A stretch of DNA of 64,000 nucleotides from a virus. Position numbers and translations under genes: made by a program. The stretch lies in IMG/VR virus record IMGVR_UViG_3300021425_003051, positions 1 to 64,000 of that record; one strand, written 5' to 3'. Positions within the stretch are counted from its first letter, which is position 1; every line of letters starts with the position of its first letter. Shown piece after piece: positions 1 through 64,000 of the stretch. The notes beneath the pieces were generated by a model that was not told the DNA's origin, searched no databases, and was given only the letters and a program-made list of their open reading frames with translations.

Positions 1-446
1 ATGGTGCTGGTGTCTTTCTTTGTGAAGATGCTAAACAGTTTGAGGATTTGTCGGAACTTATTTCTTCTCTTGAAGCAAAATCTTCTATGATTGTTCAAGA
101 GTATGTAAAAGAATCGGAAGGAAGAGACCTTCGGGTCATTGTTATTGGAGGTAGAGTTGTCGGTGCCATGCAACGTTCCTCTACTGATGGTTCATTTAAA
201 GCCAATATTTCCCGTGGAGGTAAAGGGGAATCATACGATGTGGACGACGAATTGGAAATGCTTAGCATTCAGGTTGCAAAAGTTCTTGATCTTGATATTG
301 CTGGTGTCGATCTATTATTTTCTAGCGATGGATATCGAATTTGTGAAGCAAACTCCTCACCAGGATTTGAGGGATTTGAAAAAGCATTAGGAATTAATGT
401 TCCTCAAAAAGTTTTTGACTATGTTAAACTCAGGTGTGGAGGATAA
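1..446 (+). CDS. RimK-like ATP-grasp ligase, C-terminal part (5' end outside window)
   Basis: The reading frame is open from the first bases, so the gene starts upstream of the window. The visible part matches the C-terminal half of RimK-type ATP-grasp enzymes, which add glutamate or similar residues to protein C-termini or small peptides. It shows a Gly-Ala-Gly-Val loop at the very start, a VQEYVKE segment, GRDLRVIVIGGRVV, the FKANISRGGKG substrate loop, AGVDLL and the metal-binding EANSSPGFEG near the end. RimK-like genes are known in T4-like cyanophages. Their target in phage is not known; modifying host ribosomal protein S6 is only an analogy with bacterial RimK. Confidence 0.85.
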   Translation, partial: GAGVFLCEDAKQFEDLSELISSLEAKSSMIVQEYVKESEGRDLRVIVIGGRVVGAMQRSSTDGSFKANISRGGKGESYDVDDELEMLSIQVAKVLDLDIAGVDLLFSSDGYRICEANSSPGFEGFEKALGINVPQKVFDYVKLRCGG

Positions 447-449
447 TGG

Positions 450-665
450 ATGAATAACTTTGAAATCTTCTTTTACTTCGTTTGCTTTGCTGTTATTGCT
501 GGTGCTGCATTTGCGATGATGTGGTCTAACATTCAATCCATCAATGTGGAGATGAATAAACCCAAACCACGTCATCCAGAGGCACCTGAACCTGGTGATG
601 AAGTCATGTATGTTGACCTCACCAAAGAGAAACTAGAAAGGCTTTACAAAGGAGATGAAAATTGA
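450..665 (+). CDS. Small single-pass membrane protein
   Basis: A 71-aa protein with a hydrophobic segment at about residues 5-23 (IFFYFVCFAVIAGAAFAMMW) followed by a polar, proline-rich tail containing KPKPRHPEAPEPGDEV. This layout predicts an N-terminal membrane anchor with a soluble C-terminal tail. It starts 3 bp after the RimK-like stop, so the two are probably co-transcribed. Its last codons (RLYKGDEN and stop) lie inside the first copy of a 59-bp direct repeat, and an intrinsic terminator follows. Function unknown. Confidence 0.7.
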   Translation: MNNFEIFFYFVCFAVIAGAAFAMMWSNIQSINVEMNKPKPRHPEAPEPGDEVMYVDLTKEKLERLYKGDEN

Positions 666-700
666 TAGACTACGGGGAGTTCATACTCCCCTTTTTTATG
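642..700 (+). repeat. 59-bp direct repeat, copy 1 (gene 3' end + terminator + ATG)
   Basis: This segment and the one at 1271-1329 are the same length and agree at 53 of 59 positions by hand alignment. It covers the last codons of the upstream gene (RLYKGDEN, stop), a hairpin terminator and the ATG after it. The pair brackets a 2OG oxygenase gene. Confidence 0.8.
674..697 (+). terminator. Intrinsic terminator
   Basis: A perfect 7-bp stem GGGGAGT / ACTCCCC with a TCAT loop is followed at once by six T residues. It ends the RimK-like/membrane-protein unit. An ATG directly follows the T-run. Confidence 0.85.
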
Positions 701-1294
701 TTTATACACTGGAAAACTAAAGGGGAATTTAAAAAATCTTTTATTGATGATTGTAAGGAGTATTTGAGATCATTTCCTAAAAGGGACGGAGAGTTTTATA
801 CAACATTTTATGGAGATGCATTTCGTGGTACACCAGTGTATGAAACTTTGAAGGAATTGTATAGTGATATTATTTCTCGTTGTCTTAAAGACCTAGGTTT
901 ATATCATACTTGTGAATATGGTGTAAATATGTGGATGCAAATGTATGATCATACTACCTGTGGTCATGAGGACCATTCCCATTTTGATATGGGATCAGCT
1001 CTGTCTTGGGTACATTTTATCGATGTACCAAAACAAAAATGTTTTTACTTTCTTGATTCGTTTGGGAAGAAACATTACCCCGATCATCAGGGGTCTGGAG
1101 ATTTTATTGTATTTCCTTCTTGGGCATTGCATGGTTGTGATAAAGTGAGTCAACCAGGAGAAAGAATAATTGCCGCTGGCAATCTCCACTTTTCTCGATA
1201 TGTGTATGATGATATAGATTTTTCATCAATTGCATTTGAAAATACTGTCTTGTGGGTGAGGAAAAAAAGACTTTACAAAGAGGATAAAACTTGA
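698..1294 (+). CDS. 2OG-Fe(II) oxygenase-like protein
   Basis: A 198-aa protein of the cyanophage 2OG-Fe(II) oxygenase type. The central region has GHEDHSHFDMG, fitting the first iron-binding His/acid pair, then SWVHFIDVP. The C-terminal half has GSGDFIVFPSWALHG, with the distal His, and PGERIIAAGNL, with the Arg expected to bind 2-oxoglutarate. I start it at the ATG after the terminator T-run because the frame further 5' has only a TTG inside the terminator stem region; no Shine-Dalgarno is visible. The gene is bracketed by a duplicated 3'-end-plus-terminator segment, which suggests it was inserted as a cassette. Substrate unknown. Confidence 0.75.
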   Translation: MFIHWKTKGEFKKSFIDDCKEYLRSFPKRDGEFYTTFYGDAFRGTPVYETLKELYSDIISRCLKDLGLYHTCEYGVNMWMQMYDHTTCGHEDHSHFDMGSALSWVHFIDVPKQKCFYFLDSFGKKHYPDHQGSGDFIVFPSWALHGCDKVSQPGERIIAAGNLHFSRYVYDDIDFSSIAFENTVLWVRKKRLYKEDKT

Positions 1295-1329
1295 TATACT
1301 ACGGAGAGTTCATACTCCCCTTTTTTATG
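1271..1329 (+). repeat. 59-bp direct repeat, copy 2
   Basis: Second copy of the element at 642-700, with six substitutions and no gaps. It encodes the C-terminus of the 2OG oxygenase (RLYKEDKT, stop), which resembles the C-terminus of the upstream membrane protein, then a weakened terminator hairpin and an ATG. Confidence 0.8.
1303..1326 (+). terminator. Intrinsic terminator (weaker copy)
   Basis: Stem GGAGAGT / ACTCCCC with one A.C mismatch and a TCAT loop, followed by six T residues. It is the diverged duplicate of the terminator at 674-697. Confidence 0.65.
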
Positions 1330-1668
1330 AATGGAAATCTAGAACCAGAAGAACATGTTATGGATAATTCTGTGAGTTATCCTGGAAATGTTTTGGGAAA
1401 ACTGGCTCTCGCTCTTGAGAAACTGGGGTGGGAGTATGGTGATGAGGTTGATGTGGAGATTGGTGGAACATCCGTCTCTGGTATTGATGTTGGTGAAGTG
1501 TACAACAAGAAGTGGCAGTCTCCGATTGGCACTCGTAAGTACAACAAAGATGCCTTCATCATCATTAAGAATCAATCTCGCAGAGACCTAACTAAATCAC
1601 AACCCAACCCCGAACTTATCGGACACCACTTTAAACAAGAAAATGACAGAGACACAACCGACAGTTAA
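1327..1668 (+). CDS. Hypothetical protein
   Basis: A 113-aa protein that I do not recognise. It begins at the ATG after the terminator T-run; in-frame ATGs 33 bp further on (MDNSVSY) are alternatives because no clear ribosome-binding site precedes the first. It contains a Leu-rich helix (LGKLALALEKLGWEYG), then a Gly/Val-rich stretch (VDVEIGGTSVSGIDVGE), and ends polar. The 3' end overlaps the next gene by 26 bp. Confidence 0.55.
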   Translation: MNGNLEPEEHVMDNSVSYPGNVLGKLALALEKLGWEYGDEVDVEIGGTSVSGIDVGEVYNKKWQSPIGTRKYNKDAFIIIKNQSRRDLTKSQPNPELIGHHFKQENDRDTTDS

Positions 1669-1939
1669 TCGCAAACTTGCTCAATCCTTCGGAGGTACAG
1701 TAGAGAAAGATATTCCAGATAATGTTGAGTGGATTGATGACGCCTTCTATATCAAGAAAACTCGATTTGGTTTATATACTAGTATTCTGAGGAATCCATT
1801 AGGTCAACATTTTATTACTGGTGCTACTGAAGAAGGTGTAATTACTATGTCTCGTTGGCATCTCAAGTGTTTGCAGGATGGTTCTCTTGATGAGTATACC
1901 CGTGTTGTAAATAGTGGAGTAGTCGGAGGAAAATTATGA
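1643..1939 (+). CDS. Conserved-looking small protein, unknown
   Basis: A 98-aa soluble protein with alternating charged and aromatic residues (VEWIDDAFYIKKTRFGLY) and a C-terminal SRWHLKCLQDGSLDEY. No catalytic motif is visible. Its stop overlaps the glutaredoxin start by 4 bp (ATGA), so the two are probably translationally coupled. Function unknown. Confidence 0.65.
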   Translation: MTETQPTVNRKLAQSFGGTVEKDIPDNVEWIDDAFYIKKTRFGLYTSILRNPLGQHFITGATEEGVITMSRWHLKCLQDGSLDEYTRVVNSGVVGGKL

Positions 1940-2172
1940 CATTCGTAGTGTTTTCTAGAGAAGGATGCCCTGCTTGTAACAAAGTTCAACAGGTATTACA
2001 GCTAGCAGAAGTTGAGCATGTGATATATAAAGTTAACCGAGACTTCACCAGAGAAGAATTCTTACAGAAGTTTGGTGAATCATCAACCTACCCTAAGGTA
2101 GTTATGGATGGTGAAGTTATCGGTGGATGTCAAGAAACAGTTAAGTATCTACGAGAACAGAAATTAGTATAA
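1936..2172 (+). CDS. Glutaredoxin
   Basis: A 78-aa glutaredoxin. The dithiol site CPAC is at residues 11-14 after the first beta strand (TFVVFSREG). The cis-proline loop is TYPKVVMDGEVIGG, with the usual Gly-Gly glutathione-binding turn. Glutaredoxins reduce disulfides with glutathione and can supply electrons to ribonucleotide reductase, a known need of T4-like phages. It overlaps the preceding gene by ATGA and the following one by TAATG. A second, degenerate member of the fold lies at 4481-4720. Confidence 0.93.
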   Translation: MTFVVFSREGCPACNKVQQVLQLAEVEHVIYKVNRDFTREEFLQKFGESSTYPKVVMDGEVIGGCQETVKYLREQKLV

Positions 2173-2525
2173 TGGAAGATAGGGAGATCTACTGGGAAGT
2201 CGAAAGAACTATTGAATATGCTTTTGACCACAAGTTCTTCCTTAACATGTATGAGTATCTGAAACTCAGAAAGACAAAGAAAGTAGATGTAAGAGAGTTT
2301 ATCGAAAGCTCTACAGCAAAAGAGATCATGGATATTATCAATGATCTCGATGAATATATTCAAGGTGGTAATGACAACAATCACAAACAACTAAGAGAAG
2401 CCTATGGTCATCTAGGTAAACCAGAGGCAAGAAAAATAAAAGATTATTTACATGGGATATTGGAAGATGCCAGAAGGTACGAACGAGAAAAACAACCAGG
2501 AAAAAGAAGAAAGTTTTCTAAATAA
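2172..2525 (+). CDS. Hypothetical protein downstream of glutaredoxin
   Basis: A 117-aa, strongly charged and probably helical protein (EDREIYWEVERTIEYAFDHK at the start, a Lys/Arg-rich end). Its ATG overlaps the glutaredoxin stop (TAATG). No motif recognised. The 3' end overlaps the next gene by about 59 bp, which is long for this genome; both frames look coding. Confidence 0.65.
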   Translation: MEDREIYWEVERTIEYAFDHKFFLNMYEYLKLRKTKKVDVREFIESSTAKEIMDIINDLDEYIQGGNDNNHKQLREAYGHLGKPEARKIKDYLHGILEDARRYEREKQPGKRRKFSK

Positions 2526-2703
2526 GCCTGAAGGTGATTCCATTCCCGTCAATCGTGGAGTAGAATTACTACTTAGAAATAGAAGGAGGAAACCAGAACC
2601 ACCAAAGACTTTCCAGATTAAGTTTGGGAACATGGTTTCTTTCCTCAAGAGAGAGATTGTTTTCCACTTTAACTTCTACCTGGACATAAGAAAAAAGAAG
2701 TAA
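2467..2703 (+). CDS. Small basic protein
   Basis: A 78-aa, Lys/Arg/Asn-rich protein with RGVELLLRNRRRKPEPPK in the middle and an aromatic, basic C-terminus (FHFNFYLDIRKKK). I prefer this ATG over one 15 bp upstream because GGAAG sits just before it. Basic charge suggests nucleic-acid binding, but that is inference only. Confidence 0.55.
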   Translation: MPEGTNEKNNQEKEESFLNKPEGDSIPVNRGVELLLRNRRRKPEPPKTFQIKFGNMVSFLKREIVFHFNFYLDIRKKK

Positions 2704-2722
2704 GACCCAAGGAGGGAGGACA

Positions 2723-2944
2723 ATGTTAGCGGTAACCCTGACGTTTTCGGCAATCATTTCAGTTATGTTTCTTCTCGTAGGAGGAGTGATTGGGTATCTA
2801 GTGAAGGAGTATGTGATCGAAAGAAACTCTACTTACATCCCTATGCACCCAGAAATGTTTGATGAGAATGGACAAATCATCCCCGATGAGGTATTGTCTG
2901 TTAGATTTGAAAACAATCTAGAAGACTTTCAAGATGATGAATGA
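2723..2944 (+). CDS. Small membrane protein
   Basis: A 73-aa protein starting with a clear transmembrane segment at residues 2-27 (LAVTLTFSAIISVMFLLVGG), followed by an acidic tail ending NNLEDFQDDE. A strong Shine-Dalgarno (AGGAGGGAGG) precedes the ATG, so high translation is likely. Overall it resembles the other anchor-plus-acidic-tail small proteins of cyanophages. Function unknown. Confidence 0.7.
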   Translation: MLAVTLTFSAIISVMFLLVGGVIGYLVKEYVIERNSTYIPMHPEMFDENGQIIPDEVLSVRFENNLEDFQDDE

Positions 2945-2946
2945 CC

Positions 2947-2975
2947 TTGACTGGTCAAAATAAATAACCTATACT
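2947..2975 (+). promoter_or_regulatory. Sigma70-like promoter
   Basis: TTGACT and TATACT with a 17-bp spacer, 20 bp before the start of the next gene. The spacer also contains AATAAATA, a match to the T4-type late box. Confidence 0.8.
2959..2966 (+). promoter_or_regulatory. Possible late promoter box (AATAAATA) inside a sigma70 spacer
   Basis: AATAAATA fits the cyanophage late consensus NATAAATA. Its position inside another promoter could give early and late expression of the same gene, or may be chance in AT-rich DNA. Confidence 0.35.
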
Positions 2976-2994
2976 GAGTGCAAAACGAATTACA

Positions 2995-3480
2995 ATGGCT
3001 ACATCAACTAAAAAGAAAGCAGTAACAGTTACAAAGAAACTTCCTCCCAATCCTTTTGTTCATGAGATTTTGGAACTTGTTTCCAAACAGAGAACCATCA
3101 ACAAAAAGATTGAAATTTTAAAGGAATATAGAAACGATGCTCTGACTGCTGTCTTGATCTGGAACTTTGATGACAGTGTGATCTCACTCCTCCCACAGGG
3201 TGATGTGCCCTATGAGAGGAATGAGGTCCCTGTAGGGACCGATCACACGTCTTTGAGGAAAGAGTGGAGGAACATGTATCACTTTGTTAAGGGTGGTAAT
3301 GATAGTCTTTCTAAGACCCGCAGAGAGACCATGTTCATTCAGATGTTAGAAGGTCTCCATCCTGAAGAGGCAGACCTGGTGTGTCTAGTCAAGGATAAAG
3401 GACTAACAACCAAGTATAAGATTACAAAACAAGTAGTAGAACAAGCATTTCCAGATATTCGTTGGGGGGATCGAAGTTGA
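2995..3480 (+). CDS. Conserved T4-like phage protein (DUF6433-like)
   Basis: A 161-aa protein. After a Lys/Thr-rich start, it has PPNPFVHEILELVSKQRT, ILKEYRNDALTAVLIWNFDD and ISLLPQGDVPY, which I recall as a conserved family in T4-like phages (I believe DUF6433). The rest is helical and ends VVEQAFPDIRWGDRS. No enzymatic motif is visible. It follows its own promoter and overlaps the next gene by the last base pairs of its stop (TTGA). Role unknown. Confidence 0.75.
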   Translation: MATSTKKKAVTVTKKLPPNPFVHEILELVSKQRTINKKIEILKEYRNDALTAVLIWNFDDSVISLLPQGDVPYERNEVPVGTDHTSLRKEWRNMYHFVKGGNDSLSKTRRETMFIQMLEGLHPEEADLVCLVKDKGLTTKYKITKQVVEQAFPDIRWGDRS

Positions 3481-3734
3481 AGATTACTATCCTACACGAA
3501 GACTGTGATAAGGAACTAGCGAACGATACAACTCTCCCATATACAACCTATCTCGTCGAGTATAGGTTAGACGGAACAGTTCGTTATGATATAGTGAACT
3601 GTAAGAAGATGATTGACATCTTTGATCATTACTGGGATCACTATCGTCACGACTTTATCAACATGACACAAACAGAAGGTAGGTGTAATCCTAAACTCTG
3701 GAATGATCCAAACAAACCTAGTAAAAAGAAATGA
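3477..3734 (+). CDS. Hypothetical protein (TTG start)
   Basis: An 85-aa protein (KITILHEDCDKELANDT near the start). I choose the TTG that overlaps the previous stop as TTGA, because a GGGGGGA Shine-Dalgarno lies just upstream and no ATG is available near the start of the frame. Aromatic residues cluster in the centre (FDHYWDHYRHDF). It overlaps the next gene by ATGA. Function unknown. Confidence 0.65.
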   Translation: MKITILHEDCDKELANDTTLPYTTYLVEYRLDGTVRYDIVNCKKMIDIFDHYWDHYRHDFINMTQTEGRCNPKLWNDPNKPSKKK

Positions 3735-3925
3735 GTAACGGTTTTGATATCAACTTTGAAGGTATAGATATGAATCCTGATCATGTTCAGGATCTTCTTA
3801 AAAAGTACAAGAAGATTAAGAAATATCAGAAGTCTAATCTATTTGCCATCAAAACAATGGATGGAACTGAAGAAATCGTTTCCAAAATGATTGAAGAAGC
3901 CAGTGAGGCAGGATTTGACAGTTGA
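3731..3925 (+). CDS. Small hypothetical protein
   Basis: A 64-aa protein with a Lys-rich helix (QDLLKKYKKIKKYQKSNLF) and an acidic end (EEASEAGFDS). It is coupled to the previous gene by ATGA. Its stop codon overlaps the -35 box of the next promoter. Function unknown. Confidence 0.6.
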   Translation: MSNGFDINFEGIDMNPDHVQDLLKKYKKIKKYQKSNLFAIKTMDGTEEIVSKMIEEASEAGFDS

Positions 3926-3950
3926 CATTCTTGGTAAATAAGAGTATGAT
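3922..3950 (+). promoter_or_regulatory. Sigma70-like promoter
   Basis: A consensus TTGACA and a TATGAT with 17 bp between them, 23 bp before the next start codon. Confidence 0.85.
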
Positions 3951-3973
3951 CCTTAGCATATATTACCCTCATC

Positions 3974-4165
3974 ATGTATAAACCATACTCACCTGAGTGG
4001 CACAGGTACAGATACTTAAAAGAAGCAATTGATAAGTATTTGGATGACTATATTGACAATGAAGTAATTGTTAATGACATTCTGGACATTGTATGTGCCC
4101 GTCAAGAACGAGCACATGCAGAGTATCATAAATTAGAAGACCTCGAATTAAAACTGCGGGACTAA
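3974..4165 (+). CDS. Small hypothetical protein
   Basis: A 63-aa acidic, Tyr-rich helical protein (PYSPEWHRYRYLKEAIDKYL near the start, EDLELKLRD at the end). It is the first gene after a near-consensus promoter, so it is probably expressed early. No motif recognised. Confidence 0.65.
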   Translation: MYKPYSPEWHRYRYLKEAIDKYLDDYIDNEVIVNDILDIVCARQERAHAEYHKLEDLELKLRD

Positions 4166-4166
4166 T

Positions 4167-4481
4167 ATGCTATCTACTCAATACAGACTCCGACTGGAGT
4201 TCATCTGTAAGAAGATCGCTAACAAAGAAGAAGTAAAACTAGAGGATATGATTTGGGCAGAGAAACTTGCCAAACGTCATACCACAGCAAGAGACTGGCT
4301 AAACAAAGCACGTCGTCAAGCTGCCCAAGACATTGAGGAGGGCAGTATTGATGATTTTATGAATAAGATGGGACTAGGAGACCCCGACCCATCTAATTAT
4401 AAAACGGGGTTTAGTGGTGCTGATGAAATTATAGATTGGTTCGCTAGAGATAAACCTGATGACTGGAGACAGAGAGACTAA
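4167..4481 (+). CDS. Hypothetical protein
   Basis: A 104-aa helical protein with many Arg/Lys residues (WAEKLAKRHTTARDWLNKAR) and a C-terminal acidic/Trp-rich part (IIDWFARDKPDDWRQRD). It sits 1 bp after the previous stop and its own stop overlaps the next start. No catalytic motif seen. Function unknown. Confidence 0.65.
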   Translation: MLSTQYRLRLEFICKKIANKEEVKLEDMIWAEKLAKRHTTARDWLNKARRQAAQDIEEGSIDDFMNKMGLGDPDPSNYKTGFSGADEIIDWFARDKPDDWRQRD

Positions 4482-4720
4482 TGAAAGCAATCATCTACAG
4501 TAACAGAAATCAAGAGTGTGAAAGAGCTCAGTCTTTCTTAGAGTCTTGTCATCTTGATGAGACTATTGTTTATTATTTGGACAAGGATTTCACTATTCAA
4601 CAGTTCACAGATGAGTTTGGTGAGGGATCAGAGTTTCCACAGATTGCCATTGGAATTAAACATATTGGTAGTTTGAAAGACACTCTACATTACATGAACG
4701 AGAAGGGAATGTTCATTTAG
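4481..4720 (+). CDS. Glutaredoxin-like protein with degenerate active site
   Basis: A 79-aa protein with the glutaredoxin layout: first strand KAIIYSN, helix, FTDEFGEGSEFPQIAIGIKHIGS including the cis-proline loop, and a final helix. The CxxC of true glutaredoxins is replaced by N-Q-E-C at residues 10-13, so only the C-terminal cysteine remains. It therefore cannot run the normal dithiol cycle; a binding or regulatory role is possible. It shares length and fold pattern with the CPAC glutaredoxin at 1936-2172. Confidence 0.75.
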   Translation: MKAIIYSNRNQECERAQSFLESCHLDETIVYYLDKDFTIQQFTDEFGEGSEFPQIAIGIKHIGSLKDTLHYMNEKGMFI

Positions 4721-4757
4721 TTCGGAGTGTAACAACTTATACACTTTGAACTGAGAC

Positions 4758-4787
4758 TTGACATATATAGTATATGTGGTCTACAAT
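4758..4787 (+). promoter_or_regulatory. Sigma70-like promoter
   Basis: TTGACA and TACAAT with an 18-bp spacer. The likely start of transcription is only about 12 bp before the ATG of the next gene, so the leader is very short. Confidence 0.75.
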
Positions 4788-4805
4788 AGACCTGTCGTTC
4801 ATCCG

Positions 4806-5006
4806 ATGCTATCACTCCTGTTGGCATTGACCTTAGCCCATCATCAAGACGGTTCCCCCTACGGGTGGCACATGTCATGTGAAAGGTTCCTACAAAGACG
4901 AACAGAGATCCAGGCAGATCCAAACCTTGACCTTAGGTCGAAGATGAATCTAATAGGGTATCTTAAGACTAAAGTAGAAGGTAAATGTGAAGGAGTGTAT
5001 ACATAG
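4806..5006 (+). CDS. Small protein with hydrophobic N-terminus
   Basis: A 66-aa protein. Residues 1-10 (MLSLLLALTL) are hydrophobic and could be a short signal or membrane segment. The rest is polar, with DGSPYGWHMSCERF and NLIGYLKTKVEGKCEG giving two cysteines. The start is preceded by GTTCATCC one base before the ATG rather than by a Shine-Dalgarno; the gene at 5042 has the same arrangement. I recall similar small proteins in other cyanophages but no known function. Confidence 0.65.
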   Translation: MLSLLLALTLAHHQDGSPYGWHMSCERFLQRRTEIQADPNLDLRSKMNLIGYLKTKVEGKCEGVYT

Positions 5007-5029
5007 GACGCAAGTAAGTCGCGGAACGG
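5006..5029 (+). repeat. Two-box motif, copy 1 (GGACGCA-N10-GGAACGG)
   Basis: GGACGCA and GGAACGG separated by 10 bases, in the leader of the gene at 5042. The same boxes with the same spacing recur at 5188-5211. Confidence 0.4.
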
Positions 5030-5041
5030 AGCGTTCATCCC

Positions 5042-5203
5042 ATGTTTGAATTATTACTTTACGCTTCTATCAATTGCAAAGATGCTTCTGATATGATCAG
5101 TCGTATCCGAGCAAATGACAGTGTAAATAAAATCATTCAAACCGAGGTGATTGAAACCTTAAAGGAAGCAACACCTGAATGTAAGTGGGACGCACACGAC
5201 TGA
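5042..5203 (+). CDS. Small hypothetical protein
   Basis: A 53-aa protein (starts MFELLLYASINCKDASDM, ends ATPECKWDAHD). Mixed helix, two cysteines, no motif recognised. The start codon has the GTTCATCC-N-ATG context shared with the gene at 4806 and a GGACGCA/GGAACGG box pair upstream. Its 3' end overlaps a second copy of those boxes. Confidence 0.55.
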   Translation: MFELLLYASINCKDASDMISRIRANDSVNKIIQTEVIETLKEATPECKWDAHD

Positions 5204-5211
5204 AGGAACGG
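5188..5211 (+). repeat. Two-box motif, copy 2
   Basis: GGACGCA-N10-GGAACGG, overlapping the stop codon of the upstream gene. It precedes a 58-bp untranslated stretch before the next ATG. Confidence 0.4.
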
Positions 5212-5269
5212 GAAAACGGATCCAGCGCAAGCTGAGAAGGTTAACTTTCCATTCTTTTAGGAGTCAATC

Positions 5270-5434
5270 ATGAACACACTTAATCTCATCAAAAAGCAGA
5301 TCGATAAGGCAGCCGCCCTTCATGACGCACAAATCAACATCACTAAGTATCGTGGTGTAGATTGTAAAGTTCATGAGGTATCTGAGGAAACTCACGGCAC
5401 CTACTGCTATCGTGGTCGTACTTACGTCAAGTGA
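5270..5434 (+). CDS. Small DUF4278-like protein
   Basis: A 54-aa protein with a Lys-rich helix (NLIKKQIDKAAALHDAQ) followed by TKYRGVDCKVHEV and CYRGRTYVK. The repeated YRG motif resembles the cyanobacterial DUF4278 family, whose function is unknown; this is a by-eye similarity. An AGGAG Shine-Dalgarno lies 8 bp upstream. If right, it was probably taken from a cyanobacterial host. Confidence 0.55.
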   Translation: MNTLNLIKKQIDKAAALHDAQINITKYRGVDCKVHEVSEETHGTYCYRGRTYVK

Positions 5435-5438
5435 TATC

Positions 5439-5531
5439 ATGGAAGCAATTCAAGTCGCTGGAATCGTATCCCTTGGGTCTTTTGCTTTTATTTCCTTGAT
5501 CTATAGTGAGTTAAGACTACTGTACAGATAA
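5439..5531 (+). CDS. 30-aa membrane peptide
   Basis: A very short frame encoding one hydrophobic helix (AGIVSLGSFAFISLIYSEL) with a basic end. It lies 4 bp after the previous stop and just before a terminator, so it fits as the last gene of the unit. Tiny membrane peptides are common in cyanophages. Function unknown. Confidence 0.5.
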   Translation: MEAIQVAGIVSLGSFAFISLIYSELRLLYR

Positions 5532-5541
5532 GATAGAAGGA

Positions 5542-5567
5542 GAACCTGCTTGACAGGTTCTTTTTTT
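5542..5567 (+). terminator. Intrinsic terminator
   Basis: Stem GAACCTG / CAGGTTC with a CTTGA loop and seven T residues. It ends the small-gene unit. As with other terminators here, the T-run is followed by ATG. Confidence 0.9.
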
Positions 5568-5598
5568 ATGCCTAAAATAGTATACCTGATGTCATATT

Positions 5599-5760
5599 AT
5601 GGAAAGAGACAAACTCAAACTTATAGTTAGAAACCTCAAACTCCTAGTAGATGCATTAGAATCTGAGGTTTATTCTGATGTCAAGTCTTATACTGATAGA
5701 CTTGAACAGACACTGCCACCACTGGCTGATTATGATGAGGTATTTGAAGATGACGAGTAA
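5599..5760 (+). CDS. Small acidic hypothetical protein
   Basis: A 53-aa protein with a Leu/Lys-rich helix (KLKLIVRNLKLLVDALESEV) and a very acidic end (YDEVFEDDE). First gene after a terminator; the region in front (TATACC, TATTAT) may hold a promoter but no good -35 box is seen. It overlaps the next gene by 11 bp. Confidence 0.6.
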   Translation: MERDKLKLIVRNLKLLVDALESEVYSDVKSYTDRLEQTLPPLADYDEVFEDDE

Positions 5761-5968
5761 TCAGGACTGGAGATACGATGAGAATCGTCTTAAATTGAGA
5801 GCTCAATGTATCAGAACACTTCTTGCAAAATTTGGTACTGTTAAGATTGACGAAGCATCTTATAGTACAAAGAGCATCTATGAATGTGCAGACACTTGGG
5901 TTTCTCAAGGTAATGCATCCACAAGTGGTCTTGTAGCTTATTTCAACGCTTACTTTAATGAAAAATAA
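5750..5968 (+). CDS. Hypothetical protein
   Basis: A 72-aa protein (MTSNQDWRYDENRLKLRAQ at the start). I use the internal ATG overlapping the upstream acidic gene; the frame further 5' runs inside that gene. It ends VAYFNAYFNEK and its stop overlaps the next start as TAATG. No domain recognised. Confidence 0.6.
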   Translation: MTSNQDWRYDENRLKLRAQCIRTLLAKFGTVKIDEASYSTKSIYECADTWVSQGNASTSGLVAYFNAYFNEK

Positions 5969-6144
5969 TGGGCATGTACGAAGATTTAGATACGTTCGAG
6001 AAAGCACTTCAACACTTTGGAACAAGAGTTGAGGTCTATACTTCCATGGAGATGGGTGGTAAGATATCAGCTGAAGATGCCTATCAATTCATCAAAGCAG
6101 AACTAAAGGAACTCAAGAAAGTGAGAAAACAGGAGAGAAAATGA
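5968..6144 (+). CDS. Small hypothetical protein upstream of thyX
   Basis: A 58-aa helical protein with an acidic first half (MYEDLDTFEKALQHFG) and a Lys/Arg-rich end (KELKKVRKQERK). It is tied to both neighbours by overlaps (TAATG and ATGA), so it is probably translated with thyX. Function unknown. Confidence 0.6.
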   Translation: MGMYEDLDTFEKALQHFGTRVEVYTSMEMGGKISAEDAYQFIKAELKELKKVRKQERK

Positions 6145-6779
6145 ACGATTGTAAATTGATTTCAGTGACACCCGACGCTGAGAAACACATTGCTTATTGT
6201 GCTCGTGTGAGCAATCCCTCTAATCAGGATAGTGAAAAGTTCTCTGGTTTGATTAAATACTGTATCAAACATCAACACTGGAGTATCTTTGAACAAGCTT
6301 TCATGACCCTGGAGATCTCAACTACCAGAGGACTAGCCGCTCAAGTCTTGCGCCATCGCTCGTTCACATATCAAGAGTTTTCTCAACGCTATGCTGATTC
6401 TTCCTTACTCTCAGAGACGATCCCTTTACCTGAACTACGGAGTCAAGACACCAAGAATCGCCAGAATAGTATAGATGATGTTGATCCGTTCGTGGTTCAG
6501 AAATATGAGATGTTGATGCAGGATTATTTCAAGAAAGGAATGGAACTGTATCAAAAAATGTTGGACGAGGGAATTGCAAAAGAGTGTGCTCGCTTTGTAC
6601 TTCCCCTCGCCGTACCAACCAAAATGTACATGTCTGGCTCAATTCGTAGTTGGATCCATTACATCGATTTGAGATCCGCACATGGAACTCAGAAAGAACA
6701 TATGGATATCGCTAACTCAGCAAAGAGTATCTTTATTGAACAGTTTCCATCCATTGCTGAAGCTTTGGAGTGGAACTAA
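6141..6779 (+). CDS. thyX: Flavin-dependent thymidylate synthase
   Basis: A 212-aa ThyX, which makes dTMP from dUMP using methylene-tetrahydrofolate and reduced FAD. The defining RHR-X7-S motif is intact at residues 71-81. Supporting segments are HWSIFEQ, the C-terminal SWIHYIDLR helix and RSAHGTQKEH. Length and motifs fit an active enzyme. thyX is a common auxiliary gene of marine T4-like phages, where it raises the thymidine supply during replication. It starts as ATGA within the previous stop. Confidence 0.96.
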   Translation: MNDCKLISVTPDAEKHIAYCARVSNPSNQDSEKFSGLIKYCIKHQHWSIFEQAFMTLEISTTRGLAAQVLRHRSFTYQEFSQRYADSSLLSETIPLPELRSQDTKNRQNSIDDVDPFVVQKYEMLMQDYFKKGMELYQKMLDEGIAKECARFVLPLAVPTKMYMSGSIRSWIHYIDLRSAHGTQKEHMDIANSAKSIFIEQFPSIAEALEWN

Positions 6780-6803
6780 ATACAACACATGATGAGGTAA
6801 ATT

Positions 6804-7055
6804 GTGGCGACATACCCTGTTAAACATAAGGAAACTGGTGAAACCAAAGAAGTCGTGATGAGTATCCATGACTGGGATCAGTGGAGAAATGATAACCCCG
6901 ATTGGGAAAGGTATTATACTCCAGACAATGCTCCTAAACTGGGTATTGAGATGGGTGAACCCTTCTCGAAACTTTACACTAAACATCCAGGTTGGAAAGA
7001 TGTAATAGGACAAGCGAAGAAACAACCTGGAGCAACCATCAAACACTACGACTAA
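6804..7055 (+). CDS. Small FmdB-like protein lacking zinc cysteines
   Basis: An 83-aa protein with a GTG start preceded by GAGGTAA; the nearby ATGs run into a stop. The beginning (MATYPVKHKETGETKEVVMS) resembles the start of FmdB-type zinc-ribbon regulators that follow thyX in other cyanophages, but no cysteine is present, so there is no zinc ribbon. It ends GATIKHYD. Function unknown. Confidence 0.6.
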   Translation: MATYPVKHKETGETKEVVMSIHDWDQWRNDNPDWERYYTPDNAPKLGIEMGEPFSKLYTKHPGWKDVIGQAKKQPGATIKHYD

Positions 7056-7059
7056 TTTT

Positions 7060-7824
7060 ATGCCAAGAAAGAGTAAGTCAGGTATCGGTAGTACCAATCC
7101 AGTCCCCTTCGGTATGAGTAATAGAGTGATGAAACGAAAGAAACCGATCAACCTTGATTATATTAAAAAGGTTGAACCACTGACTGAGAATCAAGAGACG
7201 TTCTTTGAATCTTACGCAGAAGATAAGAACCTGGTGGCATATGGTGTAGCTGGTACAGGAAAGACCTTTATTACCCTCTACAACGCTCTTCTTGATGTTT
7301 TAGATACGAAGACACCCTACGAGAAGATTTACATCGTTAGGTCCCTTGTACCCACCAGAGAGATTGGTTTCCTCCCTGGTGATCATGAGGACAAATCTGA
7401 TATCTATCAGATTCCATATAAGAACATGGTGAAATACATGTTCGAGATGCCTGATGACAATTCTTTTGAGATGCTCTATGCAAATCTCAAGGCTCAGGGT
7501 ACAATTAGTTTCTGGAGTACATCTTTTATTAGAGGTACAACTTTTGATAATGCTATCCTCATCATTGACGAGTTTCAGAATCTGAACTTCCATGAACTTG
7601 ACTCAATCATTACTAGGGTAGGTGAGAACAGCAAGATTCACTTCTGTGGAGACGCAACACAGACTGACCTGGTGAAGACTCATGAGAGGAATGGTATTGT
7701 TGATTTCATGAGAATCATCAATCAAATGCCATCCTTCGATACCATTGAGTTCCAACCAGAGGACATCTGTAGAAGTGGTCTTGTTAAAGAATACATCGTC
7801 GCTAAACATGAATTGGGTCTATGA
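7060..7824 (+). CDS. phoH: PhoH-like P-loop ATPase
   Basis: A 254-aa PhoH-family protein. Walker A is GVAGTGKT at residues 62-69 and Walker B is AILIIDEFQN. Between and after these are YIVRSLVP, FWSTSFIRGTTFDNA and HFCGDATQTDL, all typical of PhoH. PhoH ATPases resemble the N-terminal half of RNA/DNA helicases and are widespread in marine phages. Their role is unsettled, and phosphate control is not shown here. The stop overlaps the next start by 4 bp. Confidence 0.95.
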   Translation: MPRKSKSGIGSTNPVPFGMSNRVMKRKKPINLDYIKKVEPLTENQETFFESYAEDKNLVAYGVAGTGKTFITLYNALLDVLDTKTPYEKIYIVRSLVPTREIGFLPGDHEDKSDIYQIPYKNMVKYMFEMPDDNSFEMLYANLKAQGTISFWSTSFIRGTTFDNAILIIDEFQNLNFHELDSIITRVGENSKIHFCGDATQTDLVKTHERNGIVDFMRIINQMPSFDTIEFQPEDICRSGLVKEYIVAKHELGL

Positions 7825-8495
7825 CTTTTAACCATATTGAAATTGATTATCCGTCTCTCTCACGGGAGACGGTTGATGGAGTTAGATATTATGATACCCC
7901 AAATGGTAAAAAGTTAGTATCCATCACATCTGTTATCAGTCATTACAATCGTGAGATCTTCCGTGAGTGGAGAGCAAAGGTAGGAGAAAAAGAAGCCAAC
8001 AAAGTTACCAAACAGGCAACTTCAAGAGGCACAGATATGCACACTCTCGCCGAGTATTATCTGAAAAATTCTAAACTACCTTCTGTCCAACCACTGTCTG
8101 AGATGTTATTCAAGCAGGCTATTCCTACCTTGAATAAGATTGATAACATTCATGCACAAGAACAATCACTATTCAGTTATGAGTTGGGTGTGGCTGGTAG
8201 TGTTGATTGTATCGCCGAGTATGAAGGTGAATTAGCTATCATTGATTTTAAGACAGCTAAGAAACCTAAACCCAAGAAGTGGGTTGACCATCACTTCGTC
8301 CAGTGTGCGGCATACGCATGTATGTTGTATGAGATGACTGGAATTATGGTCAAGAAATTTGTAATCATTATGTCTTGTGAAGATGGAGAAGTAGTAGTCT
8401 ATGAAGAATACGACAAGAGAAAGTACATCAACCTTCTCTCCGAATATATTAGAGAGTTTGTTGAATTCAAATTACAGGAATATGGCAAAACCTGA
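7821..8495 (+). CDS. PD-(D/E)XK exonuclease-like protein
   Basis: A 224-aa nuclease of the PD-(D/E)XK / RecB-like type. It has SITSVIS and SRGTDMHTLAEYY, then the core GSVDCIAEYEGELAIIDFKT, in which Asp, Asp and Lys form the metal site, and QCAAYACMLYEMTG, the QxxxY helix. These phage proteins are often compared with mitochondrial MGME1-type exonucleases. It probably acts on DNA ends in recombination or host DNA breakdown. It lies between phoH and gp33 and overlaps both. Confidence 0.88.
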   Translation: MTFNHIEIDYPSLSRETVDGVRYYDTPNGKKLVSITSVISHYNREIFREWRAKVGEKEANKVTKQATSRGTDMHTLAEYYLKNSKLPSVQPLSEMLFKQAIPTLNKIDNIHAQEQSLFSYELGVAGSVDCIAEYEGELAIIDFKTAKKPKPKKWVDHHFVQCAAYACMLYEMTGIMVKKFVIIMSCEDGEVVVYEEYDKRKYINLLSEYIREFVEFKLQEYGKT

Positions 8496-8745
8496 AGACA
8501 TCAATAAACTTATTGAGAACAAGTTTTATTGTTCTCGTAAGTTCACAGAAGAAATCGAAACAATTGCCAAGGAAGGTAGTGGCATGAAGTACATTGATGC
8601 CATCGTTCACTTCTGTGAAGAAAATAATGTTGACATTGAGTCTGTTCCTAAGTTATTATCTAAACCTCTGAAAGAGAAGTTGAAGTACGAAGCTATGGAA
8701 CTCAACTTACTCAAGAGAACTTCACACGCGAAACTTCCTATATGA
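8482..8745 (+). CDS. gp33: Late promoter transcription accessory protein gp33
   Basis: An 87-aa protein matching the gp33 co-activator by size, position directly before gp59, and features such as FTEEIETIAKE, YIDAIVHFCEENNVDIE and AMELNLLKRTSHAKLP. In T4, gp33 binds the RNA polymerase beta flap and links it to the gp45 clamp to activate late promoters. That role fits the NATAAATA boxes seen before the structural units. The start lies within the end of the nuclease gene; an earlier ATG in frame would overlap it by far more. Confidence 0.85.
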   Translation: MAKPEDINKLIENKFYCSRKFTEEIETIAKEGSGMKYIDAIVHFCEENNVDIESVPKLLSKPLKEKLKYEAMELNLLKRTSHAKLPI

Positions 8746-9350
8746 TTCCTAAGGTGACTCCCTTTGACGCCTATAAGTCTTATCTTGGACTGAAGAACCA
8801 CTTTACCAAACCCAAGTATGACTACCATAAGTATTGTGGAAAGTCAAGAGCTTCTTTACAAAGTTTCTATAAACGCCGAGACAGGTTTTTCTTTGAGAAA
8901 CTGAGTAGGCAAAAAGATGATGCAGAAGTAATTGAATTCTTCGTCTCTAACTTTGTTGCATGTGATGATCCACAGTCTTTATGGATTGGTGAGATCATGC
9001 AGAATGGAGAGAAGAGTTATACTGATTGGAAGAAGAGAACTCAATCATTATCTTATGTTTTTAAGGAAGAGGTAGAAACCGTATTTACAGGAAAGAAGTT
9101 TGATGATATGTTTGAACTCAAGGGGTTGAGTCATCCACAGATTATCAAAGAACATCTAGCCAAGAACATCTCTCTAGAGACAATTATCATTCTTGATAGG
9201 ATTTTGGGTTTCAAGAAAACCTTTGATAAGAAACTGGATGATCCTGTTTGGAAATTCCTCTCTATGAGGATGGATAAATATAACACCTTCCTGAAGATTG
9301 ACATCTTCAAATACAAAAAGATTCTTAAGGACGTAGTAGTAGGACAATGA
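8742..9350 (+). CDS. gp59: Helicase loader gp59
   Basis: A 202-aa protein matching gp59, which loads the gp41 helicase on gp32-coated forked DNA. It begins VTPFDAYKSYLGLKNHFT, followed by FYKRRDRFFFEKLSR and FFVSNFVACDD, which are typical of this family, and has the all-helical, Lys-rich character expected. The order gp33-gp59 (ATGA overlap) with gp32 nearby is the T4 arrangement. Confidence 0.9.
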   Translation: MIPKVTPFDAYKSYLGLKNHFTKPKYDYHKYCGKSRASLQSFYKRRDRFFFEKLSRQKDDAEVIEFFVSNFVACDDPQSLWIGEIMQNGEKSYTDWKKRTQSLSYVFKEEVETVFTGKKFDDMFELKGLSHPQIIKEHLAKNISLETIIILDRILGFKKTFDKKLDDPVWKFLSMRMDKYNTFLKIDIFKYKKILKDVVVGQ

Positions 9351-9682
9351 GTTTCTTCGATTCCGAAATCGTACAACAGGAGATGAAAGAAATTTCAGAA
9401 CTCCAAGATGAAATCTATGCGAAGGTCTTCAGTTTCTCTTCAATGGATTCTGATGATAAACTAGAACACGTTGAAATGCTTGAGAACTTACTCAAGAAAC
9501 AGAAAATTCTCTATACGAGACTCTCTCTGTCTGATGATCCAGAAGCAAAACTAATGAAGGAAAACATTCTTAAGTCTGCTAAGCAACTTGGTTTTCCATC
9601 CGATGTTGATTTGGGATATGTCTTTTCAAATATGTCCGCCATCATCGATACTATGAAAAAATCAATACGAGAAGGGTCTTGA
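9347..9682 (+). CDS. DUF1825-like cyanobacterial-type protein
   Basis: A 111-aa protein whose start (MSFFDSEIVQQEMKEISELQ) closely resembles cyanobacterial DUF1825 proteins, which begin with FFDSEIVQQEAK. The rest is helical and Met-rich (VEMLENLLKKQKILYTRLSL). DUF1825 has no known activity. Placed in the replication operon between gp59 and gp32, it is probably a host-derived gene recruited by the phage. Its end overlaps the -35 box of the gp32 promoter. Confidence 0.75.
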   Translation: MSFFDSEIVQQEMKEISELQDEIYAKVFSFSSMDSDDKLEHVEMLENLLKKQKILYTRLSLSDDPEAKLMKENILKSAKQLGFPSDVDLGYVFSNMSAIIDTMKKSIREGS

Positions 9683-9707
9683 CACTGGGTTCACTAGGAT
9701 CTACACT
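9679..9707 (+). promoter_or_regulatory. Sigma70-like promoter of gp32
   Basis: TTGACA and TACACT with a 17-bp spacer. The leader to the gp32 ATG is about 65 bases. A CGAGG Shine-Dalgarno lies 8 bases before that ATG. The 96 bases between genes hold no other feature that I can see. Confidence 0.8.
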
Positions 9708-9778
9708 AGACCAGGGGCTACCCAATCCCCTTTAAGCTACGGGACAAAAGCCAAATACGTTCAATACGAGGTAACACA

Positions 9779-10711
9779 ATGGGATTCAATGATCTCAAGA
9801 AGCAGTCTTCTCTTGGCAACCTTACAGCCAAGCTTGTAAAAGAAGTTGAGAAGCAAAGCAACACTGGTGGAGGAGCAGACGATCGTCTGTGGAAGCCAGA
9901 GATGGATAAGACTGGCAATGGATATGCAGTCATCCGATTCCTCCCCGCACCCGATGGAGAAGATCTCCCTTGGGTCAAACTGTTCTCCCATGCCTTCCAA
10001 GGTCCTGGTGGTTGGTACATCGAAAACTCCTTGACCACCATCGGTGGTAAGGACCCTGTCGGTGAACTGAACCGTGAACTGTGGAACAGTGGTCATGACG
10101 CAGACAAAGAGACTGTCCGTAAACAGAAGCGTAAGCTCTCCTTCTATGCGAACATCTATGTTGTTCAGGACAAAGCCAATCCTCAGAATGAAGGTAAGGT
10201 CTTCCTGTACAAGTTCGGTAAGAAGATCTTCGATAAGATCATGGAAGCAATGCAACCTGAGTTTGAAGACGAAACCCCCATCAATCCTTTCGATTTCTGG
10301 CAGGGTGCTAACTTTAAACTGAAACTGAAGAAAGTTGCTGGTTACTGGAACTACGATAGTTCTGAATTTGATCGTCCTGGACCTCTATTGGATGACGACG
10401 ATGCTCTGGAAGCTATCTGGAAGAAAGAGTATTCACTCGCAGCTCTAGTTGCACCTGATCAGTTCAAGTCCTATGATGAACTGAAGAAGCGTATGGACTA
10501 TGTTCTGGGAACCAAGAAACGTTCCTCTTCTGTTCAGGAAGAGACTGAGTATGATGATTATGCTCAGGTTGAATCCAAGAAAGTATCTGAAGAAGAAGTT
10601 CTGAAGAAACTTGAGGACTCTTACCAGGCATCAAAGACTACGGAACCCTCTTCGTCCTCTGATGACGATGATGATCCGATGAGCTATTTTGCTAAACTAG
10701 CTGACAGCTGA
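9779..10711 (+). CDS. gp32: Single-stranded DNA-binding protein gp32
   Basis: A 310-aa gp32. The core shows GYAVIRFLPAPDGEDLPWVK, HAFQGPGGWYIENS, YANIYVVQDKANPQNEGKV and YKFGKKIFDKI, as in T4 gp32, and the C-terminal tail is acidic (SSSSDDDDDPMSYFAKLADS), the part that recruits gp59 and other partners. It coats single-stranded DNA in replication and recombination. There is not one cysteine in the protein, so the Cys/His zinc site of T4 gp32 is missing. It has its own promoter and ends at a strong terminator. Confidence 0.96.
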   Translation: MGFNDLKKQSSLGNLTAKLVKEVEKQSNTGGGADDRLWKPEMDKTGNGYAVIRFLPAPDGEDLPWVKLFSHAFQGPGGWYIENSLTTIGGKDPVGELNRELWNSGHDADKETVRKQKRKLSFYANIYVVQDKANPQNEGKVFLYKFGKKIFDKIMEAMQPEFEDETPINPFDFWQGANFKLKLKKVAGYWNYDSSEFDRPGPLLDDDDALEAIWKKEYSLAALVAPDQFKSYDELKKRMDYVLGTKKRSSSVQEETEYDDYAQVESKKVSEEEVLKKLEDSYQASKTTEPSSSSDDDDDPMSYFAKLADS

Positions 10712-10740
10712 TTTCAAAATCGACTTTTGATTTCATTTTA

Positions 10741-10768
10741 CCTGGGAAAATTTTTCCCAGGTATTTTT
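10741..10768 (+). terminator. Intrinsic terminator after gp32
   Basis: CCTGGGAAAA pairs with TTTTCCCAGG, followed by TATTTTTA. A smaller hairpin (TCAAAA / TTTTGA) lies just upstream. It separates the convergent gp32 and gp53 units. Confidence 0.85.
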
Positions 10769-10782
10769 ACGCGTATTACTTT

Positions 10783-11448
10783 TTATGTGTACAGTCTGAT
10801 GTTATCACCCTGTACCAAACTATCATTTACATACTGTGTGGAACCTGGTTTCACTGGCATTAGTGTATCAATGCCCTGAATGACTAAGTTGAGATACTCT
10901 GGTCTGATTAGATAGATATTTCTTATTTCATCCTGAATAATAGTTTCATATTCATAGTTTGTTACGGCTACTGTGGTATCTGTTGCTGTGATTTGTTCTC
11001 CAGAATCATAATAACTTATTGAATAATTACTAGGGACTTCTAGACCAGCACGAACAATAATTCTACCGATACTATCTGTTATTTCTTTTGTTTCATAATG
11101 ATGGACCGTATAGAATTTATCTTCTGATCCATATTTTTCAAGCATGTATTTGTCAAATGCTTCATTTGACAGAGGCCATTCTGACTGAACATTTAAAATA
11201 TTATTACTCAGAAGTACAATCCAATCATAATCTTGTGTTCCATAGATCTTGTAAGCAACTTGATCTGGTCGTTCATCACCTATGATCTTATATTTCGTGA
11301 AGTAAGAAAGTTCATTGAACAAATCTTCACTTATTTTTACTCTTTTGAAGAGATTTTTGACTCTGGTATAATCAGAGATATTTTTTTGTCCTTCCAGTCT
11401 GCTAACATAGTTAAAGTCTGGAACGTTTCTGAAGTAAGTTTTAGCCAT
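10783..11448 (-). CDS. gp53: Baseplate wedge protein gp53
   Basis: A 221-aa protein matching gp53. Typical segments are YFRNVPDFNYVSRL at the start, YKIIGDERPDQVAYKIYG, DYDWIVLLSNNILNVQSEWP and FYTVHHYET. In T4, gp53 joins baseplate wedges around the hub. It is the last gene of the minus-strand unit gp4-ORF-gp48-gp53 and overlaps the gp48 stop by one base. The C-terminal half beyond the conserved part is rich in Thr/Tyr/Asn. Confidence 0.92.
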   Translation of the reverse strand: MAKTYFRNVPDFNYVSRLEGQKNISDYTRVKNLFKRVKISEDLFNELSYFTKYKIIGDERPDQVAYKIYGTQDYDWIVLLSNNILNVQSEWPLSNEAFDKYMLEKYGSEDKFYTVHHYETKEITDSIGRIIVRAGLEVPSNYSISYYDSGEQITATDTTVAVTNYEYETIIQDEIRNIYLIRPEYLNLVIQGIDTLMPVKPGSTQYVNDSLVQGDNIRLYT

Positions 11449-12995
11449 TAGTAACCCATGTTGTCTCGTTTGTACTCTGCCTCTTGATCACTCCTATAGA
11501 TTGGTTCGATCTCTTGGAATGTGAGGTTTAAATCATAACCAACCATAGATCCATTAGTTTCATAAGTCATGTATGAACCATCAGGTGTGTAATTCACATT
11601 GATTGATGTAAGGGCACAAGGTTTAATCATATTCAAGAAAGGATGTTGTGTATATGAAGGAAGAACACCATCCTGTGCCTGATACATGTATTCAATTAGG
11701 AATACATTTGGTGTATCAAGGAAGAGATTTGTTGCGGTTGTCTTTGGTGCCGAGTCTCTCTTCAGTGATTTGATGATGTTTCTGCAGAGAACTGATTCAC
11801 TTTCAGTTCTTGGTCTTAATTTAAAACTGAAGTTGAAAATCCTCAATTGAGGACCATTGAATAACAACTCCATGTTGTTATTGATGATCTTACCAGTGGC
11901 TCTCTGGACGAAGTTGGGAGCTGATGCTGCTTGTCCTGCGAAGTAAGCTGATATTTGTTGTTTTACAACAGGATCTTGAATAGCTTCTTGACCAGTTTTC
12001 AATACTTCCATAGCCGCATTAGCCATAGCAGAAAGAGGATCTGCTCCTCTAGTTATATTATTGTATGCAATATTAGCAGCTATCATATTCAATTCACTCA
12101 GAGTATCTGAACTCCACTGAACAGATGATGTTTCTGAAAGACCACCAGTCATTGGGAGTTGAATTGTATTCTCTGGTGTTTGATTTAAAATTTGACTCGA
12201 TCTAGTTGCTCTTCTATTTGTGTTTAAATAACTTCCTGATGAGGTTCCAGAAGCACCAATAGTATTGAGATTCAATCCAGGAACATACTTATATGATGTG
12301 ATTTGAATATAATCATATCCAAGATTTGGTATTCTGCCCTCTGGATATCTGAAGTATTGTGATCCTGTTGATTGATCTTTGGAGGCATCATTATTTGATA
12401 CAACTGTTTTTAAACTGAAGTCAAATGAACTTAGTGTACCCATATCAATGGGTCGAATTTGATTATTAGTAGATTTAACTGCACTTTTTGATATTGATGA
12501 ACTCTTTGTAGTTGAATTGTTTTGTGGTCCTGCTGTGATTGTTTGTGGGGGTGTTTGGACTACATTAGCCGCTGATTTATATCCATCAACATTCTTTAGT
12601 CTAATATAGTTATTACGTTCAGTTGTCGTATTTGAACTACTCTTTGCAATAGAAAGTATATCTATTTTTGTTTGTGTATTTAATTTTTTGAAGACATCAT
12701 TTCTACCACCAGTCCCCTTAAACATATTATTAAAATACTTTTCATTAAGGACAAGTATTTTATCATTGACAGCATCGAAACTGAAGATGGGGATGTCTTC
12801 CCCAAGGGGAAACCCCTCAAGACCACCTAATTTTACATCAGTTGCAAAAACAGAGTAGTCACCTGTTGTTTTATTTCCATTAATATGAATATTTTGATAT
12901 TTCTTATTGGCAGGATCACCAAAACGATGCCTTTCCTTTTTCTGGAAGACATCCTTTTCCGATAATTCAGACCAGTTGGATAGATCCGTTGCCAT
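11448..12995 (-). CDS. gp48: Baseplate tail-tube cap protein gp48
   Basis: A 515-aa protein. The C-terminal quarter carries the hallmark gp48 elements: NFSFKLRPRTESES, NIIKSLKRD, PNVFLIEYMYQ, HPFLNMIKPCALTSINVNYT and MVGYDLNLTFQEIEPIYR. In T4, gp48 sits on the baseplate hub and starts tail-tube assembly with gp54. The central 200 residues are Ser/Thr/Asn-rich and less conserved. It is longer than T4 gp48 (about 364 aa) because of this middle insert. Confidence 0.9.
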   Translation of the reverse strand: MATDLSNWSELSEKDVFQKKERHRFGDPANKKYQNIHINGNKTTGDYSVFATDVKLGGLEGFPLGEDIPIFSFDAVNDKILVLNEKYFNNMFKGTGGRNDVFKKLNTQTKIDILSIAKSSSNTTTERNNYIRLKNVDGYKSAANVVQTPPQTITAGPQNNSTTKSSSISKSAVKSTNNQIRPIDMGTLSSFDFSLKTVVSNNDASKDQSTGSQYFRYPEGRIPNLGYDYIQITSYKYVPGLNLNTIGASGTSSGSYLNTNRRATRSSQILNQTPENTIQLPMTGGLSETSSVQWSSDTLSELNMIAANIAYNNITRGADPLSAMANAAMEVLKTGQEAIQDPVVKQQISAYFAGQAASAPNFVQRATGKIINNNMELLFNGPQLRIFNFSFKLRPRTESESVLCRNIIKSLKRDSAPKTTATNLFLDTPNVFLIEYMYQAQDGVLPSYTQHPFLNMIKPCALTSINVNYTPDGSYMTYETNGSMVGYDLNLTFQEIEPIYRSDQEAEYKRDNMGY

Positions 12996-13005
12996 TTATC
13001 TCTTT

Positions 13006-13389
13006 TTAAATATTTAGTTCAAACTTTTGATATTCTATAGACCTTAGGTCTTCCAATTCTCTTGGGTAAATCACATGAAGGTTACTCTGTACCTCTTCCC
13101 ATGTGTAGTTTCTGAACTTACCCCAATGATAATTTATACCTCTGAAACCCCATCGATTGACTTCAGTACAAGCGATGAGTGGATATTCATCATAACGAAT
13201 ACGAGGAGTCTTGGGTCTGTAGATAAATGTATAGTATCTACCCACATCAGGAACAACTTCAACTTCAGACAACCTTTCAAGAACTTCTGTCATCTTGTCA
13301 TCAGGATCAGTCAGACCTGCACAAACATCAATTAGATTTTCTGTTCTTAGGGTGTCGTTTTCTAGATACTGTTCCTGTTCCTCGTCCAT
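13006..13389 (-). CDS. Hypothetical protein between gp4 and gp48
   Basis: A 127-aa protein with an acidic N-terminus (MDEEQEQYLENDTLRTENL) and an aromatic, basic second half (RYYTFIYRPKTPRIRYDEYP, RGINYHWGKFRNYTWEEV). It overlaps the gp4 coding end by about 62 bp in another frame, which is long for this genome, but the next Met is over 30 residues in. The position inside a morphogenesis unit suggests a structural or assembly role; no family recognised. Confidence 0.7.
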   Translation of the reverse strand: MDEEQEQYLENDTLRTENLIDVCAGLTDPDDKMTEVLERLSEVEVVPDVGRYYTFIYRPKTPRIRYDEYPLIACTEVNRWGFRGINYHWGKFRNYTWEEVQSNLHVIYPRELEDLRSIEYQKFELNI

Positions 13390-13834
13390 GCTGTTTGATA
13401 CCTAACTCATCTTCTGTTATAATTTTGAATTCAATACCATTGTCTTTGGCAAACTCGCTGACCGCCCTCCACTTTGCCATGTTGATTTCATAGGTGGCTG
13501 CCTCATACAGATATGATTTAGTTATTCTTCCCTTCTTTTCAGGAGGTTTGGTTTGTCGTTTGGGTTTCACCTCAATGATTTGTCTCTTGGTTTTACCATT
13601 GGCTTCCCTAAATTCAACTAAGAAGTCAGGGAAATATCTATGGACTTTACCATCAGCTGGTGATACATAGGGGATACTGAATTCTTCAGATGCCCATTTC
13701 AATACATTCGGTTGTTTATCACACCAGTTGCAGAACCTACGCTCCCATGATGAACGACAAATAATATTGTTCGGGTCACCCATGTATTTGTCTGGATTCG
13801 ATGGTTTGAACTTTGACTTAATACTTTTCCCCAA
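13328..13834 (-). CDS. gp4: Head completion protein gp4
   Basis: A 168-aa protein matching gp4 of T4-like phages, whose fold resembles TnsA-type endonucleases. It has NIICRSSWERRFCNWCD, EFSIPYVSPADGKVHRYFPD, FLVEF and IIEVKPKRQT, with the Asp and Glu-x-Lys of a nuclease-like core, then a Lys/Arg-rich C-terminus. In T4, gp4 (also called gp50/65) completes filled heads before tail joining. It is the first gene of the minus-strand unit. Confidence 0.92.
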   Translation of the reverse strand: MGKSIKSKFKPSNPDKYMGDPNNIICRSSWERRFCNWCDKQPNVLKWASEEFSIPYVSPADGKVHRYFPDFLVEFREANGKTKRQIIEVKPKRQTKPPEKKGRITKSYLYEAATYEINMAKWRAVSEFAKDNGIEFKIITEDELGIKQHGRGTGTVSRKRHPKNRKSN

Positions 13835-13865
13835 AACTCACATACATAGTAATAGTAGTCAAGTG

Positions 13866-13873
13866 TATTTATA
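13866..13873 (-). promoter_or_regulatory. Late promoter box (TATAAATA) for gp4-gp48-gp53
   Basis: Perfect T4 late consensus TATAAATA on the minus strand, 32 bp before the gp4 start, in the 40-bp divergent gap between gp4 and gp54. Confidence 0.8.
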
Positions 13874-13874
13874 G

Positions 13875-14567
13875 ATGGCTGGGGCATCGCCAAATGCTTT
13901 TAAGACAGGAGCTCTGAAGAGTAAGATAATGAATCTTGCTCAGACTTCTGTCTATCAAGTAAAAATTCAACCACCACCAAGTGTTCTTAACTTTTTGAGA
14001 ACTGAGAGGTCACTTGATTATACTCAGAGAGGAGAGAACATAGAACTACTTTGTCATCAAACCACTCTTCCTGGTACTTCATTCTCTACTACGGAAGCCA
14101 CCAATAACTATACTGGTGTCACTGAAAGAATGGTCTATCGTAGAATGTATGACTCTACGATTGATATGACTTTCTATGTTGATAAAGCATATGATGTCAT
14201 CGAATTCTTTGAGGGTTGGGTTGATTACATGAGTGGTATGAATATCACCAACCCCAATGGTGGTGATGCAAGGGAGATGTATAGGAGTAGTGCAGCCACA
14301 TATAGAATGAATTATCCCTCGACTTATAGAACTCCAATTCATGTCACAAAGTTTGAGAAGAATCTCACAGATGCTCAATTGACATATGAATTTGTAGATG
14401 CATTCCCACTTAATGTCATCTCAATACCAGTCTCATATGAACAGAGTGATGTCTTAAAATTAAGTGTATCATTCGCATATACTAGATATGTTAGATTCAG
14501 ATCTAAACAAGGATTACTCAACAATTATGGTGAGTTCTTTAATCCAAAAGGACCTAATGCATCATAA
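13875..14567 (+). CDS. gp54: Tail-tube initiator gp54
   Basis: A 230-aa protein of the gp19/gp54 tube family. It has SVYQVKIQPPPSVLNFL, ENIELLCHQTTLPGTSFST, RMYDSTIDMTFYVDKAYDV and FFEGWVDYMSG, all typical of these tube proteins. Placement opposite gp4/gp48 and before gp26 favours gp54 (baseplate-tail tube initiator) over the major tube gp19. In T4, gp54 caps the baseplate with gp48 so that the tube can grow. Confidence 0.88.
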   Translation: MAGASPNAFKTGALKSKIMNLAQTSVYQVKIQPPPSVLNFLRTERSLDYTQRGENIELLCHQTTLPGTSFSTTEATNNYTGVTERMVYRRMYDSTIDMTFYVDKAYDVIEFFEGWVDYMSGMNITNPNGGDAREMYRSSAATYRMNYPSTYRTPIHVTKFEKNLTDAQLTYEFVDAFPLNVISIPVSYEQSDVLKLSVSFAYTRYVRFRSKQGLLNNYGEFFNPKGPNAS

Positions 14568-14573
14568 TAAATA
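14566..14573 (+). promoter_or_regulatory. Late promoter box (AATAAATA) for the hub operon
   Basis: AATAAATA overlaps the gp54 stop codon and lies 30 bp before the gp26 start. Downstream genes are joined by overlaps for about 12 kb with no other late box seen. Confidence 0.65.
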
Positions 14574-14602
14574 AATCACTGACTATCTCGTTATAGGATA
14601 TT

Positions 14603-15319
14603 ATGCCTTTACCAAAAATTGCTACACCAACATATGAGTTGGAATTGCCTTCGACAAAAAAGACAATCAAGTATAGACCCTTCCTAGTGAAGGAAGAAAA
14701 ACTTCTGGTTCTTGCACTTGAAACCGAAGATCAGAAAGAGATTACAAATGCTGTTAAGTCTGTTATCAAGAATTGTATTCAGACTAGAGGTGTCAAAGTA
14801 GAAACACTTCCTACCTTTGACATTGAATATCTTTTCTTGAACATTCGTGGTAAGTCTGTTGGTGAAGAGGTTGAAGTCAATATCATTGCACCTGATGATG
14901 GTGTGACACAAATCCCTGTAACCATTGACATCGATGATATCAAGGTTACTGAGAATCCAGAACACAACAAACAGATCAAACTTAATGATGAGTTGATGAT
15001 GGAGATGAGGTATCCATCACTGGATCAGTTCATCAAGAATAACTTTGACATCAATGATTCAAACTTTGACCAGTCATTTGAATTGATTGCTAGTTGTGTT
15101 GATAAGATTTTCAATGAAGAAGAGGTTTGGTCTACTGATGATGTCAGTAAGAAAGAGGTGTTGGAATTTCTTGAACAGATGAACTCCATTCAGTTCAAAG
15201 AGATTGAGAAGTTCTTTGAGACGATGCCCAAGTTGTCTCATACATTGAAGGTTACCAATCCTAAAACTAAGGTTGAGAGTGAAGTTGTTCTTGAGGGGTT
15301 GTCTAGTTTTTTCGCGTAG
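14603..15319 (+). CDS. gp26: Baseplate hub protein gp26
   Basis: A 238-aa protein of the T4 gp26/gp51 baseplate family. It has TYELELPSTKKTIKYRPFLV, KEEKLLVLALETEDQKEI, AVKSVIKNCIQT and FDIEYLFLNIRGKSVGE, all diagnostic. In T4, gp26 belongs to the central hub assembly set with gp51, gp28 and gp29. The next gene is a 57-aa protein and then a tape-measure-like protein; this arrangement recalls tail chaperones placed before tape measures. Confidence 0.9.
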   Translation: MPLPKIATPTYELELPSTKKTIKYRPFLVKEEKLLVLALETEDQKEITNAVKSVIKNCIQTRGVKVETLPTFDIEYLFLNIRGKSVGEEVEVNIIAPDDGVTQIPVTIDIDDIKVTENPEHNKQIKLNDELMMEMRYPSLDQFIKNNFDINDSNFDQSFELIASCVDKIFNEEEVWSTDDVSKKEVLEFLEQMNSIQFKEIEKFFETMPKLSHTLKVTNPKTKVESEVVLEGLSSFFA

Positions 15320-15321
15320 GT

Positions 15322-15495
15322 ATGGCTCACATGAGTCTTGAGTCATACTTTAGACTAAATTTTGCCTTAATGCAGTACCATAAATATTCATTGACTGAGA
15401 TTGAAAACATGATGCCTTGGGAGCGTGATGTTTATGTATCACTTCTTCAGAACCACATTAAAGAGGAAGAGGAAAAGGCAAAAGCTAACCGATGA
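15322..15495 (+). CDS. 57-aa protein after gp26, possible tail chaperone partner
   Basis: A 57-aa protein (MAHMSLESYFRLNFALMQYH near the start, then YSLTEIENMMPWERDVYVSL and an acidic/basic end). It lies 2 bp after the gp26 stop, and its stop overlaps the start of the next, tape-measure-like gene. The W-E-R-D-V-Y segment followed by a charged helix resembles the small partner of tail assembly chaperones in many phages. This is inference from position and pattern. Confidence 0.65.
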   Translation: MAHMSLESYFRLNFALMQYHKYSLTEIENMMPWERDVYVSLLQNHIKEEEEKAKANR

Positions 15496-17765
15496 TTAAT
15501 CCAGAGTCCGATGATCAAAATATCCCAGAGGGGCTTGATGACTTGCTTAACTCCATTAGGGGGGAGTCTGAGCGACAGGACTCATCTGCATTGGCTGTTT
15601 ATGTTCCAGATCAAAGAGAAGAAGATCTGGTCTCTGAACAAATTGATGAAAGAATCCTAGCCCTTCTGGGTTTAGAAGACGTTGTCGATATTGATTACTC
15701 AACCTACAAGACTCTTCTCAGAGAGAAGTTGATGGAAGGTAGGATGGATGGTAGTAAGATGCCATCCGATGAAGTTGAGATATTGACTGATGAATTCAAG
15801 AGAGTAAAGAAAAATACAGGTAGATTCAAAGTTAAGAAAGAGAAAATTAAATTTGAGTCTTTTGTTGATAATGTAAAGACATCACAAAGGTCAAGACCTC
15901 AATCATCTTTACTTGCTCTTCCAGGAACTGCAGAACCTGATGTTGAGGTTGGTCAAGATCCTGGAGTGGAGGGAATAGAGAAGTTCCTTGGTGGTATGTC
16001 AGAGAGATTAGAAAAGATTGAGAAGAACCTTAGTGACATGTTAGACATAGAAGCTAAGGTTGCATCTGATGAGAAGAAAGAAGCAGAGGCAGAAAGAATT
16101 ACTGGTGAGAAAACCAAGAAGAGAAAAAGAGAGAGTGCCTTAGAGAAAGGTATCAAGGGATTTGGTAAATCAATTGCCGATAAAGTAACCAAACCAGTCA
16201 AAGGATTCTTTGAAACACTTCTGAACTTCTTTATACAGATCTTCTTAGGGTCTGCTGTATTGGGATTGATTAAACTTCTTGAAAATCCAATGATGATTTT
16301 CAATCCACTCATCAATTTGGTGAATGGTATCATTGGTATGATCAATAACATATTGAACTTTATGTTTGGCGGTCTTTTTGAACCTGTCAATAACCTGGTT
16401 GGTCTTTTGAATGGTGGTATCACAAACCTTGAGAATACCATCAATGGCATCATGGGTCTATTTGGTGAGCAGGAAGAAGAAGATAAGACGAAATTGCCTA
16501 AGATTCCTGAGGTAAAGGTTCCACAAATACCAACGATACCTTTATTTGAACCGAAGGAAGAGAAACCAAAGGAAGAACCAATCAAGGGTATGGCTGGTGG
16601 TGGATTAGTTATTAATGAAGGACCAACCTTTAATGTGAAACAAGAGGTTGGTGGATACTCTGAGGGTGGTCAAGTTACCAACCTGAATATGGGAAGTATT
16701 GGTGGATGGAAAGGTGGTAACATGACCATCTCTCCTAAGGTGAGTGGGTTTAAAGGTGGTGGTGAGATTAAACCAACCTATAACTTCTTATCACCTATTA
16801 CTAATCTTGGTTACACTGGTGGCGGTCCTATCACTAGTAGTTCTGGTCAAACCATCACAGGGATGGGACCTGACACTCAACTGATTGCGGCTCAACCAGG
16901 TGAGATTGTGATGAGTAAGAAGGCAGTTCAAGCCTATGGTGCAAACAACCTTCTGGCTATGAACAAGAATGCTGGTGGAACTAATATCCCAACCATGGGT
17001 GCTATTCAAGGTTTCTCAGGTGGTGGAGTTGTTCAACCAGTCCCATCAGGATCTTATAAAGGACAATCTGGTCAAAAATATGGTGATCCAAGAAGTTATG
17101 GTGGACATGCTGGTATTGATATAACAGAGGATCCACCATATGGTAATGATCCTAAAGTTCCTGTTGTTTCTATGGCAGATGGTAAAGTCGTGGCAAGTAG
17201 TCCAAACTATCCATATCAGACTTCTGGATATACATCAAATTTAACTGTCAATCATGGTAATGGATTGATGGCAACATACCTTCATATGACACCATCTAAG
17301 AAAGTGGGAACTCCCGTGAAGAGAGGCGAGAGAATTGGAAAATTAATTCCTCTAGGTTCGGCATCTAATAATTATGCTCAAACACATTTACATCTTCAAA
17401 CATATAAGGATGGAAAGGTAGTTAATCCTCTTAATGTTTTGAGTGGATCAATTAGACCTGGAAGTGGAACTGATGTGGCTGAGGTGGAACCTTCACCACA
17501 AGAAGGTGCTCCTGCATTTAAAACCAACAGAAGAGGAAGACGTATTGCTACGGTGAAACCATCATCAAAATCAACACCAACTATTTCACCACCACCTCAA
17601 AGGGGTGGACAAACATCTGTCCTACCTGTTCCTGGATCCAATCAACAACAACCACCAAGTAGTTCAGTATCAGCTGGACAAAAAGAAGTCCCATTTTTCT
17701 CGTCAAGAGACATGGGTAACACTGAGTTTATTGTTATCAAATCCATCTATAACATCGTAGGATAA
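15492..17765 (+). CDS. Tape-measure-like hub protein with M23 peptidase domain
   Basis: A 757-aa protein. Residues 1-220 are charged and probably coiled coil. Residues about 240-310 are hydrophobic (FFIQIFLGSAVLGLIKLL and Asn-rich repeats of membrane type). Residues 365-520 are Gly-rich with phage tape-measure phrases such as AAQPGEIVMSKKAVQAYGA. Residues 530-655 are an M23-type peptidase: H539 and D543 in GGHAGID, then H632-L-H634. This enzyme class cuts peptide cross-links of peptidoglycan. The protein probably sits in the hub/tail and opens the wall at infection. Its N-terminal and membrane parts resemble those of the next gene, so the two look like tandem paralogues. Confidence 0.85.
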   Translation: MINPESDDQNIPEGLDDLLNSIRGESERQDSSALAVYVPDQREEDLVSEQIDERILALLGLEDVVDIDYSTYKTLLREKLMEGRMDGSKMPSDEVEILTDEFKRVKKNTGRFKVKKEKIKFESFVDNVKTSQRSRPQSSLLALPGTAEPDVEVGQDPGVEGIEKFLGGMSERLEKIEKNLSDMLDIEAKVASDEKKEAEAERITGEKTKKRKRESALEKGIKGFGKSIADKVTKPVKGFFETLLNFFIQIFLGSAVLGLIKLLENPMMIFNPLINLVNGIIGMINNILNFMFGGLFEPVNNLVGLLNGGITNLENTINGIMGLFGEQEEEDKTKLPKIPEVKVPQIPTIPLFEPKEEKPKEEPIKGMAGGGLVINEGPTFNVKQEVGGYSEGGQVTNLNMGSIGGWKGGNMTISPKVSGFKGGGEIKPTYNFLSPITNLGYTGGGPITSSSGQTITGMGPDTQLIAAQPGEIVMSKKAVQAYGANNLLAMNKNAGGTNIPTMGAIQGFSGGGVVQPVPSGSYKGQSGQKYGDPRSYGGHAGIDITEDPPYGNDPKVPVVSMADGKVVASSPNYPYQTSGYTSNLTVNHGNGLMATYLHMTPSKKVGTPVKRGERIGKLIPLGSASNNYAQTHLHLQTYKDGKVVNPLNVLSGSIRPGSGTDVAEVEPSPQEGAPAFKTNRRGRRIATVKPSSKSTPTISPPPQRGGQTSVLPVPGSNQQQPPSSSVSAGQKEVPFFSSRDMGNTEFIVIKSIYNIVG

Positions 17766-20677
17766 TGCCAGCACCCTTAGCACTCATCGGACCAGCACTA
17801 AAAATGTTAGCCACTCAAGGGGTGAAACAAGCTGCGATCCAGACTGCCAAGGGTGCTGCTAAGAATGCTGTTAAGGATAAGGCGAAGAACTTTGTTACTG
17901 GTAAGGGAAGAAAGAAGAAAGGTAAGAGGGGGAAGGGTGGTGCCCTAGTTAAATCTGAGGGTGGACAGGAAGAAGAAAGTCAAGAAGGTGGTGGTGCGAT
18001 TGTTCCAACTACACCGATAGTTGGTAAGTATAGAGTAGAGACACCACCACAAAAACCAGACGAGGTAGGGAAACCATCTAAGATTAGTTACGAAGCTATC
18101 AACAATCAACTTGATAGTATTGTTGGACTGACTGAAGCCTTGAAGAAGACTTCAATGGCTAAGATGAAGACAGCCACTAATAGGAGAAAGGCTGAGAGAA
18201 AAGCATCAGAGAAAGCCAAACAGAGAGATAGAGAAAGTCTTTTAGAGAGAGGTGCCGTTGGGGCAATTGGTGCTGTAGGTGGTGCGGTATCTAAAGCCGT
18301 TCCGTTTGACCCACTCAAGTTCTTCACTATGATTTTCCTTGGGTCATTACTCACCTGGATAATGACTCATGGTAGTAAGATTACTGCCTTCTTGAAGATG
18401 ACTCTCGCTTTGATGAACAACTTTGGTAAGTTGGTCAAGGCTGGATTCACTGCACTGAAGAATGTATTTAAGTTAGGATTTAATACCATTGGTAAACTTG
18501 CCTCACCACTTCTCAAGGTTGGTGGGGGTCTTAAGACTGGTATTAAAGCAGTAGGTAATAAGTTAGCTAAAGCCTTTGGTCGAGTAGGTAATGGACTGAA
18601 GAATCTAGCTAAGGGTGTAATCAATAAGATAAAGGCTGCTGGTAAGATTCTTGCCTCACCACTTAAGGCTCTTCAAGGATTGACTGGACCTGAGAAGAAG
18701 GCTGTAAAGACAAATAAGGGTCTTAATAATCTTCTTAAAAATGCAGGAACAGGATCTCAGAATCTTGGAACTGCAACGAGAGCACCTGGTGCATTGTCTA
18801 ATGCCACCAGGGCAATGAGACTAAAACATGGTGATGAAGCAGCCCGAATGTATCAGGGTCTAGTTGATAATGGAATGAAACCAGGTAGAGCATCAAGGTA
18901 TGTTAATGATGCAATTGCTAAAGGTAAGTTGACTTCGGCTCCATTGGAAGGAACTCTTGCTGGTGGAAAGAAAGGTAGTCAGTTATTCAAGGGCGGTATC
19001 GGACGTTCTACTAACAGAATAATTGCTAAAGTTGGTGGTAAGAAAGCTCTCAAAGTTACTAAGGCACTTAAGAAAGCTCTTGGTAGAATACCTATTGTTG
19101 GTGGTCTTATCACCCTGGTTGTCTCTCTGTTGGGTGGTGATCCAGTAACTCAAGCATTGTTTAAGGCTGGTGGTGCAGTTCTTGGTGGATTCCTCGGTTC
19201 ATTTATTCCCATTCCAGTAGTCGGAACACTATTTGGTGAGATTGTTGGTGAGTATGTCGGTGACTTGATGTATGTTCTCCTCGCAAAGGGTGAGGGTGGT
19301 GGAGCAGAAGGAGTTGGTCAGAAACTTAAGGATGACCTTACTGCTGCTTTGAGTGTTGGTCAGAAAGCCATGGATTGGGTTGGTAATGGTTTCGGTAGAA
19401 TGTATGAGGGAATCCCGAAGATTAATATTCCATGGCCTATTAACAAAAAGTTTCCCGATCCACGTTGGATGTTGAGTCTTACTAATATACCAGAGAAACT
19501 TGGAATATTCCATAAGGCTTTCTTCACTGACAAACCAATGGAGAAAGGTAAGGAGGAAGAAGAAACTTCGGGTAATGTCACTAATATGAACACCAGCAGA
19601 GCTTATACTGTTAGACAGGGGGATCGAGCTGGTGACTTTGTTAATCTACCAGACGGAAGTCTGAGAGTGAATACTGGTCAAGGGACAAGAGCTCTTACAC
19701 CTGAAGAAAAGGCACTCTATGATAGTGGTGCTACTAATATTGATGGATCCAAACCATCATCCACATCAGTAGCAACGACATCTAATGCTGGTTACTGGGC
19801 TCCTCTGTTGGAAACCATTGCTAAGAAGGAATCAGTTGGTGGATCTTATGATTCAATCTACCCAGGAACAACAAAACAAAAAAGATATGGTGGAAAGGCA
19901 CTAACTGAAATGACAATAGCTGAAGCAGATGCATGGCAATCATCAACTTATAGAGAGAGGGGATCATCTGCAGCTGGTAGATATCAGTTTATGAACATTC
20001 TAAGTCAAGCAAAAGCTGCTGGACTGAAGGGGACTGATATGTTCTCCCCTGAAAACCAGGATAAGATGGCCATCAGTTTGATTGTAGATAAAAGGAAGAT
20101 TACTCCCCAGATGATTAAAGACAATCCAAATGAAGCAATGATTCGTTTGGGTATGGAATGGGCAGCCTTCCCAATGCCTGTAGACATGCAGGGTCATAAA
20201 CAGTTTGTAAAGGCTGGTCAATCGTATTATGCAGGAGATGGAAGAAACGCATCTGGTGCAACTGTTGCGGAAATGAGAGCAGCTTTGAACAAACTTGGAG
20301 CTCCACCATTACAGGGAGATTCAACGGCACCCAGTCTCCAGAATCAGAGTGAAGGAGAACCAGTAATCACATCACAGGAGACTGATTCTTCAGAGAGTGT
20401 GGAGACACCTATGACTACTCCAACAGCTACACCAGCTCAGGTATCACCATCAACTCAATCTCAATCACAAATGTCAAGTGGGATTACTGGTTTGTCACAA
20501 CAACTTTCATACGAACAAACTGGTAATACAGTGGTCATGATGCAGGGTTCTGGTGGTCAACAATCACCTATGGGATCTGGTGGTGGCAAGGGAACTCCTA
20601 TAATAATGGGTTCTGGTGACGTGGTAAATAGTTACTATAAGTCACAGGTACTGGGCTTCTTATATAAACAGGGTTAA
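17765..20677 (+). CDS. Tape-measure-like hub protein with lambda-lysozyme-like domain
   Basis: A 970-aa protein. The first 80 residues are Lys/Gly-rich. RESLLERGAVGAIGAVGG leads into a membrane-type helix (FFTMIFLGSLLTWIM, about 183-205), and a second hydrophobic Gly-rich zone lies at 440-510. Residues 680-850 resemble lambda-type (GH104) lysozymes: E689 in IAKKESVGG as candidate catalytic acid, SSAAGRYQFM and EWAAFPMP. These cut the glycan strand of peptidoglycan. The C-terminus is Ser/Thr/Gln-rich. It starts at the stop of the M23 paralogue (TAATG). Together they may replace the lysozyme that T4 carries in gp5. Confidence 0.83.
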   Translation: MPAPLALIGPALKMLATQGVKQAAIQTAKGAAKNAVKDKAKNFVTGKGRKKKGKRGKGGALVKSEGGQEEESQEGGGAIVPTTPIVGKYRVETPPQKPDEVGKPSKISYEAINNQLDSIVGLTEALKKTSMAKMKTATNRRKAERKASEKAKQRDRESLLERGAVGAIGAVGGAVSKAVPFDPLKFFTMIFLGSLLTWIMTHGSKITAFLKMTLALMNNFGKLVKAGFTALKNVFKLGFNTIGKLASPLLKVGGGLKTGIKAVGNKLAKAFGRVGNGLKNLAKGVINKIKAAGKILASPLKALQGLTGPEKKAVKTNKGLNNLLKNAGTGSQNLGTATRAPGALSNATRAMRLKHGDEAARMYQGLVDNGMKPGRASRYVNDAIAKGKLTSAPLEGTLAGGKKGSQLFKGGIGRSTNRIIAKVGGKKALKVTKALKKALGRIPIVGGLITLVVSLLGGDPVTQALFKAGGAVLGGFLGSFIPIPVVGTLFGEIVGEYVGDLMYVLLAKGEGGGAEGVGQKLKDDLTAALSVGQKAMDWVGNGFGRMYEGIPKINIPWPINKKFPDPRWMLSLTNIPEKLGIFHKAFFTDKPMEKGKEEEETSGNVTNMNTSRAYTVRQGDRAGDFVNLPDGSLRVNTGQGTRALTPEEKALYDSGATNIDGSKPSSTSVATTSNAGYWAPLLETIAKKESVGGSYDSIYPGTTKQKRYGGKALTEMTIAEADAWQSSTYRERGSSAAGRYQFMNILSQAKAAGLKGTDMFSPENQDKMAISLIVDKRKITPQMIKDNPNEAMIRLGMEWAAFPMPVDMQGHKQFVKAGQSYYAGDGRNASGATVAEMRAALNKLGAPPLQGDSTAPSLQNQSEGEPVITSQETDSSESVETPMTTPTATPAQVSPSTQSQSQMSSGITGLSQQLSYEQTGNTVVMMQGSGGQQSPMGSGGGKGTPIIMGSGDVVNSYYKSQVLGFLYKQG

Positions 20678-22023
20678 TGGCAAATTCACCAGGACAAGCA
20701 GCTAATATTAAGAAACTTCTGATCTCTTCAAATCAGAATAGTTCTAGTGCGGATGTTTCTGTTATTACTCCTGACTTTAGATATTACGAGAGTGTATTGT
20801 CTAATGTCACTACTTGTTCAATGGTATTGACTGAGAGTGGTTACGAGATGAATGGTAATCAAAATATTGCATCTGAAGGTCTTCTTGATGGTCTTCCCAT
20901 TAGAGGTGGTGAGAGAGTTGATATCACCATCGAAGATAACTATGGTAATACTCTAGACCTGAAGAATGGTCTTTATGTTAACAGAGTGAGGAATGCTCAA
21001 CCAGGGACACAAAATGATGTGTACATGTTAGATCTGTGTTCTAAAGAGTATTTTGCAAACGAACAGACCAGAGTAGTACAAAGGTATGAGGGAAAGATAT
21101 CTGACAATGTGACAAAGATTTTGAAGGAAGTCTTAAAAACTGATGTGACAACATTCAATATTGATTCAACAGCAATTGAATATAACTTCATTGGTAATGA
21201 TAGGAAACCTCTGTATGTTTGTACTTGGTTAGCATCTAAGGCTGTACCACTAGGAACAAGTAATGGTACAGGTAATAGTGTGGGTGGTGCGGCAGGATAC
21301 TTATTCTATCAGACCAGAGATGGATTTAATTTCAAATCAATTGATAAAATATTTGAACAGTCACCAACTAAGAAGTTCTTATATAACAACATATCTGAGG
21401 CCCCATCTGGTGGATATGATGCAAAGATTCTATCTTATAGTATTGATAGAGATGTAGATACGAAAGAGAGTATGTCTCTCGGGACATATAACAACAGGTC
21501 AATCTTCTTTGATTTCTATTCAATGAACTACAAGGTTGTTAACTTTGATATTGGAGAACAGAAGAGTAAGTTATCAACTGCTGGTAAGAAGTTTGCACCA
21601 GATCAGGTGTCAAGGGAATTCACCCAGTCACCCACTAGATTATTCAGTCATGTTCTGGACGTTGGAACTATTCCTAGAGGAACTACATCTGATGCTCAGT
21701 TAAAGAACTGGAAAGATAATCCAACAGTGTCTAACTATGATGCTGAGAGAAGTATGGTTCAGTCTGTGATGAGATACAATCAGTTATTCTCTATTCAGAC
21801 AAATATTACTATCGCACTTGATCTGAGTATCAAGGCAGGTGATTTGATTTATTGTGATTTTCCACAACTCAAGGGAGGGTCTAATAAAGATTCAAATGCT
21901 GAGAGTGGTGGCATATATATGGTAGCACATGTTTGTCACCGTGTGACACCAGAGGACTCTTTCAGTAGCCTCTCACTTGTCAGAGATTCATTCGGTAAAA
22001 ACACAGGGTTCACGAATCCATGA
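20677..22023 (+). CDS. Baseplate hub protein, gp27-like
   Basis: A 448-aa protein with the order and size expected of gp27, directly before the gp5-like gene and overlapping it. Segments such as RVDITIEDNYGNTLDL, VYMLDLCSKEYFAN, CTWLASKA and GDLIYCDFPQLKGG fit a hub protein of alternating beta domains. In T4, gp27 forms the trimeric cup between tube and gp5 spike. The call rests on context and pattern; the sequence is far from T4 gp27. Confidence 0.7.
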   Translation: MANSPGQAANIKKLLISSNQNSSSADVSVITPDFRYYESVLSNVTTCSMVLTESGYEMNGNQNIASEGLLDGLPIRGGERVDITIEDNYGNTLDLKNGLYVNRVRNAQPGTQNDVYMLDLCSKEYFANEQTRVVQRYEGKISDNVTKILKEVLKTDVTTFNIDSTAIEYNFIGNDRKPLYVCTWLASKAVPLGTSNGTGNSVGGAAGYLFYQTRDGFNFKSIDKIFEQSPTKKFLYNNISEAPSGGYDAKILSYSIDRDVDTKESMSLGTYNNRSIFFDFYSMNYKVVNFDIGEQKSKLSTAGKKFAPDQVSREFTQSPTRLFSHVLDVGTIPRGTTSDAQLKNWKDNPTVSNYDAERSMVQSVMRYNQLFSIQTNITIALDLSIKAGDLIYCDFPQLKGGSNKDSNAESGGIYMVAHVCHRVTPEDSFSSLSLVRDSFGKNTGFTNP

Positions 22024-25000
22024 TAGATCAAGGACTATTTAAAAAATATTTTGTAGGTAGAGACGGATTCTACTGGTGGATAGGACAGATTGCAGAAGAA
22101 TCTTCATGGGTAGATAATTTATCAGGTACTCCAACCGAAACTAACGAAGGTACTCCTGGTTTCGGTCAAAGATATAAAGTCCGTATTATGGGTTACCATA
22201 CTGCGGTTCCATCAGAACTACCTGATGACCACTTACCATGGGCGACGGTCATGTATCCCGTCACAGCAGGTGGTGGAACTGCTTCGACATCTGAGACTGC
22301 AAACCTGAGACAGGGTATGTTTGTCTTTGGTTTCTTCTTAGATGGAGAAGATGGACAACAACCAGTCATCATGGGTGTGATTGGATATAATCAATATACT
22401 GCCATCATGGCAGAGGTTCCTGATGCTAAGTTCGTTCCTTTCAATGGTCTGAATCCATCAAGAGGACAGAATGTCGCAACTTATGCAAGAACAGTTACAC
22501 CTAATGCTGGCAAAGTAGCTCCAACTCCATCGATAACAGCAGTAACAACACCACAAGGACAAACAGAAGATTCTAGTACAGATCAGTCGGGTACATTGAA
22601 TGCTACCACCAACAATGGTGTTGAGTCTGCCATGGAGACAACAGAAGTAGCTTCTGTGGATGAGGCAGAAGAGACAACAGTAGATAATGTAGTACCAAAA
22701 CCATCCAAGTGTGACCCAATCCCTTTGGGTGGTTTAGCAACTACCATTTCTAATTTCATCAAAGACATTGAAAAAACAAGGAAGACTGTATCAGATTGGA
22801 AGTATACTGCAACAAAAGGTGTAATTGACCAAAAGGCAGAAATTGATAGGAAGAAAGAACAAATTATGAAAGATATCATGAAATATATAAAGGATTACAT
22901 GATTGAAGCTGAGAAATGGGCTGAGAAGAAGATGAATGATATCATCAAAGCAATAAATGCTCTGTTACAACCAAATGAATCTCATGCTTTGTCAACATCA
23001 TTTAATGCCACAGTTGAAAATATTATTTGTATACTTAAAAAAGTATACAATGCTATTGCAACTTATATTTCTCAATTATTGGACAACATTATCAATAAAG
23101 TAATTAATGTAGCGAAATGTTTTGTCAATAATTTTGTTTCTGCTGTCTTGGGAACCATCAATGGATTAATCAATTCACTTGTCGATCATTTCACTAATAC
23201 TATTACAAATCTTATAAATGGTGTTTTTGGAATTGTAGATACAGGTTTATCACTAGCATCAGGAACATTTAATATCATTTTAGATGTTATTTCTTTCCTA
23301 ACTTGTAGTTCTGACAAAGAGTGTGAAGCATATTATGCTGACCAGTGGAATATCCTAACAGGTGGAAACCAAGACACTCAAAGTATTGATGACCTTCTCC
23401 AAGGAGTCACAGATATAACTAGTGCTGTTAGTAATGTTGTTTATGATTTTACAGACATTGTCAATGGTGTTGGGGGTATAGTCACTACCTTTGCAAACAC
23501 TCTCCAACAACAACTGAGTAATGTCTTTGATATTTCCACTTGTAATGTTGGACCTATCCTTTGTGGTCCTCCTTCCATTGCACTCTTCGGTGGAACTGGT
23601 GCTGGATTTGCAGCTAACCCTGTACTTGATGCAAATGGTTCAATTATTGCTGTTGATATTATTTCTATGGGTAGGGGTTATGGGCAAGGTGGTTCACTCG
23701 CTGCAAAGGTTGTTGATGCCTGCGGTAATGGAAATGGTGGTGTCATTCTTCCAATCCTAGGAACAAATTTGAGTGATATTCTTGGTTTTGGTAATGGTAT
23801 TAATCGAAAAGGTGTTTATGATGATAATCTTCTCGGCGATGGTCAGAGAGGTGTAATAGATTCTTATTGGCAAGACAGAAGATCTGAATTGTTTGGAGGG
23901 ACAGAAGTTGATGCGGCATCAAATATTGCACAAATTGATGGGACAGGATTTAGTGGTCTCATCAGAGGAGACAGACTTATTCCTACGCCATCAGTTGGAA
24001 CTACATCAAACACAGGTGTTGGTGATACTACTATTGTCCTTGATTCTGATTCATTGGCTAATTTGATTATTCCACCTTTCTCAGGTTTAATTGTAGATGA
24101 AAGACTTGGGGGATTATTAGGAACAGGATCTACCACTATATCCTTGTCAACCAGTCTTGTTGGAGCCTCAGGTGATCCAGTTAATATAGGAATTGCAGCT
24201 GGAGTCGAAGTGAATAATATCGATTACACTCAACTTGTATCTAACACTAGTAATATTGATAGATTGATATCTGAAACTCCCACTCCTGCAACTGATACAA
24301 TTGCTACAGGAATTAATACTGAAGTTACCGATGGAACTCTTGGTGTTTCTGGATTTATTATTCTTGATGGTGGTGCTGGATATCTAAAAAGACCAGATGG
24401 CTCATCTGGTGGTATGAATAGAGTTTGGTCCACAGCCGATCAGACTACACTTAAAAAAAGTGATGGAACCTATAAACTTCCAATGAATCCTGGTATCTTA
24501 TCAATAATTGAAAAAGGTGATACTGTCACTTTACCTGTTGGAACTAAGGTTATTAGTGAACCACTTGGTGATGGTACAGGTGGTGGCGAAACAATTCTTG
24601 GTGGAAAACCTTATGTAGTAACTAAGTCTGGTGTAATTACTGCACCAAAGAAATCCGAAAGTTCTAACGATGAGGGGGGTGATTACCCATCAAGCACTAG
24701 TGGAACTTATCCAGTAATAACTTATCTTTCGACCATCTATGTCCAAGACCCAGGTGTTGGATACTCAGCATCAGATGAAGTTGTACTTACTCCTAGTGAA
24801 GGAGCAGAAGCCTCAATTACTGTCAATGAACAGGGAGCTATCACATCCATTAGAGTGACAAAGAGGGGGGAAGGATTTAAAGTCAAACCAACTGCTTATA
24901 TCAAATCGAAAGGCGGTATTGGTGCCATATTATCTCCTCAACTTGGCATAGATAAAGTTAATGGAGAACGTTTAAATGAACCAGGTATCAGTGATAAAGT

Positions 25001-25034
25001 CATTCAAGTTAACGATGTTGTGGGAGCATACTAA
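22020..25034 (+). CDS. gp5: gp5-like hub protein: OB domain, no lysozyme domain
   Basis: A 1004-aa protein. Residues about 1-130 are the gp5 OB fold (GQRYKVRIMGYHTAVPSEL, LPWATVMYPVT, GMFVFGFFLDGEDGQQPVIM). Residues 220-480 are helical and Asn/Ile-rich with repeated amphipathic segments (NNIINKVINVAKCF, LINGLINSLVDHF-like). Later there are Gly-rich GxGY-type beta repeats (GRGYGQGG, GVGYSASDEV, GEGFKVKPT) of the kind also found in the 1963-aa fibre protein. T4 gp5 carries a lysozyme after the OB fold; none is seen here. The needle is encoded by the next gene. Confidence 0.83.
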   Translation: MIDQGLFKKYFVGRDGFYWWIGQIAEESSWVDNLSGTPTETNEGTPGFGQRYKVRIMGYHTAVPSELPDDHLPWATVMYPVTAGGGTASTSETANLRQGMFVFGFFLDGEDGQQPVIMGVIGYNQYTAIMAEVPDAKFVPFNGLNPSRGQNVATYARTVTPNAGKVAPTPSITAVTTPQGQTEDSSTDQSGTLNATTNNGVESAMETTEVASVDEAEETTVDNVVPKPSKCDPIPLGGLATTISNFIKDIEKTRKTVSDWKYTATKGVIDQKAEIDRKKEQIMKDIMKYIKDYMIEAEKWAEKKMNDIIKAINALLQPNESHALSTSFNATVENIICILKKVYNAIATYISQLLDNIINKVINVAKCFVNNFVSAVLGTINGLINSLVDHFTNTITNLINGVFGIVDTGLSLASGTFNIILDVISFLTCSSDKECEAYYADQWNILTGGNQDTQSIDDLLQGVTDITSAVSNVVYDFTDIVNGVGGIVTTFANTLQQQLSNVFDISTCNVGPILCGPPSIALFGGTGAGFAANPVLDANGSIIAVDIISMGRGYGQGGSLAAKVVDACGNGNGGVILPILGTNLSDILGFGNGINRKGVYDDNLLGDGQRGVIDSYWQDRRSELFGGTEVDAASNIAQIDGTGFSGLIRGDRLIPTPSVGTTSNTGVGDTTIVLDSDSLANLIIPPFSGLIVDERLGGLLGTGSTTISLSTSLVGASGDPVNIGIAAGVEVNNIDYTQLVSNTSNIDRLISETPTPATDTIATGINTEVTDGTLGVSGFIILDGGAGYLKRPDGSSGGMNRVWSTADQTTLKKSDGTYKLPMNPGILSIIEKGDTVTLPVGTKVISEPLGDGTGGGETILGGKPYVVTKSGVITAPKKSESSNDEGGDYPSSTSGTYPVITYLSTIYVQDPGVGYSASDEVVLTPSEGAEASITVNEQGAITSIRVTKRGEGFKVKPTAYIKSKGGIGAILSPQLGIDKVNGERLNEPGISDKVIQVNDVVGAY

Positions 25035-25744
25035 TGTCAGTTAAAAAGAATCCGTACACTTATCGAAAGCAAACATCTGATGCTGAGATTAAGTTTGGAC
25101 ATATTACAGCTGATAATGAAATTGATGCTGTCCATTTAAGAAGTGGTTATTTTTTTGACCACTACATGTCTTTTGGTGCGACAGGAGATAGTCATAGAAG
25201 GGGCGGAACAATCTTTAAGTCACCAGGTTCTTTTCAAGTAAAAGCTGGAACGAAAGTACAAGGTTCAGATACTGGTGTCTTTATTAAAGCTGAGAATGGT
25301 AACATTCATATTTCCGCACCAAGTGGAAACCTCATCCTTGATGCTAGAAATATTTTAATTAAGGCTACTGGTGATAATGATGAATCTGGTCATGTCACTG
25401 TAGAAGGTAATAATACTGTTCAAATAAAGGGCAAAGGTGGTGGTGTAGATATCAATGGTAATCCTTCTGTAAAGATTGCTTCTGATAAACAAGTTGATAT
25501 AATTGGAAAAACAATTTTAAATCTTTATGGAAACGTCCTTGATTGTGCTGATGGTAGTTCTTCAACTGTAACACCAGGGAACCCTCTGGACCGTGCTGGC
25601 AGTAAAACAGGTCTTCCAAAGTCAGCTGGTGGATCGTTAGCATCTACAGCTTTATCTGGTTTGGGTGCGTTAACAGGACAAAATAATGAGTTCAACAACT
25701 CATTATTAGGTAGCCTAACTAGTATATTCGGAATTACTCCATAA
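25034..25744 (+). CDS. Spike protein, gp5 C-terminal beta-helix type
   Basis: A 236-aa protein with a repeated short-strand pattern from about residue 55 to 180 (GSFQVKAGTKVQG, VFIKAENGNIHISAPSG, HVTVEGNNTVQIKGKGGG, VKIASDKQVDIIGK), as in the triple-stranded beta-helix of the gp5 needle and VgrG-type spikes. It starts with the gp5-like stop (TAATG), so the spike has been split into its own gene. The last 50 residues are Gly/Ser/Ala-rich. Confidence 0.8.
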   Translation: MSVKKNPYTYRKQTSDAEIKFGHITADNEIDAVHLRSGYFFDHYMSFGATGDSHRRGGTIFKSPGSFQVKAGTKVQGSDTGVFIKAENGNIHISAPSGNLILDARNILIKATGDNDESGHVTVEGNNTVQIKGKGGGVDINGNPSVKIASDKQVDIIGKTILNLYGNVLDCADGSSSTVTPGNPLDRAGSKTGLPKSAGGSLASTALSGLGALTGQNNEFNNSLLGSLTSIFGITP

Positions 25745-26007
25745 TGAAAACTTTTAAAAACGGATTAGAAAATATCGTCTTCTATGGAGGAAGACTTCAG
25801 AATCAAAAACATATTGAATTGCCATCAGAGTGGACAAAATTTGTAGATGCGAATACAATTACAATATCATTGACTCCTATCGGCAGTCATCAAGAACTTG
25901 TTGTAAGAGGTATTCAAGGAAATAAGATTACCATTCAATCAAAGTCAGTCATCCCGATTGATTGTTATTATCATGTATTTGCAGAAAGAAAAGACGTAGA
26001 ATCATGA
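25744..26007 (+). CDS. Small structural protein, tail/spike C-terminal domain
   Basis: An 87-aa protein that looks like a free-standing copy of the C-terminal domain of the next protein. Shared features are K-H-I-E-L-P with a Trp soon after, TITISLTPIG and YHVFAERKDVES. Domains of this type occur at the ends of phage fibre and spike proteins. It overlaps the next gene by ATGA. Probably a virion part; exact role unknown. Confidence 0.65.
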   Translation: MKTFKNGLENIVFYGGRLQNQKHIELPSEWTKFVDANTITISLTPIGSHQELVVRGIQGNKITIQSKSVIPIDCYYHVFAERKDVES

Positions 26008-26993
26008 GTAAAGTAGGAGATTTATTTGTAGGAAAACAATTAATCGTTGGTGATCCTACTTTAGCCCTGACGGGTATTGGTAGACCACCAGCAAATCTTA
26101 GAGGTGCTGCTTATATTGAAGCACCAATGATTGTTGGTGATGACACTAAATTCCCACTTCCTGAAGCCACCATGATGATTGGTAGATGTACCAATCTTGA
26201 TGCTGCAGCTGCCATCCCTGGTCTCTTTAGAATCAGAAATCTTATTCCTGGAACTGAGACACCTCAGGATGTTGTCATCGGTGACCCATCAGGACCTGTT
26301 GGTGTAACCGTGTTCTGTGGAACATCATTCTTTACAGTTGAAGCTTCAACTATCAATTTAGTTACGATTGTTAAAACTGAACTTTCTGCTATTGTTGATG
26401 AAATTGCAGCTCTTAAGAGTGACGTTGGGGCTAAAGTTTTTGCAGGAGCAAAGTGTGAACTTGGTGTTGATGCAAATCTATCAGCTGCATTTAATGCGGC
26501 TCCTCTGAGTGGTTTTACTTTCGCAAGTTATGTTGATTATGAAGTACCAGGTCTTACTAGTCTCATCAAGACTGACAAAAAGGCTGAAGCTGCTTTAGCC
26601 AAAAACTTTGATATTAAACATCCCATCAAAGAGGGACATAGACTGAGACATAGTTGTGTGGAGGCGCCACAAAATGATGTTTATATTAGAGGTAAGTTGA
26701 AGGATAGTAATATAATTAAACTTCCTGACTATTGGAAGGGTCTTGTGGACCCCGAATCTATCACGGTACAATTGACACCTATTGGATGTGCTCAGAAACT
26801 TTACTATGAGGAGGTAGAGTGGTGTAGGACCATCAAGGTACTTAACGCTGACTGTGGACCCGTCTGGTGTTCTTACACAGTGTTTGCTGAGAGAAAGGAT
26901 GTGGAGAAACTCATCCCAGAGTATGAGGGTGAGACACCAGAGAGTTATCCAGGAAATAATGATGTTTATGATGTCAGTGGATGGAATAAATAA
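26004..26993 (+). CDS. Structural protein with spike-type C-terminal domain
   Basis: A 329-aa protein from the ATG in the ATGA overlap (the frame upstream is the end of the previous gene). The N-terminus has VGDLFVGKQLIVGDPTLAL; the middle has many Gly/Ala/Thr strands; the C-terminus (from about residue 230) contains NDVYIRGKLKDSNIIKLPDY, ITVQLTPIGC and YTVFAERKDVEKL, homologous to the preceding small protein. It is probably part of the baseplate spike or a short fibre. Confidence 0.7.
   Translation: MSKVGDLFVGKQLIVGDPTLALTGIGRPPANLRGAAYIEAPMIVGDDTKFPLPEATMMIGRCTNLDAAAAIPGLFRIRNLIPGTETPQDVVIGDPSGPVGVTVFCGTSFFTVEASTINLVTIVKTELSAIVDEIAALKSDVGAKVFAGAKCELGVDANLSAAFNAAPLSGFTFASYVDYEVPGLTSLIKTDKKAEAALAKNFDIKHPIKEGHRLRHSCVEAPQNDVYIRGKLKDSNIIKLPDYWKGLVDPESITVQLTPIGCAQKLYYEEVEWCRTIKVLNADCGPVWCSYTVFAERKDVEKLIPEYEGETPESYPGNNDVYDVSGWNK
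26985..26992 (+). promoter_or_regulatory. Possible late promoter box (AATAAATA)
   Basis: AATAAATA over the stop codon of the preceding gene, 18 bp before the next ATG. The spacing is short, so this is uncertain. Confidence 0.45.
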
Positions 26994-27010
26994 TCAAAAA
27001 GTTTGACAAG

Positions 27011-28537
27011 ATGTCCAATACTTCTGATATGGTTGATGTTTTTAACAACATTGACAGTGAGACAAAAAACGTTGTAGATGAATCTAAGGCCAAGATATCA
27101 GTTTTAGATCAAGCTAAAACTCCATATGTAAAAGCCGCTACAAATGTAGATAGATCTCTTCATAATCAAATAACTTCAGTCAATGACACTCTTTATGCAA
27201 CAAGAGATGCATATGACGAAAGAATAGATGTTCAGGAATGTCGAAGTGATTTGTTCTGGAGATTGACTGGTCTTACTAGTGTTACGGTTGGTCCTGGTCC
27301 TTCTACTCAAAATCAATATACTTTTACTTGTACTAAACTCAATACTGTCTACGAAAAATCAGCTTCTGGTGTATCAACTTATTCTGTTGGATTTGGTGCC
27401 ACTGTTGGATTTTCAACCAATAGAGTTGTAAGACTTGAAAATGATGGTAGTTTTTATTCATATGAGGTGGAAGTAGAAGGTGATAAACTGATTGGTATTG
27501 GTAGTAGTCTTGACACTTATTATGAACCAGACAATTTACATGGTCTCAAACTTTATAATGAACCATATGCCAGAGATTTAATAGATACATTCCGTGCATC
27601 GGGAATTGGAACTGTTGGTGTTGGAGTTGCGGCAACTACGAATCGAATTACGATTCTATCTCCAAGTAATGAAACTCCGATTAAGGTTGGTCAACTTATG
27701 ACTCCTTCTAAGACAGGGTACTTTGCTACTCAGTATGTCACAGTGACTGCAGTCGGAACTACTGCCGTTGACCTAAGTACATATCCATTTTCTGGTATTA
27801 CTACTTCTACTCCAGTTACTGTTCCTTATATCACTGTCGATTCACTTCCTGTCGCTAAAATTGATGCTCCTCTAGATGATGGATCATATGTAAATATGGT
27901 ATTTACTCAGGATCCAAATACAATTGATGATAGTTATGCTGTTGGGATAACAGATAATCCATATGTAGATCAGTCAATAACATTAATGAGTTATAGTCAG
28001 GCTGGAACTGGTGTCAAAATTCAATATGATAACAGTGGTATTTCTAGTGGGACGAGAACATGGAATAAATTTATGGATGGTTTTTCAGATCCTAATAGTG
28101 ATGATATCGATGCAGTAATATCAGAACCACCTCTTGGTGCTGATAAAATTTATTATAGAGTTGGATTTACCGAGAAACCTGTTTCTAGTGGTGTTGATGC
28201 AATTGAAGGTGATACACTTGTATTGACACAACAACAAGTAGATACAATACCATCTATCATCACAGTATATTCAACACTACCCGCTTGTAATGATACAGAA
28301 TTAAACTCAGCAATTTCAGCTAGAGACACAGCTGAAAGTGATTTAGCGAGTGACAGTACCCTTCAACAAAAAATAACCTTATCAAATTCAATTAAAGAGA
28401 AGATTAATGATGAATTTAACTTGAGAACATGGGCATATCGAATTCAAATTGGTCAAGCTCAAGAAAGAAAAGCTGGTATTGACACATTTAGAAATTTAAT
28501 TGAAGGATCTGACTTTCAGGACCTTATGAACGGTTGA
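27011..28537 (+). CDS. Putative structural protein, unrecognised
   Basis: A 508-aa protein that I do not recognise. The first 75 residues are polar helix (MVDVFNNIDSETKNVVDESK), then there is a long beta-rich section full of Gly/Thr/Val (TVGVGVAATTNRITILS, VTVTAVGTTAVDLS), and the last 75 residues are again helical coiled-coil type (ARDTAESDLASDSTLQQK). Position between the spike genes and the fibre region, plus this helix-beta-helix layout, suggests a virion protein. It is followed by a promoter for small genes. Confidence 0.7.
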   Translation: MSNTSDMVDVFNNIDSETKNVVDESKAKISVLDQAKTPYVKAATNVDRSLHNQITSVNDTLYATRDAYDERIDVQECRSDLFWRLTGLTSVTVGPGPSTQNQYTFTCTKLNTVYEKSASGVSTYSVGFGATVGFSTNRVVRLENDGSFYSYEVEVEGDKLIGIGSSLDTYYEPDNLHGLKLYNEPYARDLIDTFRASGIGTVGVGVAATTNRITILSPSNETPIKVGQLMTPSKTGYFATQYVTVTAVGTTAVDLSTYPFSGITTSTPVTVPYITVDSLPVAKIDAPLDDGSYVNMVFTQDPNTIDDSYAVGITDNPYVDQSITLMSYSQAGTGVKIQYDNSGISSGTRTWNKFMDGFSDPNSDDIDAVISEPPLGADKIYYRVGFTEKPVSSGVDAIEGDTLVLTQQQVDTIPSIITVYSTLPACNDTELNSAISARDTAESDLASDSTLQQKITLSNSIKEKINDEFNLRTWAYRIQIGQAQERKAGIDTFRNLIEGSDFQDLMNG

Positions 28538-28556
28538 ACAAGTGTCACATCCCCTC

Positions 28557-28585
28557 TTGACTAGACATCTCTGATACCCTATTAT
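28557..28585 (+). promoter_or_regulatory. Sigma70-like promoter
   Basis: TTGACT and TATTAT with a 17-bp spacer, 25 bp before the next ATG. It marks a host-polymerase unit inserted between two late structural regions. Confidence 0.85.
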
Positions 28586-28609
28586 AAGAGAGTCCAAGAA
28601 AGACCACCC

Positions 28610-28843
28610 ATGAGTTCTCAGTACGACCCCTCTGACTATACTATCGACAACGAAGACGACGAGTATCTAACTCGTGTCGTCGTCGATACCTGTTCTCGTA
28701 CCTTTTACATGTACTCTAGTGAGGGTGACACTAAAACTGTACCAACAGAGACCACCGAACAGTTCATGGATGTCCTAGAGGTCATTCGTTGTGTATGTGA
28801 TGAAGACATGGTATACTACTCCGAACCAGTGGTCGCAGGTTGA
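28610..28843 (+). CDS. Small acidic hypothetical protein
   Basis: A 77-aa acidic protein (DYTIDNEDDEYLTRVVVDTC near the start; three cysteines). It uses CG-rich codons such as GTC GTC GTC and CGT more than the fibre genes around it. It has its own promoter and terminator. Function unknown. Confidence 0.65.
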   Translation: MSSQYDPSDYTIDNEDDEYLTRVVVDTCSRTFYMYSSEGDTKTVPTETTEQFMDVLEVIRCVCDEDMVYYSEPVVAG

Positions 28844-28895
28844 CCCCCGTATATTATTTCGACTTTCATTTGCAAAAAGGTCGGGAAAAAAATCT

Positions 28896-28923
28896 GGGGT
28901 ATTTTTTACCCCTATTACTTTTT
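28896..28923 (+). terminator. Intrinsic terminator
   Basis: GGGGTA / TACCCC with a five-T loop, then TATTAC and six T residues. The tail TATTACTTTTT-ATG also follows the gp32 terminator. The 127 bases between the neighbouring genes hold nothing else that I can see. Confidence 0.7.
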
Positions 28924-28970
28924 TATGATTACCTATTCACCCTTTTTTTACAACGAAATCCTGGAGTGTT

Positions 28971-29129
28971 ATGAGTATGAGACCAGAAACTCGTCGATCT
29001 ATGGAAATGTTATTCGCGGCGAAATGGAATTTGCCCAAAGCAGCGAAGAATGCGGGTCTGACCAACAAGGAGATGAAAATCACCTTTAACGAATATTGTG
29101 CCTTTCACCCTCCTACTTGGGAGGAGTGA
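28971..29129 (+). CDS. 52-aa hypothetical protein, possible helix-turn-helix
   Basis: A 52-aa protein (MSMRPETRRSMEMLFAAKWN at the start). The stretch KWNLPKAAKNAGLTNKEMK looks like a helix-turn-helix, with A-A-x-x-A-G-L in the turn, so DNA binding is possible. CTGGAGTG gives a Shine-Dalgarno. I recall near-identical small proteins in other cyanophages. It lies just before the tRNA gene. Confidence 0.65.
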   Translation: MSMRPETRRSMEMLFAAKWNLPKAAKNAGLTNKEMKITFNEYCAFHPPTWEE

Positions 29130-29135
29130 TTCCTT

Positions 29136-29219
29136 GGGAATGTGGTGGAATCGGTAGACACACCAGACTTAAAATCTGTTGACCTTAAGGTCGTGGGGGT
29201 TCAAGTCCCCCCATTCCTA
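29136..29219 (+). tRNA. tRNA-Leu (UAA)
   Basis: 84 nt with a 7-bp acceptor stem (GGGAATG / CATTCCT), D-arm GGTGGAATCGGTAGACAC, anticodon loop CTTAAAA giving anticodon UAA, a long variable arm as in tRNA-Leu, and T-arm GGGGGTTCAAGTCCCCC. The CCA end is not encoded. It decodes UUA (and UUG by wobble), which this AT-rich phage uses more than its host probably does. Confidence 0.95.
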
Positions 29220-29225
29220 TGCATT

Positions 29226-29233
29226 GATAAATA
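29226..29233 (+). promoter_or_regulatory. Late promoter box (GATAAATA)
   Basis: GATAAATA, 29 bp before the giant fibre gene and just after the tRNA. Confidence 0.65.
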
Positions 29234-29262
29234 AGTCATAATAGATATAGTGTGCGAAGAAG

Positions 29263-32200
29263 ATGCCATTATCGAGACTTGATAACTTCCTCAAGAACGT
29301 TCGTGGAAACATCATATATGTAAATCCCAACGACTTAGATGCCACTGATAGTGTAACGAATCAGGGTAACTCGATGGGTCGCCCTTTTATTACTATTCAA
29401 AGGGCACTGATCGAAGCAGCTAGATTTTCATATCAGACTGGATTAGATAATGATAGATTTGGCAAAACAACGATTCTTCTGTCACCAGGCGAACACGTTA
29501 TTGACAACCGACCAGGTTGGATTCCTGATGGTACTGGTAATTTCAGATTGAGAGATGGAACCACATCTTCAAATTATACTGCTTTTAGTAGCAGTTCAAA
29601 CTTTGATTTAACATCATCTGTAAACGATCTTTATAAGTTAAACTCAATTTATGGTGGTGTTATTGTTCCCCGTGGTGTTTCGATTGTTGGTCAAGATTTA
29701 AGAAAAACAACAATTCGACCCCTATACGTTCCAGATCCAGAAAACGATAATATTGAAAGGTCCGCAATTTTTAGAATTACGGGTGGAACTTACTTTTTCC
29801 AATTCACGATTTTTGACGGAAATCCTAATGGAAATGTTTATAAGAACTATACCACTGGATCATCAGTAGCTAACTTTTCACACCATAAACTGACTTGTTT
29901 TGAATATGCTGATGGAACTAATAATGTAGAAATAAACGATACTTTTATTCCAAATTTCAAGACAGAAAGAACTGATCTTGACATGTATTATGAGAAAGTT
30001 GGTCTTGCTTACGGAACATCGTCTGGTAGAGAGATTCAACCAGATTACCCCGATTCGGGAATCGACATTCAACCTAAGATTGATGAATTCCGTATCGTCG
30101 GACCAACTGGTGGTGGTGTAGAGATTTCGACCATCGAAGCTGGTGATGGCACAACTCTTGGTGCTACTGAGATCATCACTGTTACTCTTACGGAACCATT
30201 ATTTGGTCTTGAGGTTGATACAGCTTTCCAGGTCAATGGTATCACTGATTCCGATTATAATGGTTCTTTTGTTGTCAATGAAGTTTTAACTAGAACATCA
30301 GAAGGTGTAACATCATTTAAATATCTGAATTCAGTCATTCCAGTTGACGCTTCACCAACAGCCACAGGCGGAACAGTTGCACTTGATACTGACACGGTTA
30401 CATCTGCATCACCATATGTCTTCAATATCTCATTGAGATCTGTTTATGGTTTGTGTGGTATGCATGCCGATGGTTCTAAGGCAAGTGGATTTAAGTCCAT
30501 GGTTGTCGCTCAGTTTACTGGTGTATCTCTCCAGAAGGACGACAATGCATTCTGTAAGTTTGACCAGTCAACAGGTGATTTTAGATTTGCATCTACTGTA
30601 GATAATATTCATAGTGATCCAGACGCCAAATATAGACCAGAATACTATAACTTCCATATCAAGGCATCAAATAACTCAATTATTCAGTTGGTGTCTATCT
30701 TTGCTATTGGATATGCACAACACTTTGTAACTGAAAGTGGTGGTGACTTCTCGGTTACTAATTCCAACTCTAACTTTGGTCAAATAGCTTTAGTATCAAA
30801 GGGATATAGAGATGTTGCTTTCTCTAGAGATGATGTTGGATATGTCACGAATATCATTCCACCAAAACTCTTAGATACGAACACTGTCAACCTTGAATAT
30901 GGTGCTATTGATGTATCTACTACTGTTAGTGCAGCTACTACGTCTAGACTTTATTTGCATAATGAGACAAATGAATCTGCACCACCAAAATCTGTAATTC
31001 AAGGATATAGAATTGGTTCTGCTTCAGAAGATGAATTGAGTCTTCTTATTACTGAAAATGGAATACCTGCGACCTATTCCTCTCGCATCGTAATGCCAGA
31101 CGGAACTTCTGGTTCCACTACAAAATATAGCTCTACCAAACGATTTAAAGTTGGTAGAGTGGGTGTAGCAAATAGTATCAGTTCTAATACTTTAACATTT
31201 AATGAGAACCATAGGTTCCTCAACGGTGAGACAATTAGAATCCTCAGTGACAATGCTAGACTTCCTGATGGATTGGATGAAAATAGAGTTTATTATGCGA
31301 TTGTTGGTGGAACTCTCAATGATGATCAGATTAAGATCGCTGTAAGTCCCAATGATGCTTCAAATGGTACAGCTATTGATATCAACAGTCTCGGTGGAAC
31401 TATTTCAGTAGAAAGTAGAGTTAGTGATAAGGTAGCTGGTGATATCGGACACCCAATTCAATATGATACCAGTCAAAGTAAGTGGTATGTTAATGTTTCT
31501 GGTTCTTCCACAGACAATGGAATTTATAGTAAGATTGTATCACTTGGAACTGGTGTTCTTGGTGAAGCTACTTCTAGATCTTTCATCAACAGACAACCAG
31601 ATAATAGAGCTCTGAGGGATAGAATCTACAGATACAGATACGTCATTCCATCTGATGTAGGTATTCAATCTGCTAGACCACCTAGAGATGGTTATATCTT
31701 ACAAAATTCTAGTGATGTAACTGGTGCTAATAATACTGAGGTAGGTCTTCAGTTCAATCCTGGCACTGTTACCATGTCAAATGTTGGTGAGATGAGAAAC
31801 TTTAGTTTCATCCGCACAGCTAATTATGACGGTTCAAACACTAATTACACATCTGAACTTCCACACAATTTGACCGTTGGTTCTAAGGTCAAAATCAGTA
31901 ATGTAACAAGTACAAATAATCCAACAGGTATCGCTAACTCTGATTTTAACGGTACATTCACAGTTGCTGGCATCTCAAGTGCCAACACGTTCTATACTAC
32001 TGATATTACTACTGATCCTGGAACATTTACTAATAATACATCTACAAGAACAACATCTCTCCCAACATTCCAACGTGTAAGAGCTGATAAGACTTTCTAC
32101 ATTTATGATGTTGAACAGATTAAAGAGTATAAATCTGGAGAACAGGATGGTATCTATTATTTGACCGTCATTGATTCTTCTAACAAACCATCTGTTGCAC

Positions 32201-35154
32201 CATTTAATAGTTCTGATGATTTTTCATTCTCACAACCAATCTTAAATCTTTATCCTCAACTTGATAGAGATAATCCTGTATCCGAAGCACCTGTTGCTAA
32301 GTCTTATGCACTTCCTGATAAACTAGGTAAGGTTGTAATTGATGATCCCAAGAGTAGTATCACTAAAAAATCACTTGAGAGAGTCAATAGAAGTTTCCAA
32401 ATTGGTATTGGTATCACTGACATTAAGACGATGTATGATTCGACAGCTGGTGCTGGTTCGACACATACTATCTTCTTGGATCGTGAACATAGATACAACT
32501 CTATTGCAGATGTAATAGTTACCTCACCTGGTACTGGATATGGTAACGGAACTGGATCTCCAGAAAATCTCTATAATGCCCGTCTTGCTTTAACTACAGG
32601 TGAAGGTAATGGTGCTACAGCTAGAATTACAGTAAATGCCTCTGGAGAATTGACTGATGTCAAGATTATGGATGGTGGTTGTAACTACACAGTCGGTGAT
32701 GTTCTGACAGTTACAGGAACAGCTACAACAACTGGTTTCTCTGCTGGTACAGTTACTGTACAATATGTCAACAATAATATCGGTGATACTATTAGTATAT
32801 CTGGTGTTTCTTCTGAAAGTCTTAACAGTTACAATCAACTCTATAGAATCACTGGTATCAGTACAACCAAAGAAGTTACTGTCGAATCGAGACTTCCTGT
32901 TACTGGATTCTCAACTACTGGTATTGGACCCAATGTAGTATCTGAAGCTTATTTGATCGGTAATGGACCTAGACTCAACATCTCATCTTTACAGTACAAC
33001 AGAGAAGTTGGAATTGGCACAGTTGTTACCTCAGATACACATGGATTAGTAGCTGAAAATGCTATCGCAATTGGTGGAGCGACAGAGAACTTCTATAACA
33101 GAGTGTTTGCTATAACTGAAGTTGTAAGTCTCAATGAATTTAAAATTAACATTGGTATTTCGACAAATACTCCAACAATTTCTGGATCACTTCGTGGTTA
33201 CTATGTTGGTCAGTCTCCACAAGCTGGAACATTTACTCTTTATGATGAGAACTTTGGTGGAAGAACTAACAATTATTATGCTGGTATTAGTACGGTTCTG
33301 TCATCTGCTGTCACTACATCCAATACAGATGAGGTCAGTATTGAGAATGTAGAAGAATTTAATCTCAATATTGGAGACTACCTCAGAGTTGATAATGAAA
33401 TAATGAGAATCAAAACGACAGTTGGTTCTAACCCTGTTAAAGTATTCAGAGGTGTTGCTGGAACTAGAAGCGACACCCATATCAGCGGTTCTTTGATTAA
33501 AAAAGTTAATATATTACCATTTGAATTCAGAAGAACTTCAATTATCAGAGCTTCTGGACACACATTTGAATATCTTGGATATGGACCAGGTAATTATTCA
33601 ACTTCACTTCCACAAAAACAAGCAGCACAACCTGGTCTTACTGAACAGTTGTTGTCTCAATCATTTAGATCTAACGGTGGTGTAAATGTCTACACTGGTA
33701 TGAATGACCGTGGAGACTTCTACATTGGTAATAAGAGAATCTCATCTAACACTGGTAAAGAAGAGGTGTTTGATACACCTGTACCAACAGTCACTGGTGA
33801 GGATGTGTTCATTCTTGGTACAGAGACTGGTGTTGATGTTATCAATCCATTGGAAGCCACCGTTTCTAGAAGTCTGAAGGTTGAAGGTGGAACACAGAAC
33901 AATATTCTGTCAGAGTTTAATGGACCAGTTGTCTTTACTGAGAAGATTACTTCTACCTCCGATGATGGTATTGAGTCTAGCTCTCTGTTCCTTCAGGGAG
34001 ATACTGTCGTATCGAGAAAATATACTGTAGGTCTCACACAACCTACATTAGCTGGTAACCCTGGTGATGTTGTTTATAACGCCAATCCAACCAAGGGTGG
34101 AACGATTGGATGGACATATTCCACTGAAAATGGATGGTATCCATTCGGTTCAATCAGTATTGATGAAAATTCCAGTCAGATGACTTTTGACAAAGTTGGA
34201 ATCGCTACTACTTCACCTGGCGAAAATACATTCCAAATTGGTTCTGGAACATCTATTTTCGCTATCGATGGAACAGGTGGTGTTGGTATTGGAACCACAG
34301 CTAATGGTTACCAACTGAATGTTGAAGGTGATACTTACATTGGTGGAAATATTACAGTTGGTGTATTGACCGCATTATCATTTGTGGGTGATGGATCTGG
34401 TCTCACAGATCTTCAGAATGATAGTCTATGGACTGGTGTTGCATCTGGTCTTGGAACTGGTATTTACGCTCTAAACACCCTTAATGTTGGTGTGGGTACA
34501 ACTGTAGCGTCCTTCCCTCTCGACGCTGGAGCTCCTGGAACTGGAACAACCGATCTTAGAGTTAGAAATAGAGCTGTTATTGAGGGTCATCTTGATGTTG
34601 TAAATGTTGATGCAACTGGTATCGTTACGGCCGCAAATCACAGAATAAACAGTTCATCTGGTGAAATTCTAACTGGAATCATTACTGCAACTAATATCGT
34701 TGTTGGTACTGCTCTGTCTACATCTGGTGGACAAGTTGGTTTCGGAACAGGTTCACCAAGAGCAGACGCTGACTTTGAAGGATCTGTCAAATTCAAGACA
34801 TACTCTGAAAATGTTCAAACACTTGATATTTCAAGTGGAGTTGTTGTTGTTGACTTGTCACTAGCACAAACATTTGAACTGACAGTTGACGAAGCTGTGA
34901 CTAGATTTACTTTATTGAGTCCACCAACTGGTTCAACAGCTTTCTCTATCAAAATTACACAAGATACCACTGGTTATGGTGTTGGTATAGATACTTTTAG
35001 AGATAGTGGTGGAACTACTATTCCTGTTTATTGGCCAGGTGGGGTAGTACCTATCCCAACCACGACCGCGTCTAAGACCGATATCTATTCGTTCAAGACA
35101 TTTGATGGTGGTTCATCCCTGTATGGTGTTGTTGGAGGACAAAACTTCGCATGA
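29263..35154 (+). CDS. Giant 1963-aa virion/fibre protein with beta-helix
   Basis: A 1963-aa protein, the largest in the window. The first ~550 residues look like a pectate-lyase-type beta-helix (NIIYVNPNDLDAT, PFITIQRALIEAARFSYQ, YGGVIVPRGVSIVGQDL, LRSVYGLCGMHADGS). The middle is a long series of Thr/Gly-rich beta repeats, including a GTGYGNGTG/GCNYTVGD unit near 1085-1150. The C-terminus (from about 1665) has fibre phrases VGIGTTANGYQLNVEGDTYI and FVGDGSGLTDL. Proteins of this kind are common structural proteins in T4-like cyanophages; a baseplate-linked fibre with possible sugar binding or cutting is inferred. It overlaps the next gene by 4 bp. Confidence 0.85.
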   Translation: MPLSRLDNFLKNVRGNIIYVNPNDLDATDSVTNQGNSMGRPFITIQRALIEAARFSYQTGLDNDRFGKTTILLSPGEHVIDNRPGWIPDGTGNFRLRDGTTSSNYTAFSSSSNFDLTSSVNDLYKLNSIYGGVIVPRGVSIVGQDLRKTTIRPLYVPDPENDNIERSAIFRITGGTYFFQFTIFDGNPNGNVYKNYTTGSSVANFSHHKLTCFEYADGTNNVEINDTFIPNFKTERTDLDMYYEKVGLAYGTSSGREIQPDYPDSGIDIQPKIDEFRIVGPTGGGVEISTIEAGDGTTLGATEIITVTLTEPLFGLEVDTAFQVNGITDSDYNGSFVVNEVLTRTSEGVTSFKYLNSVIPVDASPTATGGTVALDTDTVTSASPYVFNISLRSVYGLCGMHADGSKASGFKSMVVAQFTGVSLQKDDNAFCKFDQSTGDFRFASTVDNIHSDPDAKYRPEYYNFHIKASNNSIIQLVSIFAIGYAQHFVTESGGDFSVTNSNSNFGQIALVSKGYRDVAFSRDDVGYVTNIIPPKLLDTNTVNLEYGAIDVSTTVSAATTSRLYLHNETNESAPPKSVIQGYRIGSASEDELSLLITENGIPATYSSRIVMPDGTSGSTTKYSSTKRFKVGRVGVANSISSNTLTFNENHRFLNGETIRILSDNARLPDGLDENRVYYAIVGGTLNDDQIKIAVSPNDASNGTAIDINSLGGTISVESRVSDKVAGDIGHPIQYDTSQSKWYVNVSGSSTDNGIYSKIVSLGTGVLGEATSRSFINRQPDNRALRDRIYRYRYVIPSDVGIQSARPPRDGYILQNSSDVTGANNTEVGLQFNPGTVTMSNVGEMRNFSFIRTANYDGSNTNYTSELPHNLTVGSKVKISNVTSTNNPTGIANSDFNGTFTVAGISSANTFYTTDITTDPGTFTNNTSTRTTSLPTFQRVRADKTFYIYDVEQIKEYKSGEQDGIYYLTVIDSSNKPSVAPFNSSDDFSFSQPILNLYPQLDRDNPVSEAPVAKSYALPDKLGKVVIDDPKSSITKKSLERVNRSFQIGIGITDIKTMYDSTAGAGSTHTIFLDREHRYNSIADVIVTSPGTGYGNGTGSPENLYNARLALTTGEGNGATARITVNASGELTDVKIMDGGCNYTVGDVLTVTGTATTTGFSAGTVTVQYVNNNIGDTISISGVSSESLNSYNQLYRITGISTTKEVTVESRLPVTGFSTTGIGPNVVSEAYLIGNGPRLNISSLQYNREVGIGTVVTSDTHGLVAENAIAIGGATENFYNRVFAITEVVSLNEFKINIGISTNTPTISGSLRGYYVGQSPQAGTFTLYDENFGGRTNNYYAGISTVLSSAVTTSNTDEVSIENVEEFNLNIGDYLRVDNEIMRIKTTVGSNPVKVFRGVAGTRSDTHISGSLIKKVNILPFEFRRTSIIRASGHTFEYLGYGPGNYSTSLPQKQAAQPGLTEQLLSQSFRSNGGVNVYTGMNDRGDFYIGNKRISSNTGKEEVFDTPVPTVTGEDVFILGTETGVDVINPLEATVSRSLKVEGGTQNNILSEFNGPVVFTEKITSTSDDGIESSSLFLQGDTVVSRKYTVGLTQPTLAGNPGDVVYNANPTKGGTIGWTYSTENGWYPFGSISIDENSSQMTFDKVGIATTSPGENTFQIGSGTSIFAIDGTGGVGIGTTANGYQLNVEGDTYIGGNITVGVLTALSFVGDGSGLTDLQNDSLWTGVASGLGTGIYALNTLNVGVGTTVASFPLDAGAPGTGTTDLRVRNRAVIEGHLDVVNVDATGIVTAANHRINSSSGEILTGIITATNIVVGTALSTSGGQVGFGTGSPRADADFEGSVKFKTYSENVQTLDISSGVVVVDLSLAQTFELTVDEAVTRFTLLSPPTGSTAFSIKITQDTTGYGVGIDTFRDSGGTTIPVYWPGGVVPIPTTTASKTDIYSFKTFDGGSSLYGVVGGQNFA

Positions 35155-36983
35155 TAGGACTAGGATTCTATAACGCAACGAATACAACCCTTGACCTCAA
35201 TGGACCTTTCCTGAGGTATACCACACAACCATCAGTAAGTGGAGAAGTTTCTAACGGTGGTAGTGTTACCTTAGTTGGTGTCGCTACCGCTGATTTTAAA
35301 CATAATCCAACAATTCCTGGAGAGAGAGTAACAAATACAGGAAGTATTGAATATCAATGGTATATTGATGGTGCTCTTGCTGTGGATGGGAACAATATTA
35401 GTGGTGCTGGAACTTCTGAACTTACCCTTTCAAATCTCACCAATCCAGTTGATAATGGGAAGTCAGTAGTATTATACGCTTCATATGGTGCATCTGCATA
35501 TCAATCAACATCTCCAGTAACTGCTGGAACTGCAAGATCAACAGGAAATGCTCCAAACGCACCTCTATTATCAAATAATATAACAATCAATGTTACTCCA
35601 GTTCTGTCAATTACTTTACAACCAATTGATACTATTGGAATAGAAGACTCATTTTCTACCTTCAATATTGAGGCGACTACTACAGACCCATCTTTGAACT
35701 CTCAAATTACATATCAGTGGAGATTAAACGGAGTAAATCTATCTGATAGTTCAGTCGTTACAGGTTCAAAAACAAACCAATTACAAATCAAACAACCAGA
35801 GGGAACATACACAATTGATTGTGTTGTCACACACCCAACAGCAGATGATTCACCACAAAATTCAAACGAAGTTACTTTCACTAGTGAGTCTATAAAAGAA
35901 TTTGTCAATCTTGAAACTTGGGATAGTTTTAACGCAATTGAACCCTTTAGTACTATTCAACAAAATCTCAATGATGGTCCCTTGAATGTTATAGGAACTG
36001 CAAGATTCGCTCTAGCTAAATCTCCAGGGTCAAGAACTCCTTCTACTGTTCATTTTCTTTATGCACCAGAAGCTGATGTTGATGTTCTGATTGAAATGGC
36101 TGGAGCTGGTGGTGCTTCTTTCAGAGGAATTCAAGGAGGACAAGGTGGTTGGGGGTGTTTTAGAATGACTCTGAAGAAAAATGTAGAGTATGTCCTCAAA
36201 CTTGGTTCAAATGAAGGTGAACTTCAACCACCTGGTGGTGGTGTAATAGGATCTCCAATTCGTGGAGGATTTGGTGGTGGAATGGCAACTTTCTACGAAA
36301 AGAATCAACTCATAGCTGTTCTTGGAGGTGGCGGTGGTGCAGGTGAGTCTGCTGCAGGTGGTGATGGTGGTGGATTAAATCAACCTGGTGAAAATGGATT
36401 TGGTAGAAGAGGTGGCAATGGTGGTGGTCTTCATACTCCAGGTACAAGTTTTGACGATATTTTTCCGAATGAAGCACAACAGAGAGGTGGTACATTAGGT
36501 TCTTGTCCAAATCCTCCAGTTAGTGTTTTTAAGGATCAGGGATTATCTCAATGTGCGGACTATACAACTTCAGGTCATTTTATAGACGCAGGAACTGGAA
36601 CTGAATATCCAACAAGCGCTTTATTGAATCGTGGATTTAGAACAGGACAAGCTGGTAGAATTAATGGTGGATTTGGAATTGATGGTGGAGGCGGTGGTGG
36701 CGGTGCTGGTGCCGCAGGTGGTAGTGGTGGTGAAGGAAATGGTGTTGGTGGTGGAGGAGGTTCAGGATGGGCTGATACTGGTAAAGTCAATGTATTAAGG
36801 ACAACATCTGGTGTCAATACTGGAGACGCATATTTTAGAATTAGTTTGTTTGATCCTAATGCACCAATACCCAATCCCCCTGCTCCAAATCCTCCAAACT
36901 ATGTGAAGATTGACTGGAGTGATTCAAGAAATCCAGGATACAAAGTTGGTGATGGAGACAACCAGACCAAGCCATGTGGTTAA
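35151..36983 (+). CDS. Ig-like and glycine-rich adhesin
   Basis: A 610-aa protein. Residues about 20-245 contain two Ig-like repeats (SIEYQWYIDGALAVDG, ITYQWRLNGVNLSDS and following strands). Residues 310-540 are extremely Gly-rich with blocks such as GGGGGAGESAAGGDGGG and GGGGGGGAGAAGGSGGEG. Gly-rich sandwiches form the receptor-binding tips of some T-even adhesins (gp38 type), so a host-recognition role is likely but inferred. It is followed by a late promoter box. Confidence 0.78.
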   Translation: MIGLGFYNATNTTLDLNGPFLRYTTQPSVSGEVSNGGSVTLVGVATADFKHNPTIPGERVTNTGSIEYQWYIDGALAVDGNNISGAGTSELTLSNLTNPVDNGKSVVLYASYGASAYQSTSPVTAGTARSTGNAPNAPLLSNNITINVTPVLSITLQPIDTIGIEDSFSTFNIEATTTDPSLNSQITYQWRLNGVNLSDSSVVTGSKTNQLQIKQPEGTYTIDCVVTHPTADDSPQNSNEVTFTSESIKEFVNLETWDSFNAIEPFSTIQQNLNDGPLNVIGTARFALAKSPGSRTPSTVHFLYAPEADVDVLIEMAGAGGASFRGIQGGQGGWGCFRMTLKKNVEYVLKLGSNEGELQPPGGGVIGSPIRGGFGGGMATFYEKNQLIAVLGGGGGAGESAAGGDGGGLNQPGENGFGRRGGNGGGLHTPGTSFDDIFPNEAQQRGGTLGSCPNPPVSVFKDQGLSQCADYTTSGHFIDAGTGTEYPTSALLNRGFRTGQAGRINGGFGIDGGGGGGGAGAAGGSGGEGNGVGGGGGSGWADTGKVNVLRTTSGVNTGDAYFRISLFDPNAPIPNPPAPNPPNYVKIDWSDSRNPGYKVGDGDNQTKPCG

Positions 36984-36987
36984 TTAA

Positions 36988-36995
36988 AATAAATA
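36988..36995 (+). promoter_or_regulatory. Late promoter box (AATAAATA)
   Basis: AATAAATA 5 bp after the upstream stop and 22 bp before the next ATG. Confidence 0.6.
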
Positions 36996-37017
36996 TCAAT
37001 ATCTAAGTGGTGCTCTG

Positions 37018-39600
37018 ATGGAAGCTAAAACCTATACTCTTTGTTTGATTGGAGATGATGTTAGAGACGAATTCCTAGCAGAAATTGGAGATAGTTATAA
37101 TATTTTAAGTGTCTATAAGAATATCCCTAGTGTATTGAAGGTCAGTTTATCTGAGACTGAAAGGGAGGAGTTGCTGAATCATCCATATGTTATGGAAATT
37201 GAGGAGGAAAGAACACCATATCCAGCATCATTATTTACTTTTGATGAAGAAAAAACAATCACTGTACAGGCACCAAATTCCTCAGAACCTGGTTCTAACT
37301 ATATCAATGCCATTCATAAGTATTTTACGAATGGTGTTTCTTCATCAAATCCAAATGGAGTTAGAACTGTTGGTCTGAAGGGTGATTTCTTCCAACCAAG
37401 TATGCCAGATTGCAATTACAGATCATATTTGACTGGAGAACACGTTGATATTGTAACAATTGAAGTTGGGGCTGCGCGAGCGTCTGACTGGGCACCACTT
37501 AATCATCACAAGAATCATCCAGATTATTTTATGCCAGGGACAAGCACCACAAGGTGTGTCCCTATGAACTGGAAGAATTACAACTCTAATATAGAAAGCA
37601 CTGATAATATTGATCAGAGTTCACAAATGCTTACGAATCATGGTGCTGGTGTCTTGAGTTGTGCTGGTGGTCAATTTGGTGGTTTAGCTAAGAAAGCCAG
37701 TCTTAGACAATTTAGTATGACAAGTAGGGATAGTATGTTTGATGCTATTGATACTATTAAATCTTGGCACAGTAGCAAACCCACTAACTCTGTTACTGGA
37801 AAAAAGAATCCAACAATTGTAGTCGGAGAATGGCAGTACCTCCAAAGTAATGCTACCGCTATAAAGATAAAGGATATTGCTTCATTTACTGTTAGAGGAA
37901 CAACAACAAATCGTCCTGGTAGTGATAGGAATCCAGAGTTAAATGGATGGAAATTGAGTGATTTTGTAGAAAAAAATATGCTTCCAAAATTGATTCCTGC
38001 AAAATATTCAACCACTCCCAATGACCCATATGAGTGGGCTATAACATTTGATAGTAGTGGTAGTTATTTTGCATTGAGAAATGCGATAGAAGGTATGATA
38101 TCCGATGGGATTCATTGGATTTGTGCTACTGGAAATGATTGTGGTGTATTTTCAAAATACGATTCCAGTGATTATGACAATAAGATAACAACCACGAGCA
38201 CTTATGATCAACATTTTCTTTTATCATATTACAACCCAGTTCAATACACTAATGGACCACAAGATTTCTTTATTCATCGATCTTTTGGTCCTGCGGGAGC
38301 TCCAAATGCAATTGATGTTGGAGCACGCCAAAGATCAGAAGAAACTCCTGCTACTGATGGATATTCATCGAGAGGACCTGTAGTTGACATTTTTGGTCTT
38401 GGTAGAGGAACTTGGTCTTCATATCCTGTGAGTACATATGCTGATGGTAATAAGTATGGTATTTTCAGTGGAACAAGTGCAGCAACTCCTACTGTTGTTG
38501 GTGTAGCTGCATGTATTCTTGAATATCAATATCTGACAAGTGGTTCATATCCAAGTCCAGCTACTTTGAAGAACTTACTATTGGGTGCTGCTAAATCCAA
38601 TGGAGTTCAAAATTATGAAACGCTTGATTGGGATGCTACTGTAAGTCCTGCAGCCGAGAACATATACAAAGCAACAAATTTGGTTGATGATTATGTACCT
38701 GCTGTAGTTATCCTCCCCAATACAAGTAGTTTCAATGGAGCTCCATTTGCAACTGATCTTGTAGGTGCCTCACCTAGGGCAGCATTTTTACCTGACTTCA
38801 TGAGGACTTATAATCCCGACACTGGTTCATCACTACCAGATCCAACTCCTCCTGCTGATGTTCCTGGAGCATGTATACATCCAACGATTAAAGGTCCAAC
38901 AGGACTTGTCTCTTCTCCACCATACAATTATGCTCAAGCTTTTGATAAGTACCGTTCTGGAAGTCGATCTCCAGATGGTATTTACTTTACCCCAAGTGGA
39001 GATAGCGGTAGTGCCACTGATCTCTCATATGTTGCTTATAGACTGAGATTTAGAGGTTTTGGTCCGAGAGGAGGTTCAGAATATTCTAATGGTGAAACCA
39101 TTTACTTGACTTCCAATCGAGGAAATCGTGATCCTAACAAAGGAACTGTAAGAAAATGGTATACTCAACATCAGTCCGTAGTAGATCGTGAACCTGACAA
39201 ATACACTACAAATAAAAATGAAGCATTCGTTCCATTTAGGATTCACTTTAGATTAGGATTTATTTGTGAAGGTGATGGTGCTTATCGAATCTTGTATTCT
39301 GATCATTATCATGATTGGTATTCTTTTGAATACAAAGACATTGATTTCGATTCTACGGAGCTAGCACGTCAGAATAATATATCTAGAGATGGTGATAAAT
39401 TAATTTTCCCTGATTTTAGCACTAAGACTTATAGTCAACCAAGAATCTTTGAGCTTAAGGCTGATATCTATAATCTTGATCTTAATCCTGGATTAGGTGA
39501 AGCAAAGAACAGAATCAATATGTTTGCAGAGGCAACTCGGGATGATACTAAAGCCAGAGAAAGTAACTTCACAGAATTTGGCAAGTATATTATCACCTAA
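37018..39600 (+). CDS. Subtilisin-like (S8) protein, probably virion-associated
   Basis: An 860-aa protein. Residues 1-70 resemble a protease pro-domain (SVLKVSLSETEREELLNHPY). The S8 core has His208 in NHGAGVLSCAGG, the oxyanion Asn373 in ATGNDCG and Ser487 in SGTSAATP, a nearly perfect nucleophile motif. At the place of the catalytic Asp the sequence is VDIVTIEVG with Glu149, not Asp. A C-terminal beta domain of about 300 residues follows. It is expressed from the fibre region, so a virion role is likely: maturing fibres, or degrading host surface proteins. Activity is uncertain because of the Asp site. Confidence 0.85.
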   Translation: MEAKTYTLCLIGDDVRDEFLAEIGDSYNILSVYKNIPSVLKVSLSETEREELLNHPYVMEIEEERTPYPASLFTFDEEKTITVQAPNSSEPGSNYINAIHKYFTNGVSSSNPNGVRTVGLKGDFFQPSMPDCNYRSYLTGEHVDIVTIEVGAARASDWAPLNHHKNHPDYFMPGTSTTRCVPMNWKNYNSNIESTDNIDQSSQMLTNHGAGVLSCAGGQFGGLAKKASLRQFSMTSRDSMFDAIDTIKSWHSSKPTNSVTGKKNPTIVVGEWQYLQSNATAIKIKDIASFTVRGTTTNRPGSDRNPELNGWKLSDFVEKNMLPKLIPAKYSTTPNDPYEWAITFDSSGSYFALRNAIEGMISDGIHWICATGNDCGVFSKYDSSDYDNKITTTSTYDQHFLLSYYNPVQYTNGPQDFFIHRSFGPAGAPNAIDVGARQRSEETPATDGYSSRGPVVDIFGLGRGTWSSYPVSTYADGNKYGIFSGTSAATPTVVGVAACILEYQYLTSGSYPSPATLKNLLLGAAKSNGVQNYETLDWDATVSPAAENIYKATNLVDDYVPAVVILPNTSSFNGAPFATDLVGASPRAAFLPDFMRTYNPDTGSSLPDPTPPADVPGACIHPTIKGPTGLVSSPPYNYAQAFDKYRSGSRSPDGIYFTPSGDSGSATDLSYVAYRLRFRGFGPRGGSEYSNGETIYLTSNRGNRDPNKGTVRKWYTQHQSVVDREPDKYTTNKNEAFVPFRIHFRLGFICEGDGAYRILYSDHYHDWYSFEYKDIDFDSTELARQNNISRDGDKLIFPDFSTKTYSQPRIFELKADIYNLDLNPGLGEAKNRINMFAEATRDDTKARESNFTEFGKYIIT

Positions 39601-39603
39601 ATA
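39596..39603 (+). promoter_or_regulatory. Possible late promoter box (CCTAAATA)
   Basis: Matches the last six bases (TAAATA) of the late consensus, overlapping the upstream stop, 37 bp before fibre cassette A. Confidence 0.4.
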
Positions 39604-39640
39604 ATAAAAAAACTGAGGGGATAGTGAACCTCTACCGAAT

Positions 39641-41071
39641 ATGGCTGTAAACAAGAATTTTGTAGTCAAAAATGGAATAGAGGTCGCAACAGATCTGATC
39701 TTTGCGTCCTCTGACCTAGATAAAGTTGGTATTGGTTCCACCTTACCTACTGCCACCCTTGAAGTGGGTGGTGATGCCAAGGTAACTGGGAACTCAACAA
39801 TAGTTGGGATTGCAACCTTTTCCAATAACATCGATGCCAATGGCAACTTAGATGTCGATGGACATACGGAGTTAGATGATCTTAATGTATCTGGAGTATC
39901 CACATTTGTTAGTGCCATTGATGCTAATGGATCTTTAGATGTCGATGGACATACGGAGTTAGATGATCTTAATGTATCTGGAGTATCAACATTTGCTTCC
40001 AATTTAGATATTAATGCTTCTATTGATGTTGATGGACACACAGAACTTGATGATGTAAATGTATCTGGTGTTTCTACACTTGGAACAGTACAGATTTCTT
40101 CTGGTATTGTTACTGCAACCTCAGGTGTCGTCACATATTATGGTGATGGTTCTAATTTAAGTGGTGTCACTGCAACAGCTGGCGGATCACTTGGTTTTTC
40201 GACAGCTAGTTCTGTTGGATATGGTGTCACCTTCCTTAAATTCGTCGGAGCTGGTGTATCAACTCTCTCAGCACCACATAGTGGTATCGCAACACTCACG
40301 ATCGTTGGTGGTGGTGGAGGGGGATCTGCCAGTATTGGTATTGGTACAACAGTTGGAGATGCTTTTCCTGATAGTCCAATTGCTGGTAATCTTTGGTATC
40401 ACACCATTGAGGGTAGATTATTCATCTATTATGATGATGGAACTTCTTCTCAGTGGGTTGATGCCGCTCCATTTAATATTGGTATCATTACCGCATCATT
40501 GGGAAGTCTAAGTCAAGGAACTGCTTTAGCTCCACCTTTAGCCTTTAGTGGTGATAGTTCTACTGGTTTATTCTCACCAACAAGTGGACAACAAACATTT
40601 GTCTCCGTTGGTTCATCTATTCTGAACGTCAATCCTAGTGGTGTTGAAGTCACTGGTATTGTGACCTCAAGTGGTTTAAAGGTAGGTACTGGCATTTCCA
40701 TAGTTGGCTCAGGAATTGCTGCCACGGCATTTTACGGTGATGGGTCAAATTTATCTGGACTTCCTCAACAGGGAGTTGGTATTAACTCTGGTGGAACAGT
40801 AATTGGTTCTGGTATCACCACACTGAACTTCATCGGAACTGGAACTACGATTGAAGTTTCTGGATCCACAGCAAACATCAGCGCTGGTGGTGGAGGTGGA
40901 ACTGGATTGTCAACAACTGGTATCAATACTGGTTTCATCTTCTCAAATCCAAATTCCATAGATAGTGAGCAGTTCCTTACAAATGCAGATCACAATTATG
41001 CAATGTTTGGACCAGTTGCACTAAATGCAACTGTTAATGTTGGTGTTGGTAACACCTTTACCATTGTATAA
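39641..41071 (+). CDS. Tail fibre protein, first gene of cassette A
   Basis: A 476-aa fibre protein. It starts NKNFVVKNGIEVATDLIFAS, continues with fibre phrases (KVGIGSTLPTATLEVGGDAK) and has three tandem 29-aa repeats at about residues 60-146 with the core LDVDGHTELDDLNVSGVST. Further on come ATAFYGDGSNLSGL units, poly-Gly (ISAGGGGGTG) and a C-terminal YAMFGPVALNATVNVGVG. The last third is homologous to the shorter fibre protein at 51411-52160, which starts cassette B. Confidence 0.83.
   Translation: MAVNKNFVVKNGIEVATDLIFASSDLDKVGIGSTLPTATLEVGGDAKVTGNSTIVGIATFSNNIDANGNLDVDGHTELDDLNVSGVSTFVSAIDANGSLDVDGHTELDDLNVSGVSTFASNLDINASIDVDGHTELDDVNVSGVSTLGTVQISSGIVTATSGVVTYYGDGSNLSGVTATAGGSLGFSTASSVGYGVTFLKFVGAGVSTLSAPHSGIATLTIVGGGGGGSASIGIGTTVGDAFPDSPIAGNLWYHTIEGRLFIYYDDGTSSQWVDAAPFNIGIITASLGSLSQGTALAPPLAFSGDSSTGLFSPTSGQQTFVSVGSSILNVNPSGVEVTGIVTSSGLKVGTGISIVGSGIAATAFYGDGSNLSGLPQQGVGINSGGTVIGSGITTLNFIGTGTTIEVSGSTANISAGGGGGTGLSTTGINTGFIFSNPNSIDSEQFLTNADHNYAMFGPVALNATVNVGVGNTFTIV
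39818..40078 (+). repeat. Three tandem 87-bp repeats in the fibre gene
   Basis: Three in-frame units of 87 bp (29 aa), at 39818, 39905 and 39992. Units 1 and 2 are identical over about 50 bases; unit 3 has drifted at silent and some coding sites. Such repeats allow fibre length change by slippage or recombination. Confidence 0.9.
40655..40747 (+). repeat. 93-bp segment shared with the fibre gene at 46.3 kb, copy 1
   Basis: By hand alignment about 83 of 93 bases match 46331-46423 without gaps. It encodes GIVTSSGLKVGTGISIVGSG and ATAFYGDGS. Probable site of recombination between fibre genes. Confidence 0.75.
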
Positions 41072-41083
41072 GGAGTTTAGCAA

Positions 41084-41317
41084 ATGTCTTCTTTAAGAGT
41101 TAACAAAATTGTTAATTTAGCTGATGATGGTCCAGTTGAGTTTTCTAAGGGAGTTACAGTTCCCTCAGGACAACAAATTGATGGTGATATTGTAATTAAT
41201 TCTGTTGGAGTTGTGACTGCATCATCCTTTAGCGGTGTTGGAGCAGGAATTACCACTTTTGGTGTTGAAAATGAAATCTCAAATGCTAAAGTAATTGCAT
41301 ACACAATAATAGGATAA
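41084..41317 (+). CDS. Small fibre-family protein A1
   Basis: A 77-aa member of a seven-gene family in this window. Its start MSSLRVNKIVN and GPVEFSKGVTVPSG closely match the first small gene of cassette B (52175-52462). The family pattern is: short strand with R/K-V-N/D-x-I/V, D-D-G-P, P-S-G, then G-V-V-T-A and a hydrophobic end (here KVIAYTIIG). It resembles a single fibre repeat made as a separate protein. Function unknown; a virion part or fibre cap is inferred. Confidence 0.7.
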   Translation: MSSLRVNKIVNLADDGPVEFSKGVTVPSGQQIDGDIVINSVGVVTASSFSGVGAGITTFGVENEISNAKVIAYTIIG

Positions 41318-41321
41318 TAAA

Positions 41322-41555
41322 ATGTCAGTAGATTCCAAAATTCAAGTTAATAGTATTGAAGCATATGATCCTGTTGGACCTGTTAATGTTTCTTATGGAG
41401 CCTCCGTACCATCTGGACAAACTTTTACGGTTGTGGGTGGTGTGAATATAAGTGGTGTCGTGACTGCATCAAATTTTGTTGGTGATGGTAGTAGTTTGAC
41501 TGACTTAAATATTGCTACTACATCAAAAACAATAGCATACACAATTATTGGGTAA
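41322..41555 (+). CDS. Small fibre-family protein A2
   Basis: A 77-aa family member: SKIQVNSIEAYDPVGPVNVS, VPSGQ, GVVTASNFVGDGSSLTDL, then KTIAYTIIG at the end. The GDGSSLTDL unit is the same collar-like motif that recurs inside the long fibre proteins. It starts 4 bp after the previous stop and is in one unit with A1 and A3. Confidence 0.7.
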   Translation: MSVDSKIQVNSIEAYDPVGPVNVSYGASVPSGQTFTVVGGVNISGVVTASNFVGDGSSLTDLNIATTSKTIAYTIIG

Positions 41556-41561
41556 TTAACA

Positions 41562-41810
41562 ATGGCAAAAATAAAAGTCAATAGGGTTGTAAATTTCCAG
41601 GATGATGGAGCACCAGAACTCACCCGTGGTGCAACAATTCCATCTGGGCAAACATTGGATGTTACTGGAGATGTAAATGTAACTGGTGTTGTAACTGCAA
41701 CAAGTTTTGTTGGTGATGGTAGTGGTTTGACTCAATTGAATATTGCTACCGATTCCAAGGTATTTGCACTTAAGAAAATTTTTGGTTATGATGGGGAATA
41801 TAAAGCTTGA
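41562..41810 (+). CDS. Small fibre-family protein A3
   Basis: An 82-aa family member: AKIKVNRVVNFQDDGAPELT, GATIPSGQTLDV, GVVTATSFVGDGSGLTQL, and a longer charged end (FGYDGEYKA). It is closest to the cassette B proteins at 52471 and 52758 by the ATIPSG and FVGDGSGLT parts. Its stop touches the next late promoter box. Confidence 0.7.
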   Translation: MAKIKVNRVVNFQDDGAPELTRGATIPSGQTLDVTGDVNVTGVVTATSFVGDGSGLTQLNIATDSKVFALKKIFGYDGEYKA

Positions 41811-41818
41811 TATAAATA
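41811..41818 (+). promoter_or_regulatory. Late promoter box (TATAAATA)
   Basis: Perfect TATAAATA directly after the A3 stop, 32 bp before the next ATG. The paralogous gene in cassette B has the same box at 53346. Confidence 0.8.
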
Positions 41819-41850
41819 AAACAAAAGAATGAAATTTTTAAAATAAAACT

Positions 41851-42225
41851 ATGGCTGCTCCAAATATTGTAGGTATAACAACCGTCACGGGTAAAACAAC
41901 ATACCTAAGTCTCGCAGACACAAGTGCTACTGTTCTTTTAAGTAATGCAGCAAGCAGTGGAAAGGTACTTAAAGTAAATTCTATCATCGTTGCGAATGAT
42001 GATGGAACTAGTAGTGCAGATATTACGGTTTCTATTAATGATGCCGCTGCTGGTGGAGGAACGGCATACAAGTTAGCACACACCATCGCAGTTGGTGCAG
42101 ATACAACTCTTGTTATCGTTGACAAAGCTTCTTCAATCTATCTTGAAGAAGATAAGTCAATTGTGTGTACAGCATCTGCAGGTGGTGACTTGGATGTTGT
42201 GTGTTCTTATGAAGAAATTCAGTGA
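41851..42225 (+). CDS. Putative fibre-associated protein, cassette A
   Basis: A 124-aa protein whose paralogue is at 53384-53761 (125 aa): both start MAAPNIVG, share DGTS-A-x-I-T-V and end with SIYLEE-like and CSYEE. It is beta-rich with Ala/Gly/Thr. Both copies follow a TATAAATA box and precede a gene with a tail-chaperone-like domain. Probably a virion protein; no enzymatic motif. Confidence 0.75.
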   Translation: MAAPNIVGITTVTGKTTYLSLADTSATVLLSNAASSGKVLKVNSIIVANDDGTSSADITVSINDAAAGGGTAYKLAHTIAVGADTTLVIVDKASSIYLEEDKSIVCTASAGGDLDVVCSYEEIQ

Positions 42226-42240
42226 TAGGAGACAAATTAA

Positions 42241-42678
42241 ATGGCAGAGATTACTAATCTTTACTCCTATAAAGGAGCAGATCCACATCCACTTCCAGAA
42301 AAACTTCGTTTAAGTGATGGTACGACTCGTACTGATCCATCTACTTTCACCGATGCAGAGATTGCAGATGCTGGATTTACTGGTCCATATACAAGACCAG
42401 ATGTTGATGATCTAGATGGAATGATTGGTTGGGATAGTGAAAATCTTGAATATGTTGTGACTTTATTTGATAATCATCAGTGGATGGCTAGAAGAAAACA
42501 AGAGAGAAATCAAGCTTTAGCGGATACTGATTATACTCAAATGCCAGACAACCCAATGTCTGCAGAAGACAAACAAAGGTGGGCAAATTTTAGACAAGCG
42601 TTAAGAGATTGGCCAGCAAATACTTCAGATCCTAAGACCGATCCTCTTCCAGTACCTGCTGATTTTTTTGGGGAGTAA
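42241..42678 (+). CDS. Phage tail (fibre) assembly chaperone-like protein, cassette A
   Basis: A 145-aa protein. Residues 1-60 share YSYKGADPHPLPEKLRLSDG and FTDAEIADAGFTGPYT with the protein at 53779-54381. Residues about 80-125 (ERNQALADTDYTQMPDNPMS, WANFRQALRDWP) look like the phage tail assembly chaperone domain found beside many tail fibre genes. So it probably helps fold or trimerise a fibre from this cassette. Confidence 0.78.
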   Translation: MAEITNLYSYKGADPHPLPEKLRLSDGTTRTDPSTFTDAEIADAGFTGPYTRPDVDDLDGMIGWDSENLEYVVTLFDNHQWMARRKQERNQALADTDYTQMPDNPMSAEDKQRWANFRQALRDWPANTSDPKTDPLPVPADFFGE

Positions 42679-42684
42679 TGACTC

Positions 42685-43761
42685 ATGGGGATAAACAAAG
42701 CCTTCAATAGACCAGCGAGACCCAACATTATTACCAATAATGTCTTAGAATCCGCTGCGTCAACTTCTGCTACACAAATTACCTCCATGGGGTACACCTA
42801 TTATGTGTATACTACACCAGCACCTGCTGATAGCTTTACTCCATCAGGATCATACACACAAGGTAGTCGCACGATTAAAGGTGGTTCAGTAGCTTCTGGT
42901 ACTCCATTTGGAAATGCTGATATTTTTGTCGTCGCTGGAGGCGGTGCTGGAGGCGGTGGTGATGGTATGGGTCAAGGTGGTGGAGGTGGAGCAGGAGGGG
43001 TTAGATACTTCCCCAATGTTCCTGTTCCTGACGGTACGATAGCAGTGCAAGTTGGAGATGGGGGAGATAAGACTGGGGGTAATAGTAGTACAGTCCCTCA
43101 AGATGGAGATCCATCCTTTTTTGGAGAGACTTACATCGCCTATGGTGGTGGAGGAGGAGCAAGTGGAGATCGTTCACCCCCAGGATGGGGAAGTGGAAGA
43201 ACAAAAGCAGGACAAGGTGGATCTGGTGGTGGAGCTGGAACCATGGGTAGACCTGGACCACCAAGTGGACCTGGACCTCAACCCGAATGGGGTCAAGAAT
43301 ATGGTCAAGGAAATACTCCACCGTTTTCCCCACCACAAGGTTTTCCTGGTCGTGGTGGATTTACTGATTCTCCTACTACGCTTGGAGGTGGCGGTGGTTC
43401 TGCTCAACAAGCAGGAATTGCTTTTCCAGATGTTATCAATGCTTATGGTGGCGATGGTGGTCCAATTTCACAATTCCCTGCACCTCTTATTGCACCAGCA
43501 ATTCCCGCACCAGTACAACCTTTTTGGACTCCTGCTGTAGGTCCAACTGGATTGTTTGCTGGTGGAGGAGGTGGTGGAAGAGCACCAGGACCTAGTCCAG
43601 GTTCATTCTCCCCTGGGGGTCTTGGTGGCGGAGGTAATGGTGGAAAATTCCCTGGTAACACAGGCGGTGCTGGAGTTGACTTCACTGGATCAGGTGGTGG
43701 GGGTGGATACGGAGGTGCACCAGGAGGAAATGGTATAGTTATTGTTAGAAAATCTACATAA
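42685..43761 (+). CDS. Glycine-rich adhesin with collagen-like stretch, last gene of cassette A
   Basis: A 358-aa protein. After 85 residues of normal composition (GINKAFNRPARPNIITNNVL), it is dominated by Gly blocks (VVAGGGAGGGGDGMGQGGGG). One stretch near residue 190 is collagen-like (GRPGPPSGPGPQPEWG) and another is GFPGRGGFTDSP. The C-terminus GNGIVIVRKST is typical of Gly-rich phage/cell-surface domains. Likely a receptor-binding tip. Four 2OG oxygenase genes follow directly. Confidence 0.78.
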   Translation: MGINKAFNRPARPNIITNNVLESAASTSATQITSMGYTYYVYTTPAPADSFTPSGSYTQGSRTIKGGSVASGTPFGNADIFVVAGGGAGGGGDGMGQGGGGGAGGVRYFPNVPVPDGTIAVQVGDGGDKTGGNSSTVPQDGDPSFFGETYIAYGGGGGASGDRSPPGWGSGRTKAGQGGSGGGAGTMGRPGPPSGPGPQPEWGQEYGQGNTPPFSPPQGFPGRGGFTDSPTTLGGGGGSAQQAGIAFPDVINAYGGDGGPISQFPAPLIAPAIPAPVQPFWTPAVGPTGLFAGGGGGGRAPGPSPGSFSPGGLGGGGNGGKFPGNTGGAGVDFTGSGGGGGYGGAPGGNGIVIVRKST

Positions 43762-43772
43762 TTTTTTATTTT

Positions 43773-44294
43773 ATGTTAAGTGAAATTTTTGTCAAAAGAA
43801 AAATAAATTATTTGACCACAATATATCCAAATCATGAAAATTTGAATCAAAAATTAGAATACGATATAAAATCAACAGGTGATGTTACCAATAGACAGAC
43901 ATATGCCAAAGCGTATATGACTGATTGGAAAGAGACAAGATTTAAATCATTTGAAATCTTGTCTCAGTTTGTTATCAATTCTTATAATTCATACATGATG
44001 CATGATAATGTCTATTACTCTACAAAAGACATTAGAGATATGTGGGGGTTAATATACAATAAAGGAGATTATGCTGAGGAACATCAGCATGAGATTAAAA
44101 ACTTATATTCTTTCATTTACTATGTGAAAGCAAGTAAGAAATCATCTCCATTGATTTTTACTGATGGATTTCCATTTCATAAAAAGGTACAACCAGAAAA
44201 TGGAATGTTGATTATATTTCCTTCATATATGAAACATAAAGTTCCTGTGCAAAAATATGACGAAGAAAGAATATCAGTTGCTGGGAATTTTTAA
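43773..44294 (+). CDS. 2OG-Fe(II) oxygenase-like protein
   Basis: A 173-aa protein of the small phage 2OG oxygenase group. YAEEHQHEIKNLYSFIYYVK gives the HxH/E entry to the iron site, GMLIIFPSYMKHKVP the distal His, and DEERISVAGNF the 2OG-binding Arg. It is much more AT-rich than the fibre gene before it, and its stop overlaps the next start. Substrate unknown; fibre proteins are candidates by position. Confidence 0.75.
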   Translation: MLSEIFVKRKINYLTTIYPNHENLNQKLEYDIKSTGDVTNRQTYAKAYMTDWKETRFKSFEILSQFVINSYNSYMMHDNVYYSTKDIRDMWGLIYNKGDYAEEHQHEIKNLYSFIYYVKASKKSSPLIFTDGFPFHKKVQPENGMLIIFPSYMKHKVPVQKYDEERISVAGNF

Positions 44295-44869
44295 TGAAAA
44301 AACTTATATTGAAAGATTACATTTACCATCAAAAGGTAAAAGAACATTTTAATATAAAAAATTTTATATTAAATGAAATAGAGAAAAATAATAAAGAGTC
44401 TTTAAAGGTAACAGATAATTATTATACTGACAGTATTGATAAATTAGACTGGAGTGAATCAGAATGTTTTGATAGAGATTGGGTAAAATTTTTTCTACCA
44501 TATTTTTCAGATGTTCTTGATGAATTTTTAAAGAATTCTCTTTTTTGTGGAGTAAAGTTAAAAGATATCTGGTATCAACAATATTTAAATAATGATACTC
44601 ATGGGTGGCATATTCATGGATCTCATTACACTGGAGTTTATTACTTAGAATTTCCAAACAAAAGTTCTAAAACTGAATTGATTTTCCCCTTTAACAATAA
44701 ATTTCATGAAATAAATGTATCTGAGGGGGATATTATAATATTTCCAAGTCATATCATACATAGAGGATTACCAAACAAAAGTAAAAGAAAAACAATAATA
44801 TCTTTCAATTTTGACCTTTTGTGTGATAAGATAGATATAAACACAATAACTAATCTCTATAGAAAATAA
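44294..44869 (+). CDS. 2OG-Fe(II) oxygenase-like protein
   Basis: A 191-aa relative of the previous protein. Key parts are NDTHGWHIHGSHYTGVYYLE (HxH), SEGDIIIFPSHIIHRGLP (distal His) and KRKTIISFNFD (Lys/Arg and the closing strand). The N-terminal third is Lys/Asn/Ile-rich. AT-rich like its neighbour, which suggests recent gain from another phage lineage. Substrate unknown. Confidence 0.75.
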   Translation: MKKLILKDYIYHQKVKEHFNIKNFILNEIEKNNKESLKVTDNYYTDSIDKLDWSESECFDRDWVKFFLPYFSDVLDEFLKNSLFCGVKLKDIWYQQYLNNDTHGWHIHGSHYTGVYYLEFPNKSSKTELIFPFNNKFHEINVSEGDIIIFPSHIIHRGLPNKSKRKTIISFNFDLLCDKIDINTITNLYRK

Positions 44870-44877
44870 ATTTAATC

Positions 44878-45498
44878 ATGGCATTTCAATCAATTTGGTA
44901 TTTTACCGAACTACCCAAAGATGTTGTAGACATCATTGAGAGTGACTTATCTGAAAAGTTCGATGAACAAATGAGAGACTCCAGACTGCAAGGGGATGCT
45001 CTTAATAAAGATAAGCGTAACTCACAAAACGCATGGGTTCCTACCACGCACTGGGTTGGTGGTTTCCTGTGGCACTATATCGAACGTGCAAACCGTGAGA
45101 ACTTCCTGTATGATCTGCGGTGTATTGATGGAGAATCTATGCAATACACCCGTTATGAAGAGGGTCAATTCTACGGATGGCACAATGACGCAGGACTTTC
45201 TACACAATACAAACCCGTAAGTGAGGGTAATCGTAATGATGGATTGGCACAGGACTTTGTGAATGAAAACGTTGAACTTGTCCGCAAACTGTCTTTTGTA
45301 ATGCAACTCTCTGACCCCGATGACTATGAGGGTGGTAACCTGCAACTTCTTGATGAAGGAGGTCAATCTTACATTGCTCCACGACAGAGAGGATGTGTTA
45401 TATTGTTTGACTCCCGCACACAACATCGAGTTCTGAAAGTCACAAAAGGAACTCGTAAGTCCATTGTCGGATGGACTGTTGGACCCCGTTGGAAGTGA
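44878..45498 (+). CDS. Prolyl-4-hydroxylase-type 2OG-Fe(II) oxygenase
   Basis: A 206-aa protein of the PKHD/P4H type. It has MQYTRYEEGQFYGWHNDAGL with the HxD pair, KLSFVMQLSDPDDYEGGNLQ, then FDSRTQHRVLKVTKGTRKS with the distal His and Arg. Enzymes of this class hydroxylate proline or related side chains. Arginine codons are mostly CGT/CGC, whereas the two genes before it use AGA, so it probably has a different origin or stronger expression. Confidence 0.88.
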   Translation: MAFQSIWYFTELPKDVVDIIESDLSEKFDEQMRDSRLQGDALNKDKRNSQNAWVPTTHWVGGFLWHYIERANRENFLYDLRCIDGESMQYTRYEEGQFYGWHNDAGLSTQYKPVSEGNRNDGLAQDFVNENVELVRKLSFVMQLSDPDDYEGGNLQLLDEGGQSYIAPRQRGCVILFDSRTQHRVLKVTKGTRKSIVGWTVGPRWK

Positions 45499-45506
45499 GG
45501 TAGAAC

Positions 45507-46235
45507 ATGGCAGAACTAATGACAGAACATCATATTGCATACCAGGAGAGGAAAAACACTGGAAGTGCTTGGACTCATAATGATATTTTTGACAAGAATG
45601 GATACCTGGTGATTAAAGACCTCTGGGATCCTGAAGAACTTTATCATCCAGTTCCTGAACAGAGGGGACAACTGAACTATTATGATAAGAATCCAGAACA
45701 CTTCAACCATGACGAAGTAGAACTACAGGTAGAAGGTTCTATTGCACGTTATTGGCACCCACAATATCGTGTGATTCACACTGGTATTCGTCTAAAACTG
45801 GAAAAAATTATCGGTCGCAAGTTATATAATACCTACTATTATGATCGTTTTTATTTTCCTGGTCAGGAACTAAAACGACATGCTGATCGTAATGGATGTG
45901 AGATTTCAGTTTCTATTCATGTCAGTACTAACCTAAAAGGTAAAGACGCTGATTGGCCTTTCTGGATCAAGACACCAGATACTTACACTGATGAGAACAA
46001 AACAACTGTTCTTGTTCCTGGTGAAAATCGTTCCTTGGTTCTGAAACCTGGTGATGGTTTACTCTATAAGGGTTGTGAGAGACCACACTGGCGTGATCCC
46101 ATGCCAGGAGTCAGAAAGAGAGATAGAATTTCGTTCTTCAAGAACAGAAATCCTTATTACTATCATCAGATTTTCTTCCATTATGTTCTTCAAGATGGAC
46201 AACGTGCCCACTGTGCATGGGATAAATCAAGATAG
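45507..46235 (+). CDS. 2OG-Fe(II) oxygenase
   Basis: A 242-aa protein. NTYYYDRFYFPGQELKRHAD holds the HxD iron ligands, followed by RNGCEISVSIHVS, and later LKPGDGLLYKGCERPHWRD with the distal His and VRKRDRISFF with the Arg. It is common in T4-like cyanophages. It starts 8 bp after the P4H-type gene, with which it probably forms a unit that ends at the late box of the next fibre gene. Confidence 0.85.
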   Translation: MAELMTEHHIAYQERKNTGSAWTHNDIFDKNGYLVIKDLWDPEELYHPVPEQRGQLNYYDKNPEHFNHDEVELQVEGSIARYWHPQYRVIHTGIRLKLEKIIGRKLYNTYYYDRFYFPGQELKRHADRNGCEISVSIHVSTNLKGKDADWPFWIKTPDTYTDENKTTVLVPGENRSLVLKPGDGLLYKGCERPHWRDPMPGVRKRDRISFFKNRNPYYYHQIFFHYVLQDGQRAHCAWDKSR

Positions 46236-46245
46236 AAAAAGTCTT

Positions 46246-46253
46246 GATAAATA
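46246..46253 (+). promoter_or_regulatory. Late promoter box (GATAAATA)
   Basis: GATAAATA 20 bp before the fibre gene at 46274. Confidence 0.65.
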
Positions 46254-46273
46254 ACTAAAAAAGTGTACCGATA

Positions 46274-47152
46274 ATGGCTCAGACTAAAGCCCAATTATTA
46301 AATCCACTAAATGGAAGTATAAATGTTAGTGGCATTGTAACCTCAGGTGGTTTTAAGGTAGGTACTGGTATCTCTATAGTTGGTACAGGAATTGCCGCCA
46401 CGGCATTTTACGGTGATGGGTCACAACTGACTGGTATTACGGCAGGTGCTACACTCTCCGCTGGTTCTGGAGATCAAAGAGTTGTACTTACCAGTTTGAC
46501 ATCTGGTACAATGACATCTGCAGCAACAGATGCTGAACTGAGTTATAATTCTAGTACAAATACACTGAGTGCCACTACATTTAATGGTAGTTTAACTGGA
46601 GATGTCACAGGAAATGTAACTGGAACAGCAGCCACATTCAGTGGGGATGTTTCTGTTGGTGGAACACTTACTTATCAGGATGTAACTAACGTAGATTCTG
46701 TTGGTCTGATTACAGCAAGATCTGGTATTAGAATCGGGACTGGTGGAACTGTAGGTCCTGTAGGATCAGGTATTGTTACTTATTATGGTGATGGATCACA
46801 ACTGAGTGGTATTTCAGCTGGTATTAGTACCACAGCATTATCACCATCAGCGAACACAACAGTCATACTTAACCTGAGTACAGCACAACATCATGACCTC
46901 ACATTATCAGCAGGTATTACAACAATTACCTGTACTGGTGGTGTTTTTGGAGAGTCTCATTCGGTTGTAATTACTCAACCATCATCAGGTATTGCTACTA
47001 TAGGATTCAGTACATACTTCTTATTCCCTTCTGGTTCTACACCATCAATGTCAGAGGGGGGTGGAAGCATTGACTTAATTTCCTTTGTGGTTAAGAGAGT
47101 CGGCACCGCAGGAACACAATTACTGGCATCTGCTGGTCTCAACTATCAGTGA
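46274..47152 (+). CDS. Tail fibre protein
   Basis: A 292-aa beta-rich fibre protein: GIVTSGGFKVGTGISIVGTG, ATAFYGDGSQLTGITAG, a Thr/Gly repeat TGDVTGNVTGTAATFSGDVS and a second YYGDGSQLSGI unit. The C-terminal 90 residues (HHDLTLSAGITTITCTGG and following) form a capping domain like the end of the 1963-aa protein. A 93-bp part is nearly identical to part of the fibre gene in cassette A. Confidence 0.8.
   Translation: MAQTKAQLLNPLNGSINVSGIVTSGGFKVGTGISIVGTGIAATAFYGDGSQLTGITAGATLSAGSGDQRVVLTSLTSGTMTSAATDAELSYNSSTNTLSATTFNGSLTGDVTGNVTGTAATFSGDVSVGGTLTYQDVTNVDSVGLITARSGIRIGTGGTVGPVGSGIVTYYGDGSQLSGISAGISTTALSPSANTTVILNLSTAQHHDLTLSAGITTITCTGGVFGESHSVVITQPSSGIATIGFSTYFLFPSGSTPSMSEGGGSIDLISFVVKRVGTAGTQLLASAGLNYQ
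46331..46423 (+). repeat. 93-bp segment shared with the fibre gene at 40.7 kb, copy 2
   Basis: Counterpart of 40655-40747; about 10 differences in 93 bases, no gaps. Confidence 0.75.
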
Positions 47153-47164
47153 GGAGGTAGATAA

Positions 47165-50100
47165 ATGGCATTAAGAGCAGGATTTCATGGCACTGTAGGA
47201 CAATCCAGTGCTCAGGTTGTTGATGGTAGTTTGAAGTTTGATGGATCTAAGAGTCAGTATCTCGCGAGAACTCCAAGTTCTGCAGGAAATCGTAGAACAT
47301 GGACTTGGAGTGCTTGGTTGAAGAGATATAAATTTGCTGATGATAATACATATCATTATCTCTTTTCTACACGAACTAGTAGTTCTAATAGACATCACAT
47401 ATCATATAATGCTGATGTTGCTGATGAACTTTTCACTTATGACAATACAAATAGTAATAATAAAATAGCACAAACCAATGCCAAATATAGAGACACTGGT
47501 TGGTATCATGTAGTTGTTATCTATGATACTACGAATGGTGATGGTGGAGAAAGATTAAAGTTTTTTATAAATGGTGTCGAAAACGACGACTGGGGTTCCT
47601 ATCAAACCAACAGTGAAAATTTTGAAGGATTGATAAACTCAGTTACTGAACATAGGTTAGGTGGTGAACCCAATGCACCTGGATATTTCTATGGCAGCAT
47701 GTCACAAGTATATTTCATAGACGGTCAAGCACTCGGACCTGGATATTTTGGATATACTGACCCACTCACAAATACTTGGAGACCTAAAAAATATACTGGT
47801 GGATTTAATAATCCAAATAATGGAACGACTTGGAGTAGTGATATAACAGGTACTCCACTCAATAGTACTGTCGGTGAAGCATTTGATGGTTCATTAGCAA
47901 CTGGGGCACAACCAGATTCTTTACTTACTTGGACACCATCATCCACAATTACTGCACAAAATCAAATAAGATTGTATATCTATCAAAATGGTTATACTTC
48001 TCAATATGGAACTTTTGAGCAAAATGGAACTAACTTAGCAACATCTATTGCATCACAGTTGGGGGATGGTGTTGCTGGATGGATTACATTACCATCAAAT
48101 ACCATTACCGAATTAAAGTGGAGTAGAGATACTGGTGTTGGTAGTTGGGCATTAAGAGCAGTTGAAGTTGATGGATATGTTCTTTTAGATGGTGCTGGTG
48201 ATAATTCTTTCCACCTCCCCTTTGATGGAAACTCACCAATCGGTCAGGACAAATCTGGTAGAGGAAACAACTGGACACCAGTAAACTTTGGTGGTTCTAA
48301 TTCTCTTGAGAAAGCAACAGGAGCACTACCAATTCTGAATACTGATGGTGGTGGTAAGGTTGCAAGAGTTGGTACAAGAACTGATGAGAATGCAAGTAGT
48401 TTGGTATTAGCACTACCTTTGGTTGGTATTTCTTCTGATGTAAGTAACCAGATTAATAGTGGAAGTACAACAAAAACAGTTGCGGTCACAGGTGCAACGG
48501 CTTCGACCACTCGAAGTAACTTATACGGTGGCAGTTACTACTTTAATGGACCAACAAATGGTGCCAGTGCTGCTACTCAATATGCTATAGTCTCAGATAG
48601 TAATAGTGAGTTTGCATTTGGAACAAATGATTTTACAATGGAATTTTGGGTATGGGGAACCGATTGGACTGGAGGATCTTCCAATCAAGATCAGGTAATT
48701 TTCGGTCATGATGGATCAGATTATGCTGGATTTTATATACCTGCAGGTGTTTTTTCATACTATACAAGTTCTGCTAACATTCCATCTTCAAATAAACCAA
48801 CTTTACTGGATAACAAATGGTATCATGTAGCAGTATCAAGAGAATCAGGAACATCTAGAGTTTTTCTTGATGGTGTATTAGTTGGATCGGCTTCAGATAA
48901 TACTAATCACCCAACAGGTTCGATTATTCTTGCAAGAAATCCCAGTAACAATTTAAATCAATTTAATGGATATATTCAAGATGTCCGCATCTACAAAGGT
49001 GTCGCAAAATACACCAGTAACTTCATACCAGCATCAACCGACCCAGACATTCTCCCAGACACTCCATCAGGTGTGAGTGGTAGTTCTAAACTAACCAAGA
49101 TTACTGAAGGTGCTGTTGCTTTTGATGGTAGTGGTGATTATTTAAGTATTACTGATAATGGAGATTTTACATTAGATGGCGATTTTACTGTAGAATGCTT
49201 CTTTAATTTGTCTACAACTAGTGGCAATAATGCTATTTTTGGATTAGGTCCATTTGCTGGAGGCAATAACACAAAAGTTCTCTTTAGGTATGAATCAAGT
49301 GGCAACTTTAATTATTACATTGGAAGTGATGTTCTACGCAGTAGACCAATATCAAAAAATTCTTGGTATCATCTAGCTGTCGTAAGGAATAGTAATGTAG
49401 TAAAGATATTTTTAAATGGAACACAAGTAGGAGCAGACATTTCTCATAGTGCTACTATCAGTGGAAACGTTCATATAGGAAGCGGAAATAGTGGTGGATC
49501 AGAATATAATACTATGACTGGATTTATATCCAACTTCCGTATTATCAAAGGAACCGCACTCTACACATCAGATTTCACACCACCAACCAGAGCACTCACA
49601 GATGTAACCAACACAACCCTTCTGTGTTGTAAGTCACCAACATCAGCAACAGCATTTGATGTCTCACCTGGAAGTATCACAGCAAACGGAAACGCAGCAG
49701 CAACCAACTTCAACCCATTCAACACTGATATAAACACAGTTCGTGGACAAGAGAGTGGTTATTGTACTTGGAATCCACTGACCACGACAACTTCAATGTT
49801 ATTTGATGGGAACCTTCTATCAAGATACACTAGTGGAGCATGGAAGTCTGCCCTTGGGACAATTGGAATTTCTTCAGGTAAATGGTACTGGGAAAATCAA
49901 CTAATAGATGCTGGCATTGGTCACATGTATGGAATTGCTTTGCCAACTGCTGCTGCTGACTCTCATAACACAGACATTTTTGGGGTGTACGCATATGATG
50001 GCACAACTTTTGCGGCAGGAGCGCAAGCTCAAAGTTACGCAAGTGCTTTTTCCCCTGGCGACATTATTGGCGTTGCTTTAGATCTTACTCCAGGAGGCAC

Positions 50101-51370
50101 AAGTGGGACTCTAACTTATTATAAAAATGGTGTTAGTCTAGGGGTTGCTTTTAGCGCCTTAGATTGTTCTAAAACTTATTTTCCTTGGGTATTAGAAAAT
50201 GGTAATGCTAGCACTGGTGGAAGTATCTGCAACTTCGGACAAAAACCCTTCAAGTTCCCACCACCAGCAGGTTTCCAACCACTGAATGCTGCTAATGTTC
50301 GTCCTTCTACTGTGATTGCACGTCCTGATCAGTATGTTGGTGTGACGACTTATAGTGGCGATTCTTCTTCTAATCGAAAAATTAATCTAAATCTAAAACC
50401 AGATTTCGTATGGTTTAAATCTAGAACAGCAGCTAACAGTCATGTATTAGTTGATTCTGTAAGAGGTGGTAATAAAGTTTTATATTCTGATCAGTCTGTC
50501 GGTGATGTAACTGCATCTGCTATTTCCTCTTTTGATATTGATGGTATGACCATAAACGACATTGTGGGAGATGGTCGTTCTGTTAACAATAGTGGTAGAG
50601 ATATTGTTGCCTGGTGCTGGAAAGCAGGTGGAAACAAAAACACCTTTAATATTGATGATGTAGGTTATGCAACTGCTTCTGCTGCTGGATTAACTGCTGG
50701 AACAGAAACCATTGATGGTGCATCAATTAATACAAAATCTGGGTTTAGTATTATCAAATACACTGCATCTGGTGGAGGGTCTATAGATCACGGTTTAGGA
50801 AAAACTCCAGCATTTATAATACAAAAAACAACAGGAACTGGTAATTGGAACATATGGCATAGTGCTCTTGGAGGAACTCAATATTTAAATTTCACCACGA
50901 CAGATGTTCAAACAGATTCTGGAAATTTTAGTAGTGCTCCAACATCCACAGTTTTTAATATCGGTGGAAATGGTGGTGTTAATGGAACTTGTATTGCATA
51001 TCTGTGGCACGATGTCCCTGGCCTACAGAAATTTGGAGAATACTCTGGAAATTTAAGTAGTAATGGTCCGACGATTATAACAGGATTTAGACCGTCAGTC
51101 GTAATAATTAAAAGATACGATAGTTCTGGTGATCACTGGTTTATTCATGATGCAGAACGAAATAAAACAAATGTTGTTAACGCAAGATTATATCCAAGTT
51201 GGGATCAGTATGAATTTACAAATGTTGATGCTTTGGATTTCTTGTCAAACGGATTCAAATTGCGAACTAGCGATACTTCATGGAATGCCTCTGGTGGTAC
51301 ATACATCTACGCAGCATGGGCAGAAGCACCAACATTTAACTTGTATGGTGGACAGTCCAACGCTCGCTAA
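47165..51370 (+). CDS. 1401-aa adhesin with three LamG-like and one SPRY-like domain
   Basis: A 1401-aa protein. Three concanavalin/LamG-type domains are seen at about 15-210 (SLKFDGSKSQYLARTPSS, WYHVVVIYD), 440-625 (TMEFWVWGTDW, WYHVAVSRESGTSRVFLDG) and 650-805 (TVECFFNLSTTSG, WYHLAVVRNSN). Next is a B30.2/SPRY-like domain at about 865-1035 (SSGKWYWENQLIDAGIGHMY, GDIIGVALDL, LTYYKNGVSLGVAF). The last 350 residues have PDFVWFKSRTAANSH and GRDIVAWCWKAGG, typical of phage surface-binding proteins. Binding of host glycans or proteins is likely. Confidence 0.83.
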   Translation: MALRAGFHGTVGQSSAQVVDGSLKFDGSKSQYLARTPSSAGNRRTWTWSAWLKRYKFADDNTYHYLFSTRTSSSNRHHISYNADVADELFTYDNTNSNNKIAQTNAKYRDTGWYHVVVIYDTTNGDGGERLKFFINGVENDDWGSYQTNSENFEGLINSVTEHRLGGEPNAPGYFYGSMSQVYFIDGQALGPGYFGYTDPLTNTWRPKKYTGGFNNPNNGTTWSSDITGTPLNSTVGEAFDGSLATGAQPDSLLTWTPSSTITAQNQIRLYIYQNGYTSQYGTFEQNGTNLATSIASQLGDGVAGWITLPSNTITELKWSRDTGVGSWALRAVEVDGYVLLDGAGDNSFHLPFDGNSPIGQDKSGRGNNWTPVNFGGSNSLEKATGALPILNTDGGGKVARVGTRTDENASSLVLALPLVGISSDVSNQINSGSTTKTVAVTGATASTTRSNLYGGSYYFNGPTNGASAATQYAIVSDSNSEFAFGTNDFTMEFWVWGTDWTGGSSNQDQVIFGHDGSDYAGFYIPAGVFSYYTSSANIPSSNKPTLLDNKWYHVAVSRESGTSRVFLDGVLVGSASDNTNHPTGSIILARNPSNNLNQFNGYIQDVRIYKGVAKYTSNFIPASTDPDILPDTPSGVSGSSKLTKITEGAVAFDGSGDYLSITDNGDFTLDGDFTVECFFNLSTTSGNNAIFGLGPFAGGNNTKVLFRYESSGNFNYYIGSDVLRSRPISKNSWYHLAVVRNSNVVKIFLNGTQVGADISHSATISGNVHIGSGNSGGSEYNTMTGFISNFRIIKGTALYTSDFTPPTRALTDVTNTTLLCCKSPTSATAFDVSPGSITANGNAAATNFNPFNTDINTVRGQESGYCTWNPLTTTTSMLFDGNLLSRYTSGAWKSALGTIGISSGKWYWENQLIDAGIGHMYGIALPTAAADSHNTDIFGVYAYDGTTFAAGAQAQSYASAFSPGDIIGVALDLTPGGTSGTLTYYKNGVSLGVAFSALDCSKTYFPWVLENGNASTGGSICNFGQKPFKFPPPAGFQPLNAANVRPSTVIARPDQYVGVTTYSGDSSSNRKINLNLKPDFVWFKSRTAANSHVLVDSVRGGNKVLYSDQSVGDVTASAISSFDIDGMTINDIVGDGRSVNNSGRDIVAWCWKAGGNKNTFNIDDVGYATASAAGLTAGTETIDGASINTKSGFSIIKYTASGGGSIDHGLGKTPAFIIQKTTGTGNWNIWHSALGGTQYLNFTTTDVQTDSGNFSSAPTSTVFNIGGNGGVNGTCIAYLWHDVPGLQKFGEYSGNLSSNGPTIITGFRPSVVIIKRYDSSGDHWFIHDAERNKTNVVNARLYPSWDQYEFTNVDALDFLSNGFKLRTSDTSWNASGGTYIYAAWAEAPTFNLYGGQSNAR

Positions 51371-51383
51371 ATACTCAAGACTG

Positions 51384-51391
51384 GATAAATA
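51384..51391 (+). promoter_or_regulatory. Late promoter box (GATAAATA)
   Basis: GATAAATA 19 bp before the first gene of fibre cassette B. Confidence 0.65.
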
Positions 51392-51410
51392 GAAAAAAGT
51401 AGTATCGGTA

Positions 51411-52160
51411 ATGGCAATTAATTTTCCCGATAGTCCTGGTATTGGAAGTGTATTTACAGATACAACTTCGGGGTTTTCTTATGAGTGGACTGGAACCTTA
51501 TGGAAGAGTTACTCCGCAAATACAGTATCAAACATACAAATTCTTGATGACATTAGTGGGAGTTTTGATAGTATTGAAACCATTTTCAATCTGACGGTTT
51601 CTGGTTCTGCAGTAACACCAGCCAGTGCTCAACAGATTGAAGTTATTCTTGGTGGTATTCAACAATCTCCAGGAGTTGATTATACAATTTCTGGAACAAC
51701 TGTTGTATTCACGACAGCACCCACCAATGGACTCACATTTTCTGGTAAATTATTAGGAACTGCATTATCGTTAAATACGATTGCTGATGGATCATCTGGA
51801 TCTGGATTAATTGGTGTAAGTACCAACTTTGTTTCTGCAATTGGAATCCAATCTGGTGGAACAGCAATCGGTTCTGGTATTACCCAACTTAACTTTGTTG
51901 GAACTGGTAATACTTTTGCAGTTAATGGGACAACTGTTGATATCAGCATTCAAGGTGGTGGTGGAGGAGGTGCTGGTGTCTCATCTACTGGTATTTTAAC
52001 TTGTAGAGGAATTGCAAATGCTGATGACATCACCGAAAGTATAACACTTGATGATTTTTATGGTGCTGGAACCAACTATGCAATGGTTGGACCAATTACA
52101 GTTGTTGGTGGTGGAACCACTGTGACTGTAGGATCTGGTGTTTCTTATGTAATCGTCTAA
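51411..52160 (+). CDS. Tail fibre protein, first gene of cassette B
   Basis: A 249-aa protein. The N-terminus has NFPDSPGIGSVFTDTTSG and FSYEWTGTLWKSY, a common fibre-start domain. The C-terminal half has QSGGTAIGSGITQLNFVGTG, a poly-Gly turn (IQGGGGGGAGVSSTGIL) and YAMVGPITVVGGGTTVTVGS, all parallel to the end of the 476-aa fibre protein that heads cassette A. It lacks the 29-aa repeats of that protein. Confidence 0.8.
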   Translation: MAINFPDSPGIGSVFTDTTSGFSYEWTGTLWKSYSANTVSNIQILDDISGSFDSIETIFNLTVSGSAVTPASAQQIEVILGGIQQSPGVDYTISGTTVVFTTAPTNGLTFSGKLLGTALSLNTIADGSSGSGLIGVSTNFVSAIGIQSGGTAIGSGITQLNFVGTGNTFAVNGTTVDISIQGGGGGGAGVSSTGILTCRGIANADDITESITLDDFYGAGTNYAMVGPITVVGGGTTVTVGSGVSYVIV

Positions 52161-52174
52161 GGGAGATTAATCTA

Positions 52175-52462
52175 ATGTCATCACTAAGAGTTAACAAAAT
52201 TATAAATGAAGCAGGAACTGGACCTGTAGAATTTAGTAAAGGAGTTACGTTCCCAGCTGGAGCTCCTATTCCTGAGTCAAATATGACCATAAATACCACT
52301 GGTATCGTCACAACTTCTGATATTTTCATAAATGATAACATTAACGTTGTTGGCACAATGACTGCTAGAGATGGTGGTAAATTTATTGGTAATGGATTTA
52401 ACATTACAAATCCTCCAGGAACTCCATCAGGAAAAGTCATTGGACTCTATCTAATCAGTTAA
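52175..52462 (+). CDS. Small fibre-family protein B1
   Basis: A 95-aa member of the small family, closest to A1: both begin MSSLRVNKI-x-N and share GPVEFSKGVT. In the middle it has an extra stretch (IFINDNINVVGTMTARDGGK) and ends KVIGLYLIS. First of four small genes in cassette B. Confidence 0.7.
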   Translation: MSSLRVNKIINEAGTGPVEFSKGVTFPAGAPIPESNMTINTTGIVTTSDIFINDNINVVGTMTARDGGKFIGNGFNITNPPGTPSGKVIGLYLIS

Positions 52463-52470
52463 AAACTATT

Positions 52471-52746
52471 ATGGCATCTCAAGTTAGAGTAGATCAAATA
52501 ACGAATCTCAATGGCGATGGGGCTACGGAGTTAGTCCATGGAGCAACAATCCCATCGGGACAACCGTTTAACATAGGTGGAAACTTAAATATTACTGGAG
52601 TCACTACAGTTGGATTCCTAACAGCACAAAATGTCACTGTTGGTGTCATTACTGCAAACAAATTCGTTGGTGATGGTTCTGGTCTCACTGGACTTCAAGT
52701 TTTGGGCGAAGCTAAAGCGGTCGCATTCGCTTACTTACAGGGATAG
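52471..52746 (+). CDS. Small fibre-family protein B2
   Basis: A 91-aa family member: SQVRVDQITNLNGDGATELV, GATIPSGQ, GVTTVGFLTAQNVTVGVITA, FVGDGSGLTGL and a hydrophobic end. The insert VGFLTAQ-x-VTVG is shared with B3 and B4 and is absent from the cassette A members, so it arose within cassette B. Confidence 0.7.
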   Translation: MASQVRVDQITNLNGDGATELVHGATIPSGQPFNIGGNLNITGVTTVGFLTAQNVTVGVITANKFVGDGSGLTGLQVLGEAKAVAFAYLQG

Positions 52747-52757
52747 GTATCTAATCA

Positions 52758-53048
52758 ATGGCAAGACTCAGAGTTGACTCTATTAGAAACAGAAATGATG
52801 ATGGACCACCATCTCTATTTAAAGGTGCTTCAATTCCATCAGGTGGGACTCTTGGTGTTAGTGGTGATATATCCGTAATTGGAGTCTCTACAGTTGGATT
52901 TTTGACAGCACAACATGTTACTGTTGGTGTTGTTACTGCAACCTCTTTTGTTGGTGACGGTTCTGCTTTAACGTCTTTACAAACTACAAGTGCATCAAAA
53001 GCTTATGCACTTAGAAGTCTCTTAGATCCTTTACCATTCCGATCATGA
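52758..53048 (+). CDS. Small fibre-family protein B3
   Basis: A 96-aa family member: ARLRVDSIRNRNDDGPPSLF, GASIPSGGTL, GVSTVGFLTAQHVTVGVVTA, FVGDGSALTSL, ending LLDPLPFRS. B3 and B4 share the C-terminal pattern L-L-x-x-x-P-x-R-S, so they are the most recent duplicates. Overlaps B4 by 4 bp. Confidence 0.7.
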   Translation: MARLRVDSIRNRNDDGPPSLFKGASIPSGGTLGVSGDISVIGVSTVGFLTAQHVTVGVVTATSFVGDGSALTSLQTTSASKAYALRSLLDPLPFRS

Positions 53049-53335
53049 GTTTTAATGTTAGAGTAGACTCTCTTACAAATAAAGACAATAATGGTCCAAT
53101 AGAAGTTCCTTCTGGACTTTCTGTGGATTCTGGTGAACTTGCTGCCAATGGAAAAATAGACATCACAGGATTCACTACAGTTGGATTTCTAACAGCACAA
53201 CACGTCACAGTAGGTATCATAACTGCAACAACACTTGTCGGTGACGGATCTGAACTGACAAATCTTCCTACAGTGACACCATCCAAATCAATCGCTCTAA
53301 AATTACTTCTTTCAGATCCTCCTCTCAGATCCTAA
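53045..53335 (+). CDS. Small fibre-family protein B4
   Basis: A 96-aa family member: FNVRVDSLTNKDNNGPIEVP, GFTTVGFLTAQHVTVGIITA, LVGDGSELTNL, ending LLLSDPPLRS. It starts as ATGA within the B3 stop. Same module as B2 and B3, with a more diverged P-S-G part (V-D-S-G). Confidence 0.7.
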   Translation: MSFNVRVDSLTNKDNNGPIEVPSGLSVDSGELAANGKIDITGFTTVGFLTAQHVTVGIITATTLVGDGSELTNLPTVTPSKSIALKLLLSDPPLRS

Positions 53336-53345
53336 GACTAAAGAT

Positions 53346-53353
53346 TATAAATA
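53346..53353 (+). promoter_or_regulatory. Late promoter box (TATAAATA)
   Basis: Perfect TATAAATA 30 bp before the MAAPNIVG-type gene, at the same relative place as in cassette A. Confidence 0.8.
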
Positions 53354-53383
53354 AATATACTTAAGAACTCAACATTATAAAAA

Positions 53384-53761
53384 ATGGCTGCTCCGAACAT
53401 TGTAGGTGTAACAACCATTACTGGAATTACTACCTTTGTAAGTTTAACCACAACTGATGCTACTAACATCGTTAGTAATCCAGCAGATAGTGGTGCGGTT
53501 TATAAAATTAACACTATAATCGCTGCCAATATTGATGGTACGTCCACTGCTAATATCACCGTCAAAATTCATGATGCAGCCGCTGGAGCTGGATCATCTG
53601 TTCCAATCGCAAACACCATTGATGTAGTAGCAGATTCCACTTTGGTTGTTCTTGACAAAGCATCAGCAATTTATCTTGAAGAAAACAGATCAATCAGTGC
53701 GACAGCATCAGCTGCTGATGATTTGGCAATAACATGTTCATATGAAGAAGTTTCTGACTGA
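53384..53761 (+). CDS. Putative fibre-associated protein, cassette B
   Basis: A 125-aa paralogue of the protein at 41851-42225. It starts MAAPNIVGVTTITGITTF and shares A-N-x-D-G-T-S, ITVKIHDAAAGAGSS, the KASAIYLEENRSI strand and CSYEE at the end. Beta-rich, no cysteine-based or catalytic site. Probably a virion component expressed late. Confidence 0.75.
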   Translation: MAAPNIVGVTTITGITTFVSLTTTDATNIVSNPADSGAVYKINTIIAANIDGTSTANITVKIHDAAAGAGSSVPIANTIDVVADSTLVVLDKASAIYLEENRSISATASAADDLAITCSYEEVSD

Positions 53762-53778
53762 TAAGGAGTTTAACTAAA

Positions 53779-54381
53779 ATGGCAGATCCAACAGCATTAT
53801 ACTCCTATAAAGGAGATTCACCAACCACTCTTCCTCACAAAATTAGGTTGAGTGATGGAAGAGTTCGTACAGATGTTTCTTCTTTTTCTGATGAAGAAAT
53901 TGCAGATGCGGGATACACTGGACCTTATACAGTCCCCAGTTTTAACGAAGCAAGTCAGAGAGTTACTTGGAATTCTTCTGATTTAGAGTATGTTGTGGCA
54001 GACATTCCCGACTCGGAGTTGTGGGCTTCAATTCGTGCCAAAAGAAATCAACTTTTGAGTGAATGTGATTGGGTAATGTGTTCTGATACTCCAGGTGAGA
54101 CATCAAAGAACAATATAAAAGAATGGGAGAAATATCGTCAGAGATTAAGAGATTTGACTAAGGATCAAACAGATCCTTCATCAATTTCATGGCCACTTTC
54201 ACCAACTGCTGAAGGTGTGATATTTGATGCAACCCCTGTCGAAGAACTTAAACTGAGACATAGAGTTGAAGATTTGGAATCAAAAATAGTATCCTTACAG
54301 GAGGCTATAGAAGATGTTAGAGTACCAGTTAGTAGACTTGAAACAGTAGAGACAAAGGTCGCAGCTTTAGAAGCAAAGTAA
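53779..54381 (+). CDS. Phage tail (fibre) assembly chaperone-like protein, cassette B
   Basis: A 200-aa paralogue of 42241-42678. The N-terminus shares LYSYKGDSPTTLPHKIRLSDG-type sequence and EEIADAGYTGPYT. The chaperone-like part is KRNQLLSECDWVMCSDTPGE and WEKYRQRLRDLT. A 60-residue C-terminal coiled coil (LRHRVEDLESKIVSLQEAIE) is extra and absent from cassette A. Likely helps assemble a fibre. Confidence 0.78.
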   Translation: MADPTALYSYKGDSPTTLPHKIRLSDGRVRTDVSSFSDEEIADAGYTGPYTVPSFNEASQRVTWNSSDLEYVVADIPDSELWASIRAKRNQLLSECDWVMCSDTPGETSKNNIKEWEKYRQRLRDLTKDQTDPSSISWPLSPTAEGVIFDATPVEELKLRHRVEDLESKIVSLQEAIEDVRVPVSRLETVETKVAALEAK

Positions 54382-54402
54382 ATTTTAATTAAAGGGGTAA
54401 AC

Positions 54403-55113
54403 ATGGCACCTTTTAGACCATCAAATTTAAATAAAAGAGCATATCCAGGCAATGCTAGTGTGATAGGTCCTACAGCCACAACAACTTGTTCTGCTACCAC
54501 GACATGTTGCTGTGAAACTAGAACTTGTAAGGATGCTTGTCAAGACTACCCCCTAAACTTAGGGTGTAGATGTTGTTGTTGTGGTTGCCCCTGTTGTCAA
54601 ATCAATACATGTTGTGAGTGTACTGTTTGTACCAGAACCCAATCAAAGGGTATGTGGAAGACCTCTGAGGTTTATACAGCAAGAGAAGCTGATGAATGGG
54701 GAGATACTACATCTTCAAATACTCCAGAGGGTATAGTCAATACAGTTGGAACTGGAGTAACTGACATTACTGTTCAGAAAGACTTTAAGGGTTTCTATAT
54801 CAAATCCAATTGTTCCTTTGTTTCTCCAAATGCTTATCAGGTAAACTCAAACTGGCACGATAGAAACAACGCTGTTACCTGTTCTAATACTTTGGTCAAC
54901 TGTAGTTGGTTTGTCGGTTCATGTGATTGGTACAAGCAGATCGGATCACCATGTAGGACTTACTGGGACCAATATTCTAGTTCATATTGGACAGATACAG
55001 AAGCAAATGGTCAATGGGCTTATGTTATCAACATGAATAATGCCACTGCCAACAATTATGCTAACTATAAGACTAGAGGTAAAACCGTAAGAGCTGCTAG
55101 AAGCACCAGATAA
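54403..55113 (+). CDS. Cysteine-rich structural protein, last gene of cassette B
   Basis: A 236-aa protein with 18 cysteines between residues 29 and 76, including runs such as CRCCCCGCPCC and CCECTVC, and five more in the C-terminal half. After that comes a beta-like region rich in Trp/Tyr/Asn (DFKGFYIKSNCSF, YWDQYSSSYWTDTEANGQWA). It replaces the Gly-rich adhesin found at the end of cassette A. The Cys block may bind metals or form a disulfide-locked tip. The remaining sequence fits no family I know. Confidence 0.7.
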   Translation: MAPFRPSNLNKRAYPGNASVIGPTATTTCSATTTCCCETRTCKDACQDYPLNLGCRCCCCGCPCCQINTCCECTVCTRTQSKGMWKTSEVYTAREADEWGDTTSSNTPEGIVNTVGTGVTDITVQKDFKGFYIKSNCSFVSPNAYQVNSNWHDRNNAVTCSNTLVNCSWFVGSCDWYKQIGSPCRTYWDQYSSSYWTDTEANGQWAYVINMNNATANNYANYKTRGKTVRAARSTR

Positions 55114-55150
55114 TTAAACATATAGATATATAAAATTCTTTGTTATTTTT

Positions 55151-55759
55151 ATGAATCATATTGATATCTTTACAACTGCATTGTTTCAATCCACATATAC
55201 TAATTTTGACTCTGATAAAGAAAAGATCTTAAAGTCAGTTGATGAATACCTGAAGGAAAATCCCACCTCGGTTTTAAAATCCAATACCCAGGGTTATGGA
55301 TTTCATTCGGAAGAAAATATTCACTCTTGTCCTGATTTGCAAGATTTGTTCAATGAGATATGTGGACTGTGTGTTTCCTATGCAAAGTTATTAGACTTAG
55401 ATGTTGAACATAAAATACCAGCAATAACTAGTTCATGGGCTAATATTGCTGATAATAGAATGTCATCTCATGCTATTCATGTTCATGAAGGTGTCATAAG
55501 TGGAAGTGTATATCTAGAAGTTCCAGAAAATAGTGGTCAAATTGTATTTCATAATTATTCAATAAATCCTTTATGGATGGGAAATTATCTTGCAAAGAAT
55601 AAAAATCAATACACTGGTCAGAGTCTCAAAGTAGATCCAAAAGAGGGTGAGATAGTCATGTGGCCTTCCTATCTTCCACATTCGGTTGAACAGAACAATC
55701 ATGATGACAAAAGGATAAGTATATCATTTAATTGTATTTTCTTTGATAAACCAGAATGA
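55151..55759 (+). CDS. 2OG-Fe(II) oxygenase-like protein
   Basis: A 202-aa protein of the same small phage 2OG group as 43773. It has SSHAIHVHEGVISGSVYLEV (HxH), KEGEIVMWPSYLPHSVEQN (distal His) and DDKRISISFN (Arg). It directly follows cassette B, as the other oxygenases follow cassette A. It overlaps the next gene by 4 bp. Confidence 0.82.
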   Translation: MNHIDIFTTALFQSTYTNFDSDKEKILKSVDEYLKENPTSVLKSNTQGYGFHSEENIHSCPDLQDLFNEICGLCVSYAKLLDLDVEHKIPAITSSWANIADNRMSSHAIHVHEGVISGSVYLEVPENSGQIVFHNYSINPLWMGNYLAKNKNQYTGQSLKVDPKEGEIVMWPSYLPHSVEQNNHDDKRISISFNCIFFDKPE

Positions 55760-56301
55760 ATAAACCTGATAGTTTTTATAAGATAGGTAATCTTAGAGAC
55801 AGCGAATTAACTGATCAAATAAAATTTGTTGAAGGATTGTCTTTTGATGTTGATAATTATTATGATGAGTCCTATAATAGGACTGAACATTTCCCACAGT
55901 GTGTATCTCATGCGATTATAGATCAATTCAATCCTGTGAGTGATGACTCCATGAAATTTACATTTTCCATTCCTTACCTGATTAAGGCACTGAGGGATGA
56001 ATATGGACCAGGTAAATTTTGGAAAGCTTTTTATGCGAAACTACCTAGTGGGGGAAAGATACTAGAACACTATGATGGAGGTCTTGGGTTCACTTTGAGT
56101 CATAGAATTCATGTTCCAATCAAAACAAATAAAAATGTTTTATTCTCTGTAGATGGCGAGAAGAGAGAATTAAACCAAGGGGAAATAATTGAAATTAATA
56201 ATCTCAAAGATCATTTTGTTGAAAATGATGATCCAAACGAGGATAGAATACATTTGATTATGGATTTCGTCACTGTAGAGTATATGCACATGATACGATG
56301 A
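55756..56301 (+). CDS. Asp/Asn beta-hydroxylase-like 2OG oxygenase
   Basis: A 181-aa protein resembling aspartyl/asparaginyl beta-hydroxylases. It has KILEHYDGGLGFTLSHRIHV with the first iron-binding His, LNQGEIIEINNLKDHFVEND with the distal His, and DRIHLIMDFV. That class hydroxylates Asp or Asn in protein domains. Candidate substrates here are the Asp/Asn-rich fibre repeats. Overlaps both neighbours (ATGA). Confidence 0.82.
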   Translation: MNKPDSFYKIGNLRDSELTDQIKFVEGLSFDVDNYYDESYNRTEHFPQCVSHAIIDQFNPVSDDSMKFTFSIPYLIKALRDEYGPGKFWKAFYAKLPSGGKILEHYDGGLGFTLSHRIHVPIKTNKNVLFSVDGEKRELNQGEIIEINNLKDHFVENDDPNEDRIHLIMDFVTVEYMHMIR

Positions 56302-57011
56302 AAAAGGCACTCGTTACCTTTGATATAGACTATGATAAAAGAATCACAGATATAACTATTCCTTTTATGGAAAGTTATTCCAAAAAGATTGGTGCAGAAT
56401 TCATAGTCATAAAAGAGAAAAAAATAAATCAACCAGTGATCTGTGAAAAGTTTCAACTTTATGAACTATCAAAAGATTACGATTGGACAATTTGTATCGA
56501 TTGTGACGCCATAATTCACCCGAATTGCCCTGATTTTACTGAACTTGTTGGAAAAGAAACTGTCATATTCAATTCTATAGATTTCTATCCCATAAGATTC
56601 AAACACAATAATTACACTAGAAGAGATGGAAGAAACATAGGTGCCTCTCCCTGGTTGACAATTTTTAGTGATTGGAATAGACACTTATGGGAACCATATG
56701 ATAATCCAGAACAATATGTAAGTGACATCAACCTAACTATGAGGGAGAAGAACTTTGGATATAGACCAGAACACATATTGTCAGATTATTTGGTTAGTAG
56801 AAATATTGCAAAGTATGGATTAAAGGTTAAAACAATTTTTCAAGATCTCCTAAATGATTTCCCATCTCATCCCAATAGAGGAATTCCTCTCTTCTTTTTA
56901 CATGAGTATTGTATAACACAAGATCAAAAGGTAGATTTTCTAAATTTTTGGAAAGATAAGATAGAATCATCATCACACTTTTATGATAACCAAATCAACA
57001 AATTGACATGA
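56298..57011 (+). CDS. GT-A type glycosyltransferase-like protein
   Basis: A 237-aa protein with a Rossmann-like start (KKALVTFDIDYDKRITD) and a DxD motif in DWTICIDCDAIIHP, the place that binds the metal and sugar nucleotide in GT-A enzymes. Later parts include NIGASPWLTIFSDWNRHLW and PLFFLHEYC. Donor and acceptor unknown. It may add sugar to fibre proteins or host polysaccharide; the former is favoured by position. Confidence 0.75.
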   Translation: MKKALVTFDIDYDKRITDITIPFMESYSKKIGAEFIVIKEKKINQPVICEKFQLYELSKDYDWTICIDCDAIIHPNCPDFTELVGKETVIFNSIDFYPIRFKHNNYTRRDGRNIGASPWLTIFSDWNRHLWEPYDNPEQYVSDINLTMREKNFGYRPEHILSDYLVSRNIAKYGLKVKTIFQDLLNDFPSHPNRGIPLFFLHEYCITQDQKVDFLNFWKDKIESSSHFYDNQINKLT

Positions 57012-57784
57012 AACAATATTATTTTATTTCTGGTCTCCCAAGATCTGGTTCTACTCTACTATCATCAATATTAAGACAAAATCCAAAGTTTCATGCTGAT
57101 ATATCTTCATCATTGGAACCTATCCTGTCGAATTGTGTGGAGACATTGAGTTGTACTGACAGTGATGGATTCATTGAAGTAGAACAAAGAAAAAATACAT
57201 TAAAATTCATGGTTGATGGGTATTATCATCACATAAAAGAACCAATAATTTTTGATACCAATAGATCATGGACCAGTAAAACATTTTTTCTTAAAACAAT
57301 TTTTCCTCAAACAAAAATAATTTGTTGTGTCAGGGACATCGTTTCTATTTTGAATTCAATTGAATTAATTCAGGGGAAAAACAGTCTTTACAAAAATTGG
57401 ATGGTTGATGACGAATCAAGTGTGAATGTGTTTACTAGGTGTGAGTCATTGATGAGAGACACTGGGCTTGTTGGTTCGGCTCTAAAGTTTTTGATGGAGG
57501 GTTATTGTTCCAATCCTGAGATGATATATATTTGTGATTACAAGACTTTTTGTGAAGATCCAGAAAAAATGATGAGAGGAATATATCAATTTTTAAATAT
57601 TGAATATTATTCAAATCATGATTTTGACAATGTAGAGTATTCTAAGAAGTCTTTTGATTCATTTGTTGGATTGTGTGATCTTCACAAAACCAGAAAGAAA
57701 GTCTCCTACGATCCACCAAAATGCATTTTACCTCCTATGTTGGTTGACAAATATAAAGAATTGGAGTTTTGGCAATGGAAATAA
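57008..57784 (+). CDS. Sulfotransferase
   Basis: A 258-aa sulfotransferase-like protein. The 5'-phosphosulfate loop is intact at the start (FISGLPRSGSTLLSSILRQN) and the 3'-phosphate site is CCVRDIVSILNS. It should move sulfate from PAPS to a hydroxyl or amino acceptor, such as Tyr or sugar. It overlaps the glycosyltransferase stop (ATGA), which suggests linked action on one substrate. The host must supply PAPS. Confidence 0.88.
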   Translation: MKQYYFISGLPRSGSTLLSSILRQNPKFHADISSSLEPILSNCVETLSCTDSDGFIEVEQRKNTLKFMVDGYYHHIKEPIIFDTNRSWTSKTFFLKTIFPQTKIICCVRDIVSILNSIELIQGKNSLYKNWMVDDESSVNVFTRCESLMRDTGLVGSALKFLMEGYCSNPEMIYICDYKTFCEDPEKMMRGIYQFLNIEYYSNHDFDNVEYSKKSFDSFVGLCDLHKTRKKVSYDPPKCILPPMLVDKYKELEFWQWK

Positions 57785-58317
57785 AATTATTCGTACATAT
57801 TCCCAAGACGGCTGGACAATCCGTATTTGACTGTATAGATGATAAATGGAATAGATCTTTTCCAATGAAACATGATCCATATTTCCATTTACAAAGAATA
57901 AATGAAATAGGTCCAGAGGTTTATAAGTTTTGTGTGATCAGAAATCCATATAGAAGAACTTTTAGTTACTTCAGACACTGGATAAGACAAGTCGGTGGTG
58001 GTGAACAACCTTTTGAATATTTCCTCGGACAAATTAAAAATAAAGTATTTTATGAGAGAACACCAATGTATTCATATCCCCAATCACTTTATGTTTTAGA
58101 TACTGATGGTGAGATTGGAAGAGATTTGAATATCTTTAGATTTGAAAAGTTAGAAGAGTTAGAAGACAGAATAAAAATAAAATTACCACATAAAAATGTC
58201 GGTGATTACACAGATGAGGATTATTATAAGGCTTACACTGAAAAAAACATATCAATGGTACAAAAACTTTTCAAAGTCGATTTTGATAATTTTAATTATG
58301 AGATAGATTTTAAATGA
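57775..58317 (+). CDS. Sulfotransferase family protein
   Basis: A 180-aa protein of the carbohydrate sulfotransferase type, with KLFVHIPKTAGQSVFDCI as the 5'-phosphosulfate loop and YKFCVIRNPYRRTFSYFRHW as the 3'-phosphate site. I start it at the ATG inside the previous gene's last codons rather than at a TTG 6 bp upstream. It is shorter than the usual family length, so it may be a minimal form. Acts probably on sugars, possibly those added by the neighbouring transferases. Confidence 0.85.
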   Translation: MEIKLFVHIPKTAGQSVFDCIDDKWNRSFPMKHDPYFHLQRINEIGPEVYKFCVIRNPYRRTFSYFRHWIRQVGGGEQPFEYFLGQIKNKVFYERTPMYSYPQSLYVLDTDGEIGRDLNIFRFEKLEELEDRIKIKLPHKNVGDYTDEDYYKAYTEKNISMVQKLFKVDFDNFNYEIDFK

Positions 58318-58949
58318 AAATTGTTTATGTAGAGGAACCCTTTTTTCATATCATAGTAGAAGAGACATTTTCTGGTCTAGATTCAATTTTTAATGAAGTA
58401 GACGTGGTGAAGGGCGAATTAAAGGATCCACGACATACAGGTGGGGCTCTGTCTGTGACAGGGGAGAACAGAAAGAAAAGCAAAGGATTGTTTCTAAATG
58501 AACGTAAAGAATATCAGTATTTGAAGCTAGTTTCTGGTATCAATGAAGCTTTACAAAGATTAAAACGTTCAATAGTATGGAAGAATCAAACCCTTTATCG
58601 ATTGTATGAAAAAACTATTTGGACGGGTTTCTTACTGAATCATTATGAGCGTGATGATTATTATCTACCACATACTGATGATGGATTGTTCACATTTATC
58701 ACCTTTCTCTTTGATGATTATGACAATCGTGTAGGTGGAGATTTATATTTTCCAGAGTACGATTACTTACACAAATGTAAAAACAATCAATCAATTTTAT
58801 TTCTTTCTAGTGAAGTGCATGGGGTAACAACTTTTGAATCTAAAAATAATAGATATAGCATTTCTACATTTTCAACTCTGTGGAGAAGATTCCAAGATCC
58901 TCCACTAAATAACAAAAATATCGATCCTTTAAAAATAACTTATAATTAA
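58314..58949 (+). CDS. 2OG-Fe(II) oxygenase, P4H-like
   Basis: A 211-aa protein. LNHYERDDYYLPHTDDGLFT has the HxD ligands, VGGDLYFPEYDYLHKCKNNQ follows, and ILFLSSEVHGVTTFESKNNR has the distal His before the Arg. The G-G-D-L-x-F-P turn is typical of prolyl-4-hydroxylase-like proteins. It overlaps the sulfotransferase stop by ATGA, so it belongs to the same unit. Confidence 0.83.
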   Translation: MKIVYVEEPFFHIIVEETFSGLDSIFNEVDVVKGELKDPRHTGGALSVTGENRKKSKGLFLNERKEYQYLKLVSGINEALQRLKRSIVWKNQTLYRLYEKTIWTGFLLNHYERDDYYLPHTDDGLFTFITFLFDDYDNRVGGDLYFPEYDYLHKCKNNQSILFLSSEVHGVTTFESKNNRYSISTFSTLWRRFQDPPLNNKNIDPLKITYN

Positions 58950-58950
58950 A

Positions 58951-59892
58951 ATGAAAATTATCAATGTTGACGGTGGAATTGGAAGAGTGATTACATCACT
59001 CCCATCATTGTTGAAGTATCATAAAAATAATCCTGAAGAAGAATGGTATCTCTCAATTTCAGGATGGGATTATATTACTTTTGGTATTCCAGAACTTGAT
59101 GAGAGAACTTTTAATCCAGAGACAAAGGGTGTTTGGGAAAATTATTATCTAAAGGCGGATGAAGTGGTTCATGCAGAACCATATCGTCTTCCCAATTTTT
59201 ACAAAGGAAAGATTTCTCTTGCAGAGGCATTTGATGAAATCATTAATAAAACCGATGATCACAGTGATTTGGATTATGAATCTCTGAGTGTTTCAAATTC
59301 AGAAACTCGTAAAGGACAAGAAGTTATTTTTCATGCATATGAAAAATGGGAGAAACATCAAACTATTGTCATCAATCCGTATGGATCTACCGCACAGGTA
59401 TCCCCTGTAGGGATCTATGATGACTCCTTAAGATCGTTACCTGAAAGTATGTTCATCAAGCTTTCTAAACTCCTTGCAAAGGATTATAATGTCATTTACA
59501 TGGGGTATCATCATTTAGCCCCACAAGATGATATTGAACATCTCTGTATTCCACAAAATGATTTACACATTCGTGAATGGATGGGAGTAATTTCTCAGGT
59601 GGATTATCTGGTTGGGTGTGACAGTGTGGGTCAACATATTGCAAGATCGGTAGGAACAAAGGGATGTGTAATTATGGGAGGAACTGATCCAGTGAATATG
59701 TCTTATCCCGATTACTTTAGAACTATTCAAAGAAAGAAACCAGTGTACTCTCCCATGAGAGTTTCAATGACACAATCAAATTTTGCAGAGAGATTGAATG
59801 AGGATTGTATGAATTATACTGAGGAGGAAATTTTAGACATCTATGGAAAGATAAAATCTGATTTAGAAGAAATTCTCAGTGAACATGAATAA
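58951..59892 (+). CDS. GT-B (family 9-like) glycosyltransferase
   Basis: A 313-aa protein resembling heptosyltransferase-type GT-B enzymes. It starts KIINVDGGIGRVITSLPSLL, with the N-terminal Gly loop and P-S-L helix, and the C-terminal half has VINPYGST, VIYMGYHHLAP and VDYLVGCDSVGQHIARSVGT followed by CVIMGGTDP, the nucleotide-sugar site. Such enzymes add sugars to lipopolysaccharide cores or other surface glycans. Here it could modify host surface or fibre glycans. Confidence 0.8.
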   Translation: MKIINVDGGIGRVITSLPSLLKYHKNNPEEEWYLSISGWDYITFGIPELDERTFNPETKGVWENYYLKADEVVHAEPYRLPNFYKGKISLAEAFDEIINKTDDHSDLDYESLSVSNSETRKGQEVIFHAYEKWEKHQTIVINPYGSTAQVSPVGIYDDSLRSLPESMFIKLSKLLAKDYNVIYMGYHHLAPQDDIEHLCIPQNDLHIREWMGVISQVDYLVGCDSVGQHIARSVGTKGCVIMGGTDPVNMSYPDYFRTIQRKKPVYSPMRVSMTQSNFAERLNEDCMNYTEEEILDIYGKIKSDLEEILSEHE

Positions 59893-60607
59893 ATCAATGG
59901 AAGTGTATTCTTCTGTCTTTGATAATGCACTTAAAATTTCTAATGACATCAAAATTGAGAAAATAAATGATGACATAACTTTAGTGGATAATATTTTTGA
60001 AAATTATGATGATCTTCTTGAATTAGTTAATAATTTAACTTTTTGGGAGGGATGGTTCTTTTTAGATTCTAGACCTGTGCTCTCACACATCCTTCCACCT
60101 GGTTTTGGATGTGAATTGATAACCAAAGTGTTTGATCACAAATTTGATCTATATTCTGTAGATTGTTCTGTGAACAAAAACAGTTCTAGTTCTACAGTTG
60201 GAACTAGAAAGTTAAGTCCCAGCTCTAATGCTCAAATTCCACATTTTGATGTGAACGAAAACCTACTCCAAGAGATAAATGCGGACAAGAGTATTGATTG
60301 TAGTATATTTCTCATGAACTTCAATCGATTTGATGTTGAAACTAACTTTTGGTCATACAAAAATAAAATGTATGTTGAGGATGCGAGTGTTGTAGAGGAT
60401 TTTAGAAGAGAAAATGGAAGTAAAGAACTATCAGAAAGGTTTTTGAATGATCTTTCTGAGGAATATTCCATAAAATATGGACCAAATCAAGGAATTCTAT
60501 ACTCTGCAAGAATGTTTCATTCACCAAATCTTGAGTGTATGAGTAACAATGAAGATAGAATTTGTACCAGAGTTCAATACTTTAGAAAACTCAATTATGG
60601 AAAATAA
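59885..60607 (+). CDS. Putative 2OG oxygenase-like protein (DUF6445-like)
   Basis: A 240-aa protein. NAQIPHFDVNENLL offers an HxD pair, SIFLMNFNRFDVETNFWSY a core strand set, and GILYSARMFHSPNLE plus DRICTRVQYF a distal His and Arg. The spacing fits a 2OG oxygenase of the DUF6445-like kind, which has no assigned reaction. I start at the ATG overlapping the upstream stop, not at a GTG 6 bp earlier. It is AT-rich like the rest of the island. Confidence 0.65.
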   Translation: MNKSMEVYSSVFDNALKISNDIKIEKINDDITLVDNIFENYDDLLELVNNLTFWEGWFFLDSRPVLSHILPPGFGCELITKVFDHKFDLYSVDCSVNKNSSSSTVGTRKLSPSSNAQIPHFDVNENLLQEINADKSIDCSIFLMNFNRFDVETNFWSYKNKMYVEDASVVEDFRRENGSKELSERFLNDLSEEYSIKYGPNQGILYSARMFHSPNLECMSNNEDRICTRVQYFRKLNYGK

Positions 60608-60734
60608 AGAACTAGAAGAAGTTAAAAAAGTTATCATGACTTTAAAAAGACTTGGATGGGAAATTGATGATATTCAAAGATTCATAAATCTTCCAAGAGA
60701 ACAGATTGTTGCCATGACATATGGAATAGACTGA
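60597..60734 (+). CDS. Small helical protein
   Basis: A 45-aa protein (MENKELEEVKKVIMTLKRLG at the start, FINLPREQIVAMTYGID at the end) that overlaps the previous gene by 11 bp. Helix-rich with a possible helix-turn-helix-like second half. Last gene of the modification island, followed by a terminator. Confidence 0.55.
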   Translation: MENKELEEVKKVIMTLKRLGWEIDDIQRFINLPREQIVAMTYGID

Positions 60735-60758
60735 GACAGTCCATAAACCGTCTACAAT

Positions 60759-60786
60759 CCCCCGTGGTTCACCCCATGGGGGTTTA
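60759..60786 (+). terminator. Hairpin terminator
   Basis: CCCCCGTGG / CCATGGGGG (9 bp, one G.T pair) with a 6-base loop, followed by only three T residues. It ends the modification island; the short U-tract makes it weaker than others here. Confidence 0.65.
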
Positions 60787-60833
60787 TAGTATCTGGGTAG
60801 TTCAGAGACCTTACAAGTCCATTTGAGTGGGGC

Positions 60834-60862
60834 TTGACAGTCTCTCTCTTTTCCTATAGACT
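60834..60862 (+). promoter_or_regulatory. Sigma70-like promoter
   Basis: TTGACA followed at 15 bp by TATAGA or at 17 bp by TAGACT. It drives the small-gene unit that begins about 47 bp downstream. Confidence 0.65.
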
Positions 60863-60908
60863 AGGTTTGTCCTGGAAGATAGGTACAGTCTAAGCAACCT
60901 TAAAGACC

Positions 60909-61103
60909 ATGAAACCCAAGTTCATCACAGTCCAACCAAAGTCATCAAAAGCAAAGAATCGATTTGCAAACTTGATGGATTCTCTACATTCGTGTAAAGT
61001 AGAACAAGAGGACCAAGAAAAGTGGTTCCTGTCATCTATCAGTGGTCGGTATCACTTCTGGATGAATAAAGAAAACGATCCCAACTGGAGTATCATCAAA
61101 TGA
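60909..61103 (+). CDS. Small hypothetical protein
   Basis: A 64-aa protein with a basic first half (FITVQPKSSKAKNRFANLM) and an aromatic second half (KWFLSSISGRYHFWMNKEND). First gene after a promoter; overlaps the next gene by ATGA. I recall alike small early proteins in other cyanophages; function unknown. Confidence 0.65.
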   Translation: MKPKFITVQPKSSKAKNRFANLMDSLHSCKVEQEDQEKWFLSSISGRYHFWMNKENDPNWSIIK

Positions 61104-61432
61104 CTATCGAATATCAAAAGACTTGGGAAGTCATGAATCAACTTGAAGAATCATTCAATAAGATTGCTGCTGTAGAGTTCATGGTTGAAGAGTTAAATGA
61201 TGCAGTCAATCAGAATGAAACTGATAGAATTGTAGACATCAGTCATGCACTTCTTGCTTATCTTCCTGTTTATATTTCTCACTATGAGAAGGCATCACGA
61301 CGAGCATGGAACAATACTGTAGTGAAAGTTGCAGAAGATGATGTTCCTTATCGTTTTGATACAAAGAGTGAAGATAGTATCATGTTTAAATATAGTGATG
61401 AAGATCCCTCACTAGAACTGGAAGCCCTATGA
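61100..61432 (+). CDS. Hypothetical protein
   Basis: A 110-aa acidic helical protein (VMNQLEESFNKIAAVEFMVE, IVDISHALLAYLPVYISHYE), ending in a very acidic segment (DEDPSLELEAL). Coupled to both neighbours by ATGA overlaps. No motif recognised. Confidence 0.65.
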   Translation: MTIEYQKTWEVMNQLEESFNKIAAVEFMVEELNDAVNQNETDRIVDISHALLAYLPVYISHYEKASRRAWNNTVVKVAEDDVPYRFDTKSEDSIMFKYSDEDPSLELEAL

Positions 61433-61572
61433 CTTTACCCAAAGACCGCAAACTGAAAACTCAAGACATAGAGTCAATTCGGAAAGCGGTTGAAGACTCT
61501 GACATCAGAGCTATTCATCCTGATAAGATGGAGGAGTGGGCAGAACATCTTGTACGGAAACTTAAAAAATGA
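61429..61572 (+). CDS. Small hypothetical protein
   Basis: A 47-aa charged helical protein (MTLPKDRKLKTQDIESIRKA at the start, HLVRKLKK at the end). It is part of a chain of ATGA-overlapping genes, which supports it as real despite its size. Confidence 0.55.
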   Translation: MTLPKDRKLKTQDIESIRKAVEDSDIRAIHPDKMEEWAEHLVRKLKK

Positions 61573-61694
61573 GTATTGAACGCAAACTTGAACAAATTGA
61601 AGTCTCCGACATGGAAGATTTCCTCGATGAGTGTCAGTCAAAAGCTGATGAACTAAATATCAACTTGGAATATTATCTTGAAGAGTTCATCTAA
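61569..61694 (+). CDS. Small acidic protein
   Basis: A 41-aa acidic protein (MSIERKLEQIEVSDMEDFLD, ending NLEYYLEEFI). Overlaps the previous gene by ATGA and the next by TAATG. Function unknown. Confidence 0.55.
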   Translation: MSIERKLEQIEVSDMEDFLDECQSKADELNINLEYYLEEFI

Positions 61695-61864
61695 TGTCTG
61701 ACCGAGATAAGTTGGTTGCTGCACAGGCACATGTGGAGAGTTTAGTTGCTCTCCTAGAGGACAATCCATGGAAAAGTTATTTGTTTCGGAGTCTGTCAAC
61801 CATCAAATGGGAATTACAACGTCAGTTGACTAATCTTGATGCTACTGATAAGATTAAGGAGTAA
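61694..61864 (+). CDS. Small helical protein
   Basis: A 56-aa helical protein (DRDKLVAAQAHVESLVALLE, then NPWKSYLFRSLSTIKWELQR). Starts in the previous stop (TAATG). No motif recognised. Confidence 0.55.
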   Translation: MSDRDKLVAAQAHVESLVALLEDNPWKSYLFRSLSTIKWELQRQLTNLDATDKIKE

Positions 61865-61873
61865 TTATAGGAA

Positions 61874-62110
61874 ATGATGAAGTATTTGTACGTCATTGAC
61901 CATTTTGTTCCTTTTCCACAATCAGAGTATGGTGGTGTATGGAATGTCATTGCAAAAGATGATGAGGAATGTTTTGATGTTGTAGTGTCAGAAGATGATG
62001 AATTAAATCTTGGTTGTTACACCAAGCTACGGGAAAACATTAAGAAATCCACTAAATATGCATTGTTGGACGAAGAAACGTCTAAAGTAGTAACGTCATT
62101 TCTAACCTAA
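61874..62110 (+). CDS. Hypothetical protein
   Basis: A 78-aa protein (KYLYVIDHFVPFPQSEYGGV near the start; acidic centre KDDEECFDVVVSEDDE). Strand-rich first half, helical second half. ATTATAGGAA upstream gives a weak Shine-Dalgarno. Function unknown. Confidence 0.6.
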   Translation: MMKYLYVIDHFVPFPQSEYGGVWNVIAKDDEECFDVVVSEDDELNLGCYTKLRENIKKSTKYALLDEETSKVVTSFLT

Positions 62111-62113
62111 GAT

Positions 62114-62344
62114 ATGTCTGAACCACGAATGCGCAACCCATCGGATCCACTTTATGATCCCAATGATAAGTACAACGAATACAAAGTTGACTTTCATGCT
62201 AATGAAGAACATTCAGAAGATGAGTGGGATCCAGAGACCGAGGGTAACATTGCAAATCCAGAAAATCGTCATCGAGACAAAATTTTAGATGAGTTCTGCG
62301 ACAACCACCCAGGTTCTCCCATGTGTAAAGTATTCGATGAATGA
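62114..62344 (+). CDS. CP12-like C-terminal domain protein
   Basis: A 76-aa, very acidic protein whose last residues are FCDNHPGSPMCKVFDE. CP12 proteins end with a Cys-x8-Cys hairpin of the form CDxNPxxxECRVYED; here the Cys spacing, N-x-P-like turn, basic residue, Val and aromatic-acidic end all match, also at the very C-terminus. CP12 blocks the Calvin cycle by tying GAPDH to phosphoribulokinase, and cyanophages are known to carry it. The N-terminal 55 residues (RNPSDPLYDPNDKYNEYKVD) are not CP12-like and lack the N-terminal Cys pair. So a GAPDH-binding half is possible; this is inference from the motif. Confidence 0.55.
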   Translation: MSEPRMRNPSDPLYDPNDKYNEYKVDFHANEEHSEDEWDPETEGNIANPENRHRDKILDEFCDNHPGSPMCKVFDE

Positions 62345-62573
62345 ATCTCAGTCCCGTGCTCTTGATCTTATGATTGAGAGTGTCTATAAAGCAGATAGTA
62401 GACTTCGTGGTTGTGCATACAATCAAGGATGTTTCGATGAACTTATGGGTTGGAGACAACTCATAATTGATACTCTATATCATTATAAAGATTTGAATGA
62501 AGTTCCTGCTCAGGTATCAGAAGCCAAAGAAAAAACAGAATCATTGGTCTCACCAAGAAGCAATATTCTATGA
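62337..62573 (+). CDS. Hypothetical protein
   Basis: A 78-aa protein (MNESQSRALDLMIESVYKAD at the start, GCAYNQGCFDELMGWRQLII in the middle). It overlaps the end of the CP12-like gene by 8 bp. The frame further 5' is inside that gene. Helical, two cysteines, no known family. Confidence 0.6.
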   Translation: MNESQSRALDLMIESVYKADSRLRGCAYNQGCFDELMGWRQLIIDTLYHYKDLNEVPAQVSEAKEKTESLVSPRSNIL

Positions 62574-62609
62574 CATCAGGGATGCAATGATGTTTGAAAG
62601 ACATGTTAA

Positions 62610-62675
62610 GTCACAGGGAGCGATCAACACAGAGATCCGTCCCCTGTGACACTTGTTGTAGTGTCCATTTTTAGT
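62610..62675 (+). terminator. Double hairpin terminator region
   Basis: GTCACAGGG (62610-62618) pairs with CCCTGTGAC (62642-62650). A second stem GACACT / AGTGTC (62648-62665) is followed by CA and five T residues. The two stems share three bases, so they cannot both form fully. The 136 bases between the neighbouring genes hold nothing else that I trust. Confidence 0.65.
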
Positions 62676-62709
62676 TGAAATTAGTCAAAAATTAGTTTAT
62701 ATTAGAATC

Positions 62710-63000
62710 ATGGACAACTTTATCATGGATTTTCCACACAAAGCACCCACAGGGTACGAATACTGGACTGATGACTTCAAAAAGACAATTAAACGGATAT
62801 GGATTCGCAACCTTGGCGATTTCGTTTACACTGGTGGGGAGCATCCTTCTAGTGTGTGGGGTTTCTATGATAGCAGAAAAAAATGTTACATCGCCCCAAT
62901 CAACCACAAGAAACCAGGAAAACCAGTAAGAATTGAAGATACTACTCCATACACAGCAATGCAGTTGAATCTTAACCCGTTGATGCGCGCCTTTGGATAA
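62710..63000 (+). CDS. Hypothetical protein
   Basis: A 96-aa protein (HKAPTGYEYWTDDFKKTIKR near the start, YTGGEHPSSVWGFYDSRKK in the middle, then PINHKKPGKPVRIEDTTPYT). Trp/Tyr-rich with basic patches. AT-rich DNA upstream may hold a promoter, but none is clear. Function unknown. Confidence 0.65.
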   Translation: MDNFIMDFPHKAPTGYEYWTDDFKKTIKRIWIRNLGDFVYTGGEHPSSVWGFYDSRKKCYIAPINHKKPGKPVRIEDTTPYTAMQLNLNPLMRAFG

Positions 63001-63001
63001 A

Positions 63002-63661
63002 ATGAATATAGAACCATTTTACCATGTGAATCTTGTCTATGTAAAATCAAAAGTTCCTTCTTTTGTTTTGGAAGAACTTAAACAGGAGGCAAAAAACATA
63101 CTTGAGAATCCAAATCAATTTAAGAAAATCAATGATGATTTAGCAGGAAATATAGAACAAGAATATCAAACATCCAAAGGTAGAGAAATTTTACAACCTT
63201 ATCTTATTTCTCTTGCGGATGAATATTTCAAATGTTCTGAAAAACATAAACAAAATCTAGGATGTCCACATTGGCATATTGATGATGTATGGATAAATTT
63301 TCAAAAAAAGTATGAATATAATCCACTACATAATCATACTGGGAATTTATCTTTTGTTCTCTGGGTTCAAATACCATATGAATTAAAAGATGAATTGTCA
63401 CTTCCAAATTGTGTAAATTCAAATACACCAACAAATTCTCTATTTCAATTTACATATACCAATTTGAAAGGAGAAGTGATAAGTGATCACTTAAATATAG
63501 ATAAATGATGTGAGGGAAGTATAATTATGTTTCCTTCTTTTTTGAATCACCTGGTGTATCCATTCTATACCAGTGATGAATATCGTATTTCTATGTCAGG
63601 AAATATACTTAAGAAACCACAATCTCCCACGAAAAATACTTCATCTTATGAGTATAGGTAG
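63002..63661 (+). pseudogene. 2OG-Fe(II) oxygenase broken by an in-frame TGA
   Basis: The first part (168 aa, to the TGA at 63506-63508) has PHWHIDDVWINF, HNHTGNLSFVLWVQIPYEL and FTYTNLKGEV, as in phage 2OG oxygenases. Reading on in the same frame gives CEGSIIMFPSFLNHLVYPFY and then DEYRISMSGNI, exactly the missing distal His and Arg region, up to the TAG at 63659. So the gene is whole apart from one stop codon where related proteins have an ordinary residue such as Ser before the E-G-x-I turn. It is either a nonsense pseudogene, a sequencing error or a readthrough gene. The start follows the previous stop by one base. Confidence 0.75.
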
Positions 63662-63669
63662 TAAATTCT

Positions 63670-63870
63670 ATGAACCCCATGGACCCAAACAGCATCACAC
63701 TTAATACTCCATCTAAGTCCTTTGCATATGAAAAGATGTCTCGTGACATCGAAGAATGCAAAGATGTTAAAATCCTACAGAATGCTCTTCGTTGTTATGT
63801 CAAACTCTACTTTAAGCAACAAGAAACAATGTCAATCATCGGAGTCCCAAACATCAATGGAGACTCGTAA
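63670..63870 (+). CDS. Small hypothetical protein
   Basis: A 66-aa protein (PNSITLNTPSKSFAYEKMSR near the start, then LQNALRCYVKLYFKQQETMS). Helical with a basic centre. It overlaps the next gene by 14 bp. No family recognised. Confidence 0.6.
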   Translation: MNPMDPNSITLNTPSKSFAYEKMSRDIEECKDVKILQNALRCYVKLYFKQQETMSIIGVPNINGDS

Positions 63871-64000
63871 GGATAGAATGGCACATGAATATGTGCCGAA
63901 ACTACATGATTATGTGATTTGGCATCATAACAAAACCACAGAAGAGGGGTGGGTCTATTTTGCTGGGGATGAATATATATCTATTGAAGTTGGTGTTAAG
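63857..64000 (+). CDS. Hypothetical protein, 3' end outside window
   Basis: The first 48 codons of a gene that runs off the window (METRKDRMAHEYVPKLHDYV, then IWHHNKTTEEGWVYFAGDEY). The frame is open to the last base. No motif recognised in the visible part. Confidence 0.55.
   Translation, partial: METRKDRMAHEYVPKLHDYVIWHHNKTTEEGWVYFAGDEYISIEVGVK

Follow-up and report, generated by a model that had tools for sequence, protein, structure and literature searches.

Enzyme genes linked to a lectin-fold tip gene in a probable cyanobacterial virus, and a retroelement beside the tip in its relatives

On what do eight oxygenases, two sulfotransferases and two glycosyltransferases act when their genes are set among the adhesion genes of a virus? 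The question is raised by a probable cyanobacterial virus (IMG/VR record IMGVR_UViG_3300021425_003051), of which the window analysed here, a stretch of 64,000 nucleotides, carries an enzyme island in two groups, 43,773-46,235 and 55,151-60,607. An earlier note had listed twelve open reading frames, all of which are present where it placed them, and family matches, motifs and relatives bear out its count: eight proteins of 2OG-oxygenase type and two each of sulfotransferases and glycosyltransferases. Four of the oxygenases fall in the first group (OG1-OG4) and four in the second (OG5-OG8). Six score above a Pfam cut-off (PF13759, PF13640 or PF05118), OG4 and OG8 being assigned by motif and relatives only, and each of the eight has its His and HxD/HxH motifs intact. 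That most of the genes overlap by 1-11 bp is true of the set as a whole, chiefly through the second group, in which overlaps (4, 4, 4, 10, 4 and 8 bp) occur at six of the seven junctions and a 1-bp gap at the other; the first group has one 1-bp overlap and two 8-bp gaps.

The first group follows a structural cassette, designated A:

41811..41818, + strand: T4-type late promoter motif TATAAATA, 5' of structural cassette A
41851..42225, + strand: small virion-type protein, paralogue of 53384-53761 (cross-match, no family)
42241..42678, + strand: tail-assembly-chaperone-like protein, paralogue of 53779-54381
42685..43761, + strand: glycine-rich putative tip protein of cassette A (PF21722, 3e-8)
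43773..44294, + strand: OG1, 2OG-Fe(II) oxygenase (PF13759, 5e-14; HQH motif, distal His and Arg)
44294..44869, + strand: OG2, 2OG-Fe(II) oxygenase (PF13759, 2e-9)
44878..45498, + strand: OG3, prolyl-4-hydroxylase/PKHD-like 2OG oxygenase (PF13640, 4e-15; PKHD/YbiX-like, 9e-15)
45507..46235, + strand: OG4, 2OG-type protein (motif; phrog_2954; without a Pfam match)

With OG3 and OG4 this group is ordinary and already known from cultured phages. Synechococcus phages Bellamy and S-SM2 carry both genes between fibre genes, in the same order and at 75-88% protein identity (85-88% for OG3), but the flanking annotation there, unlike the window, lists no sulfo- or glycosyltransferases. Residues H125, D127 and H194 of OG4 (HxD plus distal H) are invariant in 17 sequences; its "ferrochelatase" label in phage databases was dropped, as the sequence looks 2OG-type. 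The second group lies downstream of a second structural cassette, B:

53346..53353, + strand: late promoter motif TATAAATA, 5' of cassette B
53384..53761, + strand: small virion-type protein s53 (cross-match to the cassette A paralogue)
53779..54381, + strand: tail assembly chaperone (PF16778, 4e-17)
54403..55113, + strand: Cys-rich tip protein (23 Cys) with a predicted C-terminal C-type-lectin (Lcl_C) fold (family profile, predicted model)
55151..55759, + strand: OG5, 2OG oxygenase, anchor of the conserved cassette (PF13759, 2e-22; TIGR02466)
55756..56301, + strand: OG6, Asp/Asn-hydroxylase-like (Asp_Arg_Hydrox, PF05118, 5e-12, above cut-off)
56298..57011, + strand: GTA, putative GT-A glycosyltransferase with DxD (without Pfam match; fold from a low-confidence model only)
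57008..57784, + strand: ST1, sulfotransferase (PF13469, 2e-16, above cut-off; phosphosulfate loop invariant)
about 57775..58317, + strand: ST2, small sulfotransferase (PF03567 through its family)
58314..58949, + strand: OG7, P4H-like 2OG oxygenase (PF13640, 7e-7)
58951..59892, + strand: GTB, GT9/heptosyltransferase-like (phrog_8954)
about 59885..60607, + strand: OG8, 2OG-type protein, DUF6445-like (without Pfam match; relative DUF6445, 3e-8)

The tip protein of the window has no Pfam match by itself. Of its family, 18 of 45 members match PF07603 (Lcl_C), the family profile finds 8q4e in the PDB (6e-10), and an AlphaFold model, with pLDDT of about 90 at the C-terminus, has Lcl 8q4e as its top PDB fold match (E 7e-5). 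Profile and model together predict a C-terminal C-type-lectin fold like that of the Legionella Lcl C-terminal domain, and the tip is a putative receptor-binding protein; tblastn found no Cys-rich tip in cultured phages. The enzymes of the second group probably decorate the tip's own material or what the tip touches. That they form a tailoring cassette tied to the tip, with the virion adhesin as its substrate, is a reading we regard as evenly balanced.

One part of the evidence for virion tailoring is transcriptional. Late promoter motifs occur upstream of the structural genes only, with none between these and the enzyme groups, and six of seven NATAAATA matches between 29 and 61 kb are within noncoding DNA, which amounts to 431 of 31,345 bases. 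Predicted from these motifs, each enzyme group reads as lying inside a late, structural transcription unit.

The main evidence is the company that OG5 keeps. A scan of IMG/VR loci queried with OG5 alone gave 43 independent OG5 loci, to be compared with 23 loci that carry other OG5 paralogues. A tip gene lies no more than four genes upstream at 33 of the 43, as against 1 of the 23; GTB (GT9-like) lies downstream at 35/43 versus 2/23, and ST1 at 29/43 versus 0/23. The OG5 loci are one clade, so that Fisher values overstate independence, a point that counts against virion tailoring even as the co-occurrence of tip, GTB and ST1 with OG5 counts for it. Also against it are the ten of 43 OG5 loci in which no tip was recognised among the four genes upstream. 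What the note had said of reaction classes and of a run of genes stands, and the link to the adhesion apparatus is now statistical and not just positional, but its choice of fibres in general as the neighbour has to be corrected to one tip gene. The order tip-OG5-(ST1 and others)-GT9-like is kept across many uncultured viruses; cultured phages have no close OG5, the best being about 34%.

Enzyme content is otherwise mosaic between loci, which weighs against virion tailoring, since it is expected of surface-glycan clusters as well, and which would also suit a hypervariable cargo zone: a tip-adjacent region that swaps easily and gathers unrelated auxiliary genes, their order reflecting hitchhiking and no pathway. 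Many island genes are low in G+C (0.24-0.36), as such a zone would allow, and Sullivan et al. weighed "stuffer DNA" for LPS clusters (PMC3037559). We consider this explanation improbable, for OG5 and GTB are retained in diverse loci with active sites intact in nearly all, reading frames overlap in the window, and the control paralogues lack this context.

A further feature of the relatives is a retroelement. In seven independent loci a DGR-type reverse transcriptase gene is found between tip and OG5, directly before OG5 and in four of them overlapping it by 4 bp, a position that speaks for virion tailoring; L067 also has a bAvd-like gene. Counted over the best 100-base blocks, the positions at which template and tip differ are template A in 24/24 cases for L067, 24/24 for L071, 19/20 for L049/L050, 15/15 for L048 and 19/22 for L065, and by sequence these loci show the adenine-specific mismatches of a DGR. 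Longer ungapped template/tip extensions give lower template-A shares (e.g., 18/22 in L067 and 8/14 in L041), an observation on the other side of the virion-tailoring account. L041 has the long Cys-rich tip type of the window with its reverse transcriptase still present, which again speaks for virion tailoring. It has just 8/19 mismatches at A, and L125 has no clean template; both were left out of the count. A tip pair at L013, considered as template and variable copies and hence direct proof of a DGR, was rejected when its mismatches proved to lie away from A.

A DGR in the window itself was rejected. Reverse transcriptase (PF00078) is absent from the whole 67-kb record, no second copy of the tip 3' end occurs in the window as a template repeat, and only 37 bp separate the tip gene from the start of OG5 and the second group. 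As judged from its sequence, the window has lost the retroelement present in its relatives, with the proviso that the record is possibly incomplete. Enzyme clusters of this kind close to fibre genes have already been described in cyanophages; what appears to be new is the link of the enzyme cassette to a retroelement-diversified tip, for which no earlier report was found, including in a literature search for retroelement plus sulfotransferase.

The remaining enzymes bear on the substrate in different ways. ST1 and ST2 have the 5'-phosphosulfate loop and family matches of PAPS sulfotransferases, ST2 through its family: alone it is weak, and 24 of 24 scanned family members match PF03567 at E <= 0.01 (best 5e-17). 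The nearest PDB entry to the ST1 profile is a protein-tyrosine sulfotransferase (3e-9), and none of 80 loci with bacterial ST1 homologues has OG5, GTB or tip; both observations favour virion tailoring. Assignment of ST1 as a TPST was rejected, however, as the GEET of TPST, whose glutamate after the PRSGTTL loop we take to be the catalytic base, is aligned in the ST1 profile with residues other than Glu, and this absence counts against virion tailoring. The low-confidence GTA model has as its closest fold the PBCV-1 capsid-glycosylation enzyme 2p73 (9% identity), again in favour; PDB profile searches with GTA and GTB gave no match. OG8 carries a "minor coat protein" label in PHROGs, which was dropped for a sequence that looks 2OG-type, and a single-sequence scan with it found no match.

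OG6 scores 46.3 bits against the PF05118 cut-off of 22.6, and its H105, D107, H153 and R164 are invariant in 17 sequences. This AspH-like protein weakly resembles enzymes that act on lipids and small molecules (LpxO and L-proline cis-4-hydroxylase); its identification as an LpxO lipid A hydroxylase fails at 22 bits against an NCBIfam equivalog cut-off of 500. The AspH profile scan reached two loci only, further ones being reached via ST2, and tblastn found neither ST2 nor AspH in cultured phages. L-proline cis-4-hydroxylase, the nearest PDB entry to the AspH profile, would fit a metabolic role, as put forward for cyanophage 2OG oxygenases (PMC3037559), in which these tune 2-oxoglutarate/nitrogen signalling or make small molecules and the sulfotransferases act on metabolites. 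The late, structural transcription units and the conserved tip coupling make that role very improbable, and it leaves glycosyl- and sulfotransferases unexplained. Pairs of an oxygenase and a glycosyltransferase that modify nucleic acid exist in other phages, but the same activity here is hardly credible: no TET/JBP or base-glucosyltransferase family is among the matches, the region is late, and sulfotransferases do not fit.

GTB points elsewhere. GT9 is matched by 15 of 20 members of its family (best 2e-6), which occurs mostly in clusters without OG5 or tip and with a carbamoyltransferase nearby in 50 of 64 loci; that the GTB, ST2 and AspH families are mostly found without a lectin-fold tip counts against virion tailoring. 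The enzymes could instead remodel a host surface glycan (lipopolysaccharide or capsule), whose hydroxylated, sulfated and glycosylated ends would mask or alter the tip's receptor and so prevent superinfection, or re-adsorption by progeny phage; the tip-gene link would then be co-evolution of a receptor binder and a receptor eraser. The heptosyltransferase likeness of GTB and the carbamoyltransferase near it agree with this, as do GTB relatives in P-SSM2, S-CAM3 and S-SSM7 beside carbamoyltransferase, heptose kinase and phosphoheptose isomerase, GT25 and UDP-glucose dehydrogenase in relatives, and the faint resemblance of OG6 to LpxO. The Legionella Lcl domain, moreover, binds sulfated glycans. 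We nevertheless think host-glycan remodelling somewhat unlikely, as island scans show no heptose or nucleotide-sugar genes and the tightest gene link is to the tip and its retroelement, not to sugar synthesis. The LPS/superinfection idea is already in the literature and counts in its favour (PMC2984593; PMC9602691).

If the virion adhesin is the substrate, OG5 and the other 2OG oxygenases would hydroxylate residues of the tip, or of a fibre protein next to it, during virion assembly. A short sugar would then be assembled by the glycosyltransferases, either on the fresh hydroxyl group or on Ser/Thr/Asn, and would be capped by the sulfotransferases, joined in relatives by carbamoyl-, methyl- and halogen-adding enzymes. 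Varying caps may shift the charge and specificity of the adhesin, a second layer of variation above that of tip sequence. We propose, tentatively, such a two-layer scheme: a retroelement would diversify the sequence of the lectin-fold tip, and the enzymes of an exchangeable cassette transcribed together with it would add hydroxyl, sugar and sulfate groups to its side chains (in relatives carbamoyl groups or halogens too), the receptor-binding surface then varying in step in genotype and in chemistry. Many 2OG oxygenases, halogenases and sulfotransferases are found in marine phages, and a coupling that is conserved and involves a single defined tip, diversified by a retroelement, makes the tip itself a candidate substrate and its ligand the alternative candidate. 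Were the tip modified, a post-translational layer would be added to phage host range; were it a host glycan, a variable receptor binder would be paired with a cassette that erases the receptor.

Several known systems share parts of this arrangement. PBCV-1 glycosylates its own surface protein, and its enzyme 2p73 is nearest to the GTA model, a fold-level match in an unrelated virus. Phage DGRs of the Bordetella Mtd type resemble the relatives in their C-type-lectin-fold variable protein, bAvd-like gene, template repeat, YxDD reverse transcriptase and adenine-specific changes; the window has neither reverse transcriptase nor template repeat, and downstream tailoring genes are not part of DGRs in the published descriptions found. 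The earlier note had described single 2OG oxygenases near cyanophage fibres, but multi-gene sets are known too: S-SCSM1 has 24 2OG oxygenases and 13 cell-wall genes, described as metabolism/cell-wall genes and not tied to a tip in that description (PMC9602691). It resembles the window in its many oxygenases and glycan genes, and has a distant ST1 homologue (28%). The "LPS" clusters that the cyanophages P-SSM2, S-CAM3 and S-SSM7 carry between tail fibre and gp13 share with the window a GTB homologue (29-31% identity) and a fibre neighbourhood, and in P-SSM2 and S-SSM7 2OG oxygenases as well; S-SSM7 additionally has a halogenase and carbamoyltransferases. Heptose kinase, phosphoheptose isomerase (GmhA) and epimerase are absent from the scanned island proteins, and beyond what these clusters have, the window carries an AspH-like enzyme, two sulfotransferases and, immediately upstream, the gene of a lectin-fold tip.

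The window carries two paralogous structural cassettes in one genome, at 41084-46235 and 52175-60607, whose common gene order runs from small fibre proteins through a late promoter motif, a small virion-type protein, a tail-assembly-chaperone-like protein and a putative tip to the enzymes; the tips (Gly-rich versus Cys-rich) and the enzyme sets differ.

Cassette A, 41.1-46.2 kb: glycine-rich putative tip and the 2OG-oxygenase-type genes OG1-OG4
Cassette B, 52.2-60.6 kb: Cys-rich putative tip and a larger enzyme set

The earlier note had placed two groups of modification genes beside the tail-fibre genes, and both were found there (43773-46235 and 55151-60607). The record is an IMG/VR virus of 67 kb, 64 kb of which the window covers, and its structural genes in the window are cyanophage-like. 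The late promoter motif, NATAAATA, occurs seven times on the + strand between 29 and 61 kb, with six of the seven copies inside 431 noncoding bases of 31,345. Since in neither cassette does a copy on that strand and stretch lie between the tip and its enzymes, the enzymes of both groups are expected to be produced late, together with virion proteins.

Family scans place six of the oxygenases above the Pfam cut-off for PF13759, PF13640 or PF05118, and give OG4 and OG8 no match of their own. An HxD and a distal His are invariant in OG4 across 17 relatives; OG8 has a PHxD, and one OG8 relative matches DUF6445. Phage-database labels call OG4 (45507-46235) phrog_2954, "ferrochelatase", and OG8 (59879-60607) phrog_1644, "minor coat protein", labels that have spread across cyanophage records. 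To judge from their sequences, these names appear wrong and both seem to be misannotated 2OG-type proteins. The PF13759 oxygenases carry HxH, unlike HxD, and iron binding by HxH is putative. AspH (55756-56301) is a true PF05118 member, with weak likeness only to LpxO or L-proline hydroxylase. The sulfotransferase ST1 belongs to PF13469; ST2 alone gives a weak family match, and all 24 members of its family scanned match PF03567. The glycosyltransferase GTB is GT9-like in 15/20 family members, while GTA has no family, and its low-confidence model (pLDDT 59) leads to GT-A enzymes, with a PBCV-1 capsid-glycosylation enzyme at the top.

Searched alone, the Cys-rich protein (54403-55113) matches no Pfam family, and it has no homologue among the cultured phages of the collection searched. 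Its family includes Lcl_C in 18 of 45 members and has a PDB profile match to 8q4e; the window protein's own AlphaFold model, of good quality in the C-terminal half, has the C-terminal domain of Legionella Lcl as its top fold match, followed by C-type lectins. From this fold, its place after the chaperone gene and a retroelement in relatives, we infer that it is a receptor-binding tip.

That retroelement includes a reverse transcriptase gene (RT) of 343-349 aa, found between tip and OG5 (the cassette B oxygenase at 55151-55759) in several related viral contigs. It stands directly upstream of OG5 in seven independent loci, with a 4-bp overlap in four, and in locus L067 the gene 3' of the tip is bAvd-like. 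An intergenic copy of the tip's 3' end, which translates into an Asn-rich peptide, differs from the tip at template adenines: mismatches at template A in the best 100-base blocks were 24/24 (L067), 24/24 (L071), 19/20 (L049), 15/15 (L048) and 19/22 (L065), the shares being lower in longer ungapped extensions. The elements in L067, L071, L048, L049/L050 and L065, all uncultured contigs, are diversity-generating retroelements targeting the lectin-fold tip. In such loci the enzyme cassette starts where the RT stops: the oxygenase gene either overlaps the RT or follows it closely. Neither RT nor template was found in the window; L041 has the long tip type of the window and still has the RT.

For comparison, IMG/VR was scanned with the OG5 profile alone, loci sharing protein stretches were collapsed and neighbours were labelled by our own profiles; the loci are fragments, and the evidence is all comparative. 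Among 43 independent OG5-clade loci, a tip lies within 4 genes upstream in 33, GTB within 10 genes downstream in 35 and ST1 within 10 downstream in 29; the 23 loci that hold other OG5 paralogues give 1, 2 and 0, respectively. The clade is one lineage, so p-values from its loci do not represent independent trials. On the OG5 tree tip state changed about six times and RT state about five. The OG5 cassette is a unit that persists while its contents change: the changing part consists of sulfotransferases, carbamoyltransferases, group-1, GT25 and GT-A glycosyltransferases, halogenases, a methyltransferase, a radical-SAM protein and further oxygenases. Bacterial ST1 homologues have no OG5, GTB or tip partners nearby. 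Two cassette-bearing contigs, including that of L067, carry the photosystem gene psbA and are therefore cyanophages; the window's own record has none.

Two OG5-clade members (L079:7001, L086:7001) lack the distal His and Arg and are possible pseudoenzymes retained in the cassette. Flavin-dependent (tryptophan) halogenases lie inside such cassettes at L011:3266-4786 and L023:12482-14044, with the tip or its glycan as candidate substrate. In L050, GTB is followed by a DUF6165 gene (L050:12208-12570, about 120 aa), and similar-sized genes end many cassettes.

OG5 and the other oxygenases would hydroxylate the tip or fibre, GTA and GTB would glycosylate it, and ST1 and ST2 would sulfate it. Three things speak for such modification: the late expression, the coupling with the tip and active-site motifs that are intact. 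We give the virion about an even chance of being the substrate. That the enzymes instead remodel a host-surface glycan is the main alternative, to which the carbamoyltransferase and heptose clusters usually accompanying GTB point; we hold it the less likely of the two. The nearest solved relatives of ST1 are protein-tyrosine sulfotransferases, but their catalytic Glu is not conserved in it, so ST1 would be just as likely to act on sugar. In 24/40 ST2 loci (among them L204-L212) ST2 and AspH stand side by side; the pair mostly has no tip close by and frequently has a halogenase in its vicinity, so the two genes may have been imported as a module. The same pair is conserved in viruses without the tip cassette.

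Many 2OG oxygenases and glycan genes within a single cyanophage are already known, S-SCSM1 having 24 and 13, respectively (PMC9602691), and LPS clusters have been described in T4-like cyanophages (PMC3037559; PMC2984593). A link of such enzymes to a retroelement-diversified tip was not found in the open-licence literature. OG3 and OG4 are the ordinary part of the finding; their order is shared with the cultured Synechococcus phages Bellamy and S-SM2, where they lie between fibre genes.
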